This document shows positions 1 through 64,000 of a stretch of DNA of 64,000 bases, piece by piece. The translations under genes were made by a program, and so were the position numbers. The DNA lies in the IMG/VR virus record IMGVR_UViG_3300047362_000477, positions 1 through 64,000 of that record; one strand, written 5' to 3'. Every line of letters starts with the position of its first letter. Position 1 is the stretch's first letter. The stretch comes from a virus. Below the pieces are notes generated by a model. The model worked only from the letters and a program-made list of their open reading frames with translations, searched no databases and had not been told where the DNA came from.

Positions 1-3
1 TGT

Positions 4-279
4 ATGATATTTAGACCATTTAGTGTTTCAGCAAATGAAATACACGAAAATTGTTTAGCAAAATACAACTACAAAGGATTGCAAGAAGTTAATGCTTGGG
101 GTAATATTGCTACTTGTATTGACAAAGCTAATAATCAAATTAGATTTGCAGAAGAAGATCGTATATGGGAGTTTGTAAAAGCTAATCCACATTATAGATA
201 TTCAGGTATAGCATTACCAGGAGGTCAACAAAAACCTTTTTATGGATTTGCTACATCAAAATCATACAAGGTTCAATAA
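4..279 (+). CDS. hypothetical protein, possibly 5'-truncated
   Basis: A 91-residue reading frame that ends just before the next gene. The codon before the ATG is also open, so the true start may lie outside the window. The protein is soluble, rich in aromatic and polar residues, and shows no motif I recognise. Codon use and AT content match the neighbours. It is followed after one base by the GIY-YIG-like gene, so the two are probably co-transcribed. I see no basis for assigning a function. Confidence 0.6.
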   Translation: MIFRPFSVSANEIHENCLAKYNYKGLQEVNAWGNIATCIDKANNQIRFAEEDRIWEFVKANPHYRYSGIALPGGQQKPFYGFATSKSYKVQ

Positions 280-280
280 A

Positions 281-919
281 ATGAAATCAAAAATACTTGC
301 ACAAAATTTGGCCAACGGTAGCGGTGGTCATGGAATTAAACAAGATGTACTTGAACAAATCTTTTCGCAACACGAAGATAAACTAGACGATTTGTGCTAC
401 ACATTTAAAAAAGTTTTTAGTACAAGTGGTCCTGAATTTTTTAGTACACAAGAAATTGATATTGAAAATCCGTGGGATTTAACATTTACAAAATGGCACC
501 ATATTGATGAATCATGGAATGCTGATTGGGGTTTTGATAAAAAAGATGCAGGTTGTTATGTTTATGGTTTGTTTGAACAAGGACCACCAGATGGCTCTGC
601 AAGTTTTTTAGATACTAATGTAATATATATAGGCGAAAGCAGAGCAACTACTAGAAATTGTATGTTGGGTCGTAGAACTGATTTTAAAGGTACGGTTCGC
701 AATGATAGACTTTCTCCATACGGTTGTGGTACTGCATTTAAGAATAACTTTGATAAATCATTAATTGATAAATGTTATCAAGCATATTTGCCTATGCATA
801 GTAGTCTAGTTAAAAAACATGAAATGGAATTACTAATTGAGTATTACAAAACATATAGTAAGATACCTGTATGTAATCCAACTAATGATTTACGTAGAGT
901 AGAATTAAGGGTTGAATGA
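281..919 (+). CDS. GIY-YIG-like domain protein
   Basis: A 212-residue protein. The C-terminal half carries GCYVYG at residues 91-96 and VIYIGE at 114-119, the spaced beta-strand pair of the GIY-YIG fold. Arg121 follows and a late Glu-containing helix (EMELLIEYY, 181-189) is where the family's metal-binding Glu usually lies. In the known family these domains cut DNA, as in homing endonucleases, UvrC and phage SegA types. Residues 1-80 are not recognisable. I chose the ATG one base after the upstream stop rather than the earlier start, which would overlap by 38 bases. Nuclease activity is inferred; a degenerate, non-catalytic domain is possible. Confidence 0.6.
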   Translation: MKSKILAQNLANGSGGHGIKQDVLEQIFSQHEDKLDDLCYTFKKVFSTSGPEFFSTQEIDIENPWDLTFTKWHHIDESWNADWGFDKKDAGCYVYGLFEQGPPDGSASFLDTNVIYIGESRATTRNCMLGRRTDFKGTVRNDRLSPYGCGTAFKNNFDKSLIDKCYQAYLPMHSSLVKKHEMELLIEYYKTYSKIPVCNPTNDLRRVELRVE

Positions 920-1077
920 TAAAAGGATATACGACATTGGGTATTGTAGGATTTGCACATATAGAGAAATCGTGGATTTGGAGTATGTATGTAGTTAAAG
1001 GAAAACGTTGTTTAAGCATTCCTTTAATTTATCCACTTTATTTGATTATGTTATATGTATGGAAGTATTGTAGATGA
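916..1077 (+). CDS. small membrane protein
   Basis: A 53-residue frame starting MIKGYTTLGIVGFAH. Its ATG overlaps the upstream stop and its own TGA overlaps the next ATG (ATGA at both ends), the coupling pattern seen throughout this genome. The C-terminal half, with many Ile, Leu, Tyr and Trp residues, could form one membrane helix ending in a short basic tail. The exact overlaps on both sides are the main evidence that it is real. Function unknown. Confidence 0.55.
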   Translation: MIKGYTTLGIVGFAHIEKSWIWSMYVVKGKRCLSIPLIYPLYLIMLYVWKYCR

Positions 1078-1316
1078 CAGATAAGCTAGGTATTGATATT
1101 TTAAAAGAACTAGGAGTAGGTCCTTTAGATCGTGGACATGGTAGTCCATATGACAGAGGTCGTGCAGATAGTTACTATAGACGTAGTAAAAGACCCCATT
1201 ATAGGCTAGGTCAAGTACAAATTGATGAAAAAAATATGACTGAAGAAGAAAAAACCCAGTATTATCAAGGGTTTAGCGACAATGAAAAAGACGGTGATTT
1301 CAAAGATTATGGTTGA
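1074..1316 (+). CDS. hypothetical charged protein
   Basis: An 80-residue, strongly charged protein. Its centre is rich in Arg, Gly and Tyr (residues 20-45) and its end is acidic (Glu, Lys, Asp), so it is probably disordered and may bind nucleic acid or protein. No family is recognised. Its stop codon TGA lies inside the -35 hexamer TTGACA of the next promoter, so this gene closes the first transcription unit of the window. Confidence 0.6.
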   Translation: MTDKLGIDILKELGVGPLDRGHGSPYDRGRADSYYRRSKRPHYRLGQVQIDEKNMTEEEKTQYYQGFSDNEKDGDFKDYG

Positions 1317-1341
1317 CAAGTAAGAAGTCTTACTATATTAT
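1313..1341 (+). promoter_or_regulatory. sigma-70-like promoter with palindromic operator
   Basis: TTGACA at 1313-1318 and TATTAT at 1336-1341 with a 17-base spacer. The spacer holds AAGAAGTCTT at 1322-1331, inside a longer inverted repeat (AGTAAGA, AG, TCTTACT). The box begins 3 bases after the -35 and ends 4 bases before the -10, the same layout as at 61736-61764. An AAGGAG ribosome site and the ATG at 1376 follow. The TGA of the -35 is the stop codon of the previous gene. Confidence 0.8.
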
Positions 1342-1375
1342 AGTAGTATAAGTTAACAAAAAGGAGAATATATAA

Positions 1376-1624
1376 ATGATACACAGTTTATTACAAATGG
1401 AATTTAATAAAGCAGTTAATGATTCTGACAACAAAAACGAAGATGGTTCTGTTAATTGGAACTTTGTTGATTCAGATTGTTATATGAGCGGTGTTCCAAA
1501 GTTATATAAAGATGACACTGAGTATTATGCAGATTGGAATGATTTAGCAGATAAGTTTGAAGCTAAATCTTCAACAGTTGACTTTGATCAAACTTCATTT
1601 AATTTTAAACAGGAGGAAAAATAA
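1376..1624 (+). CDS. hypothetical acidic protein
   Basis: An 82-residue acidic protein with many Asp, Asn and Glu residues and no recognised motif. It is first in the unit driven by the 1313 promoter and has a good AAGGAG ribosome site. Its small size, acidity and place behind a strong sigma-70-type promoter are typical of phage early genes that act on host proteins, but that role is inference only. Confidence 0.65.
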   Translation: MIHSLLQMEFNKAVNDSDNKNEDGSVNWNFVDSDCYMSGVPKLYKDDTEYYADWNDLADKFEAKSSTVDFDQTSFNFKQEEK

Positions 1625-1625
1625 T

Positions 1626-1913
1626 ATGACACCAGAACTTAAAAATGCAATTGATGCACTAAGAAAAATCAATAGCACTTCAGACATGAGCGAACTTGCT
1701 GATGCTTGGAAACTTCATTCAAGATATATTGGATCTCAAAATAAAAGAGGTCTTAAAATTGGCGACATGATTGAATGGGAATATAGAGGTAATATTAAGC
1801 AGGGTGAAATTGTTAAAATTAATCCTACTACTACTGTAATTAAAGGCGAGTTTGATATTAAAACTAGAATTTCAAATTCATTAATCAAAGGCAAAATTGA
1901 GGAGGTTGCTTAA
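1626..1913 (+). CDS. hypothetical protein with a possible small beta-barrel
   Basis: A 95-residue protein. I use the ATG at 1626 because it has an AGGAGG ribosome site just upstream and starts right after the previous stop; an in-frame start at 1557 would overlap the upstream gene by 68 bases. The first half is helical. The second half (KIGDMIEWEYRGNIKQG, then short strands) looks like a small SH3- or KOW-like barrel. The fold call is weak and the function is unknown. Confidence 0.6.
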   Translation: MTPELKNAIDALRKINSTSDMSELADAWKLHSRYIGSQNKRGLKIGDMIEWEYRGNIKQGEIVKINPTTTVIKGEFDIKTRISNSLIKGKIEEVA

Positions 1914-2116
1914 TGTCAAAAACTAAAAACTATTATTGGGACGAAGCTGAAAAGGCTTTAGATAATTTAAAAGCAAAAAAAGATGCTGGTGAAAGTATAG
2001 ACAGCATTATTAAATTTGCTAAAGAGCAGGAGGTTTCTTGGGACCTAGTTGGTTTTGATACTGATGTTTCAGGTGAACTTGAATCACAATTAGAAGACTG
2101 GCTACAGGAGGCCTAA
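1913..2116 (+). CDS. hypothetical acidic helical protein
   Basis: A 67-residue acidic, mostly helical protein. Its ATG overlaps the stop of the previous gene by one base (TAATG) and has an AGGAGG site upstream, so it is translationally coupled. It ends LQEA with another AGGAGG that serves the next gene. No family recognised. Confidence 0.6.
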   Translation: MSKTKNYYWDEAEKALDNLKAKKDAGESIDSIIKFAKEQEVSWDLVGFDTDVSGELESQLEDWLQEA

Positions 2117-2121
2117 ACATA

Positions 2122-2793
2122 ATGAACTTTATTATGAAAACTATTAGTAATTTTTTTACTGGTATATGCATTTTAGGAATTGCCTTCTTTGCATTAAACT
2201 ATCCACCTACTGAAGTTAAAGCTGATACAACAGGTGTATTGCCTGATTACGAAGTAGTGGACATTGAACAACACAAACATTTAATGGATACAGAACTAGG
2301 TAACTATTCAAAAGATGATGTTGCTTGTTTGGTAGAGAATATGTACTTTGAAGCACGTAGTGACGGCTATGCAGGTATGTATGCAGTAACAATGGTAGTT
2401 ATGAATCGTGTTGCTGATGATAGATATCCTGATACAGTTTGTGGTGTTGTACATCAAGGTCCTACCAGAGAGTCTTGGAAAACACGTGGTAAAGACGTTG
2501 CAGATAGCGAACGTAACTATTGGCCTATTAAAAACAGATGTCAGTTTAGTTGGTACTGTGATGGTAAAGCTGATGTAATGTATAATGAAGAAGCAGTATA
2601 TCTGGCTACAGATATTGCCTTCCTTGTTTTAGACATAAGTACTAATAGGTTAGGTGATTCAACATTCCTAGTTGATATTACAGAAGGTAGTACACACTAC
2701 CATACTAATTATGTTAAACCAGCTTGGAGACATGATAGAGGAATGGCAAAGATCACTAGTGTAGGAACACACATATTTTATAGGTGGAACTAA
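2122..2793 (+). CDS. SleB/CwlJ-type cell wall hydrolase
   Basis: A 223-residue protein of the Hydrolase_2 (SleB/CwlJ) family. Residues 1-34 form a hydrophobic export signal or anchor ending near VKA, and the hydrolase domain spans about 65-210. The family core is visible as VENMYFEARSD (71-81), with the presumed catalytic Glu77, then AVTMVVMNR (88-96) and CQFSWYCDG (140-148). Known members cut peptidoglycan glycan strands. Here it may be the endolysin, exported by the host Sec system, or a wall hydrolase used at entry. The ATG is 5 bases after the upstream stop with AGGAGG in front. No holin is recognised with confidence, although small one-helix proteins follow. Confidence 0.85.
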   Translation: MNFIMKTISNFFTGICILGIAFFALNYPPTEVKADTTGVLPDYEVVDIEQHKHLMDTELGNYSKDDVACLVENMYFEARSDGYAGMYAVTMVVMNRVADDRYPDTVCGVVHQGPTRESWKTRGKDVADSERNYWPIKNRCQFSWYCDGKADVMYNEEAVYLATDIAFLVLDISTNRLGDSTFLVDITEGSTHYHTNYVKPAWRHDRGMAKITSVGTHIFYRWN

Positions 2794-2794
2794 A

Positions 2795-2989
2795 ATGGCT
2801 GAATGGTTATTAGTATTAGTGTTAGCAACTTCAACAGGAGATATCAAAGCTCATACGGTTGCTAATTTTGATACCGTTGCAGAATGTACTGATGCAATGG
2901 TTACTGTAGGAAAAGAAGGTCCTGCTATACACGAACCGCAAAACGTTGTTGTAGTTTGTTTGGAGAAAGGAAAGGAAATAACTAAATGA
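2795..2989 (+). CDS. small membrane or exported protein
   Basis: A 64-residue protein starting one base after the wall hydrolase. Residues 3-12 are a short hydrophobic stretch (EWLLVLVLAT), followed by a mixed alpha/beta region with two Cys. It could be a secreted or membrane-tethered lysis accessory, given its neighbours, but no family is recognised. Its stop overlaps the next ATG. Confidence 0.55.
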   Translation: MAEWLLVLVLATSTGDIKAHTVANFDTVAECTDAMVTVGKEGPAIHEPQNVVVVCLEKGKEITK

Positions 2990-3087
2990 TAGAAGATGCA
3001 TTTTTTATAAGTGATTTAGAACTCATTGGATATATGTTTTTATTTTCCATTGGGTTCTTAGCTTGGATGTGGTGGAGCGGTAAATGA
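2986..3087 (+). CDS. tiny single-span membrane protein
   Basis: A 33-residue frame: a short acidic N-terminus, then a hydrophobic helix (LIGYMFLFSIGFLAWMWW) and a Lys at the end. ATGA overlaps link it to genes on both sides. Directly after a wall hydrolase, a small holin- or pinholin-like role is possible, but nothing in the sequence proves it. Confidence 0.5.
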   Translation: MIEDAFFISDLELIGYMFLFSIGFLAWMWWSGK

Positions 3088-3296
3088 AAAAAATTAAAAA
3101 AATTAAAAAAGTATCAGACCACGAAGAACTACAAGCAGAATATTATTTTAAACTTGAAAAAAGAGTTGATGTATTAGAAGAAAAAATTGATAAACTTACA
3201 GACATGATTGAGAATCATATTGATTTTATCGATAAAACATATGAAGGATTAAAAAATCCTATTAGATCTGTAACTAGATTCCTAGGAGGAAAATAG
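3084..3296 (+). CDS. basic coiled-coil protein
   Basis: A 70-residue protein with a Lys-rich start (MKKIKKIKKV). A central coiled coil with heptad-like Leu, Val and Ile spacing covers about residues 15-52, and the C-terminus is amphipathic (VTRFLGGK). Its ATG overlaps the previous stop, and an AGGAGG near its end serves the next gene. Probably oligomeric; function unknown. Confidence 0.6.
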   Translation: MKKIKKIKKVSDHEELQAEYYFKLEKRVDVLEEKIDKLTDMIENHIDFIDKTYEGLKNPIRSVTRFLGGK

Positions 3297-3436
3297 TGAT
3301 TAAAAAAGAAGACTACCAGAATTGGGCTGATGTTATAAGAAGCGATCAAGTTCCTATTGCTAGAGTAATTCAAGTAATGAAAGAAAACCCAAAGTTTGCA
3401 GACTGGTATAGAAAAACTTATCTGAATGAAGCTTAA
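3296..3436 (+). CDS. hypothetical 46-residue protein, GTG start
   Basis: The frame starts at a GTG whose first base is the last base of the upstream stop, with AGGAGG 7 bases in front, which makes GTG the likely initiator. The product is a small helical protein (DYQNWADVIRSDQV at the N-terminal end). Its end overlaps the ATG of the SGNH-like gene by 11 bases. Function unknown. Confidence 0.55.
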   Translation: MIKKEDYQNWADVIRSDQVPIARVIQVMKENPKFADWYRKTYLNEA

Positions 3437-4124
3437 AAATCATAGTAATTTTAAAGAGATGAGATATACTAAATCTGAGTGGTTTAGTAAGTTTACATTA
3501 GGACATGATGAACCTGGTGGTCGTAATTGGTTAGATGACGGCGAAAAGAAACTAGGTGGAAATGAAACTGATGTTGAATATCATATCAATAGATATCGTT
3601 ATAGAGATAATTTAGAACCAGGTAACAATATGCCTGCGGCGTTTGGCTGTAGTTATACATTTGGTTATGGAGTTAATAATCCTTGGCCAAAGTTAATAGG
3701 TGTAGCTAATTGTGGACAAAATGGTGCTAGTAACGATATGATTACTAGACTTGCTATAAGCTATTGCGAAACTTTTAAACCATCAGAGATATATGTACTA
3801 TGGACATTTGCACATAGAAGAGAACATATAAATGAACAAGGTGGATTAGAGAAGTATAGAAATATGTCAACACAAACGTTAGACGAAGAATTTAAAAATA
3901 AAACTTGGCGTAGTAGTTATTTAGAATTAAGTAATATTAAAGCTGATCAATACAATCTTGCAAAGAATAGATTACTATTAAATCATTACTGTTCAATATA
4001 TAATATTGTATTAAATGAAGCATCAATATTTGATATGCCAAAAAACGAATACCCACTAGCCAGAGATAACGATCATCCTGGTGCAGACTGGCATACTAAT
4101 ATGGCTGTTCATTTATGCGAATAG
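3426..4124 (+). CDS. SGNH-hydrolase-like protein
   Basis: A 232-residue protein. AAFGCSYTFGYGV (71-83) matches the nucleophile block of SGNH/GDSL hydrolases, with Ser76 as candidate nucleophile. CGQNGASND (96-104) fits the Gly/Asn block, and DNDHPGADWH (214-223) has the DxHP form of the catalytic Asp-His block. Known relatives are esterases and acetylhydrolases acting on lipids and polysaccharides, including phage enzymes that deacetylate surface sugars. A second, divergent SGNH-like gene lies at 10445-11338. The start overlaps the upstream gene by 11 bases and its end overlaps the next by 10. Substrate unknown. Confidence 0.65.
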   Translation: MKLKNHSNFKEMRYTKSEWFSKFTLGHDEPGGRNWLDDGEKKLGGNETDVEYHINRYRYRDNLEPGNNMPAAFGCSYTFGYGVNNPWPKLIGVANCGQNGASNDMITRLAISYCETFKPSEIYVLWTFAHRREHINEQGGLEKYRNMSTQTLDEEFKNKTWRSSYLELSNIKADQYNLAKNRLLLNHYCSIYNIVLNEASIFDMPKNEYPLARDNDHPGADWHTNMAVHLCE

Positions 4125-4894
4125 ATCCTTTTACTAAATGGTTAGATGAACATAAAAGTATGGGAGGCTATGTAGCTTCTTCATATGTTAATTGGGATAT
4201 ACTACATGATCCTGGTAGCGATATAGTAAAACTATTAGAGCAGTTTAAAGATATTCCATTTGAAGCAGTAATGGAATTTGCTGAATCAGATACATTTGAT
4301 AATGAAATGGGTTATAGAGATATCTGCGAAGATGCTAGTAAACTATTCTTCTTAACTGAACTTGTACAGTTTAATGAACTATTATATTATCCACAAATAA
4401 TACACGAGCCTTGGCATAATAGATATAGGGTACATCCAGGTAGTGGAAGACTACAGGCACTTTGGCTATGTGGTTATAATCAACTAAAATGTATCTATAC
4501 TCATTTTAACGAACCAGAATTTATTCCACCAGGAGATTGTTTTGAAATAGAAAATAAAAGACAATTTGACAGAGAAATAATGCTAAAGCCTGATCAATTA
4601 AAATGGCACTTTGAAGTATATGAAGCTTTTCCAAAAAATAAACAAGAACAAATATGGACCAAACGTAGAGATAGGGAATGGGATTGGACTCATACAAAAA
4701 CAGACAATCCTTGGAAATTTATGAGATTTAGTGAAGGTCCTGACTTTGCACATCACAAAAAGATGTGGAGAAGTTATTCTATTGATGGTTGGGAAGATTT
4801 ACAACACGACCATATACAATTAGGCAATACTGTTTTTGAGTTTGATAATAAAGGTAAAGTAAGTAACGTTACTAGAAGTTTAAATACGAAATAG
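4115..4894 (+). CDS. hypothetical protein
   Basis: A 259-residue soluble protein, rich in Trp, Asp and His, with no family I recognise. The segment RVHPGSGRLQALWLCGY (about 139-155) is compact and glycine-bearing, loosely like the loops of ParB/sulfiredoxin-fold proteins. It overlaps the SGNH-like gene by 10 bases, so the pair is probably made together. Its 3' end overlaps the convergent sulfotransferase-like gene by 23 bases, with no terminator between them. Confidence 0.6.
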   Translation: MRIDPFTKWLDEHKSMGGYVASSYVNWDILHDPGSDIVKLLEQFKDIPFEAVMEFAESDTFDNEMGYRDICEDASKLFFLTELVQFNELLYYPQIIHEPWHNRYRVHPGSGRLQALWLCGYNQLKCIYTHFNEPEFIPPGDCFEIENKRQFDREIMLKPDQLKWHFEVYEAFPKNKQEQIWTKRRDREWDWTHTKTDNPWKFMRFSEGPDFAHHKKMWRSYSIDGWEDLQHDHIQLGNTVFEFDNKGKVSNVTRSLNTK

Positions 4895-5576
4895 TAACAT
4901 CATGTTTTAATCCCATAAGTGGATCTTTACTATCCCATCTATATCCTTCTAAATGTTTTATGTGATTATCTAGTGGTGTGTCTGGTGTAGGATTTACATT
5001 CCATTTATTTTTGAAATGCCCTAGACTTGCAATATAAGTATCAAGTCCATATTCGTATATAGCTTTTCTAGCTAGTAGTACTTCTTCTTTTAATTTCTCT
5101 TTTCCATACTCGTTGTTTTTATAAAATTCTTTATAGTGTGGATAAGGTGTATCAGGTCCACCTACACTAGACCAACCATCATAACAAGCATTTGGTGGTC
5201 TTGTAACAATACAAAATTTACTTTCAGGAAACATTTCAATCATCCAATCTATATTATAGATAAATTGATGACAACGAACAATATAGTTTTTATCCATATT
5301 CCATTCAGGCCATGCTTGAGTTATTTCATTAAATATCTCTTCTTTAGACATTGTGTTAATGTTATGAAAGTTTTTTCCTAGTTCATTTCCTGGTCCAAAG
5401 TAAACACCAGTATGACGTACATTACCCCATCTAGTATCGTGTTGTAGTAGTCTTTCTGGAGTTCTGTCGCCAATGTCTATATTAAGTTCTGGTATTTCAC
5501 TTAACACCCAACTTACTGCACTCCATTTACTACCAGGAGCACCAGTTACCCAAATTACATTACTGAAGTCTCTCAT
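4872..5576 (-). CDS. sulfotransferase-like protein
   Basis: A 234-residue protein. The start VTGAPGSKWSAVSWVL resembles the 5'-phosphosulfate loop of PAPS-dependent sulfotransferases. FCIVTRPPNACYDGWSSVGG in the middle resembles the 3'-phosphate-binding Arg/Ser region. It is a clear relative of the product of 56357-57028: both have GxPGSxWS, a TPER segment and a YxGPG turn. It is last in a tightly overlapping - strand cassette with an adenylation enzyme and a GNAT-like protein, which suggests tailoring of a small molecule or surface group. A kinase or non-catalytic P-loop protein is an alternative. Confidence 0.5.
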   Translation of the reverse strand: MRDFSNVIWVTGAPGSKWSAVSWVLSEIPELNIDIGDRTPERLLQHDTRWGNVRHTGVYFGPGNELGKNFHNINTMSKEEIFNEITQAWPEWNMDKNYIVRCHQFIYNIDWMIEMFPESKFCIVTRPPNACYDGWSSVGGPDTPYPHYKEFYKNNEYGKEKLKEEVLLARKAIYEYGLDTYIASLGHFKNKWNVNPTPDTPLDNHIKHLEGYRWDSKDPLMGLKHDVTISYLNF

Positions 5577-6327
5577 CTAACCACCTTTTAATTTTCTTAT
5601 AATCTATATCTAATGTAGTGTTTAGAACTTGTTCGTGATTAACTGTTTGTCTAAATACACTATTTGAAAACATCTTAGCATATATTTCTTTGGTAAGCAT
5701 TGGCTCATATTTTTCATGCCAAAACTTTTTCTTTCTTTCAAAAGCCCATACATCTGCTAGTGTTAAATCTTCTTTTTTACCTTTTAATATCTCAAGATAT
5801 GTTAAGTATCTATTATCTTCTGGAACTATTCCTTTGTGTCTTACATATGCTGGAAACTCTTTTACTATTTCCATCCATCTTTTTGTTGTTTGTTTAGCAT
5901 CATGAATAATATTAATAATTAATGCATTAGGAAAATGTTCTAATATTTTACTAGGCATACTGTGAGTACAATATATTACTCTTTTATCGTCATCAAATAT
6001 ATCTTGTCCACCATTTTCTACAAACAATTCATCAAATAGTTTATAGTATTGTTTTTCGTTTGGTATATATTTTTCTATATAATCATGTGTTGGTGGAAGT
6101 TTTCCTTTAGGTGTAATTCTATCAAAATGAAATCTACTTAATTTACGTTGTCTAATATGATCATCTACAATACCAACGTTCCAAGGATTAATACCGTTTT
6201 CTTTAGAACTATACCAATACATACAAGGCATTGTTGCTAGAACTCTAGCTAGTTTATGACCACTAGCACCTTGTTCAAAACTAACAAATAACCATTTATT
6301 TTTTTCTTTACGAACTTTTTCTGCCAT
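5560..6327 (-). CDS. sulfotransferase-like or P-loop-like protein
   Basis: A 255-residue protein. LFVSFEQGASGHKLARVLATMP (about residues 13-34) is a strand-loop-helix start like those of sulfotransferase-type enzymes, and DDKRVIYCTHSMPSKI with IINIIHDAKQTTKRW follows the same alternating pattern. Similarity is to the architecture rather than to strict motifs. It overlaps both neighbours (17 and 20 bases), so it is translationally coupled between the adenylation enzyme and the clearer sulfotransferase-like protein. Confidence 0.4.
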   Translation of the reverse strand: MAEKVRKEKNKWLFVSFEQGASGHKLARVLATMPCMYWYSSKENGINPWNVGIVDDHIRQRKLSRFHFDRITPKGKLPPTHDYIEKYIPNEKQYYKLFDELFVENGGQDIFDDDKRVIYCTHSMPSKILEHFPNALIINIIHDAKQTTKRWMEIVKEFPAYVRHKGIVPEDNRYLTYLEILKGKKEDLTLADVWAFERKKKFWHEKYEPMLTKEIYAKMFSNSVFRQTVNHEQVLNTTLDIDYKKIKRWLDERLQ

Positions 6328-7012
6328 AATACCAATACTGTCCTTCCTTATGTTTAACTACATCTCCGGTAGCAAACCAATCTTCGTATACACTTAAATC
6401 TCCTTTTATAGATAATTCATCAGTCCATTCTGATATATCTATATTTACAAATAATTCATCACCCATTATTGTACAGGTACGTCCATCTATTTCAATATCT
6501 TTTGCTTCTGGACTAGATGGAGTGAATGTTTTATTAATTGCTATAGGTCCTACTTCGCTCATACCCCAATTTGCTATAAACGTACAACCTTTGTTTACAA
6601 AACTATTAATTATACTAGCAGGAACTCTGTCACTGCCACACGCAATAATCTTTCCTGTTAGATCTATATCTTTCCAACTTTTAGTTCTAGTAATTGCTTT
6701 TGCCATATCTGGTGTTAAATGACTATGACTAAAATCTTTAATTTTTTTAACCCAGCTAAATGGATTAAACAATTCCATATGAACCTGTGCTTTTATTTCT
6801 ATAGCAGGTAATGTTTGTGCAAACAACCCACCTGCATGGTCCATACTACATACAGTATAAACTTTGCTGTCTTTTGTAATCATCTGTACATCTCTAGCAA
6901 CTTTATTTGCTGACTTAATTTTTTCAACAGGTTGATGTATGGGTTTACTAGGCCCGGTGGTACCACTAGTATAAATTGTTGTACCTTCATTTAGAATTTT
7001 TATTAAGTTCAT
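6308..7012 (-). CDS. minimal AMP-forming adenylation enzyme (ANL superfamily)
   Basis: A 234-residue protein with the key ANL signatures: YTSGTTGPSKPI (14-25, phosphate loop), NWGMSEVGP (148-156, adenine/acyl region) and WFATGDV...YYGRKSS (212-234, ribose and hinge region). Full-length ANL enzymes have about 450-600 residues. This one lacks the usual N-terminal 150 residues or so and stops at the hinge, so the C-terminal lid with its catalytic Lys is missing. The family activates carboxylic acids as acyl-AMP; the OSB-CoA ligase (MenE) group looks nearest. It may only adenylate, with a partner doing the transfer. It overlaps both neighbours in the cassette. Confidence 0.75.
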   Translation of the reverse strand: MNLIKILNEGTTIYTSGTTGPSKPIHQPVEKIKSANKVARDVQMITKDSKVYTVCSMDHAGGLFAQTLPAIEIKAQVHMELFNPFSWVKKIKDFSHSHLTPDMAKAITRTKSWKDIDLTGKIIACGSDRVPASIINSFVNKGCTFIANWGMSEVGPIAINKTFTPSSPEAKDIEIDGRTCTIMGDELFVNIDISEWTDELSIKGDLSVYEDWFATGDVVKHKEGQYWYYGRKSS

Positions 7013-7277
7013 CTTTTAATTTTTTCCAGTCTGGATGTTGTGGCAAATACTTATGAAGCCCTATTGCCTGATTAATGATCATTTCTAATAATTTAAAATT
7101 AAACAATGGAGGAAATATTCCATGAATAATACTAGCAAATGCCATGAATAATTGTTTTCCTGCTTCTCTGAATGCTATGTACATATGTATAAAATAATGT
7201 ATTACAGGATTCTTCTTTTTTCTTTTGTTCAAAGAATCTGCTATACCTAAATGTTTCCAATCAAACCATTGTTTCAT
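6987..7277 (-). CDS. small membrane-associated protein, DUF6356-like
   Basis: A 96-residue protein with a basic N-terminus and two hydrophobic or amphipathic helices (HYFIHMYIAFREAGKQ, then LFMAFASIIHGIFPPLF) followed by LHKYLPQHPDW. This pattern recalls small proteins of the DUF6356 type found near surface-sugar genes; the assignment is from memory of the pattern. It overlaps the GNAT-like gene by 17 bases and the adenylation gene by 26. It may hold the cassette enzymes at the membrane. Confidence 0.45.
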   Translation of the reverse strand: MKQWFDWKHLGIADSLNKRKKKNPVIHYFIHMYIAFREAGKQLFMAFASIIHGIFPPLFNFKLLEMIINQAIGLHKYLPQHPDWKKLKDELNKNSK

Positions 7278-7773
7278 AATATTTTTCTATATTGAGTTTC
7301 CATACTGATTGACGTTGTCCATAAATTTCTTCTTCAGTAAAAAAATCAACTACTCCTTGTTTTGCTAATAAATGAAATAGTCTATCTGTTCTATTCATTT
7401 TTCCACTTGCATCATTTTCTACATTAGTAGTAATGTATGCAGGTTTTGTGTCTGAGCTACCTGCCCATTTTAATTGTTCTGGTAATATCCATTTCCATGG
7501 AATACTAGTCATGTGTTTTTTACTTAATCCGTGTTGAGCTGGCATAGTTTGAACTCCTCTAAAAAGCATTCTATGTCCATCGTGAAATTCGTGGCAACCC
7601 GCCATTGAAACAATAATATCATTATGATAAACTGCCCACCATTCACCGTTGTGCTTTTTAACCCAATCATATTTCATTGCGTCTAGATCAGCATTATTCA
7701 TATAGCCCATATCTTGGCAGATATAACCAAAAAACTCAATATCTCTTTTTCCAGGATCTTCTTTTACTATCAT
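7261..7773 (-). CDS. GNAT-like acyltransferase
   Basis: A 170-residue protein, first gene of the - strand cassette. WWAVYHNDIIVSMAGCHEF followed by MLFRGVQTMP fits the beta2-beta4 part of a GNAT acetyltransferase, and YITTNVENDASGKMNR with a final strand (SVWKLNIEKYY) fits the later part. It resembles the divergently transcribed protein of 8173-8766 in layout (IIVSMAG versus LLAMSG). The classical Q/RxxGxG/A loop is not obvious, so acyl-CoA binding is uncertain. Next to an adenylation enzyme, acyl transfer is plausible. Its promoter is at 7783-7810. Confidence 0.45.
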   Translation of the reverse strand: MIVKEDPGKRDIEFFGYICQDMGYMNNADLDAMKYDWVKKHNGEWWAVYHNDIIVSMAGCHEFHDGHRMLFRGVQTMPAQHGLSKKHMTSIPWKWILPEQLKWAGSSDTKPAYITTNVENDASGKMNRTDRLFHLLAKQGVVDFFTEEEIYGQRQSVWKLNIEKYYETMV

Positions 7774-7782
7774 GATATTCTT

Positions 7783-7810
7783 ATTATATACATACTTATT
7801 TATCTGTCAA
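7783..7810 (-). promoter_or_regulatory. sigma-70-like promoter for the - strand cassette
   Basis: On the - strand: TTGACA (7805-7810), a 16-base spacer and TATAAT (7783-7788), a full consensus match 10 bases from the GATATC-ATG start region at 7773. GATAAATA (7797-7804, - strand) lies within the spacer, so a late sigma factor may use the same site. It is back to back with the + strand promoter at 7818. Confidence 0.75.
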
Positions 7811-7817
7811 TGATTGA

Positions 7818-7846
7818 TTGACATTAAATGATAAATAGTGTAGTAT
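7818..7846 (+). promoter_or_regulatory. promoter with leader stem for gene 7888
   Basis: TTGACA at 7818-7823, a 17-base spacer and TAGTAT at 7841-7846. GATAAATA (7830-7837), a T4-late-like motif, lies in the spacer. Downstream, GTACC-AGATA-GGTAC (7856-7870) could form a small stem in the leader before the AAAGGAG site. Promoter quality is moderate because the -10 matches at 4 of 6 bases. Confidence 0.6.
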
Positions 7847-7887
7847 ATACAAAATGTACCAGATAGGTACGTTAAAGGAGAATTATA

Positions 7888-8160
7888 ATGGCTTTTATAA
7901 GAACTATAGACGTGGTTACTACTAACGGTAATACCTACGATACTTCAGAAGAGTTTACTGCTGAACATGGCCCAATGGGTACTGAAAATACTAATTACAT
8001 TACCGACAGTTCAATAACTCTTAATGAAGCTAAAGATGGTGTTAGAATTGTACTACATTACGTTGATGAAGCAACTTGGCAATCTCATAAAGATGCGGCG
8101 GCAGATGACGTTGCGGCTAAAGATATTACCATTTCTGAAGTAAGTAACGAAACAGTATAA
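7888..8160 (+). CDS. hypothetical protein
   Basis: A 90-residue protein with an AAAGGAG ribosome site. It is mostly beta-strand (FIRTIDVVTTNGNTYDTSEEF, later VRIVLHYVDEATWQSH) and has an acidic, Ala-rich tail. Its own promoter pair, including a late-type motif, suggests a separately controlled and perhaps abundant product such as a virion accessory protein, but no family is recognised. Confidence 0.6.
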   Translation: MAFIRTIDVVTTNGNTYDTSEEFTAEHGPMGTENTNYITDSSITLNEAKDGVRIVLHYVDEATWQSHKDAAADDVAAKDITISEVSNETV

Positions 8161-8172
8161 TCAGAGCAAACA

Positions 8173-8766
8173 ATGATCACATTGATCGATGTTATCAAAC
8201 ACCCTGAATACCAAGACAGTCTATTAGACTTTGTTTTTCGTATTGAGGATGATGTTCATCATAACAAAAATAATTATAAAGATTTTGAAAATCGTCTTAA
8301 AGAGTATTCCAGTTTTACAATACTCTTAGACGATGATCAAACTTTATTAGCTATGAGCGGACTATATAGAGTTGATAGCTGGCCTAAACACGTGGCAAGA
8401 GGATTGGATAGGACCTATTACTTTAATTGGCCAGAAGTAAAAAGTGGATTCAATATGCAAAGAAAATATGCAAGTCAATATATGTGGCCGTATCAAGTTA
8501 AACGTGCAGAAGAACTTGGATATAGAGGTGTGTTTGTAAGTATTCAAAAAAACAGAAGAGCATTTACTGACTTTGTTGGAAACATAAAAGAATTTCAACC
8601 TAGCATACTGCCAGGTTATTATAATACTTGTCATGTACATGATGAGGTTATCAATTCAGCACAAACCTGTTGGCAAAACCTAGCAATATATAAAATGAAA
8701 CCTTTTACTAGTTTAGATATGCCAAATATCAGCGAAGAAGAATATAAAAAGAGATATAAAAAATGA
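8173..8766 (+). CDS. GNAT-like protein
   Basis: A 197-residue protein. FTILLDDDQTLLAMSGLYRV followed by RGLDRTYYFNWPEV gives the strand pair of GNAT acyltransferases, and RAEELGYRGVFVSIQKNRRAF resembles the later helix-strand segment. It shares its layout with the - strand protein at 7261-7773. Its end overlaps the start of the radical SAM gene (ATGA type), so the two are coupled. A role in acylating the product of that enzyme is possible but unproven. Confidence 0.5.
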   Translation: MITLIDVIKHPEYQDSLLDFVFRIEDDVHHNKNNYKDFENRLKEYSSFTILLDDDQTLLAMSGLYRVDSWPKHVARGLDRTYYFNWPEVKSGFNMQRKYASQYMWPYQVKRAEELGYRGVFVSIQKNRRAFTDFVGNIKEFQPSILPGYYNTCHVHDEVINSAQTCWQNLAIYKMKPFTSLDMPNISEEEYKKRYKK

Positions 8767-9689
8767 TACAAGGATACTACGAACAAGAACCAGAAAATAA
8801 TACATTTCAAGATGTAATTATTGACGTTACTCATAGATGCAATATGACTTGTAAAAATTGTTACATTCCTAATAGAAATATTCCTGATATGAATATGGAA
8901 AAGATGTTAGAAACAATTAGTAAGTTTCCAAAACGTACAATGATTAGAATAATAGGTGCAGAACCTACTATGAGAAAAGATCTACCTGAAATGATTCAAC
9001 GTATTAGAAAAACAGGTAACAGATGTACATTGTTAACAAATGGTTTACGTCTTGCAAAAGATAGTTATGTAAAAACTCTAAAACAACATGGTCTTAGACA
9101 TTGTTATATTAGTATGAATGGAGCAGATAATGATGATTGGTACGAAGCTATTGATGAATTAAGATGTGCTACAAAGAAAGTTCAAGCATTAAAAAACTTA
9201 TCAAATAATAAGTTTATTATTGACACAGGAACTATTATTGTAAAAGGTATAAACGATTCTGCTATTGAACGTATGTTGTACGTATTTAATAATAATGGCA
9301 TAGATAACGCAGTATGTCGTATTAAAAATGTTGGTGACATAGGTCGTAGCATGACTGACAATGACGATGGTAACTATACATTACCAGGTTTGGTTAAACT
9401 GTTTGCTGAACAAACTAAACTATCAGAAGACTATATCTATAGCTGGAGAAATAAACCAATATATCAAAACGATGCACCAGAAGTAGATAGTTTTATGTTT
9501 CCTATGGATCCTAAAGCAGAAGGTAAATTTATGCATAAAAGTGGAATATGGTTTAAGATTGCCAACTGGAAAGGTGAAGAAGGACAAAGCATACCATTAC
9601 GTAATAATACACGTAGAGGAAGGCTTACACCAAATTGGAAAGTAGCTCCATTCTTTGAACACGTAAAAATGAACGAAGGTGGATACTAA
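8763..9689 (+). CDS. radical SAM enzyme
   Basis: A 308-residue protein. DVTHRCNMTCKNCYIPNR gives the CX3CX2C cluster motif (Cys26, Cys30, Cys33) that binds the [4Fe-4S] cluster and SAM. IIGAEPTMRKDLPEM stands where GGEP is usual (GAEP, a conservative change), and TLLTNGLRL is the next conserved strand. It lacks a clear Cys-rich C-terminal SPASM domain. Unlike the - strand island enzymes, it has no N-terminal Cys module. The QueD-like gene downstream raises a queuosine-type role, but the motif spacing is MoaA/SPASM-like rather than diagnostic of QueE. Confidence 0.85.
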   Translation: MIQGYYEQEPENNTFQDVIIDVTHRCNMTCKNCYIPNRNIPDMNMEKMLETISKFPKRTMIRIIGAEPTMRKDLPEMIQRIRKTGNRCTLLTNGLRLAKDSYVKTLKQHGLRHCYISMNGADNDDWYEAIDELRCATKKVQALKNLSNNKFIIDTGTIIVKGINDSAIERMLYVFNNNGIDNAVCRIKNVGDIGRSMTDNDDGNYTLPGLVKLFAEQTKLSEDYIYSWRNKPIYQNDAPEVDSFMFPMDPKAEGKFMHKSGIWFKIANWKGEEGQSIPLRNNTRRGRLTPNWKVAPFFEHVKMNEGGY

Positions 9690-9829
9690 TGAAAATATAT
9701 CATGTATATTGGAAAACCAAACACATTGATATGGTGATGGCAAATAGTGAACAAGAAGCAATAAAAAAAGTAATCAACTCGTATGGAAATTGTTTTCATG
9801 ATCATTCGTACTTTAGAGTTGACAAATAG
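9689..9829 (+). CDS. hypothetical 46-residue protein
   Basis: A small frame whose ATG overlaps the radical SAM stop (TAATG). It encodes a mixed strand/helix peptide (KIYHVYWKTKHIDMVMANSEQEAIKKV in outline) that resembles small beta-alpha-beta phage proteins. The -35 of the next promoter lies inside its last codons. Function unknown. Confidence 0.55.
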   Translation: MKIYHVYWKTKHIDMVMANSEQEAIKKVINSYGNCFHDHSYFRVDK

Positions 9830-9847
9830 AGTAATATCTAATATAAT
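9819..9847 (+). promoter_or_regulatory. consensus sigma-70-like promoter
   Basis: TTGACA (9819-9824), a 17-base spacer and TATAAT (9842-9847): perfect consensus, partly inside the end of the small upstream gene. It drives the QueD-like gene, which has an AAGGAG site, and probably the Fe-S genes beyond. The spacer lacks the AAGANNTCTT box. Confidence 0.85.
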
Positions 9848-9873
9848 ATATAAACTACACACAAGGAGAAAAT

Positions 9874-10461
9874 ATGGCGTATTTTAGTACAAAAACATAT
9901 GGACACAATATAGGTCTTAGTGCAGTATTTAGACAACCTAATGCAGATCATTCGCATTGTCATTTACTACATGGTTACAGTTTAGCATTTAAGTTTACAT
10001 TTGGATGTAGTGAACTGGACAACAAAAACTGGGCAGTAGACTTTGGTGGACTAAAACCTTTGAAAAAATGGTTAGAAGATAACTTTGATCATAAGTTATG
10101 TTTAGATAAAAGTGATCCACATTTAGAAGAATTTAAACATTTAGATAATTTAGGTTTAGCAAGTATAGCAATGTTTGATGGAGTTGGTGCAGAAAAATTT
10201 GCATATCATGCTTGGAACTTTGCAGATAAACTTATTAGAAAAGCAACTGACAATCGTTGTTGGTGTGAATCAGCTGAGTGCTCAGAGCATGGTGCTAATA
10301 GTGCAATATATACACCGCATACCTGGCAAAAAATGATTGACGATGACAGCAAGATAGCTAAAGATATACCGGCTAGAGATCCAGGTACAAGTAATAACGA
10401 ACCTAAAACTAGACTAGAACAAATGGCTCAACTAGGATCAGACGTTGTCTCACCGGAATAA
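9874..10461 (+). CDS. QueD/6-pyruvoyltetrahydropterin synthase-like protein
   Basis: A 195-residue protein of the PTPS/QueD fold. His11 near the N-terminus, the segment HCHLLHGYSLAFKFTF (28-43) and VDFGGLKPLKKWLEDNFDHKLCL match the family. In QueD the zinc site normally reads HGH; here it reads HGY (33-35), so one ligand may be replaced or supplied by nearby His26, His28 or His30. The family turns dihydroneopterin triphosphate into carboxy- or pyruvoyl-tetrahydropterin. The C-terminal third, with several Cys and His (CWCESAECSEHG), is longer than usual. No QueC, QueE or FolE is identifiable in the window, so the pathway is open. Confidence 0.75.
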   Translation: MAYFSTKTYGHNIGLSAVFRQPNADHSHCHLLHGYSLAFKFTFGCSELDNKNWAVDFGGLKPLKKWLEDNFDHKLCLDKSDPHLEEFKHLDNLGLASIAMFDGVGAEKFAYHAWNFADKLIRKATDNRCWCESAECSEHGANSAIYTPHTWQKMIDDDSKIAKDIPARDPGTSNNEPKTRLEQMAQLGSDVVSPE

Positions 10462-11338
10462 ACTAGCATTCTTTGGAACCAGCCATACGTATGGTGATTG
10501 TGCAGAAGGTATTTCGCACAATAATGGTCAAAAGAAATTTGTAAAGACACCTTGGCCAGAGCTATTTGCTAAACACTTAAACAAAGAATTTTATAATTTT
10601 GGTATAGGTGGTTCTGATAATCAGACTATGTTAGATGCTATACTAGAAGCATTTAGTAGAGGCACAATGGATGAAGTTGATACATTAATACTTGAACCAA
10701 GATTGTCTTATGATGCTATTAGATTACCATATGATTATATAGGGTATAAACCTAAAGCTAATTCTGAATATGGTCGAAACGAGTACACAACACATTGGCT
10801 TGATACAGGAAGGCATACACAAGAACATAATTGGCCAGATACATATCCACGTACAGAAGAGCTTTGGGTTAGATTTGCATTAAATGATTTAAAGGATGAA
10901 GCACGGTTTAGAAGAAGAATGAATGCAGATTATCTTGGAAACATACATGATAGAGATTTAGAAGATAAAGATATAAAAAAGTTTGTAGAGCTGTCAAAAT
11001 TATATGTAAGTAATTCTCATTATTTAGATTATTTAAATTTTCAGTTTCTTAAAAATGTATATACAATATGTAAAGGGTATGGTATAAAGTTTTACTGGTT
11101 AAATTTTGAATCAAATAGATTTCAGAAATTTTTTACAGATGAAAGAGAAGTATATTGGGAAAATGAGCAACAGTTATTAGACTTATGTATAAACCCTAAA
11201 CAGATTGTTAGAAATTATATTAAAGAAGCAAAACTTGCACAAGACACGGAATGTTCATGTGGACATTTTAACGACTATGCACAACCATACATAAGTGCAT
11301 ACTTATTAAAAGGATATAATGAAAGAAAAAATAGTTAA
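10445..11338 (+). CDS. SGNH-hydrolase-like protein
   Basis: A 297-residue protein starting at a TTG that overlaps the QueD-like gene by 17 bases; no ATG is suitably placed before the conserved block. LAFFGTSHTYGD (7-18) is a GDSx-like nucleophile block with Ser13. NFGIGGSDNQTM fits the Gly/Asn block, and CSCGHFNDYAQPY near the end holds a candidate catalytic His. It is longer and more divergent than the SGNH-like protein at 3426. Activity is inferred from these blocks only. Its end overlaps the SufT-like gene by 20 bases. Confidence 0.55.
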   Translation: MSHRNKLAFFGTSHTYGDCAEGISHNNGQKKFVKTPWPELFAKHLNKEFYNFGIGGSDNQTMLDAILEAFSRGTMDEVDTLILEPRLSYDAIRLPYDYIGYKPKANSEYGRNEYTTHWLDTGRHTQEHNWPDTYPRTEELWVRFALNDLKDEARFRRRMNADYLGNIHDRDLEDKDIKKFVELSKLYVSNSHYLDYLNFQFLKNVYTICKGYGIKFYWLNFESNRFQKFFTDEREVYWENEQQLLDLCINPKQIVRNYIKEAKLAQDTECSCGHFNDYAQPYISAYLLKGYNERKNS

Positions 11339-11609
11339 CAACCTAAAAGAAGTGTTTGACCCAGAGATGAGTATAAACGTGTATGACTTAGGTTTAATAT
11401 ATGAGATAAATATTAATGAAGCACACGTTGATATAGTAATGACATTAACTAGTGCATTCTGTCCAGCCGCAGATGAAATTATTGCAGATGTTCATAACGC
11501 AGTCACCAAAGTAGAAGGTGTAGAAACGTGTGATGTAAAAGTTACATTTGATCCTCCATTTGGTCCGGACAAGATGTCAGAAGATGCTAGACTAATATTA
11601 GGCATTTAA
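11319..11609 (+). CDS. sufT: SufT/MIP18-family Fe-S assembly protein
   Basis: A 96-residue protein of the MIP18 (DUF59) family. FDPEMSINVYDLGLIYEI (13-30), the strand VDIVMTLTSAFCPAADEI with the conserved Cys near residue 47, and VKVTFDPPFGPDKMS are the family hallmarks. Bacterial SufT and eukaryotic MIP18 help deliver Fe-S clusters to target proteins. It is the first of five Fe-S-related genes in this stretch, which matches the many radical SAM enzymes encoded elsewhere in the window. Normal length for a single-domain member. Confidence 0.85.
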   Translation: MKEKIVNNLKEVFDPEMSINVYDLGLIYEININEAHVDIVMTLTSAFCPAADEIIADVHNAVTKVEGVETCDVKVTFDPPFGPDKMSEDARLILGI

Positions 11610-11625
11610 AAATTAAGGGGACGAA

Positions 11626-11979
11626 ATGACTTACTTGGTCACAGAAAATTGCATCAAGTGTAAACATATGGATTGCGTAGAAGTATGTCCAGTTGATTGT
11701 TTTTATGAAGGAGATAACTTTTTAGCGATCAATCCAGATGAATGTATTGATTGTGGAGTATGTGAACCTGAATGTCCAGCTGATGCTATTGTTGCAGATA
11801 TTGCATTAGATCCAGGAGAGCTAGATTATTGGACAAAGGTTAATACTGAGATGGCTGAAAAGTGGCCAAACATAACAGTAGCTCGTCCACATGATAAACC
11901 ACCTGATTGGGAAGAATGGGACGGTAAACCAAATAAGAGAGAACTATTATCAGAAGAACCAGGAAAGGGCGATGAATAA
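11626..11979 (+). CDS. fdxA: seven-iron ferredoxin (FdxA type)
   Basis: A 117-residue protein very close to bacterial FdxA. It has Cys9, 12, 17, 21, 25, 40, 43, 46 and 50 in the [18 protein letters not shown] and [12 protein letters not shown] arrangement. In FdxA three of these hold a [3Fe-4S] cluster and four a [4Fe-4S] cluster. The tail ([10 protein letters not shown], then DWEEWDGKP) is also FdxA-like. It can pass single electrons, which radical SAM enzymes need to cleave SAM. The acidic Glu-rich C-terminus extends a little past the usual end. A GGGG-type site precedes the ATG. Confidence 0.92.
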
Positions 11980-12549
11980 ATGATACAAACAGAACCGACA
12001 CCAAATCCAAATGCATTAAAGTTCATGCCATTGCGTGATGTAAGAGGTAATAAAGGACCATTGCATTATAAAAAAGATTCAGATAAAAATCCTAAAGAAG
12101 AATCAGATATAGCTAATTCTTTATTTGGAATAAAAGGTATTAAAGATGTATTTTTTGGTTCTGACTTTATTACTATTGGTAAAGAAGATATTGTAGAATG
12201 GGAAGAGATTAAAGAACCAATCATATTTCTTATAGAAGCCAATAGTGGGTTACCGTTTGTAAAAGAAAAAATTAAACCAGCCTGTGATACAATTAATAGT
12301 GATGCAGGTGAAAGTAAAGTTATCAAAACAATAAAAAAATTATTAGATGAAAGAGTAAGACCTGCTGTCGCAATGGATGGCGGCGATATACTATTTCACG
12401 GATATCACGAAGGTATTGTAAAATTAGAAATGTATGGTGCTTGTAGTGGTTGTCCTAGCTCATCAGCAACTTTAAAGATGGGTGTTGAAAATATGCTGAA
12501 GCATTATATTCCGGAAGTACGAAAGGTAGAGCAAGTATATGAGAACTAA
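11980..12549 (+). CDS. nfu: Nfu-type Fe-S scaffold/carrier
   Basis: A 189-residue protein with two domains. The Nfu N-terminal domain covers about 1-95 (TEPTPNPNALKFMP at the start is typical). The NifU C-terminal domain covers about 115-189, with CSGCPSS carrying the cluster-binding Cys155 and Cys158. Nfu proteins dimerise around a [4Fe-4S] cluster and give it to enzymes such as lipoyl synthase, itself a radical SAM enzyme. It starts directly after the ferredoxin stop and overlaps the next Nfu-like gene by 11 bases. Confidence 0.9.
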   Translation: MIQTEPTPNPNALKFMPLRDVRGNKGPLHYKKDSDKNPKEESDIANSLFGIKGIKDVFFGSDFITIGKEDIVEWEEIKEPIIFLIEANSGLPFVKEKIKPACDTINSDAGESKVIKTIKKLLDERVRPAVAMDGGDILFHGYHEGIVKLEMYGACSGCPSSSATLKMGVENMLKHYIPEVRKVEQVYEN

Positions 12550-12895
12550 AGAAGAAATACTAAAACACATTGAAGAAGTTATGAAAGAATATGTTGATCC
12601 AAACGTAGCACAACATGGTGGTAAAGTTAATGTTATTGATTTTGATATGGAATCAGGAACATTACATTTACAAATGAGTGGCTCTTGTAGTGGGTGTGCT
12701 GGTAGTACACAAACATTATCATATGGAGTAGAGCAAACATTAACACATTTTGTAGAAGAAGTAAAAGCTATTACTAGTGAAGATGATGCTATGTATAGTG
12801 ATCCATATTATGTTTCAGATCCAATGAGTATGTATGATTATTCAGAACCTGATCCAGGCTTAGACTTGGAAGAAGGCGAGAGTGATGGCAGTTAA
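12539..12895 (+). CDS. second NifU C-terminal-domain protein
   Basis: A 118-residue protein with a NifU C-terminal domain: NVAQHGGKVNVIDFD (22-36) and MSGSCSGCAGSTQTL (46-60), with Cys50 and Cys53. An acidic tail follows from about residue 83. It lacks the N-terminal domain of its neighbour, so the phage carries a full-length and a short Nfu side by side. The two may form mixed dimers or serve different targets. It overlaps both neighbours. Confidence 0.88.
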   Translation: MRTKEEILKHIEEVMKEYVDPNVAQHGGKVNVIDFDMESGTLHLQMSGSCSGCAGSTQTLSYGVEQTLTHFVEEVKAITSEDDAMYSDPYYVSDPMSMYDYSEPDPGLDLEEGESDGS

Positions 12896-13223
12896 AGTTT
12901 TTTTTATTGCAAAGATAAAAGACTTTAATGATGAATATAAAGACTATGTTAGCCGTGTACGTGACTTAGGTGAAGCACACGATGGTTTTATTAGTTTAGA
13001 AAATGTAGAAATAGGTGATATAGAAATCACTGTTACTACTTGGCGTAGCAAAGAAGATGTTGCTGAATGGGCAAAAGATCCTGTTCATGTATCAGCAAAG
13101 AAAAAAGCTATGCAATGGTATCATTGGGTAAGAGGTTATCATGTAGAAACACCAGACCCAGGACCTACTATGAAAAAAGAATTTATGAAGAGCGAACCAA
13201 AAGATGGAAAAGATAAAAGTTAA
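12885..13223 (+). CDS. ABM-domain (dimeric alpha-beta barrel) protein
   Basis: A 112-residue protein resembling the antibiotic biosynthesis monooxygenase fold: VKVFFIAKIKDFNDEYKDYVSRV, then FISLENVEIGDIEITVTTWRSKEDVAEWAKDP, then HVSAKKKAMQWY. Relatives are small cofactor-independent oxygenases or simply dimeric binding proteins. A GTG lies one codon earlier, but the ATG is preferred. It overlaps the previous stop by 11 bases. Its role in an Fe-S cluster context is unknown. Confidence 0.6.
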   Translation: MAVKVFFIAKIKDFNDEYKDYVSRVRDLGEAHDGFISLENVEIGDIEITVTTWRSKEDVAEWAKDPVHVSAKKKAMQWYHWVRGYHVETPDPGPTMKKEFMKSEPKDGKDKS

Positions 13224-13374
13224 TACAGACGAAGCTGATCAATTCGGAATATCTGACAGAGAACTTATTAAAACATTATATAGAAAAATACTTATGTTGG
13301 AAGACCGTATTGTTAATTTAGAAGTTGATAACGAAGCTCATGAAGAGTGGATGAAAAATAGAGAAAATAAATGA
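13204..13374 (+). CDS. small coiled-coil protein
   Basis: A 56-residue charged protein whose ATG lies inside the end of the ABM gene and whose TGA overlaps the next ATG. The second half (MLEDRIVNLEVDNEAHEEW) has heptad spacing and should form a coiled coil. Function unknown; the exact overlaps support it as a gene. Confidence 0.55.
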   Translation: MEKIKVNTDEADQFGISDRELIKTLYRKILMLEDRIVNLEVDNEAHEEWMKNRENK

Positions 13375-13892
13375 TTAGAAATTTAAAAAAGTATATTAGA
13401 ACAGTTCCTGATTATCCTGTAAAAGGTGTTAACTTTTATGATTTAAATAGTTTATTTGCTAGTGATCTATGGCATCCATTGGTTACTGAAATGGCTAATA
13501 TGGATTTTGAACAAATACCAACACACATTTTAGGAATTGAAAGTAGAGGCTTTGTATTAGGGTCAGCAATAGCTCATGAATTATGTTTGCCATTTGTAAT
13601 GGTTCGTAAAAAAGGTGCTAAATACCCAGGTAAGCTATTAGAAGAATCTTATGAGTTAGAGTATGGAACTGATACACTAACATTACAAGAAGGTATACTA
13701 GGGCATACTAGTAGAGTATTAATTGCAGATGACTTAATTGCCACTGGCGGTAGCATGATTGCTACAAAAAAGTTAGTAGAACAGACTGGTGCAATAGTTG
13801 AAGGTGCTATTACGATTGTTAATTTAAAATATCTTAACAAATCAGAATTAAGCAACATAGATATAAGTTCTGCATTGGAGATAGATAAATGA
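13371..13892 (+). CDS. apt: adenine phosphoribosyltransferase
   Basis: A 173-residue protein, normal length for the family. IRTVPDYPVKGVNFYD at the start, GIESRGFVLGSAIAHEL in the middle and the PRPP-binding motif VLIADDLIATGGS (116-128) are characteristic. APRT joins adenine and PRPP to make AMP and pyrophosphate. Its PRPP could come from the synthetase at 17395. Its adenine could come from the nucleosidase-like protein at 52376, which may cleave the 5'-deoxyadenosine and SAH left by SAM-dependent enzymes. It sits between Fe-S genes and overlaps the A-type carrier by 4 bases. Confidence 0.93.
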   Translation: MIRNLKKYIRTVPDYPVKGVNFYDLNSLFASDLWHPLVTEMANMDFEQIPTHILGIESRGFVLGSAIAHELCLPFVMVRKKGAKYPGKLLEESYELEYGTDTLTLQEGILGHTSRVLIADDLIATGGSMIATKKLVEQTGAIVEGAITIVNLKYLNKSELSNIDISSALEIDK

Positions 13893-14269
13893 TAAAAGTA
13901 ACAGATACCGCATCTGAACATTTAAAAAATATAAGTGAAGCTAATGATGGCAAAATTCCTTGCCTAGGATTAAAGGGAGGCGGGTGTGCAGGATTTAGTT
14001 ATGATTGGACACTAAAAGAAGAATCAGAACTTGACAAAAAATCTGATCATGTTATAATAATGGATAACGGTGCAAAGATGGCTGTTGATGGAACTAGTAT
14101 TATGTACTTGATTGGTACTACTCTAGAATTAAAAAGAGACACCTTTGGTACTACACTTGAGATAGTTAATCCTAATTCACAAAGTTCATGTGGATGTGGT
14201 GAAAGTGTAAACTTTAATATGGAAAAAATTGAAGCCAATCAAGATCAAATTACACAATTAAAAGGATAA
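13889..14269 (+). CDS. A-type Fe-S carrier (IscA/ErpA/SufA family)
   Basis: A 126-residue protein with the three conserved Cys of the family: Cys33 in GGGCAGFSY, and Cys101 and Cys103 in SSCGCGES. Length is near the usual 105-120 plus a short charged tail. A-type carriers take clusters from the scaffold and pass them to [4Fe-4S] enzymes, ErpA and IscA being needed for many of these in bacteria. With SufT, two Nfu proteins and FdxA it makes five Fe-S genes in 3 kb. I cannot tell IscA from ErpA by eye. Confidence 0.92.
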   Translation: MIKVTDTASEHLKNISEANDGKIPCLGLKGGGCAGFSYDWTLKEESELDKKSDHVIIMDNGAKMAVDGTSIMYLIGTTLELKRDTFGTTLEIVNPNSQSSCGCGESVNFNMEKIEANQDQITQLKG

Positions 14270-14273
14270 TAAA

Positions 14274-14777
14274 TTGGCTACAGGAAGAAACACAAAAAGA
14301 ATTAAAAAGTACGCAGGCGTATTTGAAATGGCTTTTACAACAAACGAAAGAAAAAAGATGATTAATAAAGAACGAGTTGACCTAAATAAGTATAAAGAAT
14401 TTGTTAAAGAAGTAACTAGTGAAGCAAGTAATAGTACTTCAGCACTTCAAGATACTTTGGATAACTTAGAAAAAGAAAGTGGTGTTAACATGGCACTACT
14501 ACTAACAGGTAGTATTGGCATAGCAAGTGAAGGAGGCGAATTTGCTGAAATTGTTAAAAAATGTATATTCCAAGGTAAACCATTGGACAATGAAACTATA
14601 TTTCATGCTAAACGAGAACTTGGGGACATTATGTGGTATTGGGTTAATTCTTGCCGTGCTCTTAACCTTGACCCTAACGAAGTAATGGCAGAGAATGTTG
14701 AAAAACTTAAATCACGATATCCAGGTGGTGAGTTTGATGTTCACTATTCAGAGAATCGAAAAGATGGCGATTTATGA
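14274..14777 (+). CDS. MazG-like nucleotide pyrophosphohydrolase
   Basis: A 167-residue protein. IASEGGEFAEIVKK (83-96) and RELGDIMWYWVNS (114-126) carry the Glu and Asp residues (Glu86, Glu89, Glu115, Asp118) that bind magnesium in MazG-type enzymes. These hydrolyse NTPs or dNTPs to monophosphates. Marine phages often carry one, possibly to recycle host nucleotides or lower alarmones. The start is a TTG with AAAGGA at good distance; an ATG at 14331 is the alternative and would keep the whole domain. Confidence 0.8.
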   Translation: MATGRNTKRIKKYAGVFEMAFTTNERKKMINKERVDLNKYKEFVKEVTSEASNSTSALQDTLDNLEKESGVNMALLLTGSIGIASEGGEFAEIVKKCIFQGKPLDNETIFHAKRELGDIMWYWVNSCRALNLDPNEVMAENVEKLKSRYPGGEFDVHYSENRKDGDL

Positions 14778-15046
14778 TACAACACAATGGTAAAGATCTA
14801 GAACAGTTATCTTTAGAAGAAACTATTGAGTTTGAAAAAGCAATGCTTAAAAAAGTATTAGCGGCTAGTAAGTCGCAAATGAGTGGTCCTATTATTGATC
14901 AACTTAATCTGTTTATTATGCTTATTAAAGATCATAAGCAACAGGTATTATCGGTAAGAGATTATAAAGATAAAAATAAAAAAGAAGATGGAGTAGTTTT
15001 AGATACGGAGCCACCTATTGAAACTGATGATCAAAAAACAGATTGA
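14774..15046 (+). CDS. hypothetical protein
   Basis: A 90-residue protein coupled to the MazG-like gene by a 4-base overlap. Residues 10-65 are helical (LSLEETIEFEKAMLKKVL, then QLNLFIMLIKDHKQQ), followed by an acidic disordered tail. No family recognised. Its TGA stop is part of the -35 of the next promoter. Confidence 0.6.
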   Translation: MIQHNGKDLEQLSLEETIEFEKAMLKKVLAASKSQMSGPIIDQLNLFIMLIKDHKQQVLSVRDYKDKNKKEDGVVLDTEPPIETDDQKTD

Positions 15047-15070
15047 CAATAGAATAAATACATATATAAT
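15043..15070 (+). promoter_or_regulatory. consensus sigma-70-like promoter
   Basis: TTGACA (15043-15048), a 16-base spacer and TATAAT (15065-15070). The TGA of the -35 is the stop codon of the gene before it. The leader before the ATG at 15077 is only a few bases, so either that ATG is translated with almost no leader or the ATG at 15083 is used. Confidence 0.8.
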
Positions 15071-15076
15071 AATGGA

Positions 15077-15583
15077 ATGCGAATGAATAAGAACAAGCAG
15101 TATATAGTATCTGAACAAGATATTGTTTCTAATTGGTTATCAAATAAACCAATCACAGATGTGGTAGTTGAAGACACCAAACCAATTAACATATATAACC
15201 AATGGTGTCAAGCATTTGATTTAGATGAAATAATCAATGCTAACTATGAAGACAATAGCGATACTTTCGTAGAAGATTGTTTACGTAAGTGGAATATGCC
15301 AGACGAGTATAAAGATATGAATATAAACGGGTGGCTATTAGATCGTTGTAAGACAGCACAAGAAAAAGACCGTGTACATTTTGAAATAACAGAATACGAA
15401 AAACGTGGAATGATTATTGTGTTGAAATTTTTAAAATATTTAGTTGATGTATGCAACACAAATAATATAGTATTAGGTGTTGGCAGAGGTAGTAGTGTTG
15501 CTAGTTATTGCCTTTACTTACTAGGTGTACATTGTATAGATAGCATAAAGTATGAACTTGATATCAAGGAGTTTTTAAAATGA
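15077..15583 (+). CDS. DnaE (Pol III alpha)-like fragment protein
   Basis: A 168-residue protein. The C-terminal 70 residues (YEKRGMIIVLKFLKYLV, then NIVLGVGRGSSVASYCLYLLG at about 131-150, then IDSIKYELDIKEFL) match the region of bacterial DNA polymerase III alpha around its GPGRGS motif. The PHP domain and the palm with catalytic Asp residues are absent, so it cannot be a polymerase alone. It may bind host polymerase parts or DNA. The N-terminal 90 residues are not recognised. It heads an operon with its own promoter, and its end overlaps the next gene by 4 bases. Confidence 0.7.
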   Translation: MRMNKNKQYIVSEQDIVSNWLSNKPITDVVVEDTKPINIYNQWCQAFDLDEIINANYEDNSDTFVEDCLRKWNMPDEYKDMNINGWLLDRCKTAQEKDRVHFEITEYEKRGMIIVLKFLKYLVDVCNTNNIVLGVGRGSSVASYCLYLLGVHCIDSIKYELDIKEFLK

Positions 15584-15984
15584 AAAGAGTAAAGACAGCA
15601 AAAGGTCGAATTTTAGATATGGCCGCACTTGCTTCTAAGTATGAAAAAACTAGAGCAGTTAGTAATGTTGATGTTAATGCACGTGGAGACATAATTGATA
15701 ACAGAAATCAAGTTAAGGTTCCAAGAGAAAAGATCTCAAAAGAATTTTATAAAAATAACGTGCCAGGATCAGATACAAAGGAAGTAAGTATTAAAACTGA
15801 AGAAAAACCAGAAACAGTTAAAGTTGAACAACCTAAAGCTGAACCTAAAGTAGAACCTAAAAAAGAATCTAAACCAACAGAAATTAAACGTACTACAAGA
15901 ACTAGAGACGATGGTACTTCATATCATGAAGTAGAATTTAGTGATGGTAGTATGGAAACAATTGACATTAAAAGTGGAGAATAA
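15580..15984 (+). CDS. hypothetical low-complexity protein
   Basis: A 134-residue protein. A basic start (MKRVKTAKGRILDMAALASKY) precedes a Lys/Glu/Pro-rich disordered stretch (about 70-105) and a short structured end (TSYHEVEFSDGSMETIDI). I recall similar proteins of this build in marine T4-like phages, without a known role. It may bind DNA through the basic start. An earlier overlapping frame is not needed for the next gene. Confidence 0.6.
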   Translation: MKRVKTAKGRILDMAALASKYEKTRAVSNVDVNARGDIIDNRNQVKVPREKISKEFYKNNVPGSDTKEVSIKTEEKPETVKVEQPKAEPKVEPKKESKPTEIKRTTRTRDDGTSYHEVEFSDGSMETIDIKSGE

Positions 15985-15985
15985 T

Positions 15986-16291
15986 ATGATTAAAGCAATG
16001 CCAAATAAAATACTAGCTTACATGATAGAAAAGCCTGGAGACTACAAACAATCTAAAGGTGGAATCTTTATGCAAGATAAAGATGCAGATGTAACCGGTA
16101 TTAGACCAAGGTGGTTTAAAGTTTTTAGTGTTGGAGAAAAAATTGATTGGATCAATGAAGATCAGTACGTTCTTGTAGATCATGGACGATGGAGTAACGG
16201 TATGAGTGTAGATGACGCAGAAGATAAAGTTTATCTGCTTGACAACGAAGGTTGCTTAGCCGTACAAGATACTAACCCCTTAGAAGAATAG
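15986..16291 (+). CDS. GroES-like co-chaperonin
   Basis: A 101-residue protein with the GroES/gp31 outline: PNKILAYMIEKPGDYKQSKGGIFMQDKDADV (start barrel and mobile-loop region), then WFKVFSVGEKIDW, then DQYVLVDHGRWSNGM. Marine T4-like phages carry short co-chaperonins of this type that cap the host GroEL, probably to fold capsid proteins. The ATG at 15986 directly follows the previous stop; the earlier in-frame start at 15941 would overlap by 44 bases and is unlikely. Confidence 0.7.
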   Translation: MIKAMPNKILAYMIEKPGDYKQSKGGIFMQDKDADVTGIRPRWFKVFSVGEKIDWINEDQYVLVDHGRWSNGMSVDDAEDKVYLLDNEGCLAVQDTNPLEE

Positions 16292-16298
16292 GAACAAA

Positions 16299-16934
16299 AT
16301 GAACTTAGAAAAATTACATGGTGCTTTAGCTCAAATGAGTGCGGCACTTGACGATAAAAATGGACCAAAGAGTCCTCCACAACCACCAGTACAACCTGGA
16401 CAAATGATGTGGAATGCTGGTGTATATTATTTTGCAGACGCATTTACATATGAATCAACAAGACCAGTAGTAAATTGGATCATTGAAAAGAACTTGTTAC
16501 CAGACAGTGAAAGACCAAATGAGCTTACACTTATTATTAATAGTCCTGGTGGATCAGTTCACGCCGCATTTGGATTAATTGATGCAATGAAAGGTAGTGC
16601 TATTGATATTAAGACTGTAGGATTAGGAATGATTGCATCGTGTGGTATCCTTACATTTATGGCAGGTGAAAAAGGTAAAAGATTTTTAACACCAAACACA
16701 AGTATATTATCACATCAATATTCTTGGGGTTCAGGCGGTAAAGAACACGAACTATTTGCTCGTGTCAAAGAGTTTGAATTATCAAGTGAACGTATGATAG
16801 AACATTATAAAAAATGTACAGGCTTAACTGAAAAGAAAATTCGTGAAATACTATTGCCAGCACAAGACGTTTGGCTAACTGCAGAAGAGGCAGTTAAACA
16901 TGGTATTGCAGATAAAATAGTAACTGTATATTAA
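16299..16934 (+). CDS. ClpP-like serine protease (first copy)
   Basis: A 211-residue protein of the ClpP/crotonase fold. NSPGGSVHAAFGLIDAM (81-97), the nucleophile Ser114 in GMIASCGILTF, His139 in ILSHQYS and an Asp in AQDVWLTAEEAVKHGIAD complete the triad. Residues 1-35 are Pro-rich and not part of the fold. In bacteria ClpP forms a barrel that degrades proteins fed by Clp ATPases. In phages similar enzymes act as capsid maturation proteases or alter host proteolysis. A second ClpP-like gene lies at 23883. Confidence 0.85.
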   Translation: MNLEKLHGALAQMSAALDDKNGPKSPPQPPVQPGQMMWNAGVYYFADAFTYESTRPVVNWIIEKNLLPDSERPNELTLIINSPGGSVHAAFGLIDAMKGSAIDIKTVGLGMIASCGILTFMAGEKGKRFLTPNTSILSHQYSWGSGGKEHELFARVKEFELSSERMIEHYKKCTGLTEKKIREILLPAQDVWLTAEEAVKHGIADKIVTVY

Positions 16935-16943
16935 AGGTAGGCC

Positions 16944-17330
16944 ATGTACGAACAATTTGTACAAAAAATGCCTATACAATTAATTGCACCCTGGCGTAAT
17001 CCTACGCCTAGCCCCAATGATGATTTAGAACTTTCAATGAATATCAATCAAAATGGTATTCAGGAACCAATCATCATTGGGGTAGGGGTATTCAGTAGAC
17101 AAGTAAGATTAGAAACAGGTAACCATAGAATATATTTGTGTCCTAAGATGGGTATGACACATTTACCTTGTGTTGCTCGTGTATGGAACTATTGTGCATT
17201 TAACAATGGTAATGGTGATCATGCATTCAATTGCCCAGAAATAACACTAAAAAAAGAATGGCTAGAAGAAGAATACTATGCTAAACCAAGTGATGTTCTT
17301 GATATTATGGCATTAATGTTGAAATTGTAA
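16944..17330 (+). CDS. ParB/sulfiredoxin-fold-like protein
   Basis: A 128-residue protein. LELSMNINQNGIQEPIIIGV followed by RQVRLETGNHRIYLCPKMGMTHLPCVARVW reads like the ParB N-terminal nuclease fold (in ParB, LaxSIxxxGqxqPIxV, then GexRxxAxxxlGxxxvPv). Here GNHR replaces GERR. Phage relatives may be nucleases, nucleotide-binding proteins or methylase partners. It is the last gene before the PRPP synthetase promoter. Confidence 0.55.
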   Translation: MYEQFVQKMPIQLIAPWRNPTPSPNDDLELSMNINQNGIQEPIIIGVGVFSRQVRLETGNHRIYLCPKMGMTHLPCVARVWNYCAFNNGNGDHAFNCPEITLKKEWLEEEYYAKPSDVLDIMALMLKL

Positions 17331-17359
17331 TTGACATAATGCAATATAATTGTTATAAT
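17331..17359 (+). promoter_or_regulatory. consensus sigma-70-like promoter for prs
   Basis: TTGACA (17331-17336), a 17-base spacer and TATAAT (17354-17359), perfect consensus, directly after the ParB-like stop. The leader to the ATG at 17395 is about 28 bases and contains AGGAGA. The spacer holds no AAGANNTCTT box. Confidence 0.85.
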
Positions 17360-17394
17360 AGAACTAACTTTTAACACCGCTAGGAGAAAGTCTT

Positions 17395-18336
17395 ATGAAA
17401 CTTATTGCAGGTAATAGCAATCTAGAAATTGCTAATAAAATTGCCAAATACTGTTCAACTACACTAATCCCAACAAAAATTGATACATTTGCAGACGGAG
17501 AATGCAATGTAGAATTTTTAGAAAACATCAGGGGTCAAGATGTTTTTATTATACAATCAACAAGTACACCAGTTAACGATAGTCTAATGGAATTAATGAT
17601 AATGATTGATGCCGCTAGAAGATCTAGTGCTGACAGAATAACTGCTGTCATGCCATACTTTGGTTATGCTAGACAAGATAGGAAGAGTGCAAGTCGTACG
17701 CCTATTACTGCAAAACTAGTAGCCAATTTATTAACAAAGTCTGGTGCTGATAGAATTATTACTATGGATTTACACGCAGGTCAGATACAAGGATTTTTTG
17801 ATATTCCTGTAGATGATTTAACATCACGTATTGCATTCAGTAACGATATTAAAGAAGCTATTCCTAATGCAAAGAATGTAGGAACTGTATTTGTAAGTCC
17901 TGATGCAGGTGGTACAGTTAGAGCAAGAAAGTTTGCCAATATGTTTAATGGTGATGTAGCTATTGTAGACAAACGTAGACCAGAAGCAGGTAAATCAGAA
18001 GTAATGAATCTAATTGGAGAGGTAAAAGGACTTCATGCAATTCTAGTAGACGACATTGTTGATAGTGGTGGAACACTATGTAATGCCGCTCAAGCAATTA
18101 TGGACGCAGGAGCACTATCTGTTAGAGCATATATTACACATGGTGTTCTTACAAATGGAGCTTGTAAAAAAGTAGAAAATAGTGTACTAGAAGAATTAGT
18201 AATCACAGACAGTATTAACTTTAAATGTCCAGATGATTGTAAAAAGACTAGACAAGTTAGTGTATCAGGAATGATAGGAGAAGCAATTAGACGTGTTACT
18301 AACGAAGAGAGTGTGAGTAGCTTGTTTAATGGATGA
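17395..18336 (+). CDS. prs: ribose-phosphate pyrophosphokinase (PRPP synthetase)
   Basis: A 313-residue, apparently complete enzyme that makes PRPP from ribose 5-phosphate and ATP. Visible family marks are FADGECNVEFLENIRGQDVF, the catalytic region ARQDRKSASRTPITAKLVA, TMDLHAGQIQGFFDIPVD and the PRPP-binding AILVDDIVDSGGT. Length equals bacterial enzymes. PRPP feeds nucleotide synthesis and salvage, including the phage adenine phosphoribosyltransferase at 13371. It has a perfect promoter of its own and a good ribosome site. Confidence 0.96.
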   Translation: MKLIAGNSNLEIANKIAKYCSTTLIPTKIDTFADGECNVEFLENIRGQDVFIIQSTSTPVNDSLMELMIMIDAARRSSADRITAVMPYFGYARQDRKSASRTPITAKLVANLLTKSGADRIITMDLHAGQIQGFFDIPVDDLTSRIAFSNDIKEAIPNAKNVGTVFVSPDAGGTVRARKFANMFNGDVAIVDKRRPEAGKSEVMNLIGEVKGLHAILVDDIVDSGGTLCNAAQAIMDAGALSVRAYITHGVLTNGACKKVENSVLEELVITDSINFKCPDDCKKTRQVSVSGMIGEAIRRVTNEESVSSLFNG

Positions 18337-18838
18337 TCGGTACATAATACCCTTACCTGATTTTAAATATGATCATCAAGCATTATTCGATGTACAAGAC
18401 AATAATGAAAATTATGTAGCTAATCCTCATTTTAAAAAATCAAGAAATTTAGATACAAGTAAAGATAATTTATTTTCTGATTTTTTTAATCCTAGTAGCC
18501 CTGTAATAGAAGAAATAAAAAATAAATTTAATTTTAAAACTGATTGTAAGTTTACTAGAGTATTAGCCGGCGGAGTTTTGCCATCGCACATTGATCCAAA
18601 AAGAACTGCGGTAGTTATGTTTCCAATAACTGATGGACCAAGTCCTATTGTATACTATGATGAAAATAAAAATAAATTGTTTGAATACACATATACAGGC
18701 GTTACATTAATAAATGCAAAAATAGAACACGGTGTTCCAGTAAATAAATCCGATAGGATATTTTTTCAGGTGAATAGTTATTTGCCTTGGGAACAACTTG
18801 TTACTATGTATAAAGAGAACACATTATATGAGCAATGA
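18329..18838 (+). CDS. 2OG/Fe(II) or aspartyl-hydroxylase-like oxygenase
   Basis: A 169-residue protein with GGVLPSHIDPKRTAVVMFPI (81-100) and LINAKIEHGVPVNKSDRIFFQVN. The HxD pair (His87, Asp89) and a distal His134 fit the iron triad of a small double-stranded beta-helix oxygenase. Such enzymes hydroxylate proteins or small molecules using 2-oxoglutarate. It is one of four such folds in the window (also 35362, 45863, 55651). It overlaps prs by 8 bases and the next gene by 11. Confidence 0.6.
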   Translation: MDDRYIIPLPDFKYDHQALFDVQDNNENYVANPHFKKSRNLDTSKDNLFSDFFNPSSPVIEEIKNKFNFKTDCKFTRVLAGGVLPSHIDPKRTAVVMFPITDGPSPIVYYDENKNKLFEYTYTGVTLINAKIEHGVPVNKSDRIFFQVNSYLPWEQLVTMYKENTLYEQ

Positions 18839-19631
18839 TAAACACGTATTTGATAAAGGATTATTATGGGCAAGTGGTGGCGGCGGTTTTTTTGTTGTTG
18901 ATCAACTATACCCTGGTAATAATATAGTTACAAACTCTGATACTAATAACGAGTACAGGACTATAGCTAAAGAAAGATACTTTTATGGGTCTCAATTTGA
19001 TATAGAACCTCATCATGAGATACTTATTGGACATCACTGGCCAACAGATATATTAGACAAAATTATTGTAAATAAGATGGTTGTTATAAAGCCTGGTTTT
19101 ATTACTGAACTATTATTGTTTATAAAACGTATGACAGCTCGTCCAGATACTATACCTAACTCTATGTGGTTAATTAGAATGATTAATAGAATAGAGAATA
19201 AAACAATGTTTGAAGATTGGAATAACTTTGGACATAGTGTAGAAGTAATGCATTTTACAAAAAGTAATGCAATATTTAATTCAGAGTTTAAAGATAATCA
19301 AGTTAATAATATGATGTACTTATTTTTCTTTTATTGCAGAAGTAGAGGATTAGTGTATACCATAGAAAACTTTCCTGTGTTTATTGAAGCTATGTACAAA
19401 GATCATGGATATTTTAAATTGCAAACAGATCATAGTTTACTTAATAACAGTAGTCACCCAAATATCAAAAATATTGATATACTTGAATACGAAGAAGTGT
19501 TTCATACTGATTATGACTTATTTGGAATTGATAATGATATTAAAAAACAATATGCAGAAAAAAACAAAGAACTTATGAGAAAAATGCTTGGTATAAAAAA
19601 TATAGGCAATAAGTTAAACGAGTTACAATGA
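18828..19631 (+). CDS. hypothetical protein, weakly sulfotransferase-like
   Basis: A 267-residue protein. I use the ATG at 18828, which overlaps the upstream stop, rather than the start at 18798. The beginning (GLLWASGGGGFFVVDQLYP) is a Gly-rich strand-loop and the end (ILEYEEVFHTDYDLFGI) recalls the closing segment of sulfotransferase-like proteins. No catalytic signature is certain. It is coupled to the kinase-like gene by a 4-base overlap. Confidence 0.5.
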   Translation: MSNDKHVFDKGLLWASGGGGFFVVDQLYPGNNIVTNSDTNNEYRTIAKERYFYGSQFDIEPHHEILIGHHWPTDILDKIIVNKMVVIKPGFITELLLFIKRMTARPDTIPNSMWLIRMINRIENKTMFEDWNNFGHSVEVMHFTKSNAIFNSEFKDNQVNNMMYLFFFYCRSRGLVYTIENFPVFIEAMYKDHGYFKLQTDHSLLNNSSHPNIKNIDILEYEEVFHTDYDLFGIDNDIKKQYAEKNKELMRKMLGIKNIGNKLNELQ

Positions 19632-20398
19632 GCAACAAATTAATATTAGAAAAATATGAGGCAGGAAATACAAACGGGTGTCCAAGATGGGCATACGACG
19701 ATGGCAATTTTATTGTAAAAATAATACCTTTGATAACGCCACCCGATGCAAGTATAAAAGATCAAGCTGATCTAATAAACTCATTACACCCTAAAAAACT
19801 AATACAAGATGATTGGGAAATTTTTGAACAACCAGAACATACTTGGAAACTTGATAATGGAATAATATCAAATACTTTTCTTAAGTATAAAATGACAAAA
19901 GTTCCTTACGTTTTTCAACTAGACGAAAACATATCTTTCCTTGCTAGTAAAAACAGATTATTAACACCATTATATATGGACTTAGATTTATATAATAAAC
20001 ATATATTATCAAAATATATAGATACAAATATAAAAATATTTCCTTATTGGAATACCGATGGCGGGCATGGAAATGTATTGCAGTTTGATATTGGTGATTG
20101 GATTATCATTGATTGGGATGATTGTCTTCTTGGTAATGTTCATGATTCACAATCAATAGGCGAACACTTGATAAGAGAAAATGTAGAATGTGTATTTGAC
20201 TTACAAAACAAAGATGACTATAATCAGCTGGTTGAGTATTTTAATAAAACCATTGACTTTTATAAAAAATCAACGTATAATACAGTATTAGAAAAATGTG
20301 ATTTTGACGTGAAAGCTCTAGCACATAAATCTTATGAAAAAGCTAAATTTAAAAAAGCAGGAAAATGGAACAACAAAAGACGTGGGAGGCAATTATAG
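19628..20398 (+). CDS. kinase/phosphotransferase-like protein
   Basis: A 256-residue protein. GNFIVKIIPL (26-35) could hold the ATP-binding Lys. TDGGHGNVLQFDIGDWIIIDWDDC (143-166) looks like the catalytic loop and metal-binding strand of aminoglycoside-phosphotransferase-type kinases (HGN, then IDWDD), although the usual catalytic Asp of HGDxxxxN appears as Gly here. So it may be a divergent kinase or a pseudokinase. It is short for the family and has a basic tail. It ends directly before the clamp loader gene. Confidence 0.5.
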   Translation: MSNKLILEKYEAGNTNGCPRWAYDDGNFIVKIIPLITPPDASIKDQADLINSLHPKKLIQDDWEIFEQPEHTWKLDNGIISNTFLKYKMTKVPYVFQLDENISFLASKNRLLTPLYMDLDLYNKHILSKYIDTNIKIFPYWNTDGGHGNVLQFDIGDWIIIDWDDCLLGNVHDSQSIGEHLIRENVECVFDLQNKDDYNQLVEYFNKTIDFYKKSTYNTVLEKCDFDVKALAHKSYEKAKFKKAGKWNNKRRGRQL

Positions 20399-21331
20399 AT
20401 GGCTAAAGATCTTTGGGTAGAAAAATATAGGCCAGCAGATATTAGTACGTATGTATTTCGTGATGAAGCACAACGAAAGCAAGTACAGAACTGGATTAAT
20501 GATGGAGGAATTCCGCATTTACTATTCAGTGGTAGCCCAGGTACTGGTAAAACTACATTAGCAAAAGTTCTTATTAATGAACTTAAAGTAGAAAAAAATG
20601 ATGTGTTATACATCAATGCTAGTAGAGACAACGGCGTTGAAATGATTCGTAAACGTATTAGTGCATTTAGTGAAACTATGCCGTGGGGTGAGTTTAAAGT
20701 AATCTTACTTGATGAGGCTGATCATATTTCGCCAGAAGGTCAAGCGGCTTTACGTGGTGTAATGGAACAATATCATGCTAGTGTAAGATTTATTTTAACT
20801 TGTAACTATCCTAATATGATTATTCCTGCACTTCATAGTAGGTGTCAAGGGTTTCATATTAATCAATTAGACCAGACAGAATTTACTGTAAGAGTAGGTG
20901 AGATATTAGCAGACAACAATGTTAAATTTGATCTTGAAACATTAGATGCAATGGTTAGAGCTAACTATCCTGATTTACGTAAAACAATTAATACAGTACA
21001 GATGACTATTGTAGATAACAATCTTGTTATGCCTGATGAAAATACAAACACAAGTGAATGGCGTTTAACAATGGTAGAATTGTTTAAAGCAGGTAAGATA
21101 GCTGACGCCCGTAAACTAATTATTAAAAGTGCAAGACCAGATGAATACAATGACATCTTTACTTGGTTGTATAAAAACTTAGATCTATATGCTAAAGATG
21201 ACTTTCAATATGATTCTTGTGTACTAGCTATTAGAGAAGGCATGATAAAACATACGCAGGTTGCAGATCCAGAAATTAATTTAAGTGCCACATTGATTGA
21301 GATATCAAGGACACTTAATGACAATAAGTAA
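20399..21331 (+). CDS. sliding clamp loader AAA+ subunit (gp44-like)
   Basis: A 310-residue AAA+ ATPase. WVEKYRPADISTYVF (6-20) is the RFC/gp44 start, GSPGTGKTT (45-53) Walker A, LLDEADH (103-109) Walker B and SRC (147-149) the arginine-finger motif. T4 gp44 forms four of the five clamp-loader subunits and places the gp45 clamp on DNA. The T4 partner gp62 is not recognisable in the next two genes, and no clamp gene is in the window. It starts right at the previous stop. Confidence 0.92.
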   Translation: MAKDLWVEKYRPADISTYVFRDEAQRKQVQNWINDGGIPHLLFSGSPGTGKTTLAKVLINELKVEKNDVLYINASRDNGVEMIRKRISAFSETMPWGEFKVILLDEADHISPEGQAALRGVMEQYHASVRFILTCNYPNMIIPALHSRCQGFHINQLDQTEFTVRVGEILADNNVKFDLETLDAMVRANYPDLRKTINTVQMTIVDNNLVMPDENTNTSEWRLTMVELFKAGKIADARKLIIKSARPDEYNDIFTWLYKNLDLYAKDDFQYDSCVLAIREGMIKHTQVADPEINLSATLIEISRTLNDNK

Positions 21332-22043
21332 TTTAATCTTTAATATAAACTATAAAGGAGCAATGGGACAATCTACTATTGTTGACCACCTTTTAACATA
21401 TTCGCCAGAAACAGGTTGTTTGCCGCAACAACTAGAAGACATACATAAAACTCCTATATACCTGTATAAAGAACATGAAGATATTACAAGACTGCCACAT
21501 ATAAATGCTGACTTCCATTCAATAATGAAGCAAGATAGTTTTATTGATACACTCAAAGAAAGTTTAGCAGACTTTAAAGACATAGAAAGAAATCCAATAT
21601 TAGAAAGTAAATTTACTTTTATGTTACCAAATAGTATATTTCCTGGCTCTTGGATGAATGATAAAAAACAACGTAGATTTTTTGTAAAACAATCAGGTCC
21701 TTATTATATATGGGATTTTAATAAAAGATCTAAAGGTAAAGTAATAGAAGAACAAACAAAACAATTTGAGAAAGAATTTTTTAATGTAGAAGTAGTAGAA
21801 GATCTTTCTCTAATAGAAGACATAATAATTGACACAGATAATCTATTAACTAACGACAAATCGGCTAGTACAGATTATTATAAATATATGTGTAAACAAT
21901 TAGCTCTTACGAGTAATCTTGATCTGTATAATCAGTTCTATGACTACTTTATTGATACTGACGAATATACTAGATTGAATATGATTACTAATAGTGATTA
22001 CATAACAGACCTATTGCACAATGGCTTTAAAGATAGAGACTAA
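21318..22043 (+). CDS. hypothetical protein downstream of the clamp loader
   Basis: A 241-residue soluble protein; the ATG at 21318 overlaps the clamp loader by 14 bases. The earlier start at 21297 is a TTG deeper in that gene. Its position invites comparison with gp62, the small clamp-loader subunit, but I see no similarity. Segments such as FMLPNSIFPGSWMNDKKQRRFFVKQSG and the acidic helical C-terminus weakly recall the sulfotransferase-like proteins elsewhere. Function unknown. Confidence 0.55.
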   Translation: MTISNLIFNINYKGAMGQSTIVDHLLTYSPETGCLPQQLEDIHKTPIYLYKEHEDITRLPHINADFHSIMKQDSFIDTLKESLADFKDIERNPILESKFTFMLPNSIFPGSWMNDKKQRRFFVKQSGPYYIWDFNKRSKGKVIEEQTKQFEKEFFNVEVVEDLSLIEDIIIDTDNLLTNDKSASTDYYKYMCKQLALTSNLDLYNQFYDYFIDTDEYTRLNMITNSDYITDLLHNGFKDRD

Positions 22044-22266
22044 CTTAAAGTACATAGGAAAATATGTTGCATATCAGCTATGCGGTTATGTAAAAGAAAT
22101 AACACCAATAGTAAACAAATACAATCCAGAAAAAATAGTAATTACAGGCAACTGTAAGCACGATTCAATAGATTCGTACACACCAGATACGTTTCTAACA
22201 CTATATATCCTGCTTAATAAGGAGCAGGCTATGCTTTTTCGTTTATCTAATAATTTAGATAAATAA
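22021..22266 (+). CDS. hypothetical protein
   Basis: An 81-residue protein overlapping the previous gene by 23 bases. Residues 1-45 look like an alpha/beta unit (YIGKYVAYQLCGYVKEITPIV, then IVITGNC). No family recognised. Its final codons carry GATAAATA, a late-promoter-like motif, in front of the proton-channel genes. Confidence 0.5.
   Translation: MALKIETNLKYIGKYVAYQLCGYVKEITPIVNKYNPEKIVITGNCKHDSIDSYTPDTFLTLYILLNKEQAMLFRLSNNLDK
22258..22265 (+). promoter_or_regulatory. GATAAATA late-promoter-like motif
   Basis: GATAAATA lies 21 bases before the ATG of the ExbB-like gene. T4 late promoters need only TATAAATA about 10 bases before the start of RNA, and this fits such a place. No TTGACA is near. 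One of several such motifs at heads of transcription units. Confidence 0.45.
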
Positions 22267-22285
22267 TTACATAGAGGGAACTATA

Positions 22286-22726
22286 ATGACACAAAAATTC
22301 TTAATCTGGTGGTTGGTTGCAGTAGTGCAAGTAATCGCAGTAGGTATTTCTATTTTCTATGGAATAATACCTTTCTTAATTGAAAATGACGTAACAAAGT
22401 TAAGCTTCGTAATATTTACGATGTGGTTTTTTTCAACTGCATCTATTGGATATAAGATTTACAATAACGAAGACGACTTTGATAAACCATGGTTTGTAGC
22501 TGAGTCATGCATGACTGTAGGTATGATTGGTACTGTTATTGGATTTATGTTTATGTTGGGCAGTAGCTTTCAACAAATTGATCCAAGTAATATAGAAAGT
22601 ATGAGACAGGTTATAGTTGACATGGCTTCTGGAATGAGTACTGCCTTGCTTACAACTTTATGTGGACTAATTGCTGGCCTATTTATTAAAGTACAGATTG
22701 TAATGCAAGAGCAAGAAGATGTCTAA
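22286..22726 (+). CDS. MotA/TolQ/ExbB-type proton channel protein
   Basis: A 146-residue membrane protein with four likely helices (about 5-28, 38-57, 76-93, 117-135). VGMIGTVIGFMFMLGSS (78-94) and MASGMSTALLTTLCGLIAGL (113-132) match the two conserved channel helices of the MotA/TolQ/ExbB family. In bacteria these form a ring around MotB, TolR or ExbD and turn proton flow into mechanical work. It is short: the cytoplasmic loop and tail of ExbB are trimmed. It is followed by an 8-base overlap with an ExbD-like gene, so the pair mirrors the bacterial gene order. Confidence 0.8.
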   Translation: MTQKFLIWWLVAVVQVIAVGISIFYGIIPFLIENDVTKLSFVIFTMWFFSTASIGYKIYNNEDDFDKPWFVAESCMTVGMIGTVIGFMFMLGSSFQQIDPSNIESMRQVIVDMASGMSTALLTTLCGLIAGLFIKVQIVMQEQEDV

Positions 22727-23330
22727 AAAATCAAAAAGAACAATAATTGGTTCAAATTTAGCCTTCAATGATTTATTGTTCAACGTTCTTGTTGGATTTG
22801 TAATGCTATTTGTAATAGCATTTCTTCTTATTAACCCCATAACAAAGAAAAGCGACATACCAAACAAAGCTGAATTTTTAATTGTATTAACTTGGCCATC
22901 AACTGCGGCAGATGATGTTGACTTATGGGTACAACGTGATTCATCAAAACCTGTTGGATTTAGTAATAGAGAATTAACACCATTACATTTAGATAGAGAT
23001 GATTTAGGTAGAACAAATGATAAAGTAATAATAAATGGAGTTGAAAAAGTAATTCAAACTAATAGAGAAACAATTACAATAAGAGGTATTGTTCCTGGTG
23101 ATTATTTTGTAGGAGTTCATTATTATAGTAGAACAACTACTTTGGAACCTTTACCTTATACAGTTACCGTAATGAAAGTTAATCCATATAGAGAATTATA
23201 TTCTATATCCGGTGAACTAAACACAAAAAGAGAAAAACAAAGGTTACCAGCTTTTACAGTAGATAAATTAGGTAACGTTGAAGAAATATTTACACACTAT
23301 AGAGATATAGTTCCGGAGACAGGCGGTTAA
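22719..23330 (+). CDS. ExbD/TolR/MotB-like partner with periplasmic beta domain
   Basis: A 203-residue protein. A basic cytoplasmic start is followed by NLAFNDLLFNVLVGFVMLFVI, in which Asp18 at the head of a single membrane helix (19-39) matches the proton-carrying Asp of ExbD, TolR and MotB. The outer part is not an ExbD or OmpA-like domain. It is beta-rich, with a DVDLWV segment (66-71) and a late strand pair, resembling YfaP-type DVDLWV domains. It therefore looks like a motor stator fused to an unusual envelope-facing domain. Confidence 0.75.
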   Translation: MSKKSKRTIIGSNLAFNDLLFNVLVGFVMLFVIAFLLINPITKKSDIPNKAEFLIVLTWPSTAADDVDLWVQRDSSKPVGFSNRELTPLHLDRDDLGRTNDKVIINGVEKVIQTNRETITIRGIVPGDYFVGVHYYSRTTTLEPLPYTVTVMKVNPYRELYSISGELNTKREKQRLPAFTVDKLGNVEEIFTHYRDIVPETGG

Positions 23331-23331
23331 T

Positions 23332-23886
23332 ATGATTTACATAGCATCAATTTTATTATTTTTATTAGCGGTAATATCTGTATATGCTCTTATAAAATCT
23401 AAGAGTAATTTAGTAGCACTATTTTTCTTAATTCCAATTATATTAAGTTCTAGTATTTACACTGGTTATTCAATATATGTTTTACAAGGAACACCAATTA
23501 ATGGATTGCCAGAAGGTAAAGTAGAACTAATATGGGCAGAAATGCAAAAGCCAGATATAGTATTCTTAGTTAGACATGAAAATACTCCTACACCAAAATA
23601 TTACAGAATTCCATATACTAAAGAAAATGCAAAATTGCTATCAGGATTAAACCAACAAGCATCTCAAGGGCGTCCACAAGAAGGCGAATTTAAACCTAAA
23701 GAAAATAGTGGAACTAGAATAGAAAACCAAGATGTCTCGTTTGACAGAATTAAGCGAGAACCACTGCCCCCAAAGAAAAACGCCCTTAAACTACAGGGCG
23801 TTGATCAAGGAATCATAAATAGCATTGATAACAATAATGGTTTTGTCAGAGGCGAAGCACCATTAAGTTACAATTCACCTAGATGA
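23332..23886 (+). CDS. third membrane protein of the proton-channel cassette
   Basis: A 184-residue protein. Two membrane helices (about 2-20 and 27-50) precede a segment likely outside the inner membrane (KVELIWAEMQKPDIVFLVRH) and a Pro/Lys/Asn-rich disordered tail from about residue 110. It begins one base after the ExbD-like stop and overlaps the ClpP-like gene by 4 bases. No family is recognised. By position it is probably a third component of the same envelope machine. Confidence 0.6.
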   Translation: MIYIASILLFLLAVISVYALIKSKSNLVALFFLIPIILSSSIYTGYSIYVLQGTPINGLPEGKVELIWAEMQKPDIVFLVRHENTPTPKYYRIPYTKENAKLLSGLNQQASQGRPQEGEFKPKENSGTRIENQDVSFDRIKREPLPPKKNALKLQGVDQGIINSIDNNNGFVRGEAPLSYNSPR

Positions 23887-24443
23887 AAAAATACGATCAC
23901 TATACAGTATCAGATAGAGTTGACGCACATTTACACGACAATGATATTCATTATTTGACTGGAGAAATTACCAACGAAAATGTTACTGAAGCAATCAAGT
24001 GGATATTATCAGCTAATCTAAATAAAAAACCAAAACGTACATTAAAATTATACATCAACACTTATGGTGGAGATCTATATGAAGCATTTGCATTAATTGA
24101 TATAATGAAGAACAGTTATCATCACGTAAGTACTATTGGTATTGGTGCAGTAATGAGTGCAGGTTTATTAATTTTTGCTTGTGGTAAACAAGGCGAAAGA
24201 TACATTGCCAAAAATACAGGTATAATGAATCACCAGCATTCAGATGCAATGGAATCAAAAATGCATGATATGAGATCACAGATGAAAGAAAATAACAACT
24301 GTGAAATGAGATGTTTAAATCTTTTACGTGAGGCAACTGGTATGAGTTTAGCAGATGTACGTAAAAAACTAAACACACCAAGCGATCAATACTTTACAGC
24401 CAAGCAAATGATTGATAATAAGCTGGCTGATCACACACTTTAA
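23883..24443 (+). CDS. ClpP-like serine protease (second copy)
   Basis: A 186-residue ClpP-fold protein: TYGGDLYEAFALIDIM (60-75), nucleophile Ser92 in GAVMSAGLLIF, His117 or His119 in MNHQHSD, and SDQYFTAKQMIDNKLAD for the late Asp region. The oxyanion motif reads TYGGD instead of NSPGGS. It is more compact than the copy at 16299 and lacks that copy's Pro-rich front. The two might form a mixed barrel or serve different roles, such as head maturation and host take-over. It ends the proton-channel operon. Confidence 0.82.
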   Translation: MKKYDHYTVSDRVDAHLHDNDIHYLTGEITNENVTEAIKWILSANLNKKPKRTLKLYINTYGGDLYEAFALIDIMKNSYHHVSTIGIGAVMSAGLLIFACGKQGERYIAKNTGIMNHQHSDAMESKMHDMRSQMKENNNCEMRCLNLLREATGMSLADVRKKLNTPSDQYFTAKQMIDNKLADHTL

Positions 24444-24457
24444 TCAAACTATTTTAC

Positions 24458-24486
24458 TTGACAAACAACAAATCATAAAGTATATT
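24458..24486 (+). promoter_or_regulatory. sigma-70-like promoter
   Basis: TTGACA (24458-24463), a 17-base spacer and TATATT (24481-24486). It lies just after the second ClpP-like gene and starts a transcript with an unusually long leader, about 145 bases, before the ATG at 24638. Confidence 0.75.
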
Positions 24487-24491
24487 ATAAC

Positions 24492-24637
24492 AATATTCCA
24501 GGCAATACGGAATCACTGCCCGACTTGTACTAGCAAGTGAACACTACAGGCAGTCCAGCGATAATATCAATGGTAATGGGCCCACATCTTGTGAGGTGCA
24601 TCATGGCAGTATTGTACAAACCATAGGAGACACTAGT
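24492..24637 (+). promoter_or_regulatory. long structured 5' leader, possible regulatory RNA
   Basis: No gene is convincing in this stretch. ACTGCC (24515-24520) can pair with GGCAGT at 24549-24554, enclosing a hairpin ACTTG-TACTAG-CAAGT. The same ACTGCC can instead pair with a second GGCAGT at 24605-24610 close to the ribosome site. CACA-TCT-TGTG near 24582-24592 is a further small stem. Two competing partners for one strand is a layout used by riboswitches and attenuators. I do not recognise a known class. Confidence 0.4.
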
Positions 24638-25465
24638 ATGTCTATCACAAATAAAAAAAATCCAAGTGCAAAAGATGTGCTTGACGCAATATCAAAAATC
24701 AGTTCAAAGAATAACAATTCAGCAGTAACAGTTCAGCTACCAGGAGGGCCTGCAACATTTAAGCCTCATAATCCATTTATAGAGGAAGACAGAGATCCCT
24801 TTCAAGATCAAACTCAATTACCTATTACTAGTTTACAAGCTCTACAGTTAGCAACATCAATGTTTAATGCAGGTGCAGATAGAGAAGAAATAGGTGAAGC
24901 TATAACTGAAGGTAAGATGCCCAAGTTATCTGAAGAAGATATAAAGCAAACAGAAGAAACTTGGAAACATTATGCCACTTCATTGTTTCAGACTAAAATG
25001 AAGGCACCAGAAGAAATGAGCGAATATCAATTAGCATTGGCAAAGTATCTTGCAGTTCAAGATAGACCAATGGAAGCTCGTTGGGTTGGACTTTGTGTAA
25101 CTTTACCAAGCTTCAGATATGTTGATTTAACAAAAAGTAGGCTAACACATATGGGTTGGTCGGCTCCAGAAGATCTTGAGGTTACTGAAGAAACCATATG
25201 TAAACTAGCACCAGCAGAAACATATATTGAAAAGAATAGAAATAAAAATGTAAAGCAATATTGTTGGATGCTTCCAAGAGGTGATGAAGAACACCAAACT
25301 ATAATTAATTTTCCTGTAGATAGAGAAAATATGTCAAATACAGTAGCCTGGGATAATATATTTAAAAAGCCTTTACTTGAATGTAGAATCAAAGGACAAA
25401 GTCGTTATTTTCTACCAAACTTTCGCAGTATTCAAGTACAAGAATTTGTAGAAATTTTAAATTAA
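24638..25465 (+). CDS. hypothetical protein
   Basis: A 275-residue soluble protein. I use the ATG at 24638, which has an AGGAG site, rather than the GTG at 24596 inside the structured leader. The start is Ser/Asn/Lys-rich. The middle is helical and acidic (ITSLQALQLATSMFNAGADREEIGEAI) and the end contains beta segments. No family recognised. It is a single-gene unit with its own promoter, long leader and terminator, which suggests tight control or high expression. Confidence 0.65.
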   Translation: MSITNKKNPSAKDVLDAISKISSKNNNSAVTVQLPGGPATFKPHNPFIEEDRDPFQDQTQLPITSLQALQLATSMFNAGADREEIGEAITEGKMPKLSEEDIKQTEETWKHYATSLFQTKMKAPEEMSEYQLALAKYLAVQDRPMEARWVGLCVTLPSFRYVDLTKSRLTHMGWSAPEDLEVTEETICKLAPAETYIEKNRNKNVKQYCWMLPRGDEEHQTIINFPVDRENMSNTVAWDNIFKKPLLECRIKGQSRYFLPNFRSIQVQEFVEILN

Positions 25466-25472
25466 TTTTAAA

Positions 25473-25496
25473 GCCCTTGTTCTGCAAGGGTTTTTT
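25473..25496 (+). terminator. intrinsic terminator
   Basis: CCCTTG (25474-25479), loop TTCTG and CAAGGG (25485-25490), followed by six T. It sits 8 bases after the stop of the 24638 gene and is one of only two clear intrinsic terminators in the window. Confidence 0.85.
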
Positions 25497-25510
25497 CTTG
25501 ACTAAAAAGG

Positions 25511-25539
25511 TTGACTTTTCGATCAAGATATCTTATTAT
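25511..25539 (+). promoter_or_regulatory. sigma-70-like promoter with AAGATATCTT operator
   Basis: TTGACT (25511-25516), a 17-base spacer and TATTAT (25534-25539). The palindrome AAGATATCTT (25525-25534) starts 8 bases after the -35 and shares its last T with the -10. This geometry is the same as at 61492-61520 and 63240-63268. Confidence 0.75.
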
Positions 25540-25569
25540 ATATGTATAGTTAGAAACAAGGAGATGCAT

Positions 25570-25755
25570 ATGGGTTATTATATTTTACCTACATTAGATC
25601 GAGTAAAGTACCAGGAACGTCCTGGTCTTGAAGGACCTTTTCAAACTAAATCAGGTCAGCCAGTTTACTACGATCCTAAAGAAGGAAAATATTATAATCC
25701 AGATCAAGACACTTACCTTACATACGAAGAGTGGAAAGCATTAGACAATGAATAA
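25570..25755 (+). CDS. hypothetical small Tyr-rich protein
   Basis: A 61-residue protein. I use the ATG at 25570 because AAGGAG lies 6 bases before it; ATG 25564 is the alternative. The repeated Tyr/Asp/Pro segment (PVYYDPKEGKYYNPDQDTY) recalls short tyrosine repeats such as OCRE-like motifs, but the match is loose. It overlaps the SprT-like gene by 8 bases. Confidence 0.55.
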   Translation: MGYYILPTLDRVKYQERPGLEGPFQTKSGQPVYYDPKEGKYYNPDQDTYLTYEEWKALDNE

Positions 25756-26212
25756 TATTGAAGTAACAGGTGGAATAAAATCTCAACGTGATAAAGTTGA
25801 AAGTATGGTTCAGTTCTGTATTGAAAAACTTATGCCACGTATGCGAACCCTTGACATAGATATTCGTCTTAAAAGTATCAATGACGCAAATGGTTATTGT
25901 ACAAAATTAGCTGACACAAAGAATCCACGTGAATTTGATATTGAAGTAGATTATAAATTAAGTATGAGACAAATACTTGAAACTGTGGCACACGAAATGG
26001 TACACGTTAAACAGTATGCTCGTAATGAGATGTGTGATAGTAATACTTTTCACACTAATAAAACATCATGGAAGTCAACTAGTGTTTGTACTAAATCAAC
26101 TGAGTATTGGGATCTTCCTTGGGAAATAGAAGCACATGGTCGAGAAGTTGGATTGTTTATTCGTTGGGCACAGGCTAATGGCTATGCTAATACAAAGTGG
26201 GCCAATATTTAA
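25748..26212 (+). CDS. SprT-like zinc metalloprotease
   Basis: A 154-residue protein. LETVAHEMVHVKQYARNEM (78-96) contains the HExxH zinc-protease motif (82-86), and PWEIEAHGREVGLFIRW supplies a later Glu/His that could complete the site. This fits SprT/Spartan-like or related phage metallopeptidases, some of which clear DNA-protein crosslinks. No C-terminal zinc ribbon is present. It is the last + strand gene before the long - strand island and its stop overlaps the convergent gene by 4 bases. Confidence 0.75.
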   Translation: MNNIEVTGGIKSQRDKVESMVQFCIEKLMPRMRTLDIDIRLKSINDANGYCTKLADTKNPREFDIEVDYKLSMRQILETVAHEMVHVKQYARNEMCDSNTFHTNKTSWKSTSVCTKSTEYWDLPWEIEAHGREVGLFIRWAQANGYANTKWANI

Positions 26213-26439
26213 TCGCTCATTTTTTTAACAAAATATTCCCATTCTGAAAATAGAGTTACTCTTATCCAATTATGTCTAGGATCAACACTAGTTAGATACC
26301 TTTCTATCCAGTACCAGCTAAACCAAACAATTTTACCACTAGACATTTTTTTTGGTAACCATGCAAACTTTTTTGTTGGTTCCATATTTGTTGTCATTCT
26401 AAGTGGTGTATTAGTTAATACCTTTTTTAAATGTTTCAT
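26209..26439 (-). CDS. hypothetical small protein at the end of the radical SAM island
   Basis: A 76-residue protein starting inside the end of the 26411 radical SAM gene (29-base overlap). A longer frame from 26514 is possible but less likely. The sequence is basic and Trp-rich (KFAWLPKKMSSGKIVWFSWYW) and ends in a charged strand. Its family is unknown to me. As the last gene of a polycistron of about 19 kb it may still belong to the pathway. Confidence 0.5.
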   Translation of the reverse strand: MKHLKKVLTNTPLRMTTNMEPTKKFAWLPKKMSSGKIVWFSWYWIERYLTSVDPRHNWIRVTLFSEWEYFVKKMSD

Positions 26440-27595
26440 CGCCTGGAAATAATGGCATCTGAGTGCCTGGTTTACGTTTTGGTATTTTACTATCAGCACT
26501 TGATACACAAGCACCAGTAGTACATTTTACAGGACCATCAAATAGTTTGAATCCTGTTTCAATGTTTCCTAAAGGCTGATCGTGACAGCTATAACTTCTT
26601 TTAATACTACCATCTGGTTCACGTATAATAATTGATCTATATCCACTACTACATTCCCAACCTTCAAACTTATTAAAATTAAAAGCATTAAATCTTTCTG
26701 CTTGATCCATATACCAAGGACTGCCTTCTTTATCTCTAAACTCAATTTGCATATGCCATGGCACATCTGCACTTTGTTTTCTATAATGATCGTCTTTATC
26801 AATTTTAAAATTAGGTTTAGGTCTTACAACTAATTGTCGTTGTTGTGCTTTAGCTTCTGTATATGCTCTTTGTGGCATTCCATTATAAAGCCTTTGTTTC
26901 ATTTCATCTGTATAGCCGTCTACAATTTTACTTGCAGTAGGATCTGATTGAGGTTTTAATGTAACATTAATTCCTTGTTCATGAAAGAACAATGCATTTT
27001 CCCAATCTCTTTCAAACCATTCTGGAACCATAACTTGATTAATTGTAATTTGTACATCATGTTCTTGACAAAATATAAGTTTATCAGCAAACGCCTGCAT
27101 TTTTTCTTTTGAGTCAACGTGCTCTGTATGCAAACTTGCAGTAATACTTGCTCTATGAAATTTACTTGCATAATCAACATATGTTCCAAACCATTTCATA
27201 TTACGACTACAGTTTGAAGTCATATGTACACTTGTATAATTTGTATTGTGTGCATCATCTGATAGATGCTTCATTATATCTAAATAGCCAGGGTGGAATG
27301 TTGGCTCACCTCCACTTAAACTAAAATGAAAACTATTGAAGCCACGTTCACGAGCTTGACGTTTTATTTCATCTACAGTTTTTAAACAAAGTTCTGTAGG
27401 TCTATGATCTTTTCTATCGCTTCTAGCATAAGGCCAACAGTAACTACATTTGTAATTACAGAATCTTCCTAGTAGCCAACTAACAGTAAACATATCTCTA
27501 TACAACATTGTACGTTGACCTACTCTAACTAGATCATTATACGGTGTTGCAGTAAAATCGTATTCACTCCATTTTAAGTCTTTATCTTTACTCAC
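26411..27595 (-). CDS. radical SAM enzyme with Cys-rich C-terminal domain
   Basis: A 394-residue protein. GRFCNYKCSYCWPYAR gives Cys46, Cys50, Cys53 (CX3CX2C), and FSLSGGEPTFHPGYLD is the SAM-binding GGEP segment. A C-terminal domain with EGWECSSGYRSIIIREPDGS, SYSCHDQPLG and KCTTGACVSS looks SPASM/twitch-like, holding one or more extra Fe-S clusters. That domain closely resembles the free-standing protein at 29144-29545. Unlike most island members it lacks the N-terminal FCxLP/CC module. It overlaps the upstream 91-residue gene by 8 bases. Confidence 0.88.
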   Translation of the reverse strand: MSKDKDLKWSEYDFTATPYNDLVRVGQRTMLYRDMFTVSWLLGRFCNYKCSYCWPYARSDRKDHRPTELCLKTVDEIKRQARERGFNSFHFSLSGGEPTFHPGYLDIMKHLSDDAHNTNYTSVHMTSNCSRNMKWFGTYVDYASKFHRASITASLHTEHVDSKEKMQAFADKLIFCQEHDVQITINQVMVPEWFERDWENALFFHEQGINVTLKPQSDPTASKIVDGYTDEMKQRLYNGMPQRAYTEAKAQQRQLVVRPKPNFKIDKDDHYRKQSADVPWHMQIEFRDKEGSPWYMDQAERFNAFNFNKFEGWECSSGYRSIIIREPDGSIKRSYSCHDQPLGNIETGFKLFDGPVKCTTGACVSSADSKIPKRKPGTQMPLFPGDETFKKGIN

Positions 27596-27863
27596 TGTCG
27601 TCCTCTCCTAAGATATGGATAGTACCACATCCTCTACATTTACAAGTAGTTTTTGACATTTTTAATATCATACAACATTGTTTCATTTTTCTTTTATTTG
27701 TAAAATAAAAGCATCTAGTATTCCATTCCCAATAATCAGTAACATCTTGTGACCACCATGCTTTTCCTTTTTTTCCTAAATTTAGTTCTAAATACTTTTC
27801 AAACCAATCTACAGATTTATCTTTTTCGTCCATATGATAGTTTACTAAAATTCTATGTTTCAT
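27588..27863 (-). CDS. small Cys-rich protein
   Basis: A 91-residue protein. The N-terminal half is mixed (LVNYHMDEKDKSVDWFEKYL) and the C-terminal half has CCMILKMSKTTCKCRGCGTIH, a cluster of six Cys that could bind zinc or an Fe-S cluster. It lies between two radical SAM genes and overlaps both, so it may be a partner, carrier or modified substrate. No family recognised. Confidence 0.55.
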   Translation of the reverse strand: MKHRILVNYHMDEKDKSVDWFEKYLELNLGKKGKAWWSQDVTDYWEWNTRCFYFTNKRKMKQCCMILKMSKTTCKCRGCGTIHILGEDDSE

Positions 27864-29154
27864 CTATTTGATCCAACTTATTATTAAACTTGCGATATTG
27901 TTCATATTTTTCATCATGCTTATTATTCTTAATAGCAGTTTCTAACCAACTAATAGCTCCATTGATGTGAGTTTCTAACATAAACCTTCTAGGAGTATTG
28001 CGTCTATCCTGGTGGTTTAAGCTGTCAAATACCCGTTTTAAGCCGTCTATTCCTGTTTGGAGCTCTGTAGGGTGCTGAACGTTTGCATGAAGGAAATCTG
28101 GCCATTGTAGACGGCTAGTATGCCAATGAATACCAAGTTCAAATACAATAGCTTCAGCAGTCTCGCCAAGCTCTTTTGCATTCATGCCACTAATGCAAGT
28201 AGTACCTTTTATAACATCTAGGTTATCTAATTCTGATTTACATAGTTCTATGTTTGATTTTAGCAAATCCCAATCGCTTTCTCTTCTTATACGTTCATTT
28301 AATTCTTTATATCCATCTATACTAATAGTTAGTTTAATGTTTTTAAACTTTTTCCATATATCTATAATATGCTTTTTACCTAACTTCATAATACTTAAAT
28401 TGGTACTATATTTTAATGTAACTTTTTCTGGATTAGGTACTGCTTCTAAAACTCTATAATGAATGGGATCCATAAGTGGCTCCCCTCCAGCAAATTCTAA
28501 TTCTTCAACGTGTTCCATTAATCCTATTAATTGTGAAATAAACTTCTCATCTCTTTCATATAGATTCATAACACGTCTTTTATACATATCATTCTTTTCT
28601 ACAATATCGCCTATATATTCTTGATCACCTTTGCCATAAAATTCTTTAACTTTATCCCAATCTTGCATCCATTTAGAACTATCTTTTGGCCAACACATTC
28701 TACATTTAAAATTACATACATTTGAAAGTTTTAGTTCTAGTAAAGGTATATTAAAATCAACTTCTCTATGCTCTAAATACTGTATTACATTTTTTCTTGT
28801 TGTCTCTTGGTCCATTGTATCTGTAATTCTATTTAATCTTAGACTAACAATATCCTGTGCTTCCATTTTCCAGCAATTTCTACATTGTGGTATTTTTTCT
28901 CCTAGCAATAATGAATCTCTAACCTCATTCATATATTCGCCATTCCAGTATTCTTTTAAATCAAAATCTGGATCACTTACATTTGGATTTCTTCCATCAC
29001 GTGGAGGTTGTCCTCTACAACATAGTTTTATTTCTCCTTGTGGCATAGTGCTTATATGATTAAATGGTAGTGGACAAAATGTAGATTTATCAACAGGAAG
29101 TTTTCCTATCTTGCCTATGGCTCTTTCGTAAAACTTTATATAATTACTTTTCAT
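27853..29154 (-). CDS. radical SAM enzyme, island type
   Basis: A 433-residue protein in two parts. The N-terminal module has FCPLPFNHISTMPQGEIKLCC (Cys27, 45, 46) and IPQCRNCW (Cys91, 94). The radical SAM core starts at LKLSNVCNFKCRMCWP (Cys147, 151, 154) and has LEFAGGEPLMDP further on. The front module recalls a SPASM/twitch cluster domain placed at the N-terminus instead of the C-terminus and should bind at least one more Fe-S cluster. The substrate is unknown. It overlaps both neighbours by about 10 bases. Confidence 0.9.
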   Translation of the reverse strand: MKSNYIKFYERAIGKIGKLPVDKSTFCPLPFNHISTMPQGEIKLCCRGQPPRDGRNPNVSDPDFDLKEYWNGEYMNEVRDSLLLGEKIPQCRNCWKMEAQDIVSLRLNRITDTMDQETTRKNVIQYLEHREVDFNIPLLELKLSNVCNFKCRMCWPKDSSKWMQDWDKVKEFYGKGDQEYIGDIVEKNDMYKRRVMNLYERDEKFISQLIGLMEHVEELEFAGGEPLMDPIHYRVLEAVPNPEKVTLKYSTNLSIMKLGKKHIIDIWKKFKNIKLTISIDGYKELNERIRRESDWDLLKSNIELCKSELDNLDVIKGTTCISGMNAKELGETAEAIVFELGIHWHTSRLQWPDFLHANVQHPTELQTGIDGLKRVFDSLNHQDRRNTPRRFMLETHINGAISWLETAIKNNKHDEKYEQYRKFNNKLDQIDET

Positions 29155-29545
29155 TTTTGTAATCCTTTAGAAGAGAATCTAACTCATCATCAATAGCGTC
29201 TTTTGAATGTTTTGATTCGTGTCCTATTCTAACTCTGTCAACGTGTTTAGGTAATGCTTTAGTTAATTGCACATCTGCCGCACATACACAACTTGGTTTA
29301 GTACACATTATAGTTTCTTCAGGCATTTCAAAACCATCATATATATTTCCTAGCTTACCTCCAACCTTACATATAGCTCTATATACGTCACCGGTATTGC
29401 TTATGGTAATGTTTTGTACACCTGCCCAACATTCCCAACCACGAAAGTCATTTAGTTCTTTGGCCATAATATTGTTAACATTATCTTCTTCACTTGTTCC
29501 ATCTTTGTAATGTACAATAATATTTTTAAAGTTATTAATTGCCAT
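29144..29545 (-). CDS. free-standing SPASM-like domain (tail 1)
   Basis: A 133-residue protein without a radical SAM core. FRGWECWAGVQNITISNTGDVYRAICKVGGKLGNIYDGF followed by MCTKPSCVCAAD aligns by eye with the C-terminal domain of the 26411 enzyme (EGWECSSGYRSIIIREPDGS, LGNIETGFKLF, CTTGACVSS). It therefore looks like the detached cluster-binding tail of a radical SAM enzyme, probably the core at 30524-31240, which ends early. Its ATG lies inside the last codons of tail 2. Confidence 0.65.
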   Translation of the reverse strand: MAINNFKNIIVHYKDGTSEEDNVNNIMAKELNDFRGWECWAGVQNITISNTGDVYRAICKVGGKLGNIYDGFEMPEETIMCTKPSCVCAADVQLTKALPKHVDRVRIGHESKHSKDAIDDELDSLLKDYKNEK

Positions 29546-29915
29546 CTAAATGTTCCTCTGTTTCAGCTCTACCGTATCCTCTGTCTGTTTCTTTGTAACC
29601 TGTGCCTGGTGTAGTATTATTTTTCTTACATAATTGTAAACACGGACTTGGTAAATCTAATGTTTCATGCCCATCTAATATTGCTTTAAATACATCTGAA
29701 TCGTATATTTCTTGCATTGTACTAATTTTTATATTTAACTTTGCAAGATTTAGACCTTTTTGTTCACACCATTTTTCTAATTTTTGCCAGTTAAGGCGCG
29801 AACCATAAAAGTTACAAGGTCTCACATCACCAGTAGCACCTAATTGAATATTGTTTTTAATCATATTATCATCGTGTGTACATCTTGGTTCTAAGGCTGG
29901 GTTAATCTTATACAT
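29535..29915 (-). CDS. free-standing SPASM-like domain (tail 2)
   Basis: A 126-residue protein. EPRCTHDDNMIKNNIQLGATGDVRPCNFYG and LPSPCLQLCKKNN resemble the C-terminal Fe-S domain of SPASM-type radical SAM enzymes. It begins at an ATG 8 bases inside the end of the core at 29908-30531 (ATGTATAA overlap), so core and tail are almost fused. A frame slip at the overlap would give one continuous enzyme. An upstream in-frame start at 29957 lies within the core gene and is less likely. Confidence 0.6.
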   Translation of the reverse strand: MYKINPALEPRCTHDDNMIKNNIQLGATGDVRPCNFYGSRLNWQKLEKWCEQKGLNLAKLNIKISTMQEIYDSDVFKAILDGHETLDLPSPCLQLCKKNNTTPGTGYKETDRGYGRAETEEHLDGN

Positions 29916-30531
29916 ATGGATTATCCTCGCCTTTTTGAATTCCGTAATTATCTTCACCTCGCAAACTTACTACAGGATTAAATCTATCAAATCCTAAATC
30001 CATTGCCATTTGCCTAGCCGTCTCAACTTGATGTTCATTGTATTTAAAAATTAACATTTTCCATTCTAGTCTGGGTCTTCTTTCTTTTGGTATACTAGTC
30101 ATCCATTTTACGCCAGTCATTATTTGTTTCCACTTTGCATTTATTCTATAGATATGATTAGTGTCTTCTAACCCATCTATGTTAAAAACAAACTCACAAC
30201 GTTTCCAAGATTGTTCAGCGGCTTTTTGCCAAAACTTTTCTGGTTTAGCACTACCATTTGTATGTACTTGTGTCCACTTATCTCTTTCAACAAAATAACT
30301 CATAATTTCTAAAAAATCTGGATGATATATTGCATCACCATAACAACCACAAAATGTATATCTTTTAAAATTTGTAGTATCTGCTATATTAAATAATAAT
30401 TCTTTATCTAAATGTCCTGCGTCCCATATACCACCATGATTTATATCTTTCATTCTTGAACAAGCTGGACATTGTAAAACACATTTACTAGTTATTTCAA
30501 TTTCTAATTTATCATCTGGTTGATTATGCAT
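29908..30531 (-). CDS. radical SAM core without C-terminal domain (core 2)
   Basis: A 207-residue protein. ITSKCVLQCPACSRMKD gives Cys17, Cys21, Cys24. FCGCYGDAIYHPDFLEIM takes the GGEP place with GCYGD, HTNGSAKPEKFWQKA follows, and FNIDGLEDTNHIYRI is the barrel's fourth region. Sequence and segment order are close to the full-length enzyme at 43307 (GNWGDPMMHP, HTNGSMRGEKFW, FAVDGLEDTHHIYRR). It stops where that enzyme goes on into its SPASM domain; the missing part seems to be the next gene. Start chosen at the ATG overlapping core 1. Confidence 0.8.
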   Translation of the reverse strand: MHNQPDDKLEIEITSKCVLQCPACSRMKDINHGGIWDAGHLDKELLFNIADTTNFKRYTFCGCYGDAIYHPDFLEIMSYFVERDKWTQVHTNGSAKPEKFWQKAAEQSWKRCEFVFNIDGLEDTNHIYRINAKWKQIMTGVKWMTSIPKERRPRLEWKMLIFKYNEHQVETARQMAMDLGFDRFNPVVSLRGEDNYGIQKGEDNPYV

Positions 30532-31240
30532 TTTCTCGTAACCAACTTTCTTCTTCAGGACTATAATACTGTCCTGCAAATTTAATAGTTTCTTCGTGTA
30601 AAGGATGTTGTCCTAACATACCATCACTGTGTGGTTTGTTCCAACCTGTTCTATCCATATTGACTCTTGGTCTTATTTTACGAATAGTATATTCAACACC
30701 CATATCTTTTAATTCGTCTGTTATCTCAATCCATTTATCTTTCATTCCAGGTAATGCCATAATATGAACGTGCATACCTTTCCATTGATCTTGTTCTCTA
30801 TACTTTTTAATTTCTTCCCACATACCTCTTACATTGTTAATTACTTTTTCATGATATGCAAATTCAAAATGATAGCTTATAATCATATAATGTAAATATG
30901 GCAATGCTTTTTTATATATCTTTGGAGGAGGACTTCCATTGGTTGTTACACTACATCTGTATACACCATTTTCTCTAGCATACTTTAACATATCAACAAA
31001 CCTTGGATTAACAAATGGCTCACCGCCTGTAAAACTTATTTTTATTTTTTTACCTTTTGATGCTTCTACAATTTTATCTATAGTGGAGGTGTATACTTCC
31101 CAAGGCATAGAATCACTTGTAGCATCATGTAGTTCGTTACCACAGTAACTACAATTATAATTACAACGTTTACCTATGTTCCACTCAACTCTTAAAAGTT
31201 CATCTTTAGCTGGAAAGTTATCTTCAATACCTACTAGCAT
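30524..31240 (-). CDS. radical SAM core without C-terminal domain (core 1)
   Basis: A 238-residue protein. WNIGKRCNYNCSYCGNEL gives Cys26, Cys30, Cys33, and ISFTGGEPFVNPRFVDML the SAM-binding strand. CSVTTNGSPPPKIYKKAL and an HFEFAYHE segment follow. The N-terminal FCxLP module is absent and there is no C-terminal cluster domain. The matching tail may be the protein at 29144-29545, separated by core 2 and tail 2. Its last codons overlap the ATG of core 2 by 8 bases and its start overlaps the next upstream gene by 7. Confidence 0.85.
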   Translation of the reverse strand: MLVGIEDNFPAKDELLRVEWNIGKRCNYNCSYCGNELHDATSDSMPWEVYTSTIDKIVEASKGKKIKISFTGGEPFVNPRFVDMLKYARENGVYRCSVTTNGSPPPKIYKKALPYLHYMIISYHFEFAYHEKVINNVRGMWEEIKKYREQDQWKGMHVHIMALPGMKDKWIEITDELKDMGVEYTIRKIRPRVNMDRTGWNKPHSDGMLGQHPLHEETIKFAGQYYSPEEESWLRENA

Positions 31241-32421
31241 ACAAAGTATTCCTTTAGTTCTGGAACTGCTTCAACTACATTGTCTCCACGTAGTTTATCT
31301 AAATCTTTTGTGTAATTAATAAAGATGTCCCATTGTTCTTCATTAAAAGTTCTTTTGTTCATACTCTTTACTAATTTTTTAAAATCATCATAAATTGACA
31401 ATCTTTCTACTGCCTGGTCTCTTAAATTATCTGGTAAATTCATTGGACTCAAATAAGCAGGTTGATTACAAATAGTAGTAAAACTATTATTAGCACTTAC
31501 TCTTGGGTATTTATCTTCTAATTCGTTAAGGAAATTATGCAACTCTGGTAGATTGAATACATTGTAGTTTTGTAATGTTACATTAAACATTATTTGCACG
31601 TTTTCCAATTTGCTATATTCAGCTAATGTTTCTTCCAACTGTTCTATATTATATTTGCCACCTCTTATATAAGAATAAAGTTTACCAGTACCTTCTATAC
31701 TAAAACATATACTAACACGTTTGAACTGTTTTAGCAAGTTTAAAATTTTAGGATTTTGTACTGTACCATTTGTTGTATAAAACAATTCTATGTCTGTCAT
31801 GCCTTCTTCAATTAACCATTGTAGGAATTGATTGTGATGTTTTGCCATCATAGGCTCGCCACCTTTGAAGTCTATTCTCATAACATCTTTTAAGTGTGGT
31901 AGTAAGTTTCTTAAATCTTCTAGACTATATTGTAGCAACGGAACTTCGTTAATATTTTTTTGATATCTTTTATCAATCTTTGCTAATGCTATTTCTTCTT
32001 TAAACCAACTGTTACTTGCCCAACTTCCACACATACGACATTTTAAATTACATACATTTGACAAGTTAATATCTGCTTGGTATAATTTAGGAAACTCTAC
32101 AATATTTGTATCTGGTATAATACCTTTTTTAAATTCTTCTTTGTTCTTCATAAACTTTTTATTAAACCAAAGACGTCTACTTTCGCCAACTAAATCTTCT
32201 CTCTCCCAACAACTCTTACAAGCATCAGGTTGTTTCCCATCTCTAAAATCTTGTCTTAATTGTTGCATACGTTCACTATTATAGTTTTCCATAATAGTAG
32301 GATGTTCTGTATTAGGTTTCCTACCTCTATTGGTAAACTGACAACAAGGTTTAATATCACCATTAGCACTCAATGTAACGGCGTGCCAAGGCATATAACA
32401 AAATTTACTCATTAAGGCCAA
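31234..32421 (-). CDS. radical SAM enzyme, island type
   Basis: A 395-residue protein. The N-terminal module has KFCYMPWHAVTLSANGDIKPCC (Cys8, 26, 27) and ACKSCW (Cys68, 71). The core has LSNVCNLKCRMCGSWAS (Cys124, 128, 131), and DFKGGEPMMAKHHNQ stands for GGEP. The later ICFSIEGTGKLYSYIRGG belongs to the barrel's middle and is shared with the 42052 enzyme. It ends in the short acidic tail (VPELKEYF) typical of this group. It overlaps the SDR-like gene upstream by 10 bases. Confidence 0.9.
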   Translation of the reverse strand: MALMSKFCYMPWHAVTLSANGDIKPCCQFTNRGRKPNTEHPTIMENYNSERMQQLRQDFRDGKQPDACKSCWEREDLVGESRRLWFNKKFMKNKEEFKKGIIPDTNIVEFPKLYQADINLSNVCNLKCRMCGSWASNSWFKEEIALAKIDKRYQKNINEVPLLQYSLEDLRNLLPHLKDVMRIDFKGGEPMMAKHHNQFLQWLIEEGMTDIELFYTTNGTVQNPKILNLLKQFKRVSICFSIEGTGKLYSYIRGGKYNIEQLEETLAEYSKLENVQIMFNVTLQNYNVFNLPELHNFLNELEDKYPRVSANNSFTTICNQPAYLSPMNLPDNLRDQAVERLSIYDDFKKLVKSMNKRTFNEEQWDIFINYTKDLDKLRGDNVVEAVPELKEYFVC

Positions 32422-32969
32422 TCCTTTTGTATTGGGTCAACACTCAATTCATTAACGTTTAAGTGCCAAGGCATATTAACTGCATATTCTATACAATCTA
32501 CTGCTTCTGATAATTTCATTACTTTTCTATCTGGGTGTTTGTGTGCATTATTTTCTAGTGTACCAAATGTTACATATGTTACTTTAGGACCGCCTGTCCA
32601 AATGCTTTTTAAACCCAATGCGTTGCTAGTTGAACGCAATGCTTTCTTTTCTTGCTGATACTGCCAATCAGAACCTTTGCTGGTCCTGTCGGTTGTACTG
32701 CCTAAACTCACAATATGTAGTCGTTTTAGGTTCTTTAAAGCGTTCTTATAGACTGTATCTAGTACCAGAGTTTGATGATACTGCCATAGTGCGGAACAGT
32801 TAATAAAAACGTCATAATTAAGCACCTTTTCAGCTAACTTGTTTTTATAACCATTTTCAGTTAAATCGTAACCCCAACCTGTTCTACTTACAAATGTAGT
32901 TTCTGGCCAACGATGTGCTATTTCTTTTGCAACACCAAATTCTGGATTACCTGTACAGATTATTCTCAT
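32412..32969 (-). CDS. SDR-like NAD(P)-binding protein
   Basis: A 185-residue protein of Rossmann type. IICTGNPEFGVAKEIAHRWP (3-22) resembles the TGxxxGIG nucleotide loop in relaxed form (TGNPEFG). DVFINCSALW fits the NNAG strand, and SDWQYQQEKKALRS contains a YxxxK pair (Tyr, then Lys four residues later) as in short-chain dehydrogenases. Such enzymes oxidise or reduce hydroxyl and keto groups. It is short for an SDR (about 240-260 is usual), so the substrate part may be trimmed. Inside the radical SAM island, a redox step of the pathway is plausible. Confidence 0.65.
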   Translation of the reverse strand: MRIICTGNPEFGVAKEIAHRWPETTFVSRTGWGYDLTENGYKNKLAEKVLNYDVFINCSALWQYHQTLVLDTVYKNALKNLKRLHIVSLGSTTDRTSKGSDWQYQQEKKALRSTSNALGLKSIWTGGPKVTYVTFGTLENNAHKHPDRKVMKLSEAVDCIEYAVNMPWHLNVNELSVDPIQKDWP

Positions 32970-33124
32970 TTACTTTTTCCTGGTTTCTTTTTAGGTTTAT
33001 ACTTTATAAACTTTTTTTCTTCTTTTGCAACACCTATTGACTTTTTAAGTTTTTCAAATAACTCTTCGTCCATTCCAGCAAATATCCCTCTAGGATCCCT
33101 ATTGTTTCTTTTGTTATATTTCAT
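32966..33124 (-). CDS. small basic protein
   Basis: A 52-residue frame between two genes, overlapping both by 1-4 bases. It starts MKYNKRNNRDPRGIFAGMDEE and ends in a Lys/Pro-rich run (KFIKYKPKKKPGKSK in outline). It could be a small nucleic-acid-binding protein. Otherwise it could be a short precursor peptide for the radical SAM enzymes around it, though nothing proves that. Function unknown. Confidence 0.55.
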   Translation of the reverse strand: MKYNKRNNRDPRGIFAGMDEELFEKLKKSIGVAKEEKKFIKYKPKKKPGKSK

Positions 33125-34341
33125 TAGATATACTCCTTAAATTCGGGGCATACATCTATTAGTTTTCCTTTTTGTAATTCATCAGTTACTTTATTAAAAT
33201 CAATAAATTCCTTCCATCGTCTTTCGTGCCAATCTTCTGCCCACATATAATTAATTGTATCTTGCACTTTTGGTATATGCAAGTAGTCTTGTAGTTTTTT
33301 CTCAGCTAATTCTTTTAACTGTTTTGGTAATATTCTTATGTTCATATTTTCTGGGTGATTTAAAATATTTAAATATACCTGATCTTCTAAACGTAAGTTC
33401 TTTGTTGCTACCCAATCAAATAGTTCATTCATAGCAACCATGTTTAATGCTTGTACTGTACAATGCAACTGAATATATACATTTGGCATAGCATTTAGTT
33501 TATCAAAGTTTTCTTCTACCTTTGCCCAGTTACTAGGATATCTGATATACCTATCTCTAGAACCTGTTGCGTCAATACTTGTATTAAGTTGAACGCCTTT
33601 AAAGTGATGCCAATAGTCTACCATTTTTTGTGGAATATTTGTAAGGTTAGTATTATACTTTAGTTTTATTTTCTTTGCTATTCCTTTTTCTATGCAATAA
33701 TCAAACAATGCATATTGACTTGTTGCTAACGTAGGTTCACCACCTGTTAAATAAATCTCTTCTATTGTTTCTGCTATTTCAACAAAGTTAACTCCAGTTT
33801 GTTTTCTATCTGGCCATTCTTTCATAACTTCCATATAATCAAATTGCTCTTTACTTAAAGGTTCGTTTGGTGTTAGTCCAGTTTGTCCTGGTACAACTTT
33901 GTTCCAATCTTTAACCCACATACTACTACTCCATGGATTACACATTCTACATTTTAGATTGCACAAGTTACCTAGCCTTAAGTCAACATATCTAACGTCT
34001 AAAGGTATCTCTTTTTCTATTTTAACATCATCTTTGAGCCATTTCTCATTGTATCCTATACGTGGACTACGAACACCTGCATCTTCTTCACGGAAGCATC
34101 TTTGACAAGTTTCTGGTCTCTTACCATCAATAAATTCTTGTCGTATATTTTGCATCCATTTACTGTTCCACATTTCGTTAACATCATCTTTAAAAATTCT
34201 GTATGCTTTACCACTACCGTCATCTTTTAGTACTTTATTGTTTGCAGGGTTACTGTTACAACATACACGGAATCCGCCACCAGGATTAACCGCGGCGTGC
34301 ATGAACGGAAGTACACAAAATGTTTTACTTATTTTTTTCAT
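33124..34341 (-). CDS. radical SAM enzyme, island type
   Basis: A 405-residue protein. The N-terminal module has TFCVLPFMHAAVNPGGGFRVCC (Cys9, 27, 28) and ETCQRCF (Cys79, 82). The core Cys127, 131, 134 lie in LGNLCNLKCRMCNPWSSS, and IYLTGGEPTLATSQ is the SAM loop. It closely follows the layout of 27853, 38790 and 54161. It overlaps the next upstream radical SAM gene by 4 bases and the small basic gene by 1. Confidence 0.9.
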   Translation of the reverse strand: MKKISKTFCVLPFMHAAVNPGGGFRVCCNSNPANNKVLKDDGSGKAYRIFKDDVNEMWNSKWMQNIRQEFIDGKRPETCQRCFREEDAGVRSPRIGYNEKWLKDDVKIEKEIPLDVRYVDLRLGNLCNLKCRMCNPWSSSMWVKDWNKVVPGQTGLTPNEPLSKEQFDYMEVMKEWPDRKQTGVNFVEIAETIEEIYLTGGEPTLATSQYALFDYCIEKGIAKKIKLKYNTNLTNIPQKMVDYWHHFKGVQLNTSIDATGSRDRYIRYPSNWAKVEENFDKLNAMPNVYIQLHCTVQALNMVAMNELFDWVATKNLRLEDQVYLNILNHPENMNIRILPKQLKELAEKKLQDYLHIPKVQDTINYMWAEDWHERRWKEFIDFNKVTDELQKGKLIDVCPEFKEYI

Positions 34342-35384
34342 TCAAAGAACTCCGGACAGGCAAGTTTAAAATTTGTACCCATTAATTTATCTTTTATAGC
34401 CATGTGTTTTAATAATTCGTTATATACATTTTCGTTGTATTCATATTTTGTTTCTATTTCATATCTTTCTCGTAAACTATTATTCAAGCTACGATATGTT
34501 AAGTAGCTTGGTCTATATATTTCAACACTTTTAGAAAATAGTATTCCTTCACTTTTAGCCCATTGTTCAGCTAGTTTATCTTGTGCCGCATTTATTGACA
34601 TAGGCAAATAGTTTATGGTTAGACTAAAATTGTCGTTGTGCATTGCAATTTTCTGAAAATGTTTTAAGTTTGCAGATACTTCTTTCCATTTAGCACCTGC
34701 TCTAATATATTCAAATCTATCTTCAATTCCATCTATACTTACTAAAAAGACAACTTGCTTAAATGATAATAACATTTTTAGCATCTCATCGTCAAGTGGT
34801 ATAGTTCCGTTAGTGATAATACTTAAACGTACTGCTGGTGATACTTCATCTTCATATAACTTTTTAATAATCTTTCTTACGTGTGGAATCATAAATGGTT
34901 CACCACCTGTAAATTTTAAATACTTTGTATCATATAAATTTTCCATCATTTGTGGCAGTATATCTTTATGCCACCCAGTTTTAAGTTTAGCTTCATTTTT
35001 AACTACATTTAACCATTCTTCATTTGGATTTTGATTTACTAGATTATGCCATTTACTGCTACTTGTAGGGTTACACATTACACAGGTTAGGTTACAAGTA
35101 TTGTGCAATTTTAAATCCCAATATTGAATTCCTTCTGCACCTTCAAACCATTCGTTAGCTTCCATTCGTAAACTTGTATTACCTCTGTCTTCTTCTGCTT
35201 TACATTCGTAGCAGTTAGGTAACCACTTGTCTAAACTTTTATCATATAATTCATCAAATTTTTCTCGCCAGCCAGATTCGTTATATCTTTGATCTATATC
35301 TTCATTCATGTACATACAACAAGGTCGTACGTTTCCTACTGGTCCTATTGTCATACCATGTTTAAACATTAAACATTTTGGCAT
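34338..35384 (-). CDS. radical SAM enzyme, shorter island type
   Basis: A 348-residue protein. The N-terminal module starts MPKCLMFKHG and has VRPCCMYMN (Cys22, 23) and LPNCYECK (Cys58, 61). The core has LHNTCNLTCVMCNPTSSS (Cys97, 101, 104) and LKFTGGEPFMIPHVRK. FLVSIDGIEDRFEYIRAGAKW follows the island pattern. It is shorter than the 400-residue members and resembles 40015 in the style of its front module. It overlaps the hydroxylase-like gene by 23 bases. Confidence 0.9.
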   Translation of the reverse strand: MPKCLMFKHGMTIGPVGNVRPCCMYMNEDIDQRYNESGWREKFDELYDKSLDKWLPNCYECKAEEDRGNTSLRMEANEWFEGAEGIQYWDLKLHNTCNLTCVMCNPTSSSKWHNLVNQNPNEEWLNVVKNEAKLKTGWHKDILPQMMENLYDTKYLKFTGGEPFMIPHVRKIIKKLYEDEVSPAVRLSIITNGTIPLDDEMLKMLLSFKQVVFLVSIDGIEDRFEYIRAGAKWKEVSANLKHFQKIAMHNDNFSLTINYLPMSINAAQDKLAEQWAKSEGILFSKSVEIYRPSYLTYRSLNNSLRERYEIETKYEYNENVYNELLKHMAIKDKLMGTNFKLACPEFFE

Positions 35385-36147
35385 AATTCTCGTTTACTTT
35401 CTTTTTAAATGCAATACCCGGTCCACCGTCAAATATCATATGTATTCTTGGTTCATCACTTCGATTCCATACTGCGTGTTTATATCCAGTATTTATTTTA
35501 AAAACTGTTCCATGTTTAAAAGGCATAGTTCCATATTCTTCCATAACTAAAGAACACCCATCTGGATTATTAATAGCAACGTTTGTTGCTCCCAATCCAG
35601 GTACTTTATCCACATCTTTATGCGGTGCTATATAACCACCTGGTAACAAACACATAAATCTTACTCTTGTAAAATCATCGTATAACATTTCATCTTGCAT
35701 CCATTCTTTTGTAAGTGGTGCAAACTTTGCAATATCAGTCCAATCACTTAAATCTTTTTCTGCCCTGTCTGGCATATTATAATCTTCTGGACAATTTGTA
35801 TGTACACTACTCATACCGTGTATACATAGGCTCATCCAACCTCCTGATCCTGCAGATCTATGATTTGTAAAACATTCAGTTTCCATTAAATGATATGCTT
35901 CTCTTTTAATATCTCCCCATGGCACATTTATATCATGTAATCTTACCCAAGGAACTCGTGTGTTATCTCCAATATAGTCTATATCGTCTGATGCATCTAA
36001 TTGTACTTTATCTGCTGAAGCAGGATTTTTATCAAAGTTTTCCCATATATCAAAATGCTCTCGAGTCTCATCATCAACTCTTTCCCACCAGTCACTTTGA
36101 AAACCAGTTTTTTTACTTCTGTATCTATCAAATTTCCTCATATCCAA
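35362..36147 (-). CDS. aspartyl/asparaginyl beta-hydroxylase-like oxygenase
   Basis: A 261-residue protein. MCLLPGGYIAPHKDVDKV (165-182) supplies His176 and Asp178. FKINTGYKHAVWNRSDEPRIHMIFDG supplies His224 and the 2-oxoglutarate-binding Arg234. This is the aspartyl/asparaginyl beta-hydroxylase arrangement. Such enzymes add a hydroxyl to an Asp or Asn side chain or to related small molecules, consuming oxygen and 2-oxoglutarate. Between radical SAM genes on one side and two paralogous unknown proteins on the other, it may tailor the same product. It overlaps both neighbours. Confidence 0.75.
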   Translation of the reverse strand: MDMRKFDRYRSKKTGFQSDWWERVDDETREHFDIWENFDKNPASADKVQLDASDDIDYIGDNTRVPWVRLHDINVPWGDIKREAYHLMETECFTNHRSAGSGGWMSLCIHGMSSVHTNCPEDYNMPDRAEKDLSDWTDIAKFAPLTKEWMQDEMLYDDFTRVRFMCLLPGGYIAPHKDVDKVPGLGATNVAINNPDGCSLVMEEYGTMPFKHGTVFKINTGYKHAVWNRSDEPRIHMIFDGGPGIAFKKKVNENYAKMFNV

Positions 36148-37520
36148 GTCCTTCTTCCTATGTCTATCATGTCTTTGTGTGTTCCTCCTGCATCTCCACT
36201 AAAATATACTTTTTTTGATTTACCCAAAATCTTGTGAATATAATCAATTAGAGAGAAGTATACATTCATTCCACTATCAAAATAATTTGCTTCGTAGCTC
36301 CATATATTACTTACTTGTAAAAATACTACCTTATTAGGTTTTACTACAGATACTATATCATCATATGAGTTTATAATATCTGCTATGATAAAGCTATGTT
36401 CTAATTCTTTAATCTTATACCAAGCTTCTAGCCATTTTTGTTCGCTATCAAAACTATTAAAAAAATCATCTACTTTACTTTCTTCATAAATTAAACTTAA
36501 ATTACTAGGTTTATTATTTTCATAATACTGCTTAAAGTTTATACCGTTCCAATCATGAATAAGTCCTTGTAACCAATCCATTTGTGGTTTACTAAAGTCA
36601 ACCCATATAACTTGTTCCATTGTATCTAGGTTATTTGCTATATGTTTAAATTGAGATAATCCACTTGCTGGACATACTAATACTTCAACACCTTTTGAAC
36701 CATAGTTTGGTACGTCTTCTGTGTTTGTAACATATATCATATTATGTGATGAATTCAAAAGCTCAAACAAAGGTTTCTTATCTGCTTCGTTGTTTTTTAA
36801 ATCATATACAAATTCTATTTGATTTTGTTTAGTTAACGAATTCCAATATTTTAAATTTGCGTGTAGTTGAGTCCATTGTTGCTCATCTTCAGGATACACA
36901 CATACTTTTTTACTTCTTATATCAAAGTCAAGATTTAATACTGTATAACCTTCTTTTAATGATACCCATAAAAACCTATCAAATATATTAGCTGGTTCAA
37001 TTTTTCCATCATTTCCTTCTATAGGTTTTATCCAATAAGGAGTGTAATCATCGTGTATATTCTCTTCACTTACTCTATATTTCTTTTTAAGTATTTCATC
37101 TTTAGTTAACCATTTAATATTATCAATTTCTTTTAAGTTAACAATTATACATTGTTCATGAAATCTAGGATCTTTATTTTTGAAATTTAAAATATGTCCG
37201 GCTACAAGCCATCTATCATATGTATGAAAGGCTTTTAGAATAGCTTCGTCTATTTCTGGTTCAAGAGGCCAACTGCCTTCTGCCCATAGTACTGCATATT
37301 TGTAATCTAACTTTTTTAGTCTTCTTAATATTGCAATTATTTCATCGTCCTCTATTTCAGTTATAATAGAACTTTCCATAAAGTTTATATTTACATTAGT
37401 ACAATTTTTTAAAGTAGACACATATGAATCTTTTGTATCGTCATCATACTTAATTAATGCCTTATCAAAAGAAATATGACATACTGGAATGTCGTTATAT
37501 TCATTTATTTTTATTTTCAT
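36138..37520 (-). CDS. unknown protein, member A of a paralogous pair
   Basis: A 460-residue soluble protein with no recognised family. It is clearly related to the neighbour at 37520-38803. Shared blocks are KYAVLWAEGSWPLEPEIDEAI (KYAAFWFDGCWPKSDGIEKKI in the neighbour), WLVAGHILNF (WITAVHPNFP), VIWVDFSKPQ (YIWFDFDACS) and AWYKIKELEHSFIIADIINSY (FWTQVKLCKHEYIEADLINDY). The alternating strand/helix pattern resembles glycosyltransferase-like or nucleotide-binding folds, but I would not name an activity. It lies amid radical SAM genes and overlaps its sister by one base. Confidence 0.6.
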   Translation of the reverse strand: MKIKINEYNDIPVCHISFDKALIKYDDDTKDSYVSTLKNCTNVNINFMESSIITEIEDDEIIAILRRLKKLDYKYAVLWAEGSWPLEPEIDEAILKAFHTYDRWLVAGHILNFKNKDPRFHEQCIIVNLKEIDNIKWLTKDEILKKKYRVSEENIHDDYTPYWIKPIEGNDGKIEPANIFDRFLWVSLKEGYTVLNLDFDIRSKKVCVYPEDEQQWTQLHANLKYWNSLTKQNQIEFVYDLKNNEADKKPLFELLNSSHNMIYVTNTEDVPNYGSKGVEVLVCPASGLSQFKHIANNLDTMEQVIWVDFSKPQMDWLQGLIHDWNGINFKQYYENNKPSNLSLIYEESKVDDFFNSFDSEQKWLEAWYKIKELEHSFIIADIINSYDDIVSVVKPNKVVFLQVSNIWSYEANYFDSGMNVYFSLIDYIHKILGKSKKVYFSGDAGGTHKDMIDIGRRTWI

Positions 37521-38803
37521 TATATTGCTTTCCCTATACTATCGTTCGTACTGAATCCAATTATCGATCTTACATCACAATTTAATTCATTGTCATCTAC
37601 ATCTGTTCCCAAGAACCAGCATCTTTTTGTTCTTTGTAATTCTGTAATTAAATCAGCAAAACTCTTTTCTAATGTAAATGGTTCACTTCTTACTTTTAAT
37701 AATACATAACTGTATATGTTACTGGCCCAAAAAAATGCACTCTTATCGTTATCTACTGCATTAGTAATTTTATGGTAATCATTTATTAAATCAGCTTCTA
37801 TATATTCATGTTTGCATAGTTTAACTTGTGTCCAAAAATCTAACCAACTATGTTCACCACCAAATGCTTCAACAATATTTAACCATTCCTTGTCCACATT
37901 TTTTAATAGATCTGTATTAGCTTCTGGATTATCCTTACAGAACTGTTTTACGAACTCTGGATAGTTAGATCCGTCCCAATTTTCCACCATTAGACGCTTA
38001 AATTTGAGGCTACAAGCGTCGAAATCAAACCAGATGTACTTTGTACTGTCTATATCAAAACCGTACTTAAAAGCGAAATATAGCAGTTTAAAACCTGCGG
38101 TTGTGCCTACATATTGTTGGAAATTTTCGTGTTTTAATCTACTAGAAATACCAGAATTAACTGGCTCAGTATTAACAAAATATATAGGACTAGTTGGTAT
38201 ATTTTTACGTTTAATCACTACTCTAGCACCACGTGTTATTGTATGGTCTGTATATTTTTTACCCATTAGTCCATTTAAGAAGTTTACTGGATCTGTCTTT
38301 GGAGCACATACAACTATGTTTCTTAATATTGTTGGATTTAATTCAACTGTTTGTTCGCCTAGCCACCTTTCGGCCCAGAAATCATAACTACCAAAGTTAG
38401 GTGCTTTAGGTGGCCAGGCATTGAACTGGTCTATGTTAAGTAACATTAGACTATCTGGAAAATTAGGATGTACTGCCGTAATCCATTCTTTGTCCAAATT
38501 CTTTATAAACTGTAATATTTTTTTCTCTATCCCATCTGATTTAGGCCAACATCCATCAAACCAAAATGCGGCATACTTATGACCCATTTTTCTAACTGAC
38601 TGTACCCACGCAATGTTTCTATCATTGTATAAGTTTACTATACTTGAATTAATATGATTGTCAATCTCTACTTGTTGTAGCAACTGTATTTTTTGTTTTA
38701 GTTCTTCCCAATTAGACAAATGAGTGTTTTTAGGAATAAAAACATTTACAATCTCGCTATCACTTATCCATTGATAGTCCCAATCTTTATCACCCTTTTT
38801 CAT
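37520..38803 (-). CDS. unknown protein, member B of a paralogous pair
   Basis: A 427-residue protein related to the 36138 product along most of its length, as shown by four shared blocks (KYAAFWFDGCWP, WITAVHPNFP, KYIWFDFDACSLKF, ADLINDYHKI). Aromatic-Asp pairs such as FWFDGCW and IWFDFDAC are the most constant features and could form a binding site. Divergence is large, so the duplication is old. It overlaps the upstream radical SAM gene by 14 bases. Function unknown. Confidence 0.6.
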   Translation of the reverse strand: MKKGDKDWDYQWISDSEIVNVFIPKNTHLSNWEELKQKIQLLQQVEIDNHINSSIVNLYNDRNIAWVQSVRKMGHKYAAFWFDGCWPKSDGIEKKILQFIKNLDKEWITAVHPNFPDSLMLLNIDQFNAWPPKAPNFGSYDFWAERWLGEQTVELNPTILRNIVVCAPKTDPVNFLNGLMGKKYTDHTITRGARVVIKRKNIPTSPIYFVNTEPVNSGISSRLKHENFQQYVGTTAGFKLLYFAFKYGFDIDSTKYIWFDFDACSLKFKRLMVENWDGSNYPEFVKQFCKDNPEANTDLLKNVDKEWLNIVEAFGGEHSWLDFWTQVKLCKHEYIEADLINDYHKITNAVDNDKSAFFWASNIYSYVLLKVRSEPFTLEKSFADLITELQRTKRCWFLGTDVDDNELNCDVRSIIGFSTNDSIGKAI

Positions 38804-40025
38804 TTACTAACCTTTCATTAACTATATCCATACCTTCAAGTTTAACTCCAAGATGTTGTTTTATCATTTTCTTTAAATCTACATTAAGCAAATAACGATT
38901 CTCTATATCTCTGGTATACTTCCTCATCTTTGCATAATCTCTTATAGTTGGTTCATTGTTTTTTAAATAAGTTATAAACTTATTCATTTCTGGAAATTCT
39001 TTTTTAGCTTCTTCTAATTTATTTAAAATTAATTCTCTATATTCAGCTGGCCATAAATTAGGTCTCAAGTATTTTGGTGTTTGCAAAATGTTTGCCGTAA
39101 TAAACTTTAAGTCAATCGGACTATCTTTCCAAAACTTAAAGAACTCTGGCATATGAAAAATATTGTGTGCCTGTACTGTTATACCAGCGGCAAGATCTAT
39201 TGTTGGTTCTGAATCCAATATCATCATATTTGCATATACTGTATCCCAATCACCATCTCTTCTTATATAATTGTATACATCTCCTATACCGTCCATACTT
39301 ACTTTTATATTAACACTTTTAAACTTATTCCAAATTTCAATTAAATCGTATTTTTTAAATTTGATATAACTTAAATTACTAGCATAACGTAACTTAATTC
39401 TTCTCTTTACTTCGTCTGGTATACTATCTAATAAATCATAATGCTCTTTGTTTATTATTGGCTCACCACCAGTAAATTGTAAAGTATGAACTGTATCCCA
39501 TATACTAGGCCATTTACCAAGGCTTTCAAATAGTGTAGTTGGTCTCAATAGTCTAGTTTCATATCCATCTGTAGTATACTTTTTAATAATATCTAAATCA
39601 GCAACACGTTTATAACTACTATGAGTACTGCACATAATACATTTTAAATTACAAAAATTACTTACTTTTAATTCCACCCAATAAGGTTTATTGTTTACAG
39701 TATAATCATCATTAACATCTATTATATCAGAAAAAGTTTTCCAATTATCTTTTTCCCATTGTAGCCTATTGCTTATAATTCCAGAATCTTCATTGTGCCA
39801 ACATACATCACAACGTTTAGGTCTTTCACCATTAGCTAACGCCCTTCTAAGTTCTTTATAGTTTTTATTATTCCAAGACTGTATTGCACTTTCTCCTTTT
39901 TCATTTAAAGGTATTTCTTGTGCTTCACAACAAGGTACAAGGTCTCCACCTGCACTTCCATAGACGTGCATAAATGGTAACATACAAAAAGTTTTACTTT
40001 TCTTTAATTTCTCTTTATCTATCAT
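38790..40025 (-). CDS. radical SAM enzyme, island type
   Basis: A 411-residue protein. The front module has KTFCMLPFMHVYGSAGGDLVPCC (Cys14, 32, 33) and KRCDVCW (Cys72, 75). The core cluster Cys125, 129, 132 lie in VSNFCNLKCIMCSTHSS, and LQFTGGEPIINKEH is the SAM loop. KVSMDGIGDVYNYIRRDGDW matches the island pattern. Length and layout are close to 27853 and 33124. It overlaps the upstream radical SAM gene by 11 bases. Confidence 0.9.
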   Translation of the reverse strand: MIDKEKLKKSKTFCMLPFMHVYGSAGGDLVPCCEAQEIPLNEKGESAIQSWNNKNYKELRRALANGERPKRCDVCWHNEDSGIISNRLQWEKDNWKTFSDIIDVNDDYTVNNKPYWVELKVSNFCNLKCIMCSTHSSYKRVADLDIIKKYTTDGYETRLLRPTTLFESLGKWPSIWDTVHTLQFTGGEPIINKEHYDLLDSIPDEVKRRIKLRYASNLSYIKFKKYDLIEIWNKFKSVNIKVSMDGIGDVYNYIRRDGDWDTVYANMMILDSEPTIDLAAGITVQAHNIFHMPEFFKFWKDSPIDLKFITANILQTPKYLRPNLWPAEYRELILNKLEEAKKEFPEMNKFITYLKNNEPTIRDYAKMRKYTRDIENRYLLNVDLKKMIKQHLGVKLEGMDIVNERLVNEKG

Positions 40026-41154
40026 TATACTTTAATATACTGGCAAACTTTGGTGCCATACTTATATCTTGTCCTCTGTGTTTTAAAACTTTGTTTAGCT
40101 CTGCTATATACTTCTCACTATTATCAATGTTTGATTCTGTATTAATAAGTCTTTTAATCATTTTATAAGAACTTTTAAACTTACCTGCATTTTTATTAAA
40201 GCCACCGTACTGTGACTCTATCATAAAATCAAGTGTCTTTTTATACCATTCAGGCCAATGCCTAATACTCATATAATGAGGTTCTTCTACAATTTGTAAC
40301 ATAACATCAATACCTTTATGCACTCTAGCCCAATGTATAAATTCGTGTAACTGTGGAGCATTAATTACACTTAAAGTGGTGGCTGTAGCTATTTTTAAGC
40401 GTCCTGTAGCGTCTTTAAACTCTATCCACTTGTCAAGTGTTGCTTCTATCTTATCCCACTTACTAGGGTAACGTAGAAGCTCATTTGTAGTTCCTACTCC
40501 GTCAATACTAGGACTTAAATCTATTTGTTTAAACTTTAATAATGCGTCATGCTCTAATTTTGCTGGAAACCATGTACAGTTTGTAAATATTTCTAAATGT
40601 ATTTGTTCTGCTATTCCATGATCAGCTAATCTTACAATTAGGTTTAAAAATTGTTTATGTAAAAATGGTTCACCACCTGTTACTTTAATATACTTCACGT
40701 GTTTTAGATCATCAATGTTGATATTATCTAAATCATATTCTTGTACTTCTTTTAATTTAGTAATCTTTTCTTGACTACTGATACCTAATGCTAGTTCATC
40801 TTTATCCCAATTATGACTATATTCACTACCACAACTTAGACAGGCTAGATTACACAATCTACCTACAGTTATTTCTAGATACTCAAGTCTTACAGTATCG
40901 TCAAAGTCATTAAAGAATTGATCTGCTTCTGTTCTCATACTTGATCCATTATTAGCTTCGTCTATTTTACATTTGTAACAACCAGGATGCCATTTGTTTT
41001 GCATCATTAGTTTTCTAATATCTTCAAAATCATTATGATCATTTGGTCCCAGAAATCTATTGTGAAATCTACAACATGGTGTATTTGGTACACCATGCAT
41101 AAGCATCTTACCCTTAAATGGATAAGCACAAGCATATTCTGGAAGTCTAGCCAT
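40015..41154 (-). CDS. radical SAM enzyme, shorter island type
   Basis: A 379-residue protein. The front module has YACAYPFKGKMLMHGVPNTPCC (Cys9, 27, 28) and PGCYKCK (Cys59, 62). The core Cys101, 105, 108 lie in VGRLCNLACLSCGSEYS, and IKVTGGEPFLHKQF is the SAM loop. DLSPSIDGVGTTNELLRYPSKW follows. It starts directly against the PLP-enzyme-like gene (one-base overlap), which suggests that the two products act together. Confidence 0.9.
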   Translation of the reverse strand: MARLPEYACAYPFKGKMLMHGVPNTPCCRFHNRFLGPNDHNDFEDIRKLMMQNKWHPGCYKCKIDEANNGSSMRTEADQFFNDFDDTVRLEYLEITVGRLCNLACLSCGSEYSHNWDKDELALGISSQEKITKLKEVQEYDLDNINIDDLKHVKYIKVTGGEPFLHKQFLNLIVRLADHGIAEQIHLEIFTNCTWFPAKLEHDALLKFKQIDLSPSIDGVGTTNELLRYPSKWDKIEATLDKWIEFKDATGRLKIATATTLSVINAPQLHEFIHWARVHKGIDVMLQIVEEPHYMSIRHWPEWYKKTLDFMIESQYGGFNKNAGKFKSSYKMIKRLINTESNIDNSEKYIAELNKVLKHRGQDISMAPKFASILKYNDR

Positions 41155-42059
41155 TACTCAGTAAATTTTCCTTTCTTCTTATGTTGTCTTACTTCTTTAC
41201 CAATGTTAACTCTGTTGTACAATCCATCTCTATGATACTCGTCCCACTTTGGACCTTTAGGTGCTAGTCCAATATGAACTGTGTTTGTAGCTTCAAATCC
41301 ATAGTGTTCACATACTGCTAACTGACTGCTCATATAATTGTTTGGATGGGTATCAGGACTAAACTCGTTCATTAATCTATTTCCAATAGCAATGTTCAAA
41401 TGATTTAAATGATTCCATTCATTCTGTACAGGAACAGTTCCTTCGTCAATATTTGAGAAAGCTATACCTGTTCTCCAATTACCACAACTTAATCCTTTGG
41501 TAGTACTAAACACTACCATTTTAATACAAGGCTCAACAAAATTAATTTCAATATCGTAACAAGTACCAAACCAAGCACAATCAATTAATACAGGAACATC
41601 TTTTTCATTGCATTGTTTTATTACGTCATAGTATTGTTCAGGTACTCTACCTGTTCCACTAAATGGCACACTTATTAATATTGCATCACCAGATTGTATT
41701 CCAGTATCATCAATACTATCATGCCACTCCATTGGGTGATTAATTTGTGCATCTCTATTGTATGGAAACTCTCCACGAAACATTTTTAAGTTATATCCAT
41801 TCACCTGTGTCCAATGATGCCACCAGGCTAATGATTGTATTGTACCATCTGTAACATATCTATTTTTAAATGTTTCTACACCTGTAAAACTATTCAACTT
41901 ACTACTAGCTATCCATTTAGGATAATTCTCTAACAATATATTTCCTTCATCTGTTATTGTACTAGGATCAATATTGGGAAAGTATTCTTTTACTAGAAAA
42001 TCCATATATGGTTGATGCCATATACTATTTCCTGTTTTACTAAAATTGGGATTACTCAT
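41154..42059 (-). CDS. PLP-dependent aminotransferase-like protein (fold type I)
   Basis: A 301-residue protein. ILISVPFSGTGRVPEQYYDVI (127-147), VPVLIDCAWFGTCYDI (155-170), with Asp160 as the pyridine-N partner, and FSTTKGLSCGNWRTGIAFS (184-202), with Lys188 as the candidate PLP lysine and Arg196, reproduce the core of class I/II aminotransferases. Length is about 80-100 residues short of typical enzymes, mainly at the C-terminal small domain. It could be an aminotransferase, decarboxylase or C-S lyase on the island's product. It overlaps both flanking radical SAM genes. Confidence 0.7.
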   Translation of the reverse strand: MSNPNFSKTGNSIWHQPYMDFLVKEYFPNIDPSTITDEGNILLENYPKWIASSKLNSFTGVETFKNRYVTDGTIQSLAWWHHWTQVNGYNLKMFRGEFPYNRDAQINHPMEWHDSIDDTGIQSGDAILISVPFSGTGRVPEQYYDVIKQCNEKDVPVLIDCAWFGTCYDIEINFVEPCIKMVVFSTTKGLSCGNWRTGIAFSNIDEGTVPVQNEWNHLNHLNIAIGNRLMNEFSPDTHPNNYMSSQLAVCEHYGFEATNTVHIGLAPKGPKWDEYHRDGLYNRVNIGKEVRQHKKKGKFTE

Positions 42060-43320
42060 AATATTTTAACTCCTTAATAAATTTAAAGGTATCTGTACCT
42101 CTTAAACGATCAAGGTCTTTTGTGTATCTCATAAACCATTGCCAATATTTCTCTTGATCTTTTTCATCTACACCTTCCAACTGTAATCCATCTCTTATTG
42201 CATGAATGCCTGTTTGGTAGTGTATTTCTTGTGCATGATAGCTTCCTTTAGGCCAGATACTTCTATCTGGTATTTGTAGAAGTTTATCATACATGATATA
42301 TTTTAATTCTTCTGGCAAGTATGCTATGTTTAAGTAACTAGGATTAACTACAACATTACTCATACTAATACTTGCTCTATGTTCGTGTTTTTCTTTAAAC
42401 CATTTCCATACTTTATCTAACCCAAATATATTAGTTGACATTACGGTTACTGCAAATACAACTTCAATATTATCATATGTATAAAATTTCTCTATATTAT
42501 TTTCTAATTCTTTAAACGTGTATTTTCCACCACGTATAATACTATATAATTCATCTACTGCTTCTATACTAATAAGCAATTCTATATGCTTAAAGTGTTT
42601 AAATATCTCTTGAAAGTCTTCGTCAAATACTGTAGCATTAGTTGATATATCTAGCATAATATTCTTTGCTAGTCCTTGATCAATAAACCATTGTAATATT
42701 GCTTTACAACTTTCATCATACAAAGGTTCGCCACCTCTTAATGCTACCCATTGTAAATTTCTAAAGTAGTCTGGGTCTGCAAACAAGTTATCAAGAAACT
42801 GCATATCAGTTACTCCATGATATCCTATCTTTGCTTGTTCCCAATAATCTGGCTTTTCTTTGTTTAGCTTTTTTCCATCTTTGGTCCAACCTGTACTTAC
42901 AAATGGATTACAATGTAAACAAGCTAGGTTACATTTATTGCTTATTGTAAAGTCTAAATAACGTATATCAGGTTTACTAGTAGCATTATTTTTAATTGAT
43001 CCACGTTTTACATCTTCATCAAGTTTATCCCAAAAATACATTCTACGACTCTTACCACTTTGTTCTTTCTTTTGACAAGCTATACAAGCTGGCGGTATAT
43101 TTCTACCTGCATGAGCTTTTCTTAATTCTACTGCTTCTTTACTGTTTAATATTTCTGGTAATGTCTGCTTTGTAATATTGCCAAATTTTCCTTGATAGAT
43201 AATGTCTGGTAATACATTACCTCCCCACTTAATCGTTAAGGCGTTCCATGGTGCAAGGCACGTAGGAAACCTAGTATCTTTTAACATTGGATTTACATAC
43301 ATATTATTAGCATACTCCAC
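42052..43320 (-). CDS. radical SAM enzyme, island type with altered front module
   Basis: A 422-residue protein. The front module has FPTCLAPWNALTIKWGGNVLPDI, with one Cys (21) and no CC pair where other members have one, then PPACIACQ (Cys79, 82). The core Cys130, 134, 137 lie in ISNKCNLACLHCNPFVS. ALRGGEPLYDESCK is the SAM loop, and LLISIEAVDELYSIIRGGKYTF matches the 31234 enzyme. Loss of the CC pair suggests a different or missing auxiliary cluster. It overlaps the genes on both sides. Confidence 0.88.
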   Translation of the reverse strand: MEYANNMYVNPMLKDTRFPTCLAPWNALTIKWGGNVLPDIIYQGKFGNITKQTLPEILNSKEAVELRKAHAGRNIPPACIACQKKEQSGKSRRMYFWDKLDEDVKRGSIKNNATSKPDIRYLDFTISNKCNLACLHCNPFVSTGWTKDGKKLNKEKPDYWEQAKIGYHGVTDMQFLDNLFADPDYFRNLQWVALRGGEPLYDESCKAILQWFIDQGLAKNIMLDISTNATVFDEDFQEIFKHFKHIELLISIEAVDELYSIIRGGKYTFKELENNIEKFYTYDNIEVVFAVTVMSTNIFGLDKVWKWFKEKHEHRASISMSNVVVNPSYLNIAYLPEELKYIMYDKLLQIPDRSIWPKGSYHAQEIHYQTGIHAIRDGLQLEGVDEKDQEKYWQWFMRYTKDLDRLRGTDTFKFIKELKYYE

Positions 43321-44356
43321 ACGATCGTTTACATACTTCCCATTTGGCTTCTTTGACTACAGTATCAAGGTGATGGTTGTACCAATCGTTACTTAATATT
43401 TCTTGTAAACTATATTTGAATAAGCTATTTTCAGTTCTTCTTTCAATAATAGTTTCATCGCAATTTGTTTTAAGAGATTGTTTGGATAAATTTACTCCAT
43501 ATAAACTTACATGGCAACAAGGCCATACAGTTCCAAAAGGATCAATTTGTATCTCTCCTTCATTGTACCAAGGACATTTTGTTTCATTCATAAATTTTGA
43601 GTCTTTTAATACTTCTGTTATATGCATCCAATAATCTGAATCAGGTTGGTCGCTTATTGTAAACTCGTCATTTTGTTCAAACCACCATTCTTGCTCTTTC
43701 ATATTAGATTTTTTTATTACGTATTTTTCATCTTTATCATTTATTCTTATGTCACCTCCTTGGTGACTGCTTCTTGTTACAAATTGTCTGCACTTTAAAG
43801 TTTCTGCCAAATTCTTTAGTTCTTCAACTTGATGCTGGTTATGTTCAAACAATGTCATTATTATTCTTCCACTACCACCAGCTTCATTAAAACTTTTTAT
43901 ATTTTGTATAATTTTTTTAAAATCTGTTCTTCTTCTATATATGTGATGTGTATCTTCTAATCCATCTACTGCAAAATTAACCTGATGAGCAGGATACTTT
44001 CTTAATTGTTTAGCTAAATCAAACCAAAACTTTTCACCTCTCATACTACCATTTGTATGGATAGTTATAAATGTTTCTGGGTGATTCTCAATCCATATTC
44101 TTACCATCTCAACTAAATTTGGATGCATCATAGGATCGCCCCAATTACCATTTAATGCTAACTGACCAATGTACCAACCTTTAGTATCTTTAGTACATAT
44201 TCTTTTCCATAAATCTATATCAAAATGATTCAATGCTAATTCTGGTTCAGTATCTCCACCATCTTTGTTTCTAACACAAGCACCACATCTTGCATTACAA
44301 TGACTGGTTACATCAAACTGAAATTTGTGTACCTTTGATTGCCATTTCATTCCCAT
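43307..44356 (-). CDS. radical SAM/SPASM enzyme
   Basis: A 349-residue protein with the core at the N-terminus (DVTSHCNARCGACVRNKDGG; Cys20, 24, 27) and a C-terminal SPASM-like domain: CPWYNEGEIQIDPFGTVWPCCHVSLYG, then CKRSCGVC at the very end. This is the conventional SPASM order and the full-length counterpart of the split core 2/tail 2 pair (shared HTNGSxxxEKFW and VDGLEDTHHIYR). SPASM enzymes often modify peptides or sugars. It overlaps the 42052 gene by 14 bases and starts just after a small membrane-protein gene. Confidence 0.9.
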   Translation of the reverse strand: MGMKWQSKVHKFQFDVTSHCNARCGACVRNKDGGDTEPELALNHFDIDLWKRICTKDTKGWYIGQLALNGNWGDPMMHPNLVEMVRIWIENHPETFITIHTNGSMRGEKFWFDLAKQLRKYPAHQVNFAVDGLEDTHHIYRRRTDFKKIIQNIKSFNEAGGSGRIIMTLFEHNQHQVEELKNLAETLKCRQFVTRSSHQGGDIRINDKDEKYVIKKSNMKEQEWWFEQNDEFTISDQPDSDYWMHITEVLKDSKFMNETKCPWYNEGEIQIDPFGTVWPCCHVSLYGVNLSKQSLKTNCDETIIERRTENSLFKYSLQEILSNDWYNHHLDTVVKEAKWEVCKRSCGVC

Positions 44357-44359
44357 ATG

Positions 44360-44704
44360 TTATCCGCTAAAGTCCATTCTCCAAGGATACATTGTGTATC
44401 CTGCTGGCTTTAAAATATATTCTTCAAACAATATAATAAGTACGATACCAAACACATACTTTACCCATGTAGGCCAAGTGTTTTGCCATCTTGTAAATGG
44501 TTTCAATATCCACATCCAAAAACTTGCTACTTTACCCCAAAACCAATCACCAATATTAAATGGTGGCGTTTTCCATAAAACTACTGGAATGAAAAGATAC
44601 CATATCCAAACTGGTATTTCATCTGTTGGTTCAGATGCATATATTAGGAAACACACTATTGCTAATAGATATATTCCAATGTAATTTTTTAAATGATTAT
44701 ACAT
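44360..44704 (-). CDS. membrane protein with about three helices
   Basis: A 114-residue Trp-rich membrane protein. The helices lie at about 7-22 (IGIYLLAIVCFLIYA), 30-45 (PVWIWYLFIPVVLW) and 80-97 (WVKYVFGIVLIILF). The ATG at 44704 overlaps the amidinotransferase stop (ATGTATAA), the same overlap form as tail 2; the earlier start is a GTG. It could be a membrane anchor or exporter part for the island's product. No family recognised. Confidence 0.6.
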   Translation of the reverse strand: MYNHLKNYIGIYLLAIVCFLIYASEPTDEIPVWIWYLFIPVVLWKTPPFNIGDWFWGKVASFWMWILKPFTRWQNTWPTWVKYVFGIVLIILFEEYILKPAGYTMYPWRMDFSG

Positions 44705-45761
44705 AACTCTCACAATCTCCTTCTCTAACTATATCACTCGTTAAGCAATGTATGCCACCATCCCAAAAATACTGATGTCTAAAATTCCAGTAAATTGGTT
44801 CAATACCATGTGCTTCCATTTCAGCAAAGGCGGCTTCGTTCTTGCCTGTGCAGATTACTGTGTTCTCATCTAACGATAATACGTTAACATCAAATACACT
44901 TTCGTCTGGACAGCCTACCCAATGCTCTAGCCATTTGCTTACATACTCTGTATGAAATCTTTGCTTACGAGTATTTTGAAAATCTTCTGGCATATCAAAA
45001 TCATCTGCTACTTCAATGATAGTCCAGTTCTTCATTTCTTCTGGTACCCAGTTTTTATTCCAGGTCATTAGTACACCAGGTTTCAGCAATGCAATTTTGC
45101 CATCGATATGTCCTCCGACTGGTATGTCCAAAAATTGTGTCTTAGGATATCGCAACTTTATTTCACGTTGAATCCACTCACGGCCCAGTTCCGTACCTTT
45201 ACCTCGCTTATTGTCTCCCTCATAGGGTTGGCTAAACAACACGCGGTCCCCACACTTTATCATGTTAGCCGCATGATAAAGTAAGCGATGATTCTCTACA
45301 AAGTAGTCGTATTTTTTACCACTCTCAATCATTGCTCCTGGCATACTAACCCAATCAGCACCTTCACGAAACCATTTACTACAATGGTCGTAGTATGCTA
45401 GATTCTCAAAATATCTATTATCACTACCTGTATAAATTTCAAATATTGTATTACCGTAAGGCATTAATGTATCACGTGGCATTAATGGATGATTAGGAAA
45501 TCTACAATGCATCCAAGGTAGCTGAATTTGCTCGCCACCGGTGATTGTAAATATGTCTTTTGGCCTTACGACCTCAACACCTTTGCTTTTTAATATATTT
45601 TCTAGTATGGTTAAATCTTCGGCAGTTTCTCTGAATATTTGTTCCATGACAGTTCTGGTCTCTTCGTCCTTATGCCATTCAAATGTTTCTGGAGGAAACG
45701 GAGCACCTAATATAACCCGTTTGAGCGGTTGAAACTCGCTCCATACATTAACTGATTTCAT
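44697..45761 (-). CDS. amidinotransferase/guanidino-modifying enzyme (first copy)
   Basis: A 354-residue protein of the amidinotransferase (pentein) superfamily. The His/Asp block is VGGHIDGKIALLKPGVL (His218, Asp220). The catalytic Cys339 is in FWDGGIHCLTSDIVREG, and PLKRVILGAP opens the fold. Relatives include glycine amidinotransferase (arginine plus amine gives a guanidino compound and ornithine), DDAH and arginine deiminase. A second member lies at 49816. It is the first gene of the - strand operon that runs down to 26209, so guanidine transfer may open the pathway. Confidence 0.85.
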   Translation of the reverse strand: MKSVNVWSEFQPLKRVILGAPFPPETFEWHKDEETRTVMEQIFRETAEDLTILENILKSKGVEVVRPKDIFTITGGEQIQLPWMHCRFPNHPLMPRDTLMPYGNTIFEIYTGSDNRYFENLAYYDHCSKWFREGADWVSMPGAMIESGKKYDYFVENHRLLYHAANMIKCGDRVLFSQPYEGDNKRGKGTELGREWIQREIKLRYPKTQFLDIPVGGHIDGKIALLKPGVLMTWNKNWVPEEMKNWTIIEVADDFDMPEDFQNTRKQRFHTEYVSKWLEHWVGCPDESVFDVNVLSLDENTVICTGKNEAAFAEMEAHGIEPIYWNFRHQYFWDGGIHCLTSDIVREGDCESYV

Positions 45762-45812
45762 TATGTTCCTTTGGTAGTTTTCTACTTAATTATGCTTGTT
45801 GGTAGATTTCTG

Positions 45813-45841
45813 TTGCATAAATATATTTATCCGTATATAAT
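45813..45841 (+). promoter_or_regulatory. promoter for the 45863 gene, with CATAAATA motif
   Basis: TTGCAT (45813-45818), a 17-base spacer and TATAAT (45836-45841) before a GGAG site and ATG 45863. The -10 is perfect and the -35 weak. CATAAATA (45816-45823) faces GATAAATA on the other strand at 45824-45831, forming a symmetric divergent control region of about 100 bases. Confidence 0.55.
45824..45831 (-). promoter_or_regulatory. GATAAATA late-promoter-like motif for the large - strand operon
   Basis: On the - strand GATAAATA lies about 62 bases before the ATG of the amidinotransferase gene. No TTGACA/TATAAT pair points this way, so this may be the head of the polycistron of about 19.5 kb covering 45761 to 26209. 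Confidence 0.45.
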
Positions 45842-45862
45842 ATATGCAATGGAGCAAAAATC

Positions 45863-46693
45863 ATGACAAGAATCGCTAAAGATATTATAGCAAAGGATGA
45901 CTTCATAGTCAACATATTTGATTATAATAAAGATAAAATATTCAATACCGATGAGTTATATGCCGCATTTGAGAGCGGTTGGCCTGTGGTTATTCAAAAT
46001 TTACCCATAGAAGGGCTAGATTACAAGTATTATGATGATCTAGAGGATTGGACTATTAAGGATAACAAGTGGATTATGCCTTGGTATAACAGCCATATAA
46101 AAAACCGTGATAGATTACGTGAAGAACGTAATTGGTCTGAGGAACAAATTGACGTATTCCACAAGAAACATAAGCAGGCAAATAATGCTTGGAATGAACT
46201 ATTTGATAAAATGTTTCCAAAATACAATACTACAGAACGTATGCTCAGTCATAGATACAATACACTAGTTGAAAATAAACTACACTTAGATGAACTAGAT
46301 GAGCAACATACAGGTAACGAGCAACAGATACGTATGTTTGTACAACTAGATAAAAAACGTCCCAGAGTACTTACATTTGGTCCTGACTTAGAACAACTGT
46401 ATCAAAAATATTATTGGGAATTTAATTTAAGAGATATAGATAAAAATAATGTACACAAATTTATAAGTGAAATGAGAAATCGTTGTGTATGGAATGATAA
46501 GAAATGGGATCAATTTCATCACCCATTACATTATATTACTTTTAATCCAGGCGACATTTGGTTTTTTAATGCACAATGGATTACACATCAAATAGTATAT
46601 GGAACAAAACTACAATGTTTTGAAGCTGACATTTTAAATGATAGTTTAATCTATCCTGAACTATGTATGGCTGAACGTATTAAAAACTTATAG
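45863..46693 (+). CDS. 2OG/Fe(II) oxygenase-like protein
   Basis: A 276-residue protein, the only + strand gene in the island. LVENKLHLDELDEQH (135-149) gives an HxD pair (His141, Asp143). FVQLDKKRPRVLTFGP and GDIWFFNAQWITHQIVYG, with His242, give the distal ligand of a double-stranded beta-helix oxygenase. SGWPVVIQNLP near the start is like cupin/JmjC-type entries. The substrate is unknown. It has its own promoter and ends convergently, overlapping the nitroreductase stop by 6 bases. Confidence 0.55.
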   Translation: MTRIAKDIIAKDDFIVNIFDYNKDKIFNTDELYAAFESGWPVVIQNLPIEGLDYKYYDDLEDWTIKDNKWIMPWYNSHIKNRDRLREERNWSEEQIDVFHKKHKQANNAWNELFDKMFPKYNTTERMLSHRYNTLVENKLHLDELDEQHTGNEQQIRMFVQLDKKRPRVLTFGPDLEQLYQKYYWEFNLRDIDKNNVHKFISEMRNRCVWNDKKWDQFHHPLHYITFNPGDIWFFNAQWITHQIVYGTKLQCFEADILNDSLIYPELCMAERIKNL

Positions 46694-47371
46694 TTTTAAT
46701 TTATATACATCTTCAAACTTAGGTTCTGCATAAGGTCGATAATCATATGGATATGGAATAGTTCTGTGTAAGCCTGTTCTAGGATCTTTATATCTTGGAT
46801 AGTCAGTTTCTTTTCCAGTAACTGAATCTGTTCTACTCTCTCTACCAACGCCAATTATTAAATCTGCTTTTCCATGAGTTCCTAATATTCTTGCCGCTTC
46901 ACCTCTACTTCTTAAGCATTGACATAAACCAGTATGCCATCCTCTAGCAGTGAGTGCATGAATAAAAGAAAGAGCAACCATACCAAGTTCAATGTTATCA
47001 GTATTAGCTACTCCTTCAGGAACTCTATGTTCTATTTGTTGATATAAAGTTTCTGCTTTGTGTACATTACGTTTACTGAATACAATTAATGTTGGTGCAA
47101 GTATTTGAGGATTACCTCTATCTTCTTCAATAGACTTATCTGTATTTCTATGACTATTTAAATGAAATTCTTTTCTAGTTTCTTCATCTGTTGGTCCTCT
47201 AATTATATCAATAACGTATGGCATTCTTCTATTTTTACTAGGGCAATATTTGTGTACTTCTCTAGCAACTTCTTCCATAACTTCAGCAGGAACTAATTCA
47301 TCAGTCCAACTAAATGTTGTCCATCTGTTAGATATAATATCTTCCCACTTTTCGTATTTAAAATCACTCAT
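46688..47371 (-). CDS. nitroreductase-family flavoprotein
   Basis: A 227-residue protein. ISNRWTTFSWTDELVPAEVMEEVAREV near the start is the FMN-binding helix region of nitroreductases (R-x-x-x-x-F). NPQILAPTLIVFS (87-99) and NIELGMVALSFIHALTARGWHTG follow the family order, with a later GVGRES segment. The family uses FMN and NAD(P)H to reduce nitro groups, quinones or ene bonds, or to dehydrogenate thiazolines in peptide natural products. Placed in a modification cluster, the last role is attractive but unproven. It has an AGGAG site and an AATAAATA motif upstream. Confidence 0.75.
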   Translation of the reverse strand: MSDFKYEKWEDIISNRWTTFSWTDELVPAEVMEEVAREVHKYCPSKNRRMPYVIDIIRGPTDEETRKEFHLNSHRNTDKSIEEDRGNPQILAPTLIVFSKRNVHKAETLYQQIEHRVPEGVANTDNIELGMVALSFIHALTARGWHTGLCQCLRSRGEAARILGTHGKADLIIGVGRESRTDSVTGKETDYPRYKDPRTGLHRTIPYPYDYRPYAEPKFEDVYKLKL

Positions 47372-47390
47372 AATACTTGCTCCTTTATAC

Positions 47391-47398
47391 TATTTATT
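47391..47398 (-). promoter_or_regulatory. AATAAATA late-promoter-like motif
   Basis: On the - strand AATAAATA lies 20 bases before the nitroreductase ATG, inside the short gap after the repeat-bearing protein. Weak on its own; counted because similar motifs head other units. Confidence 0.3.
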
Positions 47399-48842
47399 AT
47401 GCTACTACTGTATATTCGTACAAGTATGTTGTACTTGCTGGTGCTACACTTACATCAAAGTAATAATCATAGTAATCGCCACTGATTTGAGTCTTAGTAA
47501 TATTACCTGTTACTGTCATTGAAGTTCCTGATGTTGTACCAACATAGAATGTATCACCTGTTGATAAGTTATCTAGAACATAGTTAATATTTCTACGTAA
47601 GTCATGGTCCTTGCCTTCATTCATTCTAACACGCATTTGTGCGTTTCCAGTTGAACTGTCAGCCGCTGTGTACCATTGTGTCTGTGATGAACCTGAATCG
47701 CTATAGTATTCACCACCTGTGAATGTTTCACCAGACGATGGAGCAGTCCAGGTTTGTGATGGATCAGCAATATGGAACCATTGTGATTCTGCGAGTATAT
47801 TACTATAATCACCTGCTTGTTTCATCAACCAAACTTGTCTAATTTCGCCATCTTCTGTGACACTATCATCTATCGCAGTTATAGTAGCACTAACTTGTCC
47901 ATTTGAAACTGTTAGCCATCCACTTGTTGAAGGATTACCTGATACGTCATTCCAGTTTGGATCACTACCTGATTGGTATGAACCATAATATGTTGATACA
48001 CAAGTATAGTAAACTTGTATTCCGTCTGGTGCATTGGTTGTTGCTGTCCATGTCATAGTATCACCTTCTTCTAATTGTGCCTGATAAGCACCGTCATCAT
48101 AATTTGAACTATGAACTCCATAGTCGGTTGCACCTGAGGCAAGAGTACCATACGTAACCGGACTAGCAATATCAATCGTTGTTGCTACGCTCCAATTAAA
48201 ATCAGAAGCGTCTTGAGTAGCTGGTGTTGTTGATGTATCGTTTATTGTAACATACTTAATATTTGAATTACCATTGTCTAACGATATTTGTAAAGTTTCT
48301 GTTCCTTCTGTAGTAGAATCAGCAGTAATATTTAAAGTTATTGAATCTGTTGTTCCAACAACAAAGTTTCCTGTAAGACTAGCATTATCAATATCTGCAC
48401 TAGAAACTCCAGAGATTGTATATGGCAATGTAGTTCCGTCAGCTACGGCTGTTGTTGCTAGAGATATTGTAACTGAGCCACCTTCATTAACTGTTGAATA
48501 ATCGCACGATAAACTATAGCTTAAAAATTCGGCATCTTTTTCTGCATACAAATCACCATCTTCTGTTGGACGTAATGTCCACGCACCAACTCTAACTCCG
48601 CCGTCTGCTATAAAAGGTCTTTGTGATCCTGTTATTGCAGTTTCAGATAGATTCATATCTCCATTACCGTCAACTGTCATTCTCCAGTCTCCCATACGTA
48701 AACCTTTGTCAACTCTGAACATCTTTTGTGAACCTGATATAGTATGCATATTAGAAACTTGCAGGTCGCCGTTTGCTAATTCAACAATGCTCCATTCGCC
48801 TAAACGAACGCCAGCATCTGCCATAAATGCTTTTTGTGCCAT
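47397..48842 (-). CDS. beta-rich repeat protein, possibly virion or receptor-binding
   Basis: A 481-residue protein. Three N-terminal repeats (KAFMADAGVRLGEW 4-17, KMFRVDKGLRMGDW 40-53, RPFIADGGVRVGAW 75-88), each followed by a GD strand turn, look like a multimerising or particle-binding head. About 105-210 resembles a Calx-beta domain (STVNEGGSVTISLAT, then STTEGTETLQISLDNG). Ser/Thr/Gly-rich strands follow to the end. Higher Thr, Ser and Ala codons than neighbours suggest a different origin. It is probably displayed on the virion or cell surface, although it sits in a biosynthetic region. Confidence 0.6.
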   Translation of the reverse strand: MAQKAFMADAGVRLGEWSIVELANGDLQVSNMHTISGSQKMFRVDKGLRMGDWRMTVDGNGDMNLSETAITGSQRPFIADGGVRVGAWTLRPTEDGDLYAEKDAEFLSYSLSCDYSTVNEGGSVTISLATTAVADGTTLPYTISGVSSADIDNASLTGNFVVGTTDSITLNITADSTTEGTETLQISLDNGNSNIKYVTINDTSTTPATQDASDFNWSVATTIDIASPVTYGTLASGATDYGVHSSNYDDGAYQAQLEEGDTMTWTATTNAPDGIQVYYTCVSTYYGSYQSGSDPNWNDVSGNPSTSGWLTVSNGQVSATITAIDDSVTEDGEIRQVWLMKQAGDYSNILAESQWFHIADPSQTWTAPSSGETFTGGEYYSDSGSSQTQWYTAADSSTGNAQMRVRMNEGKDHDLRRNINYVLDNLSTGDTFYVGTTSGTSMTVTGNITKTQISGDYYDYYFDVSVAPASTTYLYEYTVVA

Positions 48843-48886
48843 GATAATCTCCTAAAGTATTACAGTTACTTCTCTAACTATTCTAG

Positions 48887-48894
48887 TATTTATT
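48887..48894 (-). promoter_or_regulatory. AATAAATA late-promoter-like motif
   Basis: On the - strand AATAAATA lies about 45 bases before the ATG of the repeat protein. The gap between it and the aaRS-like gene contains no other promoter, which fits a late, structural-type gene. Confidence 0.35.
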
Positions 48895-48910
48895 TAGATA
48901 TTGGTAATAA

Positions 48911-49738
48911 TTAAGTTACAGTATTTTGTTTATCTAAAGCACTAATCATTCTTGTCATGCCTATACCACCGCCTACACGTGGGAAGAAGTCAAACTTTAA
49001 GAACTCTTCTAGTTCTGCTTGTACTCGTTCTTTACCAAATAGTTTAAATAATAGTTCACTATATGCACCTTCTGTAATAGTATGAAATGTATCTCGCATT
49101 TGTTCTACATCACATGAACGTTCTGCACTTCCTATTGTTTCCATTCCACCTAGTATTACATCAATCTTCTTTGATTCTGTGTCACCAGGATATCTACTCA
49201 TATTCCAAAAAGGACTTGTGAATTCTGGAAAGTCTGTAATCATTGCAGTTTTAAAGTCTTCGTACATTTTAGTTTCATGTTCTGCCTTTAGCTCACCTTC
49301 AACACCATAATGACTTTGCCAATCAGCATATGTCATTTCGTATGGTTTTTCAAAGCCTAAGTAATCTACTAGTTCGTATTCCATTTCTTTTAAATTGTCA
49401 ATGTTACCTGGCATTTCAAATTCAAACATTGGAAATATTATATCGTGTCTACCTGGAATAGCATTTGGCTCTTGTCTATAGCTGGTACTTACACAAAAGA
49501 AACCTTTTGCATTAGGGTCTGTAAGTAATTCGTGTTCAAGCCACATTTGACCTGTTTGTGGAAGTGGCCATACTTGACCTGCATAATTGTATGTTGCTAC
49601 ATTAAATGGATCTTCACAAGCGGCAAGTATTGATAATCTGTTTTGGGTATGGACTTCTTGGAAACCTTTAGCCAAAAAAAATGACCTTAAAAGGCCAACT
49701 GCGTCTGTAAATTTTTGTGGGGATATTAACTGTGTCAT
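48911..49738 (-). CDS. class II aminoacyl-tRNA-synthetase-like core, no anticodon domain
   Basis: A 275-residue protein with motif 2 (FFCVSTSYRQEPNAIPGRHD, Arg88 and Glu90, then IFPMFEFEMP) and motif 3 (VGGGIGMTRMISAL, Arg263) of class II synthetases, nearest to the Asp/Asn/Lys group. The OB-fold anticodon-binding domain is absent. Such free cores include asparagine synthetase A, EpmA and others that activate an amino acid for something other than tRNA charging. I use the ATG at 49738, which has AAGGAAAA before it; the longer frame would begin at a TTG among A-tracts. In this cluster it may supply aminoacyl-AMP for the product. Confidence 0.78.
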   Translation of the reverse strand: MTQLISPQKFTDAVGLLRSFFLAKGFQEVHTQNRLSILAACEDPFNVATYNYAGQVWPLPQTGQMWLEHELLTDPNAKGFFCVSTSYRQEPNAIPGRHDIIFPMFEFEMPGNIDNLKEMEYELVDYLGFEKPYEMTYADWQSHYGVEGELKAEHETKMYEDFKTAMITDFPEFTSPFWNMSRYPGDTESKKIDVILGGMETIGSAERSCDVEQMRDTFHTITEGAYSELLFKLFGKERVQAELEEFLKFDFFPRVGGGIGMTRMISALDKQNTVT

Positions 49739-49812
49739 TTCTTTTTCCTTTTCATTGTTCAAAAAAAAATATTTGATAGCCAAAAAAAAATCTGATTAAT
49801 TTGTTATCGTTT

Positions 49813-49820
49813 TATTTATC
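49813..49820 (-). promoter_or_regulatory. GATAAATA late-promoter-like motif
   Basis: On the - strand GATAAATA lies about 75 bases before the aaRS-like ATG, just inside the end of the second amidinotransferase gene. Two T9 tracts (- strand) lie between it and the ATG. Confidence 0.4.
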
Positions 49821-51048
49821 TTCGTAGCTCGTTATTACCCCATAATCTACCAAACTCAATTCCCTGATCTCCACGTTCTGGAAAATAGTCTTCACAATCA
49901 CCTTCACGTTCTAGATCACTTGTAGCACAATGTAATCCACCGTCCCAGAAGAATCTGTGTCTCATATTACAAGTAACTACATCTACTTTATGTTCACCTA
50001 ATTTATCTTCAAGTTCTTTAGCAGGGCCACTAGCAATTACTGTATTCTCATTAACACTCAAACAATTTACATCAAAATTAGTCTCCCAACAAGCACCTAC
50101 ACTAGGGTGCATATATAAATCAATAAATTTATGTAATGCTTCGTTTTGTTCTTCGCCTGCTATCCAATAATCTGCTACTGGTCTTTTCTTGTTTAATCTC
50201 CAGTCATCTTTTACTGTTACTCTATAATCTTGCCAAGCAGTAGTATGATCATTATGCTTTCTATCTATTTTAATAACATCCCAACCTGGATATGTTTCTT
50301 CATATTTGTTTACATTAGTATGACTAATAAGCAATCCTGGTCTCACTAGAGCTAATACTGCATCTGTATGACCACCCATAACTGTAGTATTGATTCTAAA
50401 ATTGTACCCATACTTTTCATTAAACTTTTTAAACCATTCAACTAATACTTTAGTAGGGCCATTAAAGTCATGTAAGTCAATCATAATATCTCTACCAGTT
50501 CTCATAATACTAGGCCAAGAAATAGCAAATCCTTTGCCTGGGTTTAGTGCCGTTGCTTCTTTTATTATGTTTAATTCTTGATTCTCATCTCCTAGATCTA
50601 AAAAATCATCACAACCTGCCCAAGGTGCATATTCATCTTCAGTAAAGATATTATGGTTATCAAGCATTGTTTTATTCCATTTTCTAAAAATACTATCACG
50701 TTTGCCTGTTAATAATTTTTCACCAAATATAATTTGATCATCTCTAGGTGTATTAAATGGTCTTGGTATGTATCCTTCTTCTTCTACAAATTCTGTTACA
50801 CTTTCGTATCTTTTATTATCAGTTACACAAGTATCTGGCATTCTGTAAACTTTTACACCATAACTTTCTGTTAATACTTTACAAAAATAATCCAAGTCTT
50901 CTCTGGTTTCTTCATTTACTTTCGTCATGACATCTGCTACTTTTTTATCATGATAGTCTTCAAAGAAGCCTTTAGGAAATACATTTCCCACCATTACCTT
51001 TGTTAGTTTATCCCAACTATTATAACTTTTAAATCCAAAATTATTCAT
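49816..51048 (-). CDS. amidinotransferase/guanidino-modifying enzyme (second copy)
   Basis: A 410-residue member of the amidinotransferase superfamily. It opens with WDKLTKVMVGNVFP. VMGGHTDAVLALVRPGLLIS gives the catalytic His/Asp and FWDGGLHCATSDLEREGDCEDYFPERG the active Cys374. It shares FWDGGxHCxTSDxxREGDCE with the copy at 44697 but is longer, with an extra C-terminal segment and a longer middle. The two probably act on different amines or in sequence. Its start overlaps the small gene upstream (TAATG). Confidence 0.85.
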   Translation of the reverse strand: MNNFGFKSYNSWDKLTKVMVGNVFPKGFFEDYHDKKVADVMTKVNEETREDLDYFCKVLTESYGVKVYRMPDTCVTDNKRYESVTEFVEEEGYIPRPFNTPRDDQIIFGEKLLTGKRDSIFRKWNKTMLDNHNIFTEDEYAPWAGCDDFLDLGDENQELNIIKEATALNPGKGFAISWPSIMRTGRDIMIDLHDFNGPTKVLVEWFKKFNEKYGYNFRINTTVMGGHTDAVLALVRPGLLISHTNVNKYEETYPGWDVIKIDRKHNDHTTAWQDYRVTVKDDWRLNKKRPVADYWIAGEEQNEALHKFIDLYMHPSVGACWETNFDVNCLSVNENTVIASGPAKELEDKLGEHKVDVVTCNMRHRFFWDGGLHCATSDLEREGDCEDYFPERGDQGIEFGRLWGNNELRR

Positions 51049-51191
51049 TACTTTTTTGCTCCTCCATTAAACCAAAATGACCACTTGCAATGCCAGTGAA
51101 TATGTTCGTTAATGTTATTTAGTGACTTCTGATCTAATTCGTTCAAACTCGGGCGACACTTTGGTAACCACGTGTTGTCTGAATCTGTCAT
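51048..51191 (-). CDS. possible small protein
   Basis: A 47-residue frame starting inside the C-terminal end of the 51115 radical SAM gene and ending in an exact TAATG overlap with the amidinotransferase. It is rich in Trp, His and Asn (NEHIHWHCKWSFWFNGG). It would fill an otherwise unexplained gap of 66 bases. There is no clear ribosome site, so this is tentative. Confidence 0.35.
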   Translation of the reverse strand: MTDSDNTWLPKCRPSLNELDQKSLNNINEHIHWHCKWSFWFNGGAKK

Positions 51192-52374
51192 AGTTTTCTG
51201 TGACTTTGACGTATTGACGCATGATGTCAGCATTATACTTATGCTTACTATCAAGACTAAAATTAACCACTTCCATAAGTGGCTCTTCGTATTGTTTAAA
51301 GTGTGGGCTATTTCCGATACTCTTAAGAAATTCCAATATTTGTTCACGTTGTCTCTCTTTCAACCATTCTGGAGCATGAGCCATACTATAATATTGAGGT
51401 TCAATAAGTTGATTAGTACTCATTCCAATTCCTCTATTACTAGTCATTTGGTAGTCATGCATAAACTTCCAAAACTTTGTAATGTGAAGTGCATTAGTCA
51501 TCTGGTTAACTGTAGTAACTCTTACCTTAATACGTTTACCTGCTTTAGTATCTGCAAACTTAACTAACTTATCAAAGTTCTTCCAAACACTATCCCATTT
51601 AGATGGCGGTCTTAAATAATCGTTCATTTCTTCCATACCTTCTAATGAGCAGTTAACTATTACACGTTCAAACTTACTTAATTGTTCTAACCATTTGTCT
51701 TGCATATTAGTAATGTTTGTATAAAAACTTAACTCAATATGTTCTGCGTGTCCACTTTCTACTGCAAGATCTAATAGTTTAAACATATCTTTGGCTACTG
51801 TTGGTTCGCCTCCAATTAATTTTATTTTACGAGCATACTTTAACATAGGAGTAAAACTTTCCCATTCTATTCCTGGCTGAAGTAATGCTTTTTTCTTTTC
51901 TGCAATCATGCCTTTCCAATCCTTGTGATCTAACCCAAGTCCTTGGTCTATCATCTTTGCACGTTCTATACTTACCAAATGTGATGCTTCTTTGTTACAC
52001 ATTTGACATTGTAAATTACATAGATTTCCTAGTCTAAAATCAAATTGTAAAGGTTGTTCAACTTCCCAATCATTAGCTGAAGCATCAGCTACTACATCAT
52101 CAATTACATCTTTCCATTGTTCATTTTCCCATTGTCTTGAACTCATAATGCCATTACGTTCTAAGTGTTGACATTCGCCACATTCGGGTAACCATTCGCC
52201 TGCAGTCATTTTACGTCTTACTTCTTTTACGTAGTCATGATTCCAAGTACCTTCTATACCTAGTTCTTCTTGATTAACTAGTTTTTTAGGTTCTTTGGCC
52301 ATACAACATAGTCTATAACGTCCACCGTTATATGTACTATATTGAACAAATGGTAACGAACAAAATCCGCTCAT
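51115..52374 (-). CDS. radical SAM enzyme, island type
   Basis: A 419-residue protein. I use the ATG at 52374, just before the conserved start MSGFCSLPFVQYSTYNGGRYRL; the longer frame runs into the nucleosidase gene. The front module has Cys5, Cys23, Cys24 and PECGECQ (Cys65, 68). The core Cys119, 123, 126 lie in LGNLCNLQCQMCNKEAS, and IKLIGGEPTVAKDM is the SAM loop. It sits directly behind the MTA/SAH-nucleosidase-like gene, which can clear the 5'-deoxyadenosine that such enzymes release. Confidence 0.9.
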   Translation of the reverse strand: MSGFCSLPFVQYSTYNGGRYRLCCMAKEPKKLVNQEELGIEGTWNHDYVKEVRRKMTAGEWLPECGECQHLERNGIMSSRQWENEQWKDVIDDVVADASANDWEVEQPLQFDFRLGNLCNLQCQMCNKEASHLVSIERAKMIDQGLGLDHKDWKGMIAEKKKALLQPGIEWESFTPMLKYARKIKLIGGEPTVAKDMFKLLDLAVESGHAEHIELSFYTNITNMQDKWLEQLSKFERVIVNCSLEGMEEMNDYLRPPSKWDSVWKNFDKLVKFADTKAGKRIKVRVTTVNQMTNALHITKFWKFMHDYQMTSNRGIGMSTNQLIEPQYYSMAHAPEWLKERQREQILEFLKSIGNSPHFKQYEEPLMEVVNFSLDSKHKYNADIMRQYVKVTENYDRFRQHVVTKVSPEFERIRSEVTK

Positions 52375-52375
52375 A

Positions 52376-52915
52376 TTATTTACACATCTCCAAAAAGGCA
52401 CCTGCGCCTTTTGCTTGATTATTTTTCCAACTATCTGCCGCATTCTCATCAGCAAAATCTGTTACATATTTATAGCAAATAAAAGGCTTGTTAAAATGTT
52501 TACAAACTTTTGCTATACCATACGATTCCATATCAACTATATCACTTTCAAGTTCTGGTGGTGCTTGTACAAAATTATCACCACTACTACAACTCCATGC
52601 ACTATTTGATATTCTAATATCTCCTGCAAATCCAGTTTCTTCAAAAGGAGTTATACCTAACCCAGCTTGTGGTCTTGTATCCATATCACGTTGTTTAACA
52701 AGTCCAACCTGAACTAATTGTTCTGCTAGTTCTGTATTTAATGCACCAGCAGTTCCATAATTAATTACTGCTTCGCAATCAGATTGTATACAAGCCATAG
52801 TAGCAAACATTGTAGCATTTACTTTTCCGACTCCATGATACCAGACTTTATATTCTTCTGGATTTAGATTATGCTCTGGAAGTTCACCTTTCAGAGCTAC
52901 TAATACATACTTCAT
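52376..52915 (-). CDS. MTA/SAH nucleosidase-like protein
   Basis: A 179-residue protein of the PNP/MTAN fold. GVGKVNATMFATMACI (28-43), VINYGTAGALN (50-60), CSSGDNFV (109-116), DIVDMESYGIAKVC (125-138, Glu130 at the ribose-binding Glu site) and KYVTDFADENA with Asp153 match the nucleosidase family. MTAN hydrolyses methylthioadenosine, SAH and 5'-deoxyadenosine to adenine plus a sugar. It is about 50 residues shorter than bacterial enzymes, mostly in the middle. Flanked by radical SAM genes, removal of their inhibitory by-product is the likely role. It overlaps the upstream gene by one base. Confidence 0.82.
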   Translation of the reverse strand: MKYVLVALKGELPEHNLNPEEYKVWYHGVGKVNATMFATMACIQSDCEAVINYGTAGALNTELAEQLVQVGLVKQRDMDTRPQAGLGITPFEETGFAGDIRISNSAWSCSSGDNFVQAPPELESDIVDMESYGIAKVCKHFNKPFICYKYVTDFADENAADSWKNNQAKGAGAFLEMCK

Positions 52916-54186
52916 TATTTTTCCTCAATATCTAAATTTGTTAAATCTTCACCAAAATGTTTCCAGTTCTGATTTAGTCGATGTTTCGCTAACATCAATT
53001 CTTTTGTTAAATGCTGATCTAAATTTCCAGTTTCATCTATATGAAATCTAGCTACATCAAGCATTCTGCCTATAGGACTTTTTCTTGCTGGTGGATTGCT
53101 ATTTTCCCAATCGTTCCATTTCTTTTTAATTCTATCTTTTGTTTCCTTACTAAGATTTCTAAAATCTATATAGTCATCATGTCCTGGTGTAATTGGATTA
53201 ACATTAAACCAGTCTAATTCTTTATCTCCAACTTTACTATATAACCAATCTGCTATATCAGTTATTTGTCCTATGTTTAATGCTGTCATAACAGTATTAC
53301 TAGCAAATTGTATATTAACTTCGTTTGATAGTTCTCTATACTTGTTTACAGTATCTTCTATCATTTGCCAAGTATATTTGCCTGGCCGTTGTAATGTAGC
53401 ATTTTCTTTTACCCCATCAAGACTAAAAATAATATGAATTTTTTTAATCTTTTTCCAACATTCAATAACTCTTCTACTAGGAAAATGACTAGCATTAGTA
53501 TGATATTCTATTGCTAGTTTTTCTGGAGTATCATTAAGCTGAATAACTTTTTCTAATAAGTCATCATGTTTGTGTTCTAGCATAGGTTCACCACCTACAA
53601 ATTTTAAATAACGTAATTCAGATAAGTCATCATCTATGTTATCATTAGATTCATGAAAGCCTCTTGGTATTTTCTTTTTAGGAAATTTAATACTGTAGAT
53701 TGTACTACTAGCATAAGGGCCACACATAACACAAGCCATATTACAAAGACTGCTTATACCTGTTTCTAAATATTTTATTTTTGCAGGGCCTGTTGTAGTT
53801 TGTCTTGTTTTATCTGTTTTTTCATCAATGTTTAATCTAGGAAGACTTCCTCTAACTAATTTGTCGCCAGCATCTTCTGCTTTTAACAAAGAGTCTTCCA
53901 TACCCCAACATTTTCCACATTGATATGGTCTCTTCCCTTCAATCATTTGTTTTCTTATACTAGTAAAGTATTCACCTTCTCTGGCTTTTTTTATTCCGTC
54001 TCTAATATGAGGAGCTGGATCGTTTTTTGTCCTAGGACCAAAAAATCTGCAACATGGCATAACAAGCCCATCAGGGCCAACTGCGGCGCCTGCCCAAAGA
54101 TATGAACAATAACTTGATGTAGGTAAATCTTCTAGCCTAGATCTAATAGTTGGTGGTTGGTTATTCTTTTCCATCTTTTGGCTCAT
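52915..54186 (-). CDS. radical SAM enzyme, island type
   Basis: A 423-residue protein. The front module has SYCSYLWAGAAVGPDGLVMPCC (Cys27, 45, 46) and YQCGKCW (Cys90, 93). The core Cys148, 152, 155 lie in ISSLCNMACVMCGPYAS, and LKFVGGEPMLEHKH is the SAM loop. The linker between the modules is longer than in its relatives and very charged. It overlaps the nucleosidase by one base and the 54161 enzyme by 26. Confidence 0.9.
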   Translation of the reverse strand: MSQKMEKNNQPPTIRSRLEDLPTSSYCSYLWAGAAVGPDGLVMPCCRFFGPRTKNDPAPHIRDGIKKAREGEYFTSIRKQMIEGKRPYQCGKCWGMEDSLLKAEDAGDKLVRGSLPRLNIDEKTDKTRQTTTGPAKIKYLETGISSLCNMACVMCGPYASSTIYSIKFPKKKIPRGFHESNDNIDDDLSELRYLKFVGGEPMLEHKHDDLLEKVIQLNDTPEKLAIEYHTNASHFPSRRVIECWKKIKKIHIIFSLDGVKENATLQRPGKYTWQMIEDTVNKYRELSNEVNIQFASNTVMTALNIGQITDIADWLYSKVGDKELDWFNVNPITPGHDDYIDFRNLSKETKDRIKKKWNDWENSNPPARKSPIGRMLDVARFHIDETGNLDQHLTKELMLAKHRLNQNWKHFGEDLTNLDIEEK

Positions 54187-55591
54187 CTAGTAAGTAAGCC
54201 ATCTCAGGAAATGTTGCACGGAAATCTGTGCCACGAAGTTTATCTAACTTGTTAATGTATTCTCTAAATTCAGGAAGTCTACGAGTCCAGTCTTCACTCT
54301 TAGCAAACTTAATCATTCCTCTAAGTCTTTTGATTCCATAACTAGCTTCTTCCCACTTTTCATATGGTACTTTACCTTTATGCCAGCTAGGAACACCTAG
54401 TTCCCAATTTTCTTTCCACCATTCAATAAACTCTTCATACTTGGCTTCAGTCTTATCTAAAAACTCTCTTGGTAATACTTTAACATTCAAGTGTCCAGGC
54501 CAATATACAAAGTGATAGTTAATACCACCTGCACCAAATGGCCACATATTAGTTTTCTTTAGTCCGCTTTCCTGAAGTTTCCATTTAAGGAAATCTGGAA
54601 TATAATGAATGTTTAAGGCATTAACTGCACAGGCAATAGTTACTTCTACATTGTTTGATGTCATTGTATCCAAACGTTTGAACTGTCTTAAATTATGTTC
54701 CCACTCACTTGGATATCTTATATAATCATTCATAGCACCAATGCTATCTACACTATAATGCATACGAACTTTTTGAAAGTGTTTCCATTGCTCAAGTAAC
54801 CTATCTGGTAACTCAATACAGTTTGAATTGTAACGCACTTCAATTTGGTGTGCGTAACCCATTTCAATAACTTTATCTAAGATTTCATAATGTTCTTCAA
54901 TAACTGTAGACTCACCACCTGCAAAATATAATTGTCTTATGTACGGTATTTGTTTCCAAAACTGATCCCAAAACATTGGATTATCTTTGTGCCAATTATA
55001 ACTTGCATCAAATTCTCTACCTTTTTTCTCCCATACCATAGTATCTTTGAGTGTTTTATTTTCAATCTGTGGGTGTAATGCTTTCCAGTCTTTAACCCAA
55101 CCACTCGAGTCATGTGGGCTACACATAACACAGGCTAATTGACATTTGGTTCCCATACGTATATCGATGTAACGAAGTTTACTGTCAGTACTTCCATCTT
55201 CGTATGTTTCTTTTTTTAATTGTTCTATGTCAATTCCATCTTTAATCCAGTAGTCCGTTTCCCATTGTCGCTTACTTCTATGTCCTGCGGCTTCTTCCTT
55301 GTAGCACTTTAAACAACTTGCCGGTTTTTCGCCGTTCATCATCATCTTACGTACACTTCGCATATAAGAATTATTCCAGCTACTATCTAAATCTGAATTA
55401 TTTAAGTTGGCAGGTCTGCCATCTTCTAGTTTCAAAACTCCAACACGACCACCGTGCTCTTTGTCGTTTGTAGCACCTACTGAACTTGCATTTGCGGTAC
55501 AACATACTCTCATACTTCCGTCTGGTCTTGTTGATAAATGAATCCATGGTAGGATACAAAATGTATCCGAAGGTAATTTGTTATCTGACAT
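54161..55591 (-). CDS. radical SAM enzyme, island type (largest)
   Basis: A 476-residue protein, first gene of its unit. The front module has DTFCILPWIHLSTRPDGSMRVCC (Cys12, 30, 31) and ASCLKCY (Cys93, 96). The core Cys150, 154, 157 lie in MGTKCQLACVMCSPHDSS. The SAM loop reads FAGGESTVIEEH, with GGES instead of GGEP. A GATAAATA motif lies about 45 bases upstream, with no sigma-70-type promoter. The substrate is unknown. Confidence 0.9.
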   Translation of the reverse strand: MSDNKLPSDTFCILPWIHLSTRPDGSMRVCCTANASSVGATNDKEHGGRVGVLKLEDGRPANLNNSDLDSSWNNSYMRSVRKMMMNGEKPASCLKCYKEEAAGHRSKRQWETDYWIKDGIDIEQLKKETYEDGSTDSKLRYIDIRMGTKCQLACVMCSPHDSSGWVKDWKALHPQIENKTLKDTMVWEKKGREFDASYNWHKDNPMFWDQFWKQIPYIRQLYFAGGESTVIEEHYEILDKVIEMGYAHQIEVRYNSNCIELPDRLLEQWKHFQKVRMHYSVDSIGAMNDYIRYPSEWEHNLRQFKRLDTMTSNNVEVTIACAVNALNIHYIPDFLKWKLQESGLKKTNMWPFGAGGINYHFVYWPGHLNVKVLPREFLDKTEAKYEEFIEWWKENWELGVPSWHKGKVPYEKWEEASYGIKRLRGMIKFAKSEDWTRRLPEFREYINKLDKLRGTDFRATFPEMAYLLDEPKDGKE

Positions 55592-55631
55592 TATTTTTCC
55601 TTATGTGCAAGTTCGTCTGCACCGTACTGTG

Positions 55632-55639
55632 TATTTATC
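55632..55639 (-). promoter_or_regulatory. GATAAATA late-promoter-like motif
   Basis: On the - strand GATAAATA lies 40 bases before the ATG of the 54161 radical SAM gene, in a 59-base gap with no TTGACA. It is a candidate head of the unit 55591 to 49816. Confidence 0.45.
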
Positions 55640-55650
55640 ATTAGCATATG

Positions 55651-56355
55651 TTAGATTGTATATGTTTTATCTGCTGATCCATTGTTTACTATATTCCACG
55701 TTTCTTCTGTAGCATTGCCTGTTAACTGCAAACAAGGGCGTTTACGCCAACTTCCATTCCAAGTTAAATGAGGTAATGTACTCCACTCCCACGTGAATAT
55801 AGTACCTGCTTTCCATTGTGTATATACACGATTACCAAATTGAAATATCTGTCCTGGCTCCCAATCTTCCATAGGAATGAGGAATCTTATTTTGTTACTG
55901 TTTTGATATTGGAAATCTGGATTATCTATTACCCGTTCACCACGTGGATTACCTGGTAAGTTATCTATATGCCACATAAGCTGATCATTAGGGTATTGAT
56001 CGTTAAACTTACAAGTTAGTTTATCGTCTTTGTTAAATTTTAAAAATTCTGTGATTTTGGTAAATTGAGGGAACTCGTCTGGATATTTGTCAAAGTTTAC
56101 CTTACGGAACATAACGGCTTCTGGTTTGCCATCTGGGTTCTCTTTATCTTCTTCTACGTGATTTTCGCTTTTTTTATTAGCGGCGTGTTCGTATCTTTGC
56201 TCGTTGTATGCTTGATTTTGTACACCCTTTGATCTAGCTAATTCTATTTCATCAGTCCAGTCGCCTATAAAACGACCTACTATTTTTACATATTCGCCTT
56301 CTTGGTCTTCTCTAAACTTGTCAAAGTGCCAAGGACTTTTAAAAGGTGATCCCAT
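55651..56355 (-). CDS. 2OG/Fe(II) oxygenase-like protein
   Basis: A 234-residue protein. NDQLMWHIDNLPGNPRG (124-139) carries His129 and Asp131. GTIFTWEWSTLPHLTWNGSWRKRPCLQL carries His196 and Arg residues that could bind 2-oxoglutarate, and KIRFLIPMEDWEPGQIF joins them. This is the double-stranded beta-helix oxygenase order. I use the ATG at 56355, just after the upstream stop with a GGAGAG site, although a start at 56394 is possible. It follows a sulfotransferase-like gene. Confidence 0.6.
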   Translation of the reverse strand: MGSPFKSPWHFDKFREDQEGEYVKIVGRFIGDWTDEIELARSKGVQNQAYNEQRYEHAANKKSENHVEEDKENPDGKPEAVMFRKVNFDKYPDEFPQFTKITEFLKFNKDDKLTCKFNDQYPNDQLMWHIDNLPGNPRGERVIDNPDFQYQNSNKIRFLIPMEDWEPGQIFQFGNRVYTQWKAGTIFTWEWSTLPHLTWNGSWRKRPCLQLTGNATEETWNIVNNGSADKTYTI

Positions 56356-56356
56356 T

Positions 56357-57028
56357 CTATCTCTCCGGAATTGTTGCTGATGCAATATAAACATCTGAAT
56401 GCTTATGTTTATTTACCTCTACATACTCCAAAGATTTATCTAGGTTAAATGAATTCCAGTTTTTAAATAGTTCTGTACTCCACGGTTTGAATTCTAGTCC
56501 TTTACGAACTGCAAAGTCTGTAATACTACTACTTTCTTGCCATAACAGTTCCCACATTCTATCATAGTTTTTATATCCAGGTCTATAATCTGGATAATGA
56601 TCCTCATCAAAACACATAACTTCACTCCACCAAGCAAAGCTCTTTTGAGGTTCTCTATAAACTAACATAATCTTATCACCTGGAAAGTGATTCCATATGT
56701 AATCTAAATTAAAATGCCTAGCAAACACATGACCTTTAATAATACGATATCCCTCTCCAGAGAATACATCATTAATATCATCCTGTAGTTTATTAGGTGT
56801 AAGAAAATTAAAGTCTATCCAATCTTCACCACAGCCCATTCCTGGACCCCAATAACTACCACGATGTCCATTGTTAACATCACCTGGTGTTTTAGGTCTA
56901 TGATATTGAGTTCTTTCTGGAGTTTCGTCTGTACGATCACAGGTTAAGATAGAACGTAATTGTATATCAATTCCGCTCCACCTAGATCCTGGTATACCGC
57001 ATAGCCATACATTAATATTATTTGTCAA
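56357..57028 (-). CDS. sulfotransferase-like protein
   Basis: A 223-residue protein. VWLCGIPGSRWSGIDIQLRSIL (8-29) is the phosphosulfate-loop-like start. YRIIKGHVFARHF and KIMLVYREPQKSFAWWSEVM (a strand with an Arg, then Ser) fit the 3'-phosphate site of sulfotransferases. It is related to the 4872 protein (GxPGSxWS, TPER, YxGPG). Known enzymes move sulfate from PAPS to sugars, steroids or proteins. The clear pairing of two such genes about 50 kb apart suggests a phage-specific subfamily. It overlaps the upstream small gene by 11 bases. Confidence 0.5.
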   Translation of the reverse strand: MTNNINVWLCGIPGSRWSGIDIQLRSILTCDRTDETPERTQYHRPKTPGDVNNGHRGSYWGPGMGCGEDWIDFNFLTPNKLQDDINDVFSGEGYRIIKGHVFARHFNLDYIWNHFPGDKIMLVYREPQKSFAWWSEVMCFDEDHYPDYRPGYKNYDRMWELLWQESSSITDFAVRKGLEFKPWSTELFKNWNSFNLDKSLEYVEVNKHKHSDVYIASATIPER

Positions 57029-57314
57029 AGTGTTTTCCTAAAAATCCTGTAACGCCATTCATCACGTCTGATTTAATTGCGTCATAATCTAATTTAAGAT
57101 TAATTTTTGACATAGAGTCTACTGTTAATGCTTTTAAGATATCATCTTTTGGAGATTCTTCTTTTATCTTTTTTAGATCTTCTTGAGTCAGTACAACCTT
57201 CTCACCAGTAGCTAGGTTTATTTGGACCTCTTTAATATACTCTGCTGGTATATGGTCCATAGATACTTGATCAAAGATCAGATCAAAAGATCTATCTTTT
57301 CTTTCAATTGGCAT
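57018..57314 (-). CDS. hypothetical phage protein
   Basis: A 98-residue protein. FDLIFDQVSMDHIPAEYIKEVQINLATGEKVVL (9-41) is a compact beta/alpha block that I recall from small conserved proteins of marine T4-like phages. The second half is Lys/Asp-rich and ends GVTGFLGKHFDK. No function is known to me. It overlaps the sulfotransferase-like gene. Confidence 0.6.
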   Translation of the reverse strand: MPIERKDRSFDLIFDQVSMDHIPAEYIKEVQINLATGEKVVLTQEDLKKIKEESPKDDILKALTVDSMSKINLKLDYDAIKSDVMNGVTGFLGKHFDK

Positions 57315-57339
57315 TTTTTGCCCGCCTTCTTGTTTTTAA

Positions 57340-57966
57340 TTATTCAGCTGGTTCAGTAACTTTAGCATCAGTCTTCTTTGGTCCTGGTTTTAAACCTGGT
57401 GCCAATTCATATGCCTGAGCTTTTAAGTTTTTAGCTTCTGACTCAAACGATTTAGCTTGAGCTAATAAGTTCTTTGCCATCTGTGTATCATCAAGAGTCT
57501 CACCTGGTGTAGCAGTTTCTGCAACTGGTGCAGGAGCGGCTTGGTCAGCTTTAACTTCTTTACCCGCCATTGGAGTCTCATCCGTTGGTGGTGCTACAAT
57601 AGGTGCACCTTTAGTTTCTTCACGAACAATGTTATTAATTTCAGTTAAGCCTACTGCAATTTCTGCATTAGGTGTCATTAACACATTATCAGTAGACTGT
57701 TTCATAAGTCTTCCTGTCTTGTGAAGTGTTTGAAGCATATTAGTACCGTCTGCCATTACAGTTCTCTCTGCATACTCGTAGAAGTTAGGACTCGCTTGAG
57801 CACCTGGTGCTTCTACTGCATTGATTACATCATCATGCATCCAGTCTGCTAGTGCATCAGTATCTACAACCAAACAACTTTTTGGATCATCTGGTAATTC
57901 TCTGAATACAACTACAACTTTTTTCTGCGTGTTGGCCAATTTACCAACGTGTTTTGTATTTCTCAT
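57340..57966 (-). CDS. hypothetical phage protein with Ala/Pro-rich tail
   Basis: A 208-residue protein starting at the ATG at 57966, which has a good AAGGAG site; a longer frame would run into the upstream gene. The first half is folded (KKVVVVFRELPDDPKSCLVVDTDALADWMHDDV), followed by a long Ala/Pro/Thr/Glu-rich disordered region and a helical end. I believe I recall similar proteins in T4-like marine phages, where some occur in virions. Function unknown. Confidence 0.6.
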   Translation of the reverse strand: MRNTKHVGKLANTQKKVVVVFRELPDDPKSCLVVDTDALADWMHDDVINAVEAPGAQASPNFYEYAERTVMADGTNMLQTLHKTGRLMKQSTDNVLMTPNAEIAVGLTEINNIVREETKGAPIVAPPTDETPMAGKEVKADQAAPAPVAETATPGETLDDTQMAKNLLAQAKSFESEAKNLKAQAYELAPGLKPGPKKTDAKVTEPAE

Positions 57967-57970
57967 ATTA

Positions 57971-58207
57971 TTACTCCTTTGCCGGAGTTTCTGCTTTTGC
58001 ATCAGTTTCAACTTTTGCATCTTCAGGTTGTTCCGGTGTATTTGCTTTAATAAAAGCTACTAGCTTTTCAAAACATTTTCCTACTTGACCTGCTTCAGCG
58101 GCTTTAAATGCGCCACGTTGTGTAGCAAGGTCAATAATATTAGCTGAAAGAACAATGTCCTGAATAGACAATGTTACTGCTTCAGCATTTTTATTTTCTT
58201 CTGCCAT
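57971..58207 (-). CDS. hypothetical protein
   Basis: A 78-residue protein. A helical core (VTLSIQDIVLSANIIDLATQRGAFKAAEAGQVGKCFEKL) is followed by an acidic, Ala/Lys/Pro tail. The core recalls small phage proteins with two amphipathic helices. An AAGGAG site precedes the ATG, and a CATAAATA motif lies about 35 bases upstream. Confidence 0.6.
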   Translation of the reverse strand: MAEENKNAEAVTLSIQDIVLSANIIDLATQRGAFKAAEAGQVGKCFEKLVAFIKANTPEQPEDAKVETDAKAETPAKE

Positions 58208-58243
58208 TTTAATCTCCTTTGATTAATTAACTACTATGTTTAT

Positions 58244-58573
58244 TTATGCCGGCTCGTGTGCGGTATCTGCTAATTTGCTAACATAAAGGTTCTTTTTGAA
58301 CTGTTCAATATCTTTGGGTAGCTCAAACCATAGTTGGTATATATGTTTTACCTTATCTAAAGGTTTAATGTGATACAACCCAGAAATATTATCAACTAAT
58401 GACTTCCAGGATATATCTTCATTGTTGGTAACAATTACTACTCTATTCCTAACCATCTTTTCTAGCAATAGAGTACCTTTGAGTAACTCCATATCAGAAT
58501 TACTTAAACTGTTACCATTTGATACTAACCTTATTTTATCTTTAGTCTTAGCTTGTTTATTAACTAATCCCAT
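58244..58573 (-). CDS. hypothetical protein
   Basis: A 109-residue protein. A basic start (NKQAKTKDKIRL) precedes an alpha/beta region (RNRVVIVTNNEDISWKSLVDNISGL) and a helical end. There is no strong ribosome site upstream. I recognise no family. It lies between the cold-shock gene and the small acidic gene. Confidence 0.55.
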   Translation of the reverse strand: MGLVNKQAKTKDKIRLVSNGNSLSNSDMELLKGTLLLEKMVRNRVVIVTNNEDISWKSLVDNISGLYHIKPLDKVKHIYQLWFELPKDIEQFKKNLYVSKLADTAHEPA

Positions 58574-58585
58574 ATTAGTACCGTA

Positions 58586-58792
58586 CTACTGTTTCTTTAA
58601 CTGAACAGCCACTGGTCCTTTGTTACCATCTTCAACTTCAAATTCAATAGTATCACCTTCTACAAGTGAATCAATTCCTGAATCCTTTACTGCTGAAATA
58701 TGTACAAAGATATCCTTCTCGTCGCCGTCAACGGCAATAAAACCAAAACCTTTAGTTCCATTAAACCATTTTACTTTACCTATTTTACTCAT
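58586..58792 (-). CDS. csp: cold-shock-domain protein
   Basis: A 68-residue protein, the usual length for the family. KIGKVKWFNGTKGFGFIAVDG (3-23) holds the RNP1-like KGFGFI, and DIFVHISAV the RNP2-like FVHI motif. Bacterial Csp proteins bind single-stranded RNA and DNA and melt RNA structures. The true start is the ATG at 58792; a longer frame would run into the VWA gene. A phage copy may keep mRNAs open or tune antitermination. Confidence 0.95.
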   Translation of the reverse strand: MSKIGKVKWFNGTKGFGFIAVDGDEKDIFVHISAVKDSGIDSLVEGDTIEFEVEDGNKGPVAVQLKKQ

Positions 58793-58805
58793 ATTTTCCT
58801 TTTCT

Positions 58806-59972
58806 TTATGTTGCTTCGTAATGTACTGTGACACCAAATGGTGCTTTAATTCTTTTTTGCTTATCACTATGGATTACAAATAATGAATCACAGTAGTCTG
58901 GGTTACCCCAACTTTCCCAAGGGTATCCGTCTGTGAACATGACTAACTGATCTGGATTGATGTCGTTCAATTCCATATAGTTATAAACTGCATCAAAGTC
59001 AGTTCCACCACCACCTTCAAGTTGGTAGTCGTTCATAGTTCGTCCATCATCACTATGGAATTCTTCAACACCATAAACCTTAGTGTCAAATTGCATAATA
59101 GTAACTTTATAGCTATTATACTGATCCATAATACCCTGTACTTCAGATAGGAAGTCACGAAGCATATCTTGACTTATACTTCCTGAAGTATCTAATGCAA
59201 TCGCTATATTCAATTGCTCGTCCTTATTCATACCAGGAAAAATAACTTCTCCTGACCTTTTACTTGGACGCATAAAAGTAAAATCGTTTTTAAGAGAACT
59301 TTCTAATTGTGTTCTAAGAATATCTCTCCAATCCATTTTAGGAGCAATTAATTCATTAATCATTCTCTTAACGGATTCAGGCACATCCATACCAGCATTT
59401 TGTGCCGCTTGGATTGCCGCTTGTTTAATTTCGTCTGCTAGTGCTTTCTTTTCTTCTTCACTTAATTCAGCACCTATACCTTTGCCATCTTTGTCACCTG
59501 GCTTAATTTCTTCTAAGTGTACATCCATACCTTTAGCATCTTTTTTATTTGCTTTAAGATGATCATAAATTTCAAAACTATTCCAACCTTGATATTTCCA
59601 ATCAAGACAAATTTTGCCACCACCTAGTTTATCTTCTGTAATTGGTTCACCTACGTTTTGTTCAACTAGTGTCATATTAATATTATAATCAGCGGCCGCA
59701 TTATATAATTGCGGTTCACGATCTCCTCTTGCCTGCATATGATCAAATACACAATGCAATACTTCATGTCCCACTAAAAAGTCTAACATAGGATCTGTTA
59801 AACTGTTTACAAAATCACGATTAAAAAGAAACTTTCTACCATCTGTTGCCGCAGTAGGCAAATAGTCAGCTTCTTCAATTTTTAATCTAACAGCCAATTG
59901 CCCAAAAAACGGTTTAGTTAATAGCAACCTAACTCTAGATTGTGTAATTCTTTCTTCAGCAGTTTTATTCAT
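58806..59972 (-). CDS. VWA-domain/metallopeptidase-like protein
   Basis: A 388-residue protein with two recognisable parts. The N-terminal part has FLVGHEVLHCVFDHMQARGDRE, an HExxH-type zinc motif at 69-73. The C-terminal VWA domain has NIAIALDTSGSIS for the metal-ion-dependent adhesion site. This is the VWA-like/DUF2201 architecture that partners MoxR-type AAA+ ATPases. The matching ATPase is two genes upstream (60323). The pair may remodel or mature protein complexes. It has its own promoter at 60003-60031. Confidence 0.8.
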   Translation of the reverse strand: MNKTAEERITQSRVRLLLTKPFFGQLAVRLKIEEADYLPTAATDGRKFLFNRDFVNSLTDPMLDFLVGHEVLHCVFDHMQARGDREPQLYNAAADYNINMTLVEQNVGEPITEDKLGGGKICLDWKYQGWNSFEIYDHLKANKKDAKGMDVHLEEIKPGDKDGKGIGAELSEEEKKALADEIKQAAIQAAQNAGMDVPESVKRMINELIAPKMDWRDILRTQLESSLKNDFTFMRPSKRSGEVIFPGMNKDEQLNIAIALDTSGSISQDMLRDFLSEVQGIMDQYNSYKVTIMQFDTKVYGVEEFHSDDGRTMNDYQLEGGGGTDFDAVYNYMELNDINPDQLVMFTDGYPWESWGNPDYCDSLFVIHSDKQKRIKAPFGVTVHYEAT

Positions 59973-60002
59973 CTTTATGTCCCTTATCTAACTTATAACT
60001 AT

Positions 60003-60031
60003 ATAATACTATCTTTACCAACATATGTCAA
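60003..60031 (-). promoter_or_regulatory. sigma-70-like promoter for the VWA gene
   Basis: On the - strand TTGACA (60026-60031), a 17-base spacer and TATTAT (60003-60008), partly overlapping the end of the 60028 gene. The start of transcription would fall about 20 bases before the ATG at 59972. It has no AAGANNTCTT palindrome. Confidence 0.75.
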
Positions 60032-60366
60032 CCTTTATATGACAATTTAAATACCATTGCATCTGGTTGGTTTTTAAAGAAAACTTTATCAATTTCAATA
60101 TGAAAATCTTGGTGATAAAAGTGTTTTCTACAAAATTTAGTTATCCAAGTCTTATGTCCTTTACTGTATAATGGAATAATTTCACAGTTTTTCATCCACT
60201 CTTGCTTGTATTTACTAATATCACTAGCAGTATAATCTTTGAATCCCAAACCATATAATCTAATGTTAGTTCTCTGTCTTGGGGTAAATTGGGAGAGATC
60301 AACTGTCTCTCCCTCTTTTAATTTAGGCGTCAAGTACGAGTCTACCATATCGGTTAAAGTACTCAT
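60028..60366 (-). CDS. hypothetical protein between MoxR and VWA genes
   Basis: A 112-residue protein; I use the ATG at 60366, since one codon earlier is a TTG. It has an acidic-helical start and a mixed region with FTPRQRTNIRLYGLGFKDYT, which may be a small helix-turn segment. The end is Lys/Phe-rich. It overlaps the MoxR gene by 44 bases, unusually much, but its codon pattern and place suggest that it is real. It might link the ATPase and the VWA protein. Confidence 0.55.
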   Translation of the reverse strand: MSTLTDMVDSYLTPKLKEGETVDLSQFTPRQRTNIRLYGLGFKDYTASDISKYKQEWMKNCEIIPLYSKGHKTWITKFCRKHFYHQDFHIEIDKVFFKNQPDAMVFKLSYKG

Positions 60367-61447
60367 CAAACCTCTCTATCTTTTGTTGCTTAGGTACTAG
60401 CTTGTACTGTTGCATTGCAATCCTAGAAGCCATAACAACCATTTCAGTTTCAAAGTTATCCATCATAAAGCTGATGAAGTTTGAGAACCTTTTATGGTAT
60501 TTGTCCATCTCCTTAGATTTAGCACCAGCTTTTTCACCAGCAATAAAACTATCTCTCAACTCATAACATAGTGATGTAGCAAGAGCATACATAGCTGATA
60601 CTTCAGTATTATCAACTTTCTTAACTTTAGCATCTAGTACATCTTCTGGAACAGGAAGGTCACCTGCAATTTTTCTATGAGCCATAAACTTGACAGCAAC
60701 ACCTTCTCCTACACAACCTGCAACCATATCTGTTTGTAGACTTTCAGAAAGTTCATCACCATCTTCTAGTAATTCTGAAGTAAATGTCCAAGCCCTTGGT
60801 GTAGCAAATCCACGTGAACTTGATTGTGGATCAAAGTTATAAAGATCACCTTTGGCAAATGAAAGGTATCCAACTACATCTGGGTTAACATTATTATGAA
60901 CTGCCCAATTTAACCAATCTGTAAAATCAACACGTAGTTCAAAGTGTACGAATCTATTCTCAAGTGGCTTAGGCATTCTATAAGTAACACCTTTGTCAGT
61001 CTCTCTATTACCAGCGGCAATTAAAACTACATTGTCTGGTAATACATATTGACCAATTCGTCTATTAAGAATTAACTGATAACCTGCGGCCTGTACACTA
61101 GGAGCGGCAGAGTTCATTTCGTCTAAGAAAACGATAACAGTATCAAACTGTTTCGCAAATTCTTCTGAAGGTAAATCAGCTGGTGGTAACCAAACCATTT
61201 TACCATTTTTAAGATCTGGAGCTGGGTAACCTCTAAGGTCAGTTGGCTCAAATAGTGCAAGTCTCATATCAACAACGTGAGTCTTACCTAATGCACCAGA
61301 ATCACCAATACCTTGGATTAATTCTGATTTACCAATTCCTGGAGGACCCCATAAAAATACAGGTCTCTTCTTTTTAAAAGCCCTAGTAATCAAAGTAGTG
61401 GCTTCGCTAATTTTTACAGTTCTTGTATCTGATATCGCAGTTTGCAT
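60323..61447 (-). CDS. MoxR-type AAA+ ATPase
   Basis: A 374-residue protein from the ATG at 61447 (an upstream ATG at 61483 would leave almost no leader, since RNA should start near 61485). VFLWGPPGIGKSEL is Walker A, IVFLDEMNSAAPSVQAAGYQL is Walker B with the following helix, and AAGNRETDKGVTYRMPKPLENRF is the sensor region with GNR. MoxR ATPases work with VWA proteins to assemble or activate complexes. The VWA partner lies downstream. Its promoter carries the AAGATATCTT operator. Confidence 0.9.
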   Translation of the reverse strand: MQTAISDTRTVKISEATTLITRAFKKKRPVFLWGPPGIGKSELIQGIGDSGALGKTHVVDMRLALFEPTDLRGYPAPDLKNGKMVWLPPADLPSEEFAKQFDTVIVFLDEMNSAAPSVQAAGYQLILNRRIGQYVLPDNVVLIAAGNRETDKGVTYRMPKPLENRFVHFELRVDFTDWLNWAVHNNVNPDVVGYLSFAKGDLYNFDPQSSSRGFATPRAWTFTSELLEDGDELSESLQTDMVAGCVGEGVAVKFMAHRKIAGDLPVPEDVLDAKVKKVDNTEVSAMYALATSLCYELRDSFIAGEKAGAKSKEMDKYHKRFSNFISFMMDNFETEMVVMASRIAMQQYKLVPKQQKIERFDEYFNRYGRLVLDA

Positions 61448-61491
61448 TTTTTGTCCTTCTTCTAAGTTTGCTTTCTTTGGCATATAATATT

Positions 61492-61520
61492 ATAATAAGA
61501 TATCTTACTTATTTTGTCAA
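61492..61520 (-). promoter_or_regulatory. sigma-70-like promoter with AAGATATCTT operator
   Basis: On the - strand TTGACA (61515-61520), a 17-base spacer and TATTAT (61492-61497). AAGATATCTT (61497-61506) starts 8 bases after the -35 and touches the -10. Identical geometry occurs at 25511-25539 and 63240-63268. It drives the MoxR gene. Confidence 0.8.
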
Positions 61521-61528
61521 CCTATAAA

Positions 61529-61702
61529 TTAATTATTTTCTGTTAAAGTTTTATCTGTCATAAGTGCCCAGATACCTAGCACGATTCCAGTGATTGCAAA
61601 AAGAAAACATCCTAACCAGTTATTTGATTCGTAACCTGTTGGACCGTCAATACAACCTACTGCTAAAATTAAACATAAAATTGAAAGTGTTATTCTAATC
61701 AT
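61529..61702 (-). CDS. small lipoprotein- or membrane-type protein
   Basis: A 57-residue frame with AAGGAG before the ATG. It has an N-terminal hydrophobic signal ending LAVGC (a lipobox-like site at Cys16), then a polar segment (IDGPTGYESNNW) and a second hydrophobic helix (FLFAITGIVLGIWAL). It could be an envelope protein of one or two spans. It is a single-gene unit with its own operator-bearing promoter. Confidence 0.6.
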   Translation of the reverse strand: MIRITLSILCLILAVGCIDGPTGYESNNWLGCFLFAITGIVLGIWALMTDKTLTENN

Positions 61703-61735
61703 TTATATTTCTCCTTTGTTTCTAACTATACTATT

Positions 61736-61764
61736 ATAATACAGTAAGACGTCTTGATTGTCAA
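61736..61764 (-). promoter_or_regulatory. sigma-70-like promoter with AAGACGTCTT operator
   Basis: On the - strand TTGACA (61759-61764), a 17-base spacer and TATTAT (61736-61741). The palindrome AAGACGTCTT (61746-61755) starts 3 bases after the -35 and ends 4 bases before the -10, the same layout as the promoter at 1313-1341. Confidence 0.8.
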
Positions 61765-61787
61765 CCTTTTATACAAAAAAAGATCAT

Positions 61788-61816
61788 AAAAAAACCCTTA
61801 TATTACAAGGGTTTTT
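61788..61816 (-). terminator. intrinsic terminator of the lyase-like gene
   Basis: Read on the - strand: AAAACCCTT, a 7-base loop and AAGGGTTTT, continuing into T residues (T7). It follows the 61841 stop by about 25 bases and isolates the next promoter. The stem is symmetric, so it could also work on the + strand. Confidence 0.85.
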
Positions 61817-61840
61817 AAATTAATTTAAATTATTTTTGTA

Positions 61841-63202
61841 TTAATTCATACACTTTGGCTCAAATCCAAAGTTTCTGTCTACAAAATAAGCTGATTTTTT
61901 AGATTTCCACATTCCATCATCTGCAACTATAGTATGATCTCTATCTGTATAATTCTCAATTAACCAGTCTAGTGATATAGCCATTTGGTGTACGTGGTAT
62001 GCTGAATGAGATTTGTCTTTTGTATGATTCTTCATTCCTGATGGATCCTTACGTTTTCTGTAAGTTTTAACGTCTGTAAGACCCAAGTTAAGTATATCTA
62101 CACTTTTGTCTATTCTTTTCTTTAAATCTTTTGGAAACTGCTTATAACCCCATAGTTCAGCTATGGCATATAGTCCTAGCAAATTGTTTACACCTTGTGA
62201 ATGATACCATACATCTCTAACACCTCTGAAACTGTTGTTATGAATATATCCATCTTTGTATAAAACATGATCAGCTTTAGCAATTCCTTTTTCAATCCAC
62301 TTTACTACTTGTTCTGGTTTATCTTTCCAAGCCAAATATGATAGTATTCCAATAGTTCCATCAGCTAACTGTATAAAACCTCTGGTATGTTTATTTAACT
62401 TCAAAGAACTAATAGCCATTGGTTTAACATATTTTTTGTATAAGGTTTCAATATACTCATCAACAATTTTAAATTGTTCTTCTGTAAATTGATCTTTCAT
62501 TAAATATGCTTGTTGCATATAAGTGGCTCCAAATATCTGAGCTTCGTGTGGTCTATGAGAAATACAAGGTTTACTACCGTCACCTTTACCATTTCCATAA
62601 CATAGATTATCAACTTTGCCTTGGTCTTTTAATTTTCTAATTTCTTCGGAAGTTAAAGTACTTAACATCACACCTGCTTCTGCCCAGGCTACCATAACTT
62701 CAGCAATAATTGGACCATGTTCTTCCATTTTGTTGTTTACGATTGCATAAACAATAGTTCCGTGTAATAGTGCTAATCTATTAGTATGTTTTTCGTGATT
62801 AACATATATACTATTTGATCTTAGTTCATGATCTTTGTTCCAATCATACTCAGTAAGTTTCATTAGGTGATCATAGTTATTACCTTGAAGTTCAGGATTT
62901 TTTGACTTGCTCACGTGTGTTATAGCAAGATCCATTTCCCAATGGGTTTTGCCCCAACTTCCATAACCATGCACACCTTCTAGTGAACAAGTTTCTTTTG
63001 TAAGTTCATTTGCAAAGAAATATTTTGGAATAGCTATATCATTTGCTTTAGCTGATGTACTACAACCTACTAGTGCTAATACAAGTAGTATAAAAAGAAT
63101 ACCTTTAAAGAAGGATACCCAATAGATAGCATAATGTGACATACCTAATTTTTTTCTAACTGACTCAGATAGATCCTTGTGCCATTTAATAATTTGATCC
63201 AT
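61841..63202 (-). CDS. lipoprotein resembling alginate/polysaccharide lyases
   Basis: A 453-residue protein. I use the ATG at 63202, which has a GGAG site and a sensible leader. Residues 31-46 are a membrane segment ending LVGC (lipobox, Cys47), with an unusual basic/helical cytoplasmic stretch before it. The rest is helical and repeated, as in alpha/alpha toroid lyases, with VRDVWYHSQGVNNLLGLYAIAELWG, HVHQMAISLDWLIENY and other Tyr/His/Trp-rich helices. Alginate lyases of this fold break uronate polysaccharides. In a phage it might cut host or environmental sugars, or alter the envelope of the infected cell. Catalytic residues are not certain. Confidence 0.6.
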   Translation of the reverse strand: MDQIIKWHKDLSESVRKKLGMSHYAIYWVSFFKGILFILLVLALVGCSTSAKANDIAIPKYFFANELTKETCSLEGVHGYGSWGKTHWEMDLAITHVSKSKNPELQGNNYDHLMKLTEYDWNKDHELRSNSIYVNHEKHTNRLALLHGTIVYAIVNNKMEEHGPIIAEVMVAWAEAGVMLSTLTSEEIRKLKDQGKVDNLCYGNGKGDGSKPCISHRPHEAQIFGATYMQQAYLMKDQFTEEQFKIVDEYIETLYKKYVKPMAISSLKLNKHTRGFIQLADGTIGILSYLAWKDKPEQVVKWIEKGIAKADHVLYKDGYIHNNSFRGVRDVWYHSQGVNNLLGLYAIAELWGYKQFPKDLKKRIDKSVDILNLGLTDVKTYRKRKDPSGMKNHTKDKSHSAYHVHQMAISLDWLIENYTDRDHTIVADDGMWKSKKSAYFVDRNFGFEPKCMN

Positions 63203-63239
63203 AATATTTTCTCCGTTTATTATCATTAATAATAAGTAT

Positions 63240-63268
63240 ATTATAAGATATCTTGGCTAATTTGTCAA
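63240..63268 (-). promoter_or_regulatory. sigma-70-like promoter with AAGATATCTT operator
   Basis: On the - strand TTGACA (63263-63268), a 17-base spacer and TATAAT (63240-63245), full consensus. AAGATATCTT (63245-63254) has the same spacing as the boxes at 25525 and 61497. It drives the lyase-like lipoprotein gene. Confidence 0.85.
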
Positions 63269-63274
63269 TGAATA

Positions 63275-64000
63275 TTATCGTGCTATTTGTGCGATTGATT
63301 TAACGATTTTTGAGTGATCAAACTCGGTTAGTGCAATTTTTAGTGAAATTAGCTCTTCTCCTCGTTTAACTGTTACATCCCATACGTCACCTGGAAATGC
63401 TTGTAAAGTAAGTTTCATAACTCCGAAACTATTCTCTATTCTTTTACCATTTATTTCTATCAAAATATCACCTTGTAGTAATCCAGCCAATTCACCTACT
63501 GTTTTCTTTGGTGCTTCTTTACCTTCTTCTACTTCAGGATAATTTATGTACGCCATGTGTCTTTCGTCTTTTGGTATATCTTTAACATCTTGTATTTCAA
63601 AAGTGCCCATACTAAAAGGAAGCTCTGCATAAGGTACATATCCTTTAGATTTATAATGAGGGCTCATTATATATTCGTATGATCTTAATGCTTGATCTGC
63701 GGATATTGCTACTCCTACTCCATCCCAACCAGGGATTTGTCTACCTGGACTGTATATAGCCTGTGCTACACCAACTATATTACCTTCTAAATTTAATATA
63801 GGTCCGCCACTATTTCCTTGATTAATTACTGCATCAGTTTGAATCATTAATGCATATGGTCTTAAACCATATCGTTGTGAATGTGTAATATGTCCTTGTG
63901 TTGTTGTCCAAGGCATACCCATTCCGTGTCCTATAATAACTACAGGATCACCAGTATTGTAATCATCAGTATCAGCAAACTTTAAAGTTTTCCAATGTTC
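63275..64000 (-). CDS. HtrA/DegP-type serine protease with PDZ domain, cut by the window edge
   Basis: The frame is open to the end of the window (242 codons seen), so the N-terminus with signal and catalytic His is missing. Visible parts are FADTDDYNTGDPVVIIGHG, the serine block VINQGNSGGPILNLEGNIVGVAQ and a C-terminal PDZ domain (AGLLQGDILIEINGKRIENSFGVMKLTLQAFPGDVWDVTVKRG). HtrA proteases degrade or refold envelope proteins in bacteria. Next to the lipoprotein above, it suggests that the phage manages the host envelope. The first ATG inside the window (63922) is internal, not the start. Confidence 0.85.
   Translation of the reverse strand, partial: EHWKTLKFADTDDYNTGDPVVIIGHGMGMPWTTTQGHITHSQRYGLRPYALMIQTDAVINQGNSGGPILNLEGNIVGVAQAIYSPGRQIPGWDGVGVAISADQALRSYEYIMSPHYKSKGYVPYAELPFSMGTFEIQDVKDIPKDERHMAYINYPEVEEGKEAPKKTVGELAGLLQGDILIEINGKRIENSFGVMKLTLQAFPGDVWDVTVKRGEELISLKIALTEFDHSKIVKSIAQIAR

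Follow-up and report, generated by a model that had tools for sequence, protein, structure and literature searches.

The adenylate-forming enzymes of the ANL superfamily are described as two-domain machines; their lid, which is mobile and bears a catalytic lysine, swings around so that the second half-reaction can be completed. Past motif A7, normal members continue with this lid domain of about 100 residues, and in many of them the A10 lysine assists adenylation. The literature search returned nothing on the function of DUF6356 and no link between this family and a minimal ANL core. The titles and abstracts covered did not describe any naturally lidless ANL core either, but they are a limited sample and weak evidence of absence. 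Here, a DUF6356 protein and a lidless ANL core are found together in a five-gene phage cassette.

The window, i.e., the whole stretch of 64,000 nucleotides that was analyzed, comes from a virus record of 99,491 bases, a 99.5-kb fragment of a marine phage. Among the phage families encoded in the window are a clamp loader and an endolysin-like protein. The nearest cultured relatives of the clamp loader are those of Pseudomonas jumbo phages of ~287 kb (52.8% identity), which makes it likely that the record derives from a large phage and covers part of its genome. A search for the T4-type gp23 capsid protein gave no match, and the control genomes were equally without one, so that this result is uninformative.

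The cassette occupies positions 4872–7773 on the minus strand. From its first gene to its last, it encodes a GNAT-fold protein (7261–7773, 170 aa), a small putative membrane protein of the DUF6356 family (6987–7277, 96 aa), the minimal ANL core (6308–7012, 234 aa), a sulfotransferase-fold protein, ST2 (5560–6327, 255 aa), and a sulfotransferase-like protein, ST1 (4872–5576, 234 aa). A previous sequence-only reading of this DNA described five overlapping and coupled minus-strand genes sharing one consensus promoter. All five open reading frames are indeed present, with overlaps between successive genes of 17, 26, 20, and 17 nt. Gene set and order are kept in relatives, so the lack of conservation that this reading had named as its refutation is not what we find. 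Because gene set and order are conserved, and because dN/dS ranges from 0.06 to 0.30 in all five genes (comparisons with L024 and L011), chance is excluded as an explanation of the cassette.

The promoter is also as described: a σ70 site, TTGACA-16-TATAAT, matches the consensus at 12 of 12 positions (7783–7810, minus strand), with 9 nt between the end of its −10 box and the first ATG of the cassette. An identical site, with the same hexamers and spacing, is found in five near relatives (L024, L011, L033, L034, and L037), at 6–9 nt from the ATG. Given this spacing, the transcript is probably leaderless, starting at or next to the start codon. A divergent promoter-like site (10/12) faces the plus-strand gene at 7888. 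Within the intergenic region (7774–7887), the −35 boxes of the divergent promoters lie inside an inverted repeat, TGTCAAT-GATTG-ATTGACA; located between the cassette and a gene of 90 aa (7888–8160), this repeat may be an operator. The pairing of this gene with the cassette is kept in several relatives. A second, faintly GNAT-like protein (8173–8766), with no Pfam match, adjoins the cassette.

The third gene of the cassette is a true ANL core, homologous to ANL enzymes. Its product matches PF00501 (AMP-binding) with 44.1 bits (E = 1.6e-11; curated cut-off 29.9), at positions 168–331 only of a profile of length 384. Motifs A3, A5, A7, and A8 are present, and an alignment of 45 viral homologs has invariant positions in A3, the A4 region, A5, A7, and A8. 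The AlphaFold2 model, a structure prediction proposed along with the original description, is a compact and confident ANL fold (pLDDT 94.1, pTM 0.91), and its top structural matches are all ANL enzymes. The best Foldseek match is Staphylococcus aureus MenE (3ipl, E = 3.8e-13), and VIA-align gives Z scores of 22.5 for oxalyl-CoA synthetase (5ie2, rmsd 2.7, 225 residues aligned), 21.1 for a fatty acyl-AMP ligase, and 19.9 for MenE.

The reduction of this protein is a property of the whole family. Among 128 homologs of 200–300 aa, the median number of residues before the SG of A3 is 19 and the maximum 52, such that the N-terminal region is incomplete, and every protein ends within 31 residues of A7, such that the lid and its A10 lysine are absent family-wide. 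Hence, the reduced form is, as judged from these proteins, the normal form of the family, and since two defining features fail (the lid and the complete N-terminal region), we class it as a reduced variant rather than a standard ANL member. The sequence-only reading thus correctly described an enzyme of about 234 residues with the phosphate loop, A5, and hinge and without the lid; most of the sequence before A3 is missing as well. The same reading had named a decayed remnant of a full-length ligase as the outcome that would overturn it. Apart from the protein being half the normal size, nothing suggests decay: the ends are nearly identical in all 128 homologs, there are no internal stops, the predicted fold is of high confidence, and dN/dS of this gene is 0.24 against L024 and 0.22 against L011. 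The minimal form is conserved and under purifying selection, and we reject decay, which is hardly credible in view of the conservation of the truncated form.

Whether such a core still catalyzes is less evident. It could be a pseudo-enzyme that forms no acyl-adenylate but serves as a sensor or scaffold, with ATP/AMP or an acyl-AMP as its ligand and DUF6356 or other partners under its control. Not one of the 128 homologs has a lid or an A10 lysine, the glycine of A7 varies (strict TGD in 73/128, TxD in many), and so do some residues of A3. Against this, the A5 glutamate and the A7 aspartate are invariant, the motifs WGM[ST]E.GP (A5) and W..T.D (A7) are found in 128 of 128 proteins, and conservation of the P-loop and pocket is strong, as it should be in a catalytic site: the strict A3 P-loop is found in 115/128, HAGG..AQ.LP in 126/128, and the GR hinge in 113/128. 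We regard a pseudo-enzyme as unlikely. In addition, H59, Q66, H96, W149, and M151 are invariant across viruses and, by motif position, would line the acyl pocket, which suggests one shared substrate.

A different possibility is that the core is one piece of a normal acyl-CoA/ACP ligase, with a full-length ANL protein of phage or host contributing the lid or N-terminal piece in trans. Many relatives do have a larger ANL-type protein (380–475 aa) a few genes away. However, the window record, which is incomplete, holds just one AMP-binding match and no lid domain, and in SAR11 no lid gene adjoins the pair formed by DUF6356 and the core. A lid supplied from elsewhere in the window record was rejected because AMP-binding_C (PF13193) has no match there, although the record is a fragment. 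A ligase in two pieces is very unlikely.

The second gene of the cassette had been described as a membrane-helix protein. A hydrophobic stretch at about residues 43–61 agrees with this, and the protein does look like a membrane protein by sequence, but the description is to be corrected in that it belongs to DUF6356 (PF19883, 26.2 bits for a cut-off of 24.4). Those of the relatives that were scanned likewise exceed the Pfam cut-off, and three histidines (H9, H31, and H52) are invariant among 34 aligned members (alignment A6). In 47 of the 80 viral contigs and 32 of the 48 cellular ones, the ANL core follows this gene immediately, and the two overlap or abut in viruses, SAR11, Methylophilaceae, and Gammaproteobacteria; the pair of SAR11 has a short-chain dehydrogenase gene before it. 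As it is absent from the immediate neighborhood at 33/80 viral loci and in 15/48 cellular contigs, DUF6356 is not strictly required near the core.

These counts come from a profile scan that identified at least 102 viral contigs with the ANL core, of which 80 were kept (48 distinct at 93% identity), and from a scan of genome contigs that identified 51 more carriers, mostly of SAR11 (Pelagibacteraceae), SAR116, Methylophilaceae, and Gammaproteobacteria. Cellular counts use 48 genome contigs and viral counts 80 loci, near-identical contigs included. In the contigs checked, the cellular copies adjoin IMPDH and GMP synthase, EF-G, ribosomal protein L13, FolD, or PEP carboxylase, and are therefore chromosomal; judging from neighbor genes, L139, L148, and L151 seem to be of viral origin and to have been binned with cells. 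Occurrence is patchy, since only 2 of 147 sampled SAR11-family genomes have a strong match (one is the query genome itself and the other is partial). In the tree, viral and cellular rows are intermixed, and the window groups with L024 and two SAR116 rows (support 100/97). Viruses and cells have apparently exchanged the gene, in one direction or the other. In the collection of cultured phages, MT839182 is the only record with a match to the core, too remote to be informative (25% identity); the GNAT, DUF6356, and ST2 proteins have no match there, and ST1 has partial matches in a single-cell marine virus.

The other partners are distributed differently. Of the 80 viral loci, 72 have a GNAT-family relative and 63 an ST2 relative close to the core, and no cellular contig (0/48) has either within the scanned range. 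ST1 accompanies the core less often, in 35/80 viral loci, and frequently on the other strand. In the search for the same five-gene order elsewhere, a check proposed with the sequence-only reading, GNAT, DUF6356, and ST2 recur beside the core, but ST1 is optional, and in cells the core has no GNAT or sulfotransferase genes near it. The five genes as a fixed unit can be rejected, on account of both the low frequency of ST1 and the occurrence of the core in cells both next to DUF6356 and without it. Fewer than five genes make up the functional core: in bacteria the DUF6356–ANL pair, or the ANL core alone, occurs without the rest.

The folds of the GNAT and ST2 proteins are best seen in a natural fusion, as both families form a single protein of 417 aa in L076 and L079. 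The model of the L079 fusion (pLDDT 88.4) matches sulfotransferases over residues 1–241 (curacin ST 4gbm, Z 11.4, rmsd 3.8, 182 residues aligned; TPST 5wrj, Z 11.1), and the best chains for residues 241–417 are all GNATs (Z ~11, Foldseek E = 1e-5). The GNAT protein of the window has no match to a Pfam family; it is 39% identical to L079 (alignment A7), and its family profile matches the GNAT structure 3t9y (E = 6e-4). The GNAT-like character previously assigned to it is therefore upheld by the model of its homolog. Matches to Acetyltransf_1 are found in 3 of 39 family members (best 0.0044), below the Pfam cut-offs, and the acyl-CoA loop, judged by eye as G-L-[SN]-[KR], appears to deviate. Similarly, ST2 of the window has no Pfam match, and the sulfotransferase matches of its family are weak (best 2.5e-4). 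ST2 rows were misplaced in alignments A7 and A9, and alignment A8 was used instead. In the ST1 family, 8 of 27 members match Sulfotransfer_3 (best 2.5e-5), with 12.7 bits for the window protein against a Pfam cut-off of 27; a paralog in the same phage (56357–57028, minus strand) is 30% identical to ST1 (alignment A5). No useful match came from sequence-profile searches of solved structures with ST1 and ST2. Each sulfotransferase family has one invariant histidine (H103 in ST1, H122 in ST2), which sits where the catalytic histidine of a KTHLP-like motif would be expected. Of the two sulfotransferase-like proteins previously proposed, ST2 thus has the fold, by way of the fusion model, and the assignment of ST1 is modestly supported by its family's Pfam matches.

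Several relatives have further genes in or near the cassette. Flavin tryptophan halogenase genes are inside it in L026, L029–L032, L052–L054, and L058 (PF04820 was tested on two), and an Asp/Asn-hydroxylase-like oxygenase is beside it in some. Genes resembling the tripartite tricarboxylate transporter components TctA and TctC, an unusual cargo for phages, are near it in L026–L032, L091–L093, and L102. In the window, the minus strand contains a long run of radical SAM-type genes (26411–55591), many with an N-terminal CxLPF...CC, of which some were tested against Pfam. Within this run are an Asp/Asn-hydroxylase-like oxygenase (35362–36147), an aminotransferase-like gene (41154–42059), and a class II tRNA-synthetase-like gene (48911–49783). 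Two genes resemble amidinotransferases or arginine deiminases, one with a weak ADI match of 0.0042 (44697–45761) and one with no Pfam match (49816–51048). Genes resembling iron–sulfur cluster assembly proteins and ferredoxin (NifU-, SufA-, and SufT-like by eye) are found at 11319–14269.

Instead of a lipid or small molecule, the substrates of the cassette could be virion proteins, such as tail fibers, which would be acylated, acetylated, and sulfated. The hydroxylase-like 2OG oxygenases, flavin Trp halogenases, and radical SAM genes of relatives are of the protein or peptide tailoring type, and the sulfotransferase half of the fusion matches tyrosylprotein sulfotransferase. Yet the DUF6356–ANL pair is present on bacterial chromosomes that lack virion genes, and DUF6356 looks like a membrane protein, which makes virion modification unlikely.

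In our view, the best explanation (probability about 0.45) is that viruses have built the cassette around a two-gene module, DUF6356 plus a lidless, half-size ANL core, that is also present on ocean-bacterial chromosomes. Since the nucleotide and pocket motifs are conserved, the core would bind ATP and one conserved carboxylic acid and form an acyl-adenylate. Ordinary CoA or carrier loading is less likely in the absence of a lid, as a lidless core would be unable to perform the thioester step in the usual way. The DUF6356 partner points to a membrane setting: the activated acyl group may be handed to a nucleophile at the membrane, with DUF6356 holding the core or supplying the acceptor side. 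In infected cells, the presence of the GNAT-fold and sulfotransferase-fold enzymes suggests further acyl and sulfo transfer to the same product, and the outcome would probably be a remodeled envelope or a small tailored molecule. The tailoring role suggested previously, on a lipid, sugar, or amino compound, is likewise a hypothesis rather than a result. Catalysis itself, even of the first half-reaction, is the least secure step, because the A10 lysine is gone, and we infer adenylation from conserved motifs; it also counts against this explanation that the GNAT and sulfotransferase families are below Pfam cut-offs and have deviating cofactor motifs. Only tentatively, then, do we propose a minimal adenylate-forming system, common to ocean bacteria (SAR11, SAR116, methylotrophs, and gammas) and phages, to which phages add GNAT and sulfotransferase steps that rework a molecule of the host envelope.

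A conserved and selected family of lidless ANL proteins raises the question of what the core does alone, which its small size makes quick to test. DUF6356 gains a candidate partner, and abundant ocean bacteria are linked to uncultured large phages through a common gene.

The cassette can be compared with described systems as follows. The 96-aa protein is a member of DUF6356, here tied to a minimal ANL core. Tryptophan halogenase genes have been annotated in T4-like cyanophages, and relatives of the cassette carry such a gene (PF04820) between GNAT and DUF6356, a place where the window has none. With PAPS sulfotransferases (4gbm, 5wrj), the N-terminal half of the fusion shares the fold, but the PAPS-binding loop is divergent and sulfate transfer remains putative. 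With GNAT acetyltransferases (9mto, 8iym, 3t9y), the C-terminal half shares the fold, but the acyl-CoA loop appears to deviate. The ANL core shares its fold and motifs A3, A5, A7, and A8 with MenE (3ipl), oxalyl-CoA synthetase (5ie2), feruloyl-CoA synthetase (8wev), and fatty acyl-AMP ligases (3lnv, 7r7f), at 12%–23% identity in structural alignments, but it has about 230 residues where these have roughly 450–570, and lacks the C-terminal lid, the A10 lysine, and most of the region before A3. As judged from the predicted structure, its closest relatives in the superfamily are MenE, the fatty acyl-AMP ligases, and the oxalyl-CoA synthetases.

Follow-up and report, generated by a model that had tools for sequence, protein, structure and literature searches.

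An ExbB/MotA-type gene trio of tailed phages and proteobacterial chromosomes, possibly co-opted for host lysis

Ion-driven 5:2 motors are known in motility, import, division and defence, and the locus described here raises the question of whether three consecutive phage genes (A, B and C) encode such a motor and what it would do for a phage. The window, meaning the whole stretch of DNA analyzed (64 kb out of a 99.5-kb virus record; GC 33%), comes from a large tailed phage; the nearest relatives of its clamp-loader gene were found in the PA5oct-type Pseudomonas jumbo phages (52.8%), followed by Agrobacterium/Sinorhizobium jumbo phages. The ABC ORFs have the clamp-loader genes on one side and a ClpP-like gene on the other, and the positions and features originally assigned to them were correct (Table 1). 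A and B overlap by 8 nt, C starts one base past the B stop codon, and C and the ClpP-like gene overlap by 4 nt. The original prediction that the order and overlaps mirror those of ExbBD/TolQR was borne out for A followed by B, but not for the B-C junction, which is a one-base gap.

Table 1. Position of the three genes and of the putative promoter element in the window.
Feature	Coordinates	Strand	Description
Late-promoter core GATAAATA (T4-type, NATAAATA)	22258..22265	+	28 bp upstream of gene A
Gene A, 146 aa	22286..22726	+	Minimal MotA/TolQ/ExbB-family channel subunit, four TM segments
Gene B, 203 aa	22719..23330	+	Single TM, Asp18; periplasmic W-x6-DDVDLWV...LDRDDLG...N domain, putatively beta-type
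Gene C, 184 aa	23332..23886	+	Two TM helices, positive cytoplasmic loop, long tail

The product of gene A matched the Pfam family MotA_ExbB (PF01618) over TM3-TM4 (E = 1.2e-7), with 32 bits against a curated cut-off of 22.9; the corresponding scores were 27.2 bits for the phage of locus L053 and 34-35.7 bits for bacterial copies. The A homologue of phage 16-3 (p038) had no Pfam match, yet it aligned with the A family. A search of the PDB sequences with the A profile retrieved MotA, ZorA, TolQ, ExbB and PomA. Four hydrophobic segments were detected, of which the third and fourth are the conserved channel pair, with the channel-helix motifs GxxGTxxG and A-x-x-T-x-x-G and the Thr ring. Thr124, Gly79, Gly82 and Gly127 were each found in every sequence of the non-redundant alignment (50/50) and Thr83 in nearly all (47/50), Asp35 being invariant too. 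The claim that A carries both MotA/TolQ/ExbB channel helices was thus supported, and on sequence grounds its assignment to this family is firm.

As predicted, Asp18 heads the sole TM helix of B (residues 19-37), and it was present in all the members of the non-redundant alignment (49/49); a single N-terminal TM segment with a conserved Asp near its cytoplasmic end is a feature of ExbD, TolR and MotB. The N-terminus of B carries 4.4 K+R. Residues T145 and T178 of TolQ form an ion path with D23 of TolR (PMC8928145), and, by alignment and motif, Thr83 and Thr124 of A together with Asp18 of B are their apparent equivalents. Neither Asp18 nor Thr124, whose loss in homologues would speak against a motor, was missing from any aligned member. 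We consider the homology of the trio to ion motors highly probable.

The outer part of B had been described as a beta domain different from those of ExbD and OmpA, and the two exclusions held: no ExbD/TolR (PF02472) or OmpA-like domain was detected with Pfam in the 51 B members at E <= 0.1, and the B protein of the window had no match above cut-off in Pfam, NCBIfam or PHROG. The domain may nevertheless weakly resemble DUF2135/PPC-type beta domains. Weak, sub-threshold matches to DUF2135 (PF09906, YfaP) were obtained for 3/51 phage B proteins (best E = 3e-4), and one bacterial B scored 17.8 bits, under the cut-off of 22; a W...DxDLWV...G-x-Y pattern is common to both groups, whereas the LDRDDLGxxN motif and the TM anchor are particular to B. 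A known fold for B or C was not found in the PDB sequence search, no model for either protein exists in NCBIfam, PHROGs or PADLOC, and for C the PHROGs gave only scattered chance matches. Two hydrophobic segments were found in C, in agreement with its description as a two-helix membrane protein with a long tail. The TM1-TM2 loop holds on average 2.3 K+R per protein versus 0.1 D+E, and under the positive-inside rule this would place the tail, and any enzyme fused to it, in the periplasm.

A search with B matched 27 isolated phages, all of them rhizobial. In the eight of these phage regions that were read, B was flanked by unannotated genes corresponding to A and C, and some rhizobial phage trios were interrupted by homing-endonuclease or other genes. 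A single motif retrieved 255 relatives from IMG/VR. Profile searches over 96 fetched loci, a set in which the window is counted twice (W and L009) and one record is an Azospirillum plasmid, detected B in all 96 and A and C in 94 each, the four gaps all lying at contig ends. Another 27 viral contigs, most of them of temperate rhizobial type, were also covered, and 25 carried the trio; of the 27, two were without a detected C and one had C on the opposite side. Altogether, the survey of phages called for by the original prediction gave A-B-C together in about 120 phage loci, and the co-occurrence of the three genes is far above chance. A literature search, limited to published papers, returned no account of a phage-encoded ExbB/MotA-type motor.

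Several features of the phage loci were recorded alongside. GIY-YIG/HNH homing-endonuclease genes lie inside temperate rhizobial ABC operons (L006 4225-4983, L007 4249-4986 and L008 5535-6077), and in L017 B is separated from C by an ORF of 360 aa that looks by eye like a Rieske-type oxygenase. A gene for a trypsin-like, probably periplasmic, protease lies immediately upstream of A in 17 temperate-phage loci, phage 16-3 being present among these as two records; a trypsin/DegP-like serine protease with a NQGNSGGP motif, similar to the gene upstream of A in the temperate phages, was recognized by eye at window positions 63275-63922. No spanin-like or lipoprotein partner recurred as a conserved neighbour in the phage loci, where matches were sporadic, and none of 21 carriers had an Rz-type spanin (PF03245) above cut-off, a weak test given that spanins diverge fast.

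The trio is not a phage invention: the same operon was found in many proteobacterial chromosomes, ruling out a phage-only distribution. The 80 bacterial loci belonged to Azospirillum, Skermanella, Tistrella, Geminicoccaceae, Kiloniellales, Granulosicoccaceae and Chromatiales MAGs, and A, B and C were together in 81/82 loci when two Azospirillum plasmids were included; B was present in 24 of 190 alphaproteobacterial genomes. ABC is an unannotated chromosomal operon of Alpha- and Gammaproteobacteria. Its bacterial surroundings include rodA/pbp2-like, sufBCD, heme synthesis and PQQ dehydrogenase genes. No neighbour beyond ABC recurred in the first bacterial clade, indicating that ABC itself is the functional unit.

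In the B tree, the temperate rhizobial phages were grouped next to the Azospirillum-type clade, and the marine T4-like/jumbo phages next to the marine alphaproteobacterial copies, with weakly supported deep branches. This placement suggests that the operon probably entered phages on two or more occasions; we infer the direction, from bacteria to phages. PQQ-dependent dehydrogenase/quinoprotein-associated genes adjoin ABC in five marine alphaproteobacterial loci (L317, L319, L320, L321 and L323). A DUF3108-like lipoprotein gene directly follows C in other marine bacteria (L314 2662-3357, L316 5358-6068, L318 5252-5944 and L325 943-3785, the last with three tandem copies); this lipoprotein, missing from the phage operons, is a possible outer-membrane partner. 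In another genome, a membrane-type protein of 339 aa is encoded after a distant A-B pair (L326 3234-5773), and this locus may be an outgroup of the ABC family.

The promoter region bears on the time at which the phage genes are used. T4 and the marine T4-like phages have NATAAATA/TATAAATA as their late promoter (PMC2984593), and the motif [AC]TAAATA was found in the 60 bp ahead of gene A in 31/49 non-redundant loci, compared with none before B and one before C. Random 60-mers contained it at a frequency of 1.4% (269/18676; P about 4e-44 versus A), and other genes had it in 48/407 cases (P about 1e-14 versus A). The genes for tail sheath and tail tube in the ABC contigs, used as the late-gene control since gp23 lies within an operon and is uninformative, also carry the motif upstream, and none of the family-B DNA polymerases inspected had it inside 60 bp. 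Some non-structural genes (RNase H, PhoH and Hsp20, by eye) are preceded by it as well, so that it marks late-type transcription and not lysis as such. The motif was not seen before A in the rhizobial phages, temperate or T4-like. For the T4-related carriers, the promoter evidence makes late expression of ABC very probable.

A second line of evidence came from one clade of eight contigs, in which the reading frame of C extends through a full GH24 lysozyme (in one of the eight it runs off the end of the contig). The fused half matched the Pfam family Phage_lysozyme (PF00959) at 1e-47, with an invariant E-x8-D-x5-T catalytic triad, and purifying selection was detected on both the C half and the GH24 half. 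The residue at the junction is always a start codon (ATG in six, GTG in two) preceded by a purine-rich, ribosome-binding-like site, AAGGAG in several, suggesting that translation may yield a free lysozyme as well as the C-lysozyme; from the sequence, the free enzyme may even be the main product and read-through a coupling device. In one fused pair the GH24 halves were 96% identical and the C halves 52%, indicating that recombination exchanged the enzyme half while the junction stayed in frame. The C-terminal half of the fused protein resembles the phage GH24 endolysins (T4 E, P1 Lyz, R21) in being a complete muramidase with the triad, but differs from them in that the enzyme is attached to the end of a motor subunit with two TM helices and retains an internal start at the junction.

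For a linked endolysin, a feature of lysis cassettes, the loci are divided: these eight contigs of one clade have the fused GH24, and most of the others have no linked endolysin. That an endolysin always adjoins ABC was ruled out, GH24 and SleB-type enzymes usually lying elsewhere. The window itself encodes a SleB-type cell wall hydrolase (Hydrolase_2, E = 7e-21; positions 2122-2793, with the SleB-type hydrolase itself at 2362-2781) with an N-terminal hydrophobic segment, 20 kb from ABC, which is likely to be the endolysin of this phage.

Seen at the sequence level, the gene trio, the family of A, the conserved ion residues, the late-type promoter and the intact GH24 fusion are consistent with the following model. 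A would form a membrane channel ring enclosing two B helices, whose Asp18 would carry the ion and face the ring of Thr83 and Thr124; ion flow past Asp18 would move the periplasmic domain of B and the associated C against the wall, the periplasmic domain of C acting on or near it. The operon would have been taken by phages from bacteria, and in the large T4-related phages it would be transcribed late from its own late promoter, so that the proton (or sodium) motive force drives or gates disruption of the wall or outer membrane at lysis; in one clade the endolysin itself would be carried on subunit C. Our preferred reading is that phages adopted a bacterial envelope machine driven by ions, most likely to lyse the host, and we give the role in lysis a probability of about one half; assembly, ion flow, direction of force and the role in lysis are what we infer.

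Envelope changes, uptake, a block to superinfection and lysis had been left as candidates in the original prediction. The endolysin fusion makes lysis the most economical function, and together with the late-promoter placement it favours lysis over a superinfection block or uptake, which we do not offer as proof. The lysis reading is weakened because the fusion, which keeps an internal start codon, is limited to one clade of metagenome contigs and the endolysin is separate elsewhere, because late promoters serve many non-lysis genes, and because the rhizobial temperate and T4-like phages are without the motif before A. The bacterial copies must serve a different, cellular role. A more specific version, in which a bacterial rotary or piston motor was recruited for lysis and the ion gradient powers envelope opening, or restrains it until the gradient collapses, with the endolysin on the third subunit in some phages, is proposed tentatively.

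Among other explanations, a Tol-like phage copy could preserve the envelope, or delay lysis, through a long infection in which the host is redirected. The bacterial copies being ordinary chromosomal operons, some of them in marine Alphaproteobacteria adjoining rodA/pbp2-like genes with the DUF3108-like lipoprotein next, would agree with such a role, although a C fused to an active-looking muramidase fits it poorly and the late promoter argues against it; we regard it as unlikely. The same late promoter, the conserved channel residues and the start site for free lysozyme kept by the fused clade would suit a holin-like ion leak, in which A and B collapse the membrane potential late and trigger release of the endolysin. 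However, the Asp-Thr path and the outer domain of B are constrained as in working motors, an open pore could do without that domain and without C, and the bacterial copies would be toxic, all of which makes a leak improbable.

An energizer of import across the outer membrane, similar to the TonB system and acting in the host or the infected cell, seems as improbable: PQQ or lanthanide import is plausible for the five marine loci beside quinoprotein genes, but no TonB-like transducer or receptor lies beside ABC in the phages or in the other bacterial clade, and late expression and the lysozyme fusion are at odds with uptake. Superinfection exclusion or a Zorya-like defence carried by the phage would draw on the weak ZorA profile matches to A (PADLOC 1.4e-5; ZorA in the PDB) and on ZorAB being a PMF-driven motor (PMC11890865). 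Yet the 146-aa A has no long cytoplasmic ZorA tail, B has no OmpA-like peptidoglycan domain, an effector of the ZorC/D/E type never recurs beside ABC, and the promoter is late, not early; the first three absences led us to reject a Zorya-like defence, and the broader alternative is rather improbable.

Among described systems, ABC is closest to the 5:2 stators MotAB, ExbBD and TolQR, with which it shares the A profile, the single TM segment and Asp of B, the A-then-B overlap and the Thr-Asp path. It differs from them in that A has no large cytoplasmic domain, the outer domain of B is of neither the ExbD/TolR nor the OmpA type, and an extra obligate membrane protein, C, has its own periplasmic domain. 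In contrast with the Ton and Tol systems, no TonB/TolA transducer, TolB/Pal or TonB-dependent receptor recurs at the phage or bacterial loci. Of the relatives of A with a solved structure, ZorA is one of the best, and both Zorya and ABC connect an ion motor with the envelope and with the biology of phages; unlike Zorya, ABC has no long cytoplasmic rod on A and no nuclease/effector genes, and its carrier is often a phage.

The operon is widespread, its outer domain is new and its third subunit is obligate; it adds a subfamily annotated until now just as a generic channel and hypothetical proteins. Its repeated presence in phages, the late promoter and the endolysin fusion allow a direct test of whether membrane energy does work in phage lysis. 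A deletable operon is now named in culturable bacteria (Azospirillum, Tistrella) and in culturable phages (Rhizobium phages such as RHph_N34, and Sinorhizobium phage 16-3, with p038/p040/p042). If the version with a motor recruited for lysis is true, phages would have a means of lysis that the holin/endolysin/spanin scheme does not cover, and Mot, Ton and Tol would be joined by the bacterial operon as a fourth major family of ion motors in the envelope.

Other contents of the window were noted by eye. About a dozen or more radical-SAM/SPASM-like proteins, called from Cys-rich CxxxCxxC or SPASM-type cores, are encoded in a row at 26411-55591 (- strand) and at 8763-9689 (+ strand), a density unusual for a phage. 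Iron-sulphur cluster genes (SufT-like, ferredoxin, Nfu/NifU-like and IscA/ErpA-like) occupy positions 11319-14269, and this block perhaps serves the radical-SAM enzymes.

Follow-up and report, generated by a model that had tools for sequence, protein, structure and literature searches.

An undescribed radical SAM pathway that probably yields a modified surface sugar appears common to a T4-like phage lineage and predatory Bdellovibrio-type bacteria

An undescribed radical-chemistry pathway, probably leading to a modified surface sugar, appears common to a phage lineage and to predatory Bdellovibrio-type bacteria, because three radical SAM (rSAM) enzymes and a sugar-transferase gene of the phage also occur in Bdellovibrio-type chromosomes. 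The source phage is large and T4-like and, judging from its relatives, probably aquatic. It carries about 20 rSAM enzymes. The window analysed here is the first 64,000 nucleotides of a record of 99,491 b, and about five of the enzymes sit beyond it. A kernel of three rSAMs (at 26411, 54161 and 90.9 kb), a GT-A glycosyltransferase (GT) and a methyltransferase-like protein is solidly recurrent in related phages. That the kernel represents one undescribed pathway common to rSAM-rich T4-like phages and predatory Bdellovibrionota, with an auxiliary Fe-S domain that is portable (placed before or after the core, or supplied in trans as a subunit), is in our judgement an evenly balanced proposition.

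The island and its radical SAM genes

The first-pass annotation counted 14 rSAM cores on the minus strand between 26411 and 55591 and one on the plus strand at 8763. Gene calling recovers the CX3CX2C motif in exactly these 14 genes and in the plus-strand gene outside the island (g20, 8763..9689; PF04055 62 bits), for which no auxiliary module was found and all NCBIfam scores are under cut-off. All 15 proteins match Radical_SAM PF04055 (E 5e-5 to 1e-16), 13 of them over the cut-off. Below it are 29908-30579 and 54161-55591, though the latter is the top NF033640 match with 417 bits. In all 15, the core is followed by a glycine-rich loop. Proteins of the front-module and twitch types have GGEP or GGES at this place, 43307 and 29908 have GNWGD or GCYGD, and 8763 has GAEP. 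Past the window, the same record encodes rSAM proteins at 89748, 90890, 96053 and 97761, and QueE at 73683.

The enzymes are intact and selected. Their cluster motifs are preserved, and dN/dS against orthologues is far below 1 in every comparison of rSAMs and of split halves, indicating purifying selection. Together with the Pfam and NCBIfam scores, these ratios rule out chance motifs. A second assembly of the same virus from another sample is 100% identical in two genes and has 17 rSAM matches in 73 kb; therefore the island is not an assembly artefact. The phage also encodes a T4-type clamp loader (20399-21331). A T4-type portal protein occurs in 8 of 19 records tested, related kernel carriers included, and is absent from this partial record.

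As first read, the island is without long identical stretches, since paralogues are just 22-30% identical to a reference paralogue. In the tree, most island rSAMs are nearer to another phage's gene than to their island neighbours, which rules out recent gene duplication and indicates that they are old, separate orthologue groups. The suggestion that each may have its own substrate fits these results, because the enzymes are intact, divergent and mostly nearest to genes of other phages. The island is not a unique case, as relatives hold up to 25 rSAMs, and sampling phages through an unrelated ATPase gene shows that rSAM richness is a lineage trait. The high count, earlier judged far beyond expectation for a phage, is real, but phages with 11-12 such genes were already reported in 2010 and 2017 (PMC2853527, PMC5332604).

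Several minus-strand genes between the rSAMs encode other candidate enzymes. These are an aspartyl/asparaginyl beta-hydroxylase-like oxygenase (g65, 35362..36147; PF05118 E 3e-12), a short PLP aminotransferase (g70, 41154..42059; PF00155 E 8e-5, over cut-off), a class II tRNA-synthetase-like or asparagine synthetase A-like protein (g78, 48911..49783; PF00152 56 bits), an amidinotransferase and a second, amidinotransferase-like protein. The amidinotransferase (g74, 44697..45761) has catalytic-type GGHID and GGIHC motifs and tblastn matches to the amidinotransferases of CP220 and S-SCSM2R; the second (g79, 49816..51048) has GGHTD and GGLHC motifs and is 26-29% identical to the g74 family of other phages. 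An SDR-like NAD(P)-binding protein (g61, 32412..32969) is assigned by eye, with no Pfam or NCBIfam match, and has orthologues in 9 of 13 related phages. A nitroreductase-like assignment (g76, 46688..47371) is weak (PF00881 E 0.008, under cut-off). Protein g66 (36138..37520) adjoins rSAM genes in eight of the nine phages that have it, and g67 (37520..38803) is its distant paralogue. A small Cys-rich ORF of 91 aa (27588..27863) is without match. On the plus strand, g75 (45863..46693), perhaps an Fe(II) oxygenase by eye, is conserved at 49-78% in phages G001, G002 and G006, where it adjoins rSAM genes.

An auxiliary domain ahead of the core

The front module described earlier is present in ten of the 14 island rSAMs, in the order C-x17-CC, CxxC, core. 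Membership in NF033640, defined by a full-length score of at least 170 bits, extends to ten genes of the window and to another at 89.8 kb. The window members, all on the minus strand, are g55 (27853..29154; 294 bits, and PF04055), g60 (31234..32421; 316 bits), g63 (33124..34341; 385 bits), g64 (34338..35384; 191 bits), g68 (38790..40025; 321 bits, and PF04055), g69 (40015..41154; 226 bits), g71 (42052..43320; 258 bits), g80 (51115..52455; 305 bits), g82 (52915..54186; 222 bits) and the kernel enzyme g83 (54161..55591). According to the Cys map, nine of the ten keep the front set of four cysteines, and g71 has lost the CC pair. The genes at 26411, 29908, 30524 and 43307 score 23-45 bits and are not members; they are core-only or carry the auxiliary domain behind the core.

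SPASM PF13186 matches the front of most of the ten, in several cases over the Pfam cut-off. In addition, residues 10-79 of the front-module profile align with residues 165-237 of BtrN, its C-terminal twitch domain (E 3.5e-5). Both results agree with the early idea of an auxiliary-cluster domain moved to the front, and support the module as a probable SPASM/twitch Fe-S domain placed ahead of the core. The architecture was called unusual, but it is already catalogued as NCBIfam NF033640. Our literature search found no paper on the function of this front-module family. Since auxiliary clusters of characterised enzymes sit in C-terminal extensions (PMC10470005), versions that precede the core or stand alone are of use to mechanistic work.

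A kernel common to phages and Bdellovibrionota

A search for the same set elsewhere finds the kernel in 12-13 of 13 related phages. Kernel rSAM 1 (g53, 26411..27595, minus strand) combines the core CNYKCSYC with a C-terminal, twitch-like four-Cys domain (C315, C337, C358, C363) and is 66-85% identical in 12 of the 13, with a mean column identity of 77%. Kernel rSAM 2 (g83), of the front-twitch type, is 55-84% identical in 12 of the 13. Outside the window lie kernel rSAM 3 (g138, 90890-91984), the methyltransferase-like protein (93682-94662) and the glycosyltransferase (94649-95353). Among 50,697 records of isolated phages, neither g53 nor the glycosyltransferase has a match, and g83 has one, partial and weak.

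In 369 Bdellovibrionota genomes, g53 occurs in 22. Each of the 20 genomes with g83 also has g53 (P 4e-31), as do 20 of the 21 with g138 (P 9e-30). The distance between g53 and g83 is at most 6 kb in 18 of 20 genomes. All three rSAMs occur together in about 20 of the 369 (P about 1e-31), on the chromosome and usually with the glycosyltransferase nearby. In Halobacteriovoraceae, the kernel adjoins two family-2 glycosyltransferases and an amine oxidoreductase. In trees, phage sequences mostly group apart from those of Bdellovibrionota, although the deep nodes are weakly supported, which speaks against recent exchange of the kernel; therefore the host is not inferred from it. The proposal of one pathway holds well for the conserved kernel, which lies partly beyond the window; the other rSAMs mostly differ from phage to phage.

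The g53 model (pLDDT 80) has SkfB, CteB and anSME as its nearest Foldseek neighbours, and these peptide or protein enzymes count against a sugar substrate. A viperin-like antiviral nucleotide synthesis by g53 was considered and rejected, as it scores 47 bits against a cut-off of 180 and 23 against 450 (NF038283 and TIGR04278). The glycosyltransferase is predicted to adopt a GT-A fold (pLDDT 88); Foldseek matches it to RmlT, SunS and WrtF with low TM-scores (~0.4), a point against the sugar reading. The methyltransferase-like label comes from motif reading, with Pfam and PDB profile searches of this protein empty. PDB profile searches with the glycosyltransferase, methyltransferase and g66 families gave no match.

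Candidate products

The best-supported candidate is a pathway that makes an rSAM-modified sugar and attaches it to the virion or the host surface, and we give it an even chance. The region would be a biosynthetic island of a T4-like phage centred on the kernel. Each rSAM, a separate ancient enzyme, would have a substrate of its own and, with SAM and the 4Fe-4S cluster, strip hydrogen from one of that substrate's carbons. The auxiliary cluster, whether it precedes the core, follows it or sits on another subunit, may bind the substrate or carry the electron away. We infer that the enzymes most likely edit a sugar or sugar-containing conjugate by oxidation, epimerisation or deoxygenation. Decoration by the aminotransferase, amidinotransferases, oxygenase and possible sulfotransferases might follow, before the glycosyltransferase attaches the edited sugar to the virion or to the host surface. 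Glycosyltransferase and sugar-nucleotide genes, a feature of sugar or glycan loci, are both in the record, the latter including a UDP-glucose dehydrogenase-like gene (75150-75944) and an Epimerase PF01370 gene (82828-83823), both outside the window. Of 25 such phages, 14 have Epimerase. Cyanophage S-SCSM2R has a relative of the amidinotransferase within a KdsA/KdsB/GT cluster, and another in CP220 adjoins two nucleotide-sugar transferases. Large phages often carry both glycosyltransferases and rSAMs, and their proximity could be coincidence. The compact Bdellovibrionota cassette L206 has no further sugar genes flanking the kernel, a further observation against a sugar.

The main rival, which we consider unlikely, is that the rSAMs modify peptides or proteins, giving a ribosomal peptide or a phage structural protein with altered side chains, the same protein being the target of the glycosyltransferase. 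The g53 folds, the hydroxylase-like g65 and the presence of SunS, a peptide S-glycosyltransferase, among the glycosyltransferase matches are consistent with this. However, PqqD/RRE, the usual peptide-recognition domain, is found in none of the 25 phages, and sugar-nucleotide genes are in the record. Our search, which was not exhaustive, saw no small gene common to the phage and Bdellovibrionota cassettes. The gene g141 was considered as a precursor peptide because phages conserve it close to the kernel, and was rejected because, with L201 as the exception, it is confined to the phage side and lacking from the Bdellovibrionota cassettes.

A diffusible or nucleotide-like small molecule, such as a guanidino-aminocyclitol or a viperin-kind chain terminator, is an improbable product. 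The front module resembles the twitch domain of the aminocyclitol dehydrogenase BtrN, the aminotransferase and two amidinotransferases with catalytic-type motifs would suit such a compound, and g53 is weakly like prokaryotic viperin; yet the viperin score falls far short of the family threshold, no exporter was recognised among the island genes, and the glycosyltransferase is the kernel's most constant non-rSAM partner.

It is quite improbable that the region is a loose store in which auxiliary metabolic genes with no relation to one another, and with independent effects on host metabolism, have gathered at a hypervariable site of a large phage genome. The variation of the non-kernel rSAMs among phages fits such a store, as does the finding that radical SAM cassettes distinguish pelagimyophage hypervariable regions (PMC7029224). 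Against it, neighbouring genes of the minus-strand run overlap or touch at 20 of 27 junctions, the kernel co-occurs in bacteria far beyond chance, every rSAM comparison shows purifying selection, and rSAM richness follows the lineage.

Split enzymes

The auxiliary module also occurs behind the core, as in the core-first rSAM g72 (43307..44356; PF04055 52 bits) with its C-terminal SPASM domain (PF13186 E 0.003 at 261-346), or as its own gene adjoining a core-only rSAM. On the minus strand, g58 (29908..30579; PF04055 E 7.6e-6) and g59 (30524..31240; PF04055 61 bits) have no Cys past the core. The stand-alone auxiliary-cluster domain g56 (29144..29545; pN/pS 0.20) matches an HMM of the g53 C-terminal domain (E 7e-12) and is the separate half of g59, since the fused orthologue G008_24 spans both. 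The SPASM-like g57 (29535..29957; five Cys, no Pfam match) is, from Cys pattern and position, probably the separate half of g58. That such splits are sequencing or frameshift errors is suggested by the fused relatives but is barely tenable and already largely refuted. Seven phage records show them, with either half first; most have an exact start-stop overlap of 4 or 8 nt, and in two records whole genes stand between the halves. Both halves are under purifying selection where tested. Of 28 stand-alone auxiliary ORFs, 15 have a core-only rSAM nearby, compared with 27 of 718 other short ORFs (P 3e-13). The pairs may therefore work as two-subunit enzymes. Because core and auxiliary domain are separate genes, they offer a natural test of the auxiliary cluster's contribution.

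Comparison with known systems

Campylobacter phages CP220 and CPt10 carry 11-12 rSAMs and an amidinotransferase (PMC2853527). Their modules resemble the island in this combination, and CP220 also has nucleotide-sugar transferases, in one variable module. In the CP220 stretch examined, however, the rSAMs are core-first, carry the auxiliary Cys after the core and are not orthologous to those of the kernel: kernel profiles give 22-70 bits or nothing, which rules out homology, and the glycosyltransferase and methyltransferase profiles do not match. The ocean genome TARA_ERS488813_N000010 has 12 radical SAM genes (PMC5332604) and is likewise a T4-like virus rich in rSAMs, and a marine one; by its description it is set apart, having been reported for Fe-S auxiliary genes, with neither a kernel nor a front module nor a pathway. 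Should the kernel prove to be one pathway, three rSAMs and a glycosyltransferase constitute a defined small gene set whose product can be searched for in bacteria, and therefore the role of rSAM-rich phages becomes directly testable. Phages with 10-25 rSAM genes are also a large unexplored stock of radical enzymes.

Among characterised enzymes, SkfB, CteB and anSME are the nearest g53 folds over ~350 columns, at 12-15% identity. These SPASM enzymes act on peptides or proteins, whereas the phages studied here yielded no peptide precursor or RRE. BtrN and SpeY are twitch rSAM dehydrogenases of aminoglycoside pathways. The BtrN auxiliary domain can be aligned with the phage front module, but it comes after the core and the phage module before it, and overall identity is too low for substrate inference. 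The NF033640 architecture and rSAM-rich phages were already known; we found no earlier description in the literature of old, separate orthologue groups, of the shared kernel, or of the module behind the core or as a separate gene. The ten window genes have the same auxiliary-in-front layout as NF033640 (twitch domain-containing radical SAM protein, N_Twi_rSAM). What differs here is that many ancient members are gathered in one phage and tied to the kernel.

Results

The first-pass annotation had placed fourteen radical SAM (rSAM) genes on the - strand between 26.4 and 55.6 kb and one on the + strand at 8763. Gene calling found CX3CX2C in exactly these genes, and a profile check confirmed their identity, all 15 matching Pfam Radical_SAM (PF04055). 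In an NCBIfam search, ten of the 14 island genes pass the cut-off of NF033640, named "twitch domain-containing radical SAM protein", with a top score of 417 bits. The window covers the first 64 kb of a virus record of 99,491 b. An eleventh member lies at 89.8 kb, beyond the window, where further rSAM proteins are located at 90890, 96053 and 97761. The same virus was recovered from an independent sample, with 100% identity in two genes and 17 rSAM matches in 73 kb. Beyond the window, the record also encodes QueE (73683-74579) and GTP cyclohydrolase (82142-82831), which suggest 7-deazaguanine DNA modification. Inside the island, 47397-48842 encodes a repeat-containing, possibly fibre-like protein, with one relative.

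A tree was built from 217 cores of 14 phages. For most rSAMs in the studied phage, the distance to a gene of another phage is 0.1-0.9, against 2.5-5.4 to the nearest paralogue in the same genome, which rules out recent duplication. pN/pS is at most 0.55 in every compared pair and near 0.2 in most. The rSAMs are old enzymes, maintained separately.

The richness in rSAMs extends to related phages. The 33 IMG/VR records gathered via gene 33124 have 3-23 PF04055 matches each. When a non-rSAM ATPase gene (60323-61483) served as the probe, 31 of the 32 records obtained had rSAMs (9-25 in most of the closest relatives, 0-14 in more distant ones). Region 58806-61483, a VWA-like protein and MoxR-type ATPase pair, is a useful lineage marker with at least about 600 IMG/VR matches. 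The studied record encodes a T4-type clamp loader, and eight of the 19 records tested have a T4-type portal gene; none was found in the studied record, a partial genome, whose incompleteness would explain its absence. Two neighbouring paralogous proteins (36138-37520 and 37520-38803) are conserved as neighbours of rSAM genes in as many as nine related phages. A possible culturable model is the isolated Vibrio phage K566, in which four front-twitch rSAM genes are clustered (L190:11959-18701).

A shift of an auxiliary-cluster domain to a position ahead of the core had also been proposed. In nine of the ten NF033640-type window genes, the cysteines run C-x17-CC, then CxxC, then the core; the CC pair is missing from 42052-43320, a protein 87% identical in one relative (G002). 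Most of the ten match Pfam SPASM at the front module, several above the Pfam cut-off, and residues 10-79 of a profile built from ten such proteins align with BtrN residues 165-237 (E 3.5e-5), the C-terminal twitch domain of BtrN. The shift is therefore supported, and the architecture is one already catalogued (NF033640).

Auxiliary domains also occur behind the core or as separate genes. A related pattern, C-x(18-20)-CC ... Cx3C, sits C-terminal to the core in 90890-91984, 96053-97258 and 43307-44356, and recurs in a stand-alone 95-aa gene (98411-98698) immediately ahead of the core-only rSAM 97761-98414. The second type is the four-cysteine C-terminal domain of 26411-27595 (C315, C337, C358 and C363, invariant in 19 relatives). 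Its stand-alone copy, 29144-29545, is the partner of core-only rSAM 30524-31240, which, like core-only 29908-30579, has no cysteines after the core. The corresponding halves are neighbours in three relatives (G004, G009, G027) and united in a single 324-aa protein in G008; other rSAM-related genes separate them in the studied phage and in G002. Seven of the 14 phage records contain split pairs, with start-stop overlaps mostly of 4 or 8 nt. Across 160 loci, a set partly overlapping the 14 phages, a core-only rSAM lies within three genes of 15 of 28 stand-alone auxiliary ORFs versus 27 of 718 other short ORFs (P 3e-13). We infer that the separately encoded core and auxiliary domain would work together as two subunits. 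Among unusual frames, those of 851 aa in G016 and G027 have two PF04055 matches each, resembling a fusion of two rSAM cores, and those of 1177 aa in G025 and G026 have one.

A kernel of five genes stands out among related phages. rSAMs 26411-27595 and 54161-55591 are each found in 12 of 13, at 66-85% and 55-84% identity; the rSAM at 90890 mostly shows 46-75%, and most other island genes 25-50% once the two closest phages are set aside. Constant partners are the proteins 94649-95353 (13/13) and 93682-94662 (12/13). The predicted structure of the former (pLDDT 88) matches the GT-A glycosyltransferases RmlT, SunS and WrtF in Foldseek (best E 5e-5, low TM-scores); the latter looks like a methyltransferase by motif alone. 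In several relatives, the glycosyltransferase is fused into 827-1522-aa proteins (L178:1784-6352, L184:9112-12444, L170:4853-7336), which in L170 and L184 include the methyltransferase-like domain. A 72-97-aa protein family (92928-93197, beyond the window) lies near the kernel in 11 of 14 phages and is absent from Bdellovibrionota cassettes.

Scanning bacterial and archaeal genomes for the 26411 family gave 23 loci, mostly from Bdellovibrionota (Bdellovibrionales, Bacteriovoracaceae, Halobacteriovoraceae, Oligoflexia); the contigs reach 936 kb. Both other kernel rSAMs are neighbours there, and in many loci the glycosyltransferase or methyltransferase too. One locus, L206 (glycosyltransferase, then the 54161, 26411 and 90890 rSAMs), looks chromosomal because a UvrD helicase gene is nearby. 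Among 369 Bdellovibrionota genomes, 22 have the 26411 family, which accompanies the 54161 family in 20 of 20 (P 4e-31) and the 90890 family in 20 of 21 (P 9e-30), values that ignore shared ancestry. In 18 of the 20 genomes that have both, the 26411 and 54161 genes are no more than 6 kb apart. A few matches in other phyla, rich in phage-like genes, may be mis-binned viral contigs (e.g. L214 and L196). These two Gammaproteobacteria MAG contigs carry many phage homologues and look viral, L214 being syntenic with phage G008. On MAG contigs labelled Chloroflexi (L201) and Acidimicrobiaceae (L207), the kernel belongs to a row of some ten rSAM genes; these loci may be genuinely bacterial or may come from viral contigs binned in error.

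Discussion

The island product has about an even chance of being a sugar or glycoconjugate. This is supported by the kernel glycosyltransferase in every related phage, by genes for a UDP-glucose dehydrogenase-like protein and an epimerase in the studied record, and by the family-2 glycosyltransferases and amine oxidoreductase adjoining the kernel in Halobacteriovoraceae. In addition, an amidinotransferase is adjoined by glycosyltransferases in CP220, and by KdsA, KdsB and glycosyltransferases in S-SCSM2R. Modification of a peptide or protein is rather unlikely: SkfB, CteB and anSME are the closest folds of 26411-27595, but PqqD, sought as a sign of a ribosomal peptide, is found in none of 25 phages. 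The amidinotransferases of the island retain their GGH.D and GG.HC motifs.

The open literature yielded no description of the kernel, of its occurrence in Bdellovibrionota or of separately encoded auxiliary domains, an absence that is no proof of novelty. rSAM-rich phages are already a known kind, since CP220 and CPt10 have 11-12 rSAM proteins and an amidinotransferase per module, a number termed highly unusual (Timms et al. 2010, PMC2853527), a T4-like genome has 12 rSAMs (Nishimura et al. 2017, PMC5332604), and pelagimyophages carry variable radical SAM cassettes (PMC7029224).
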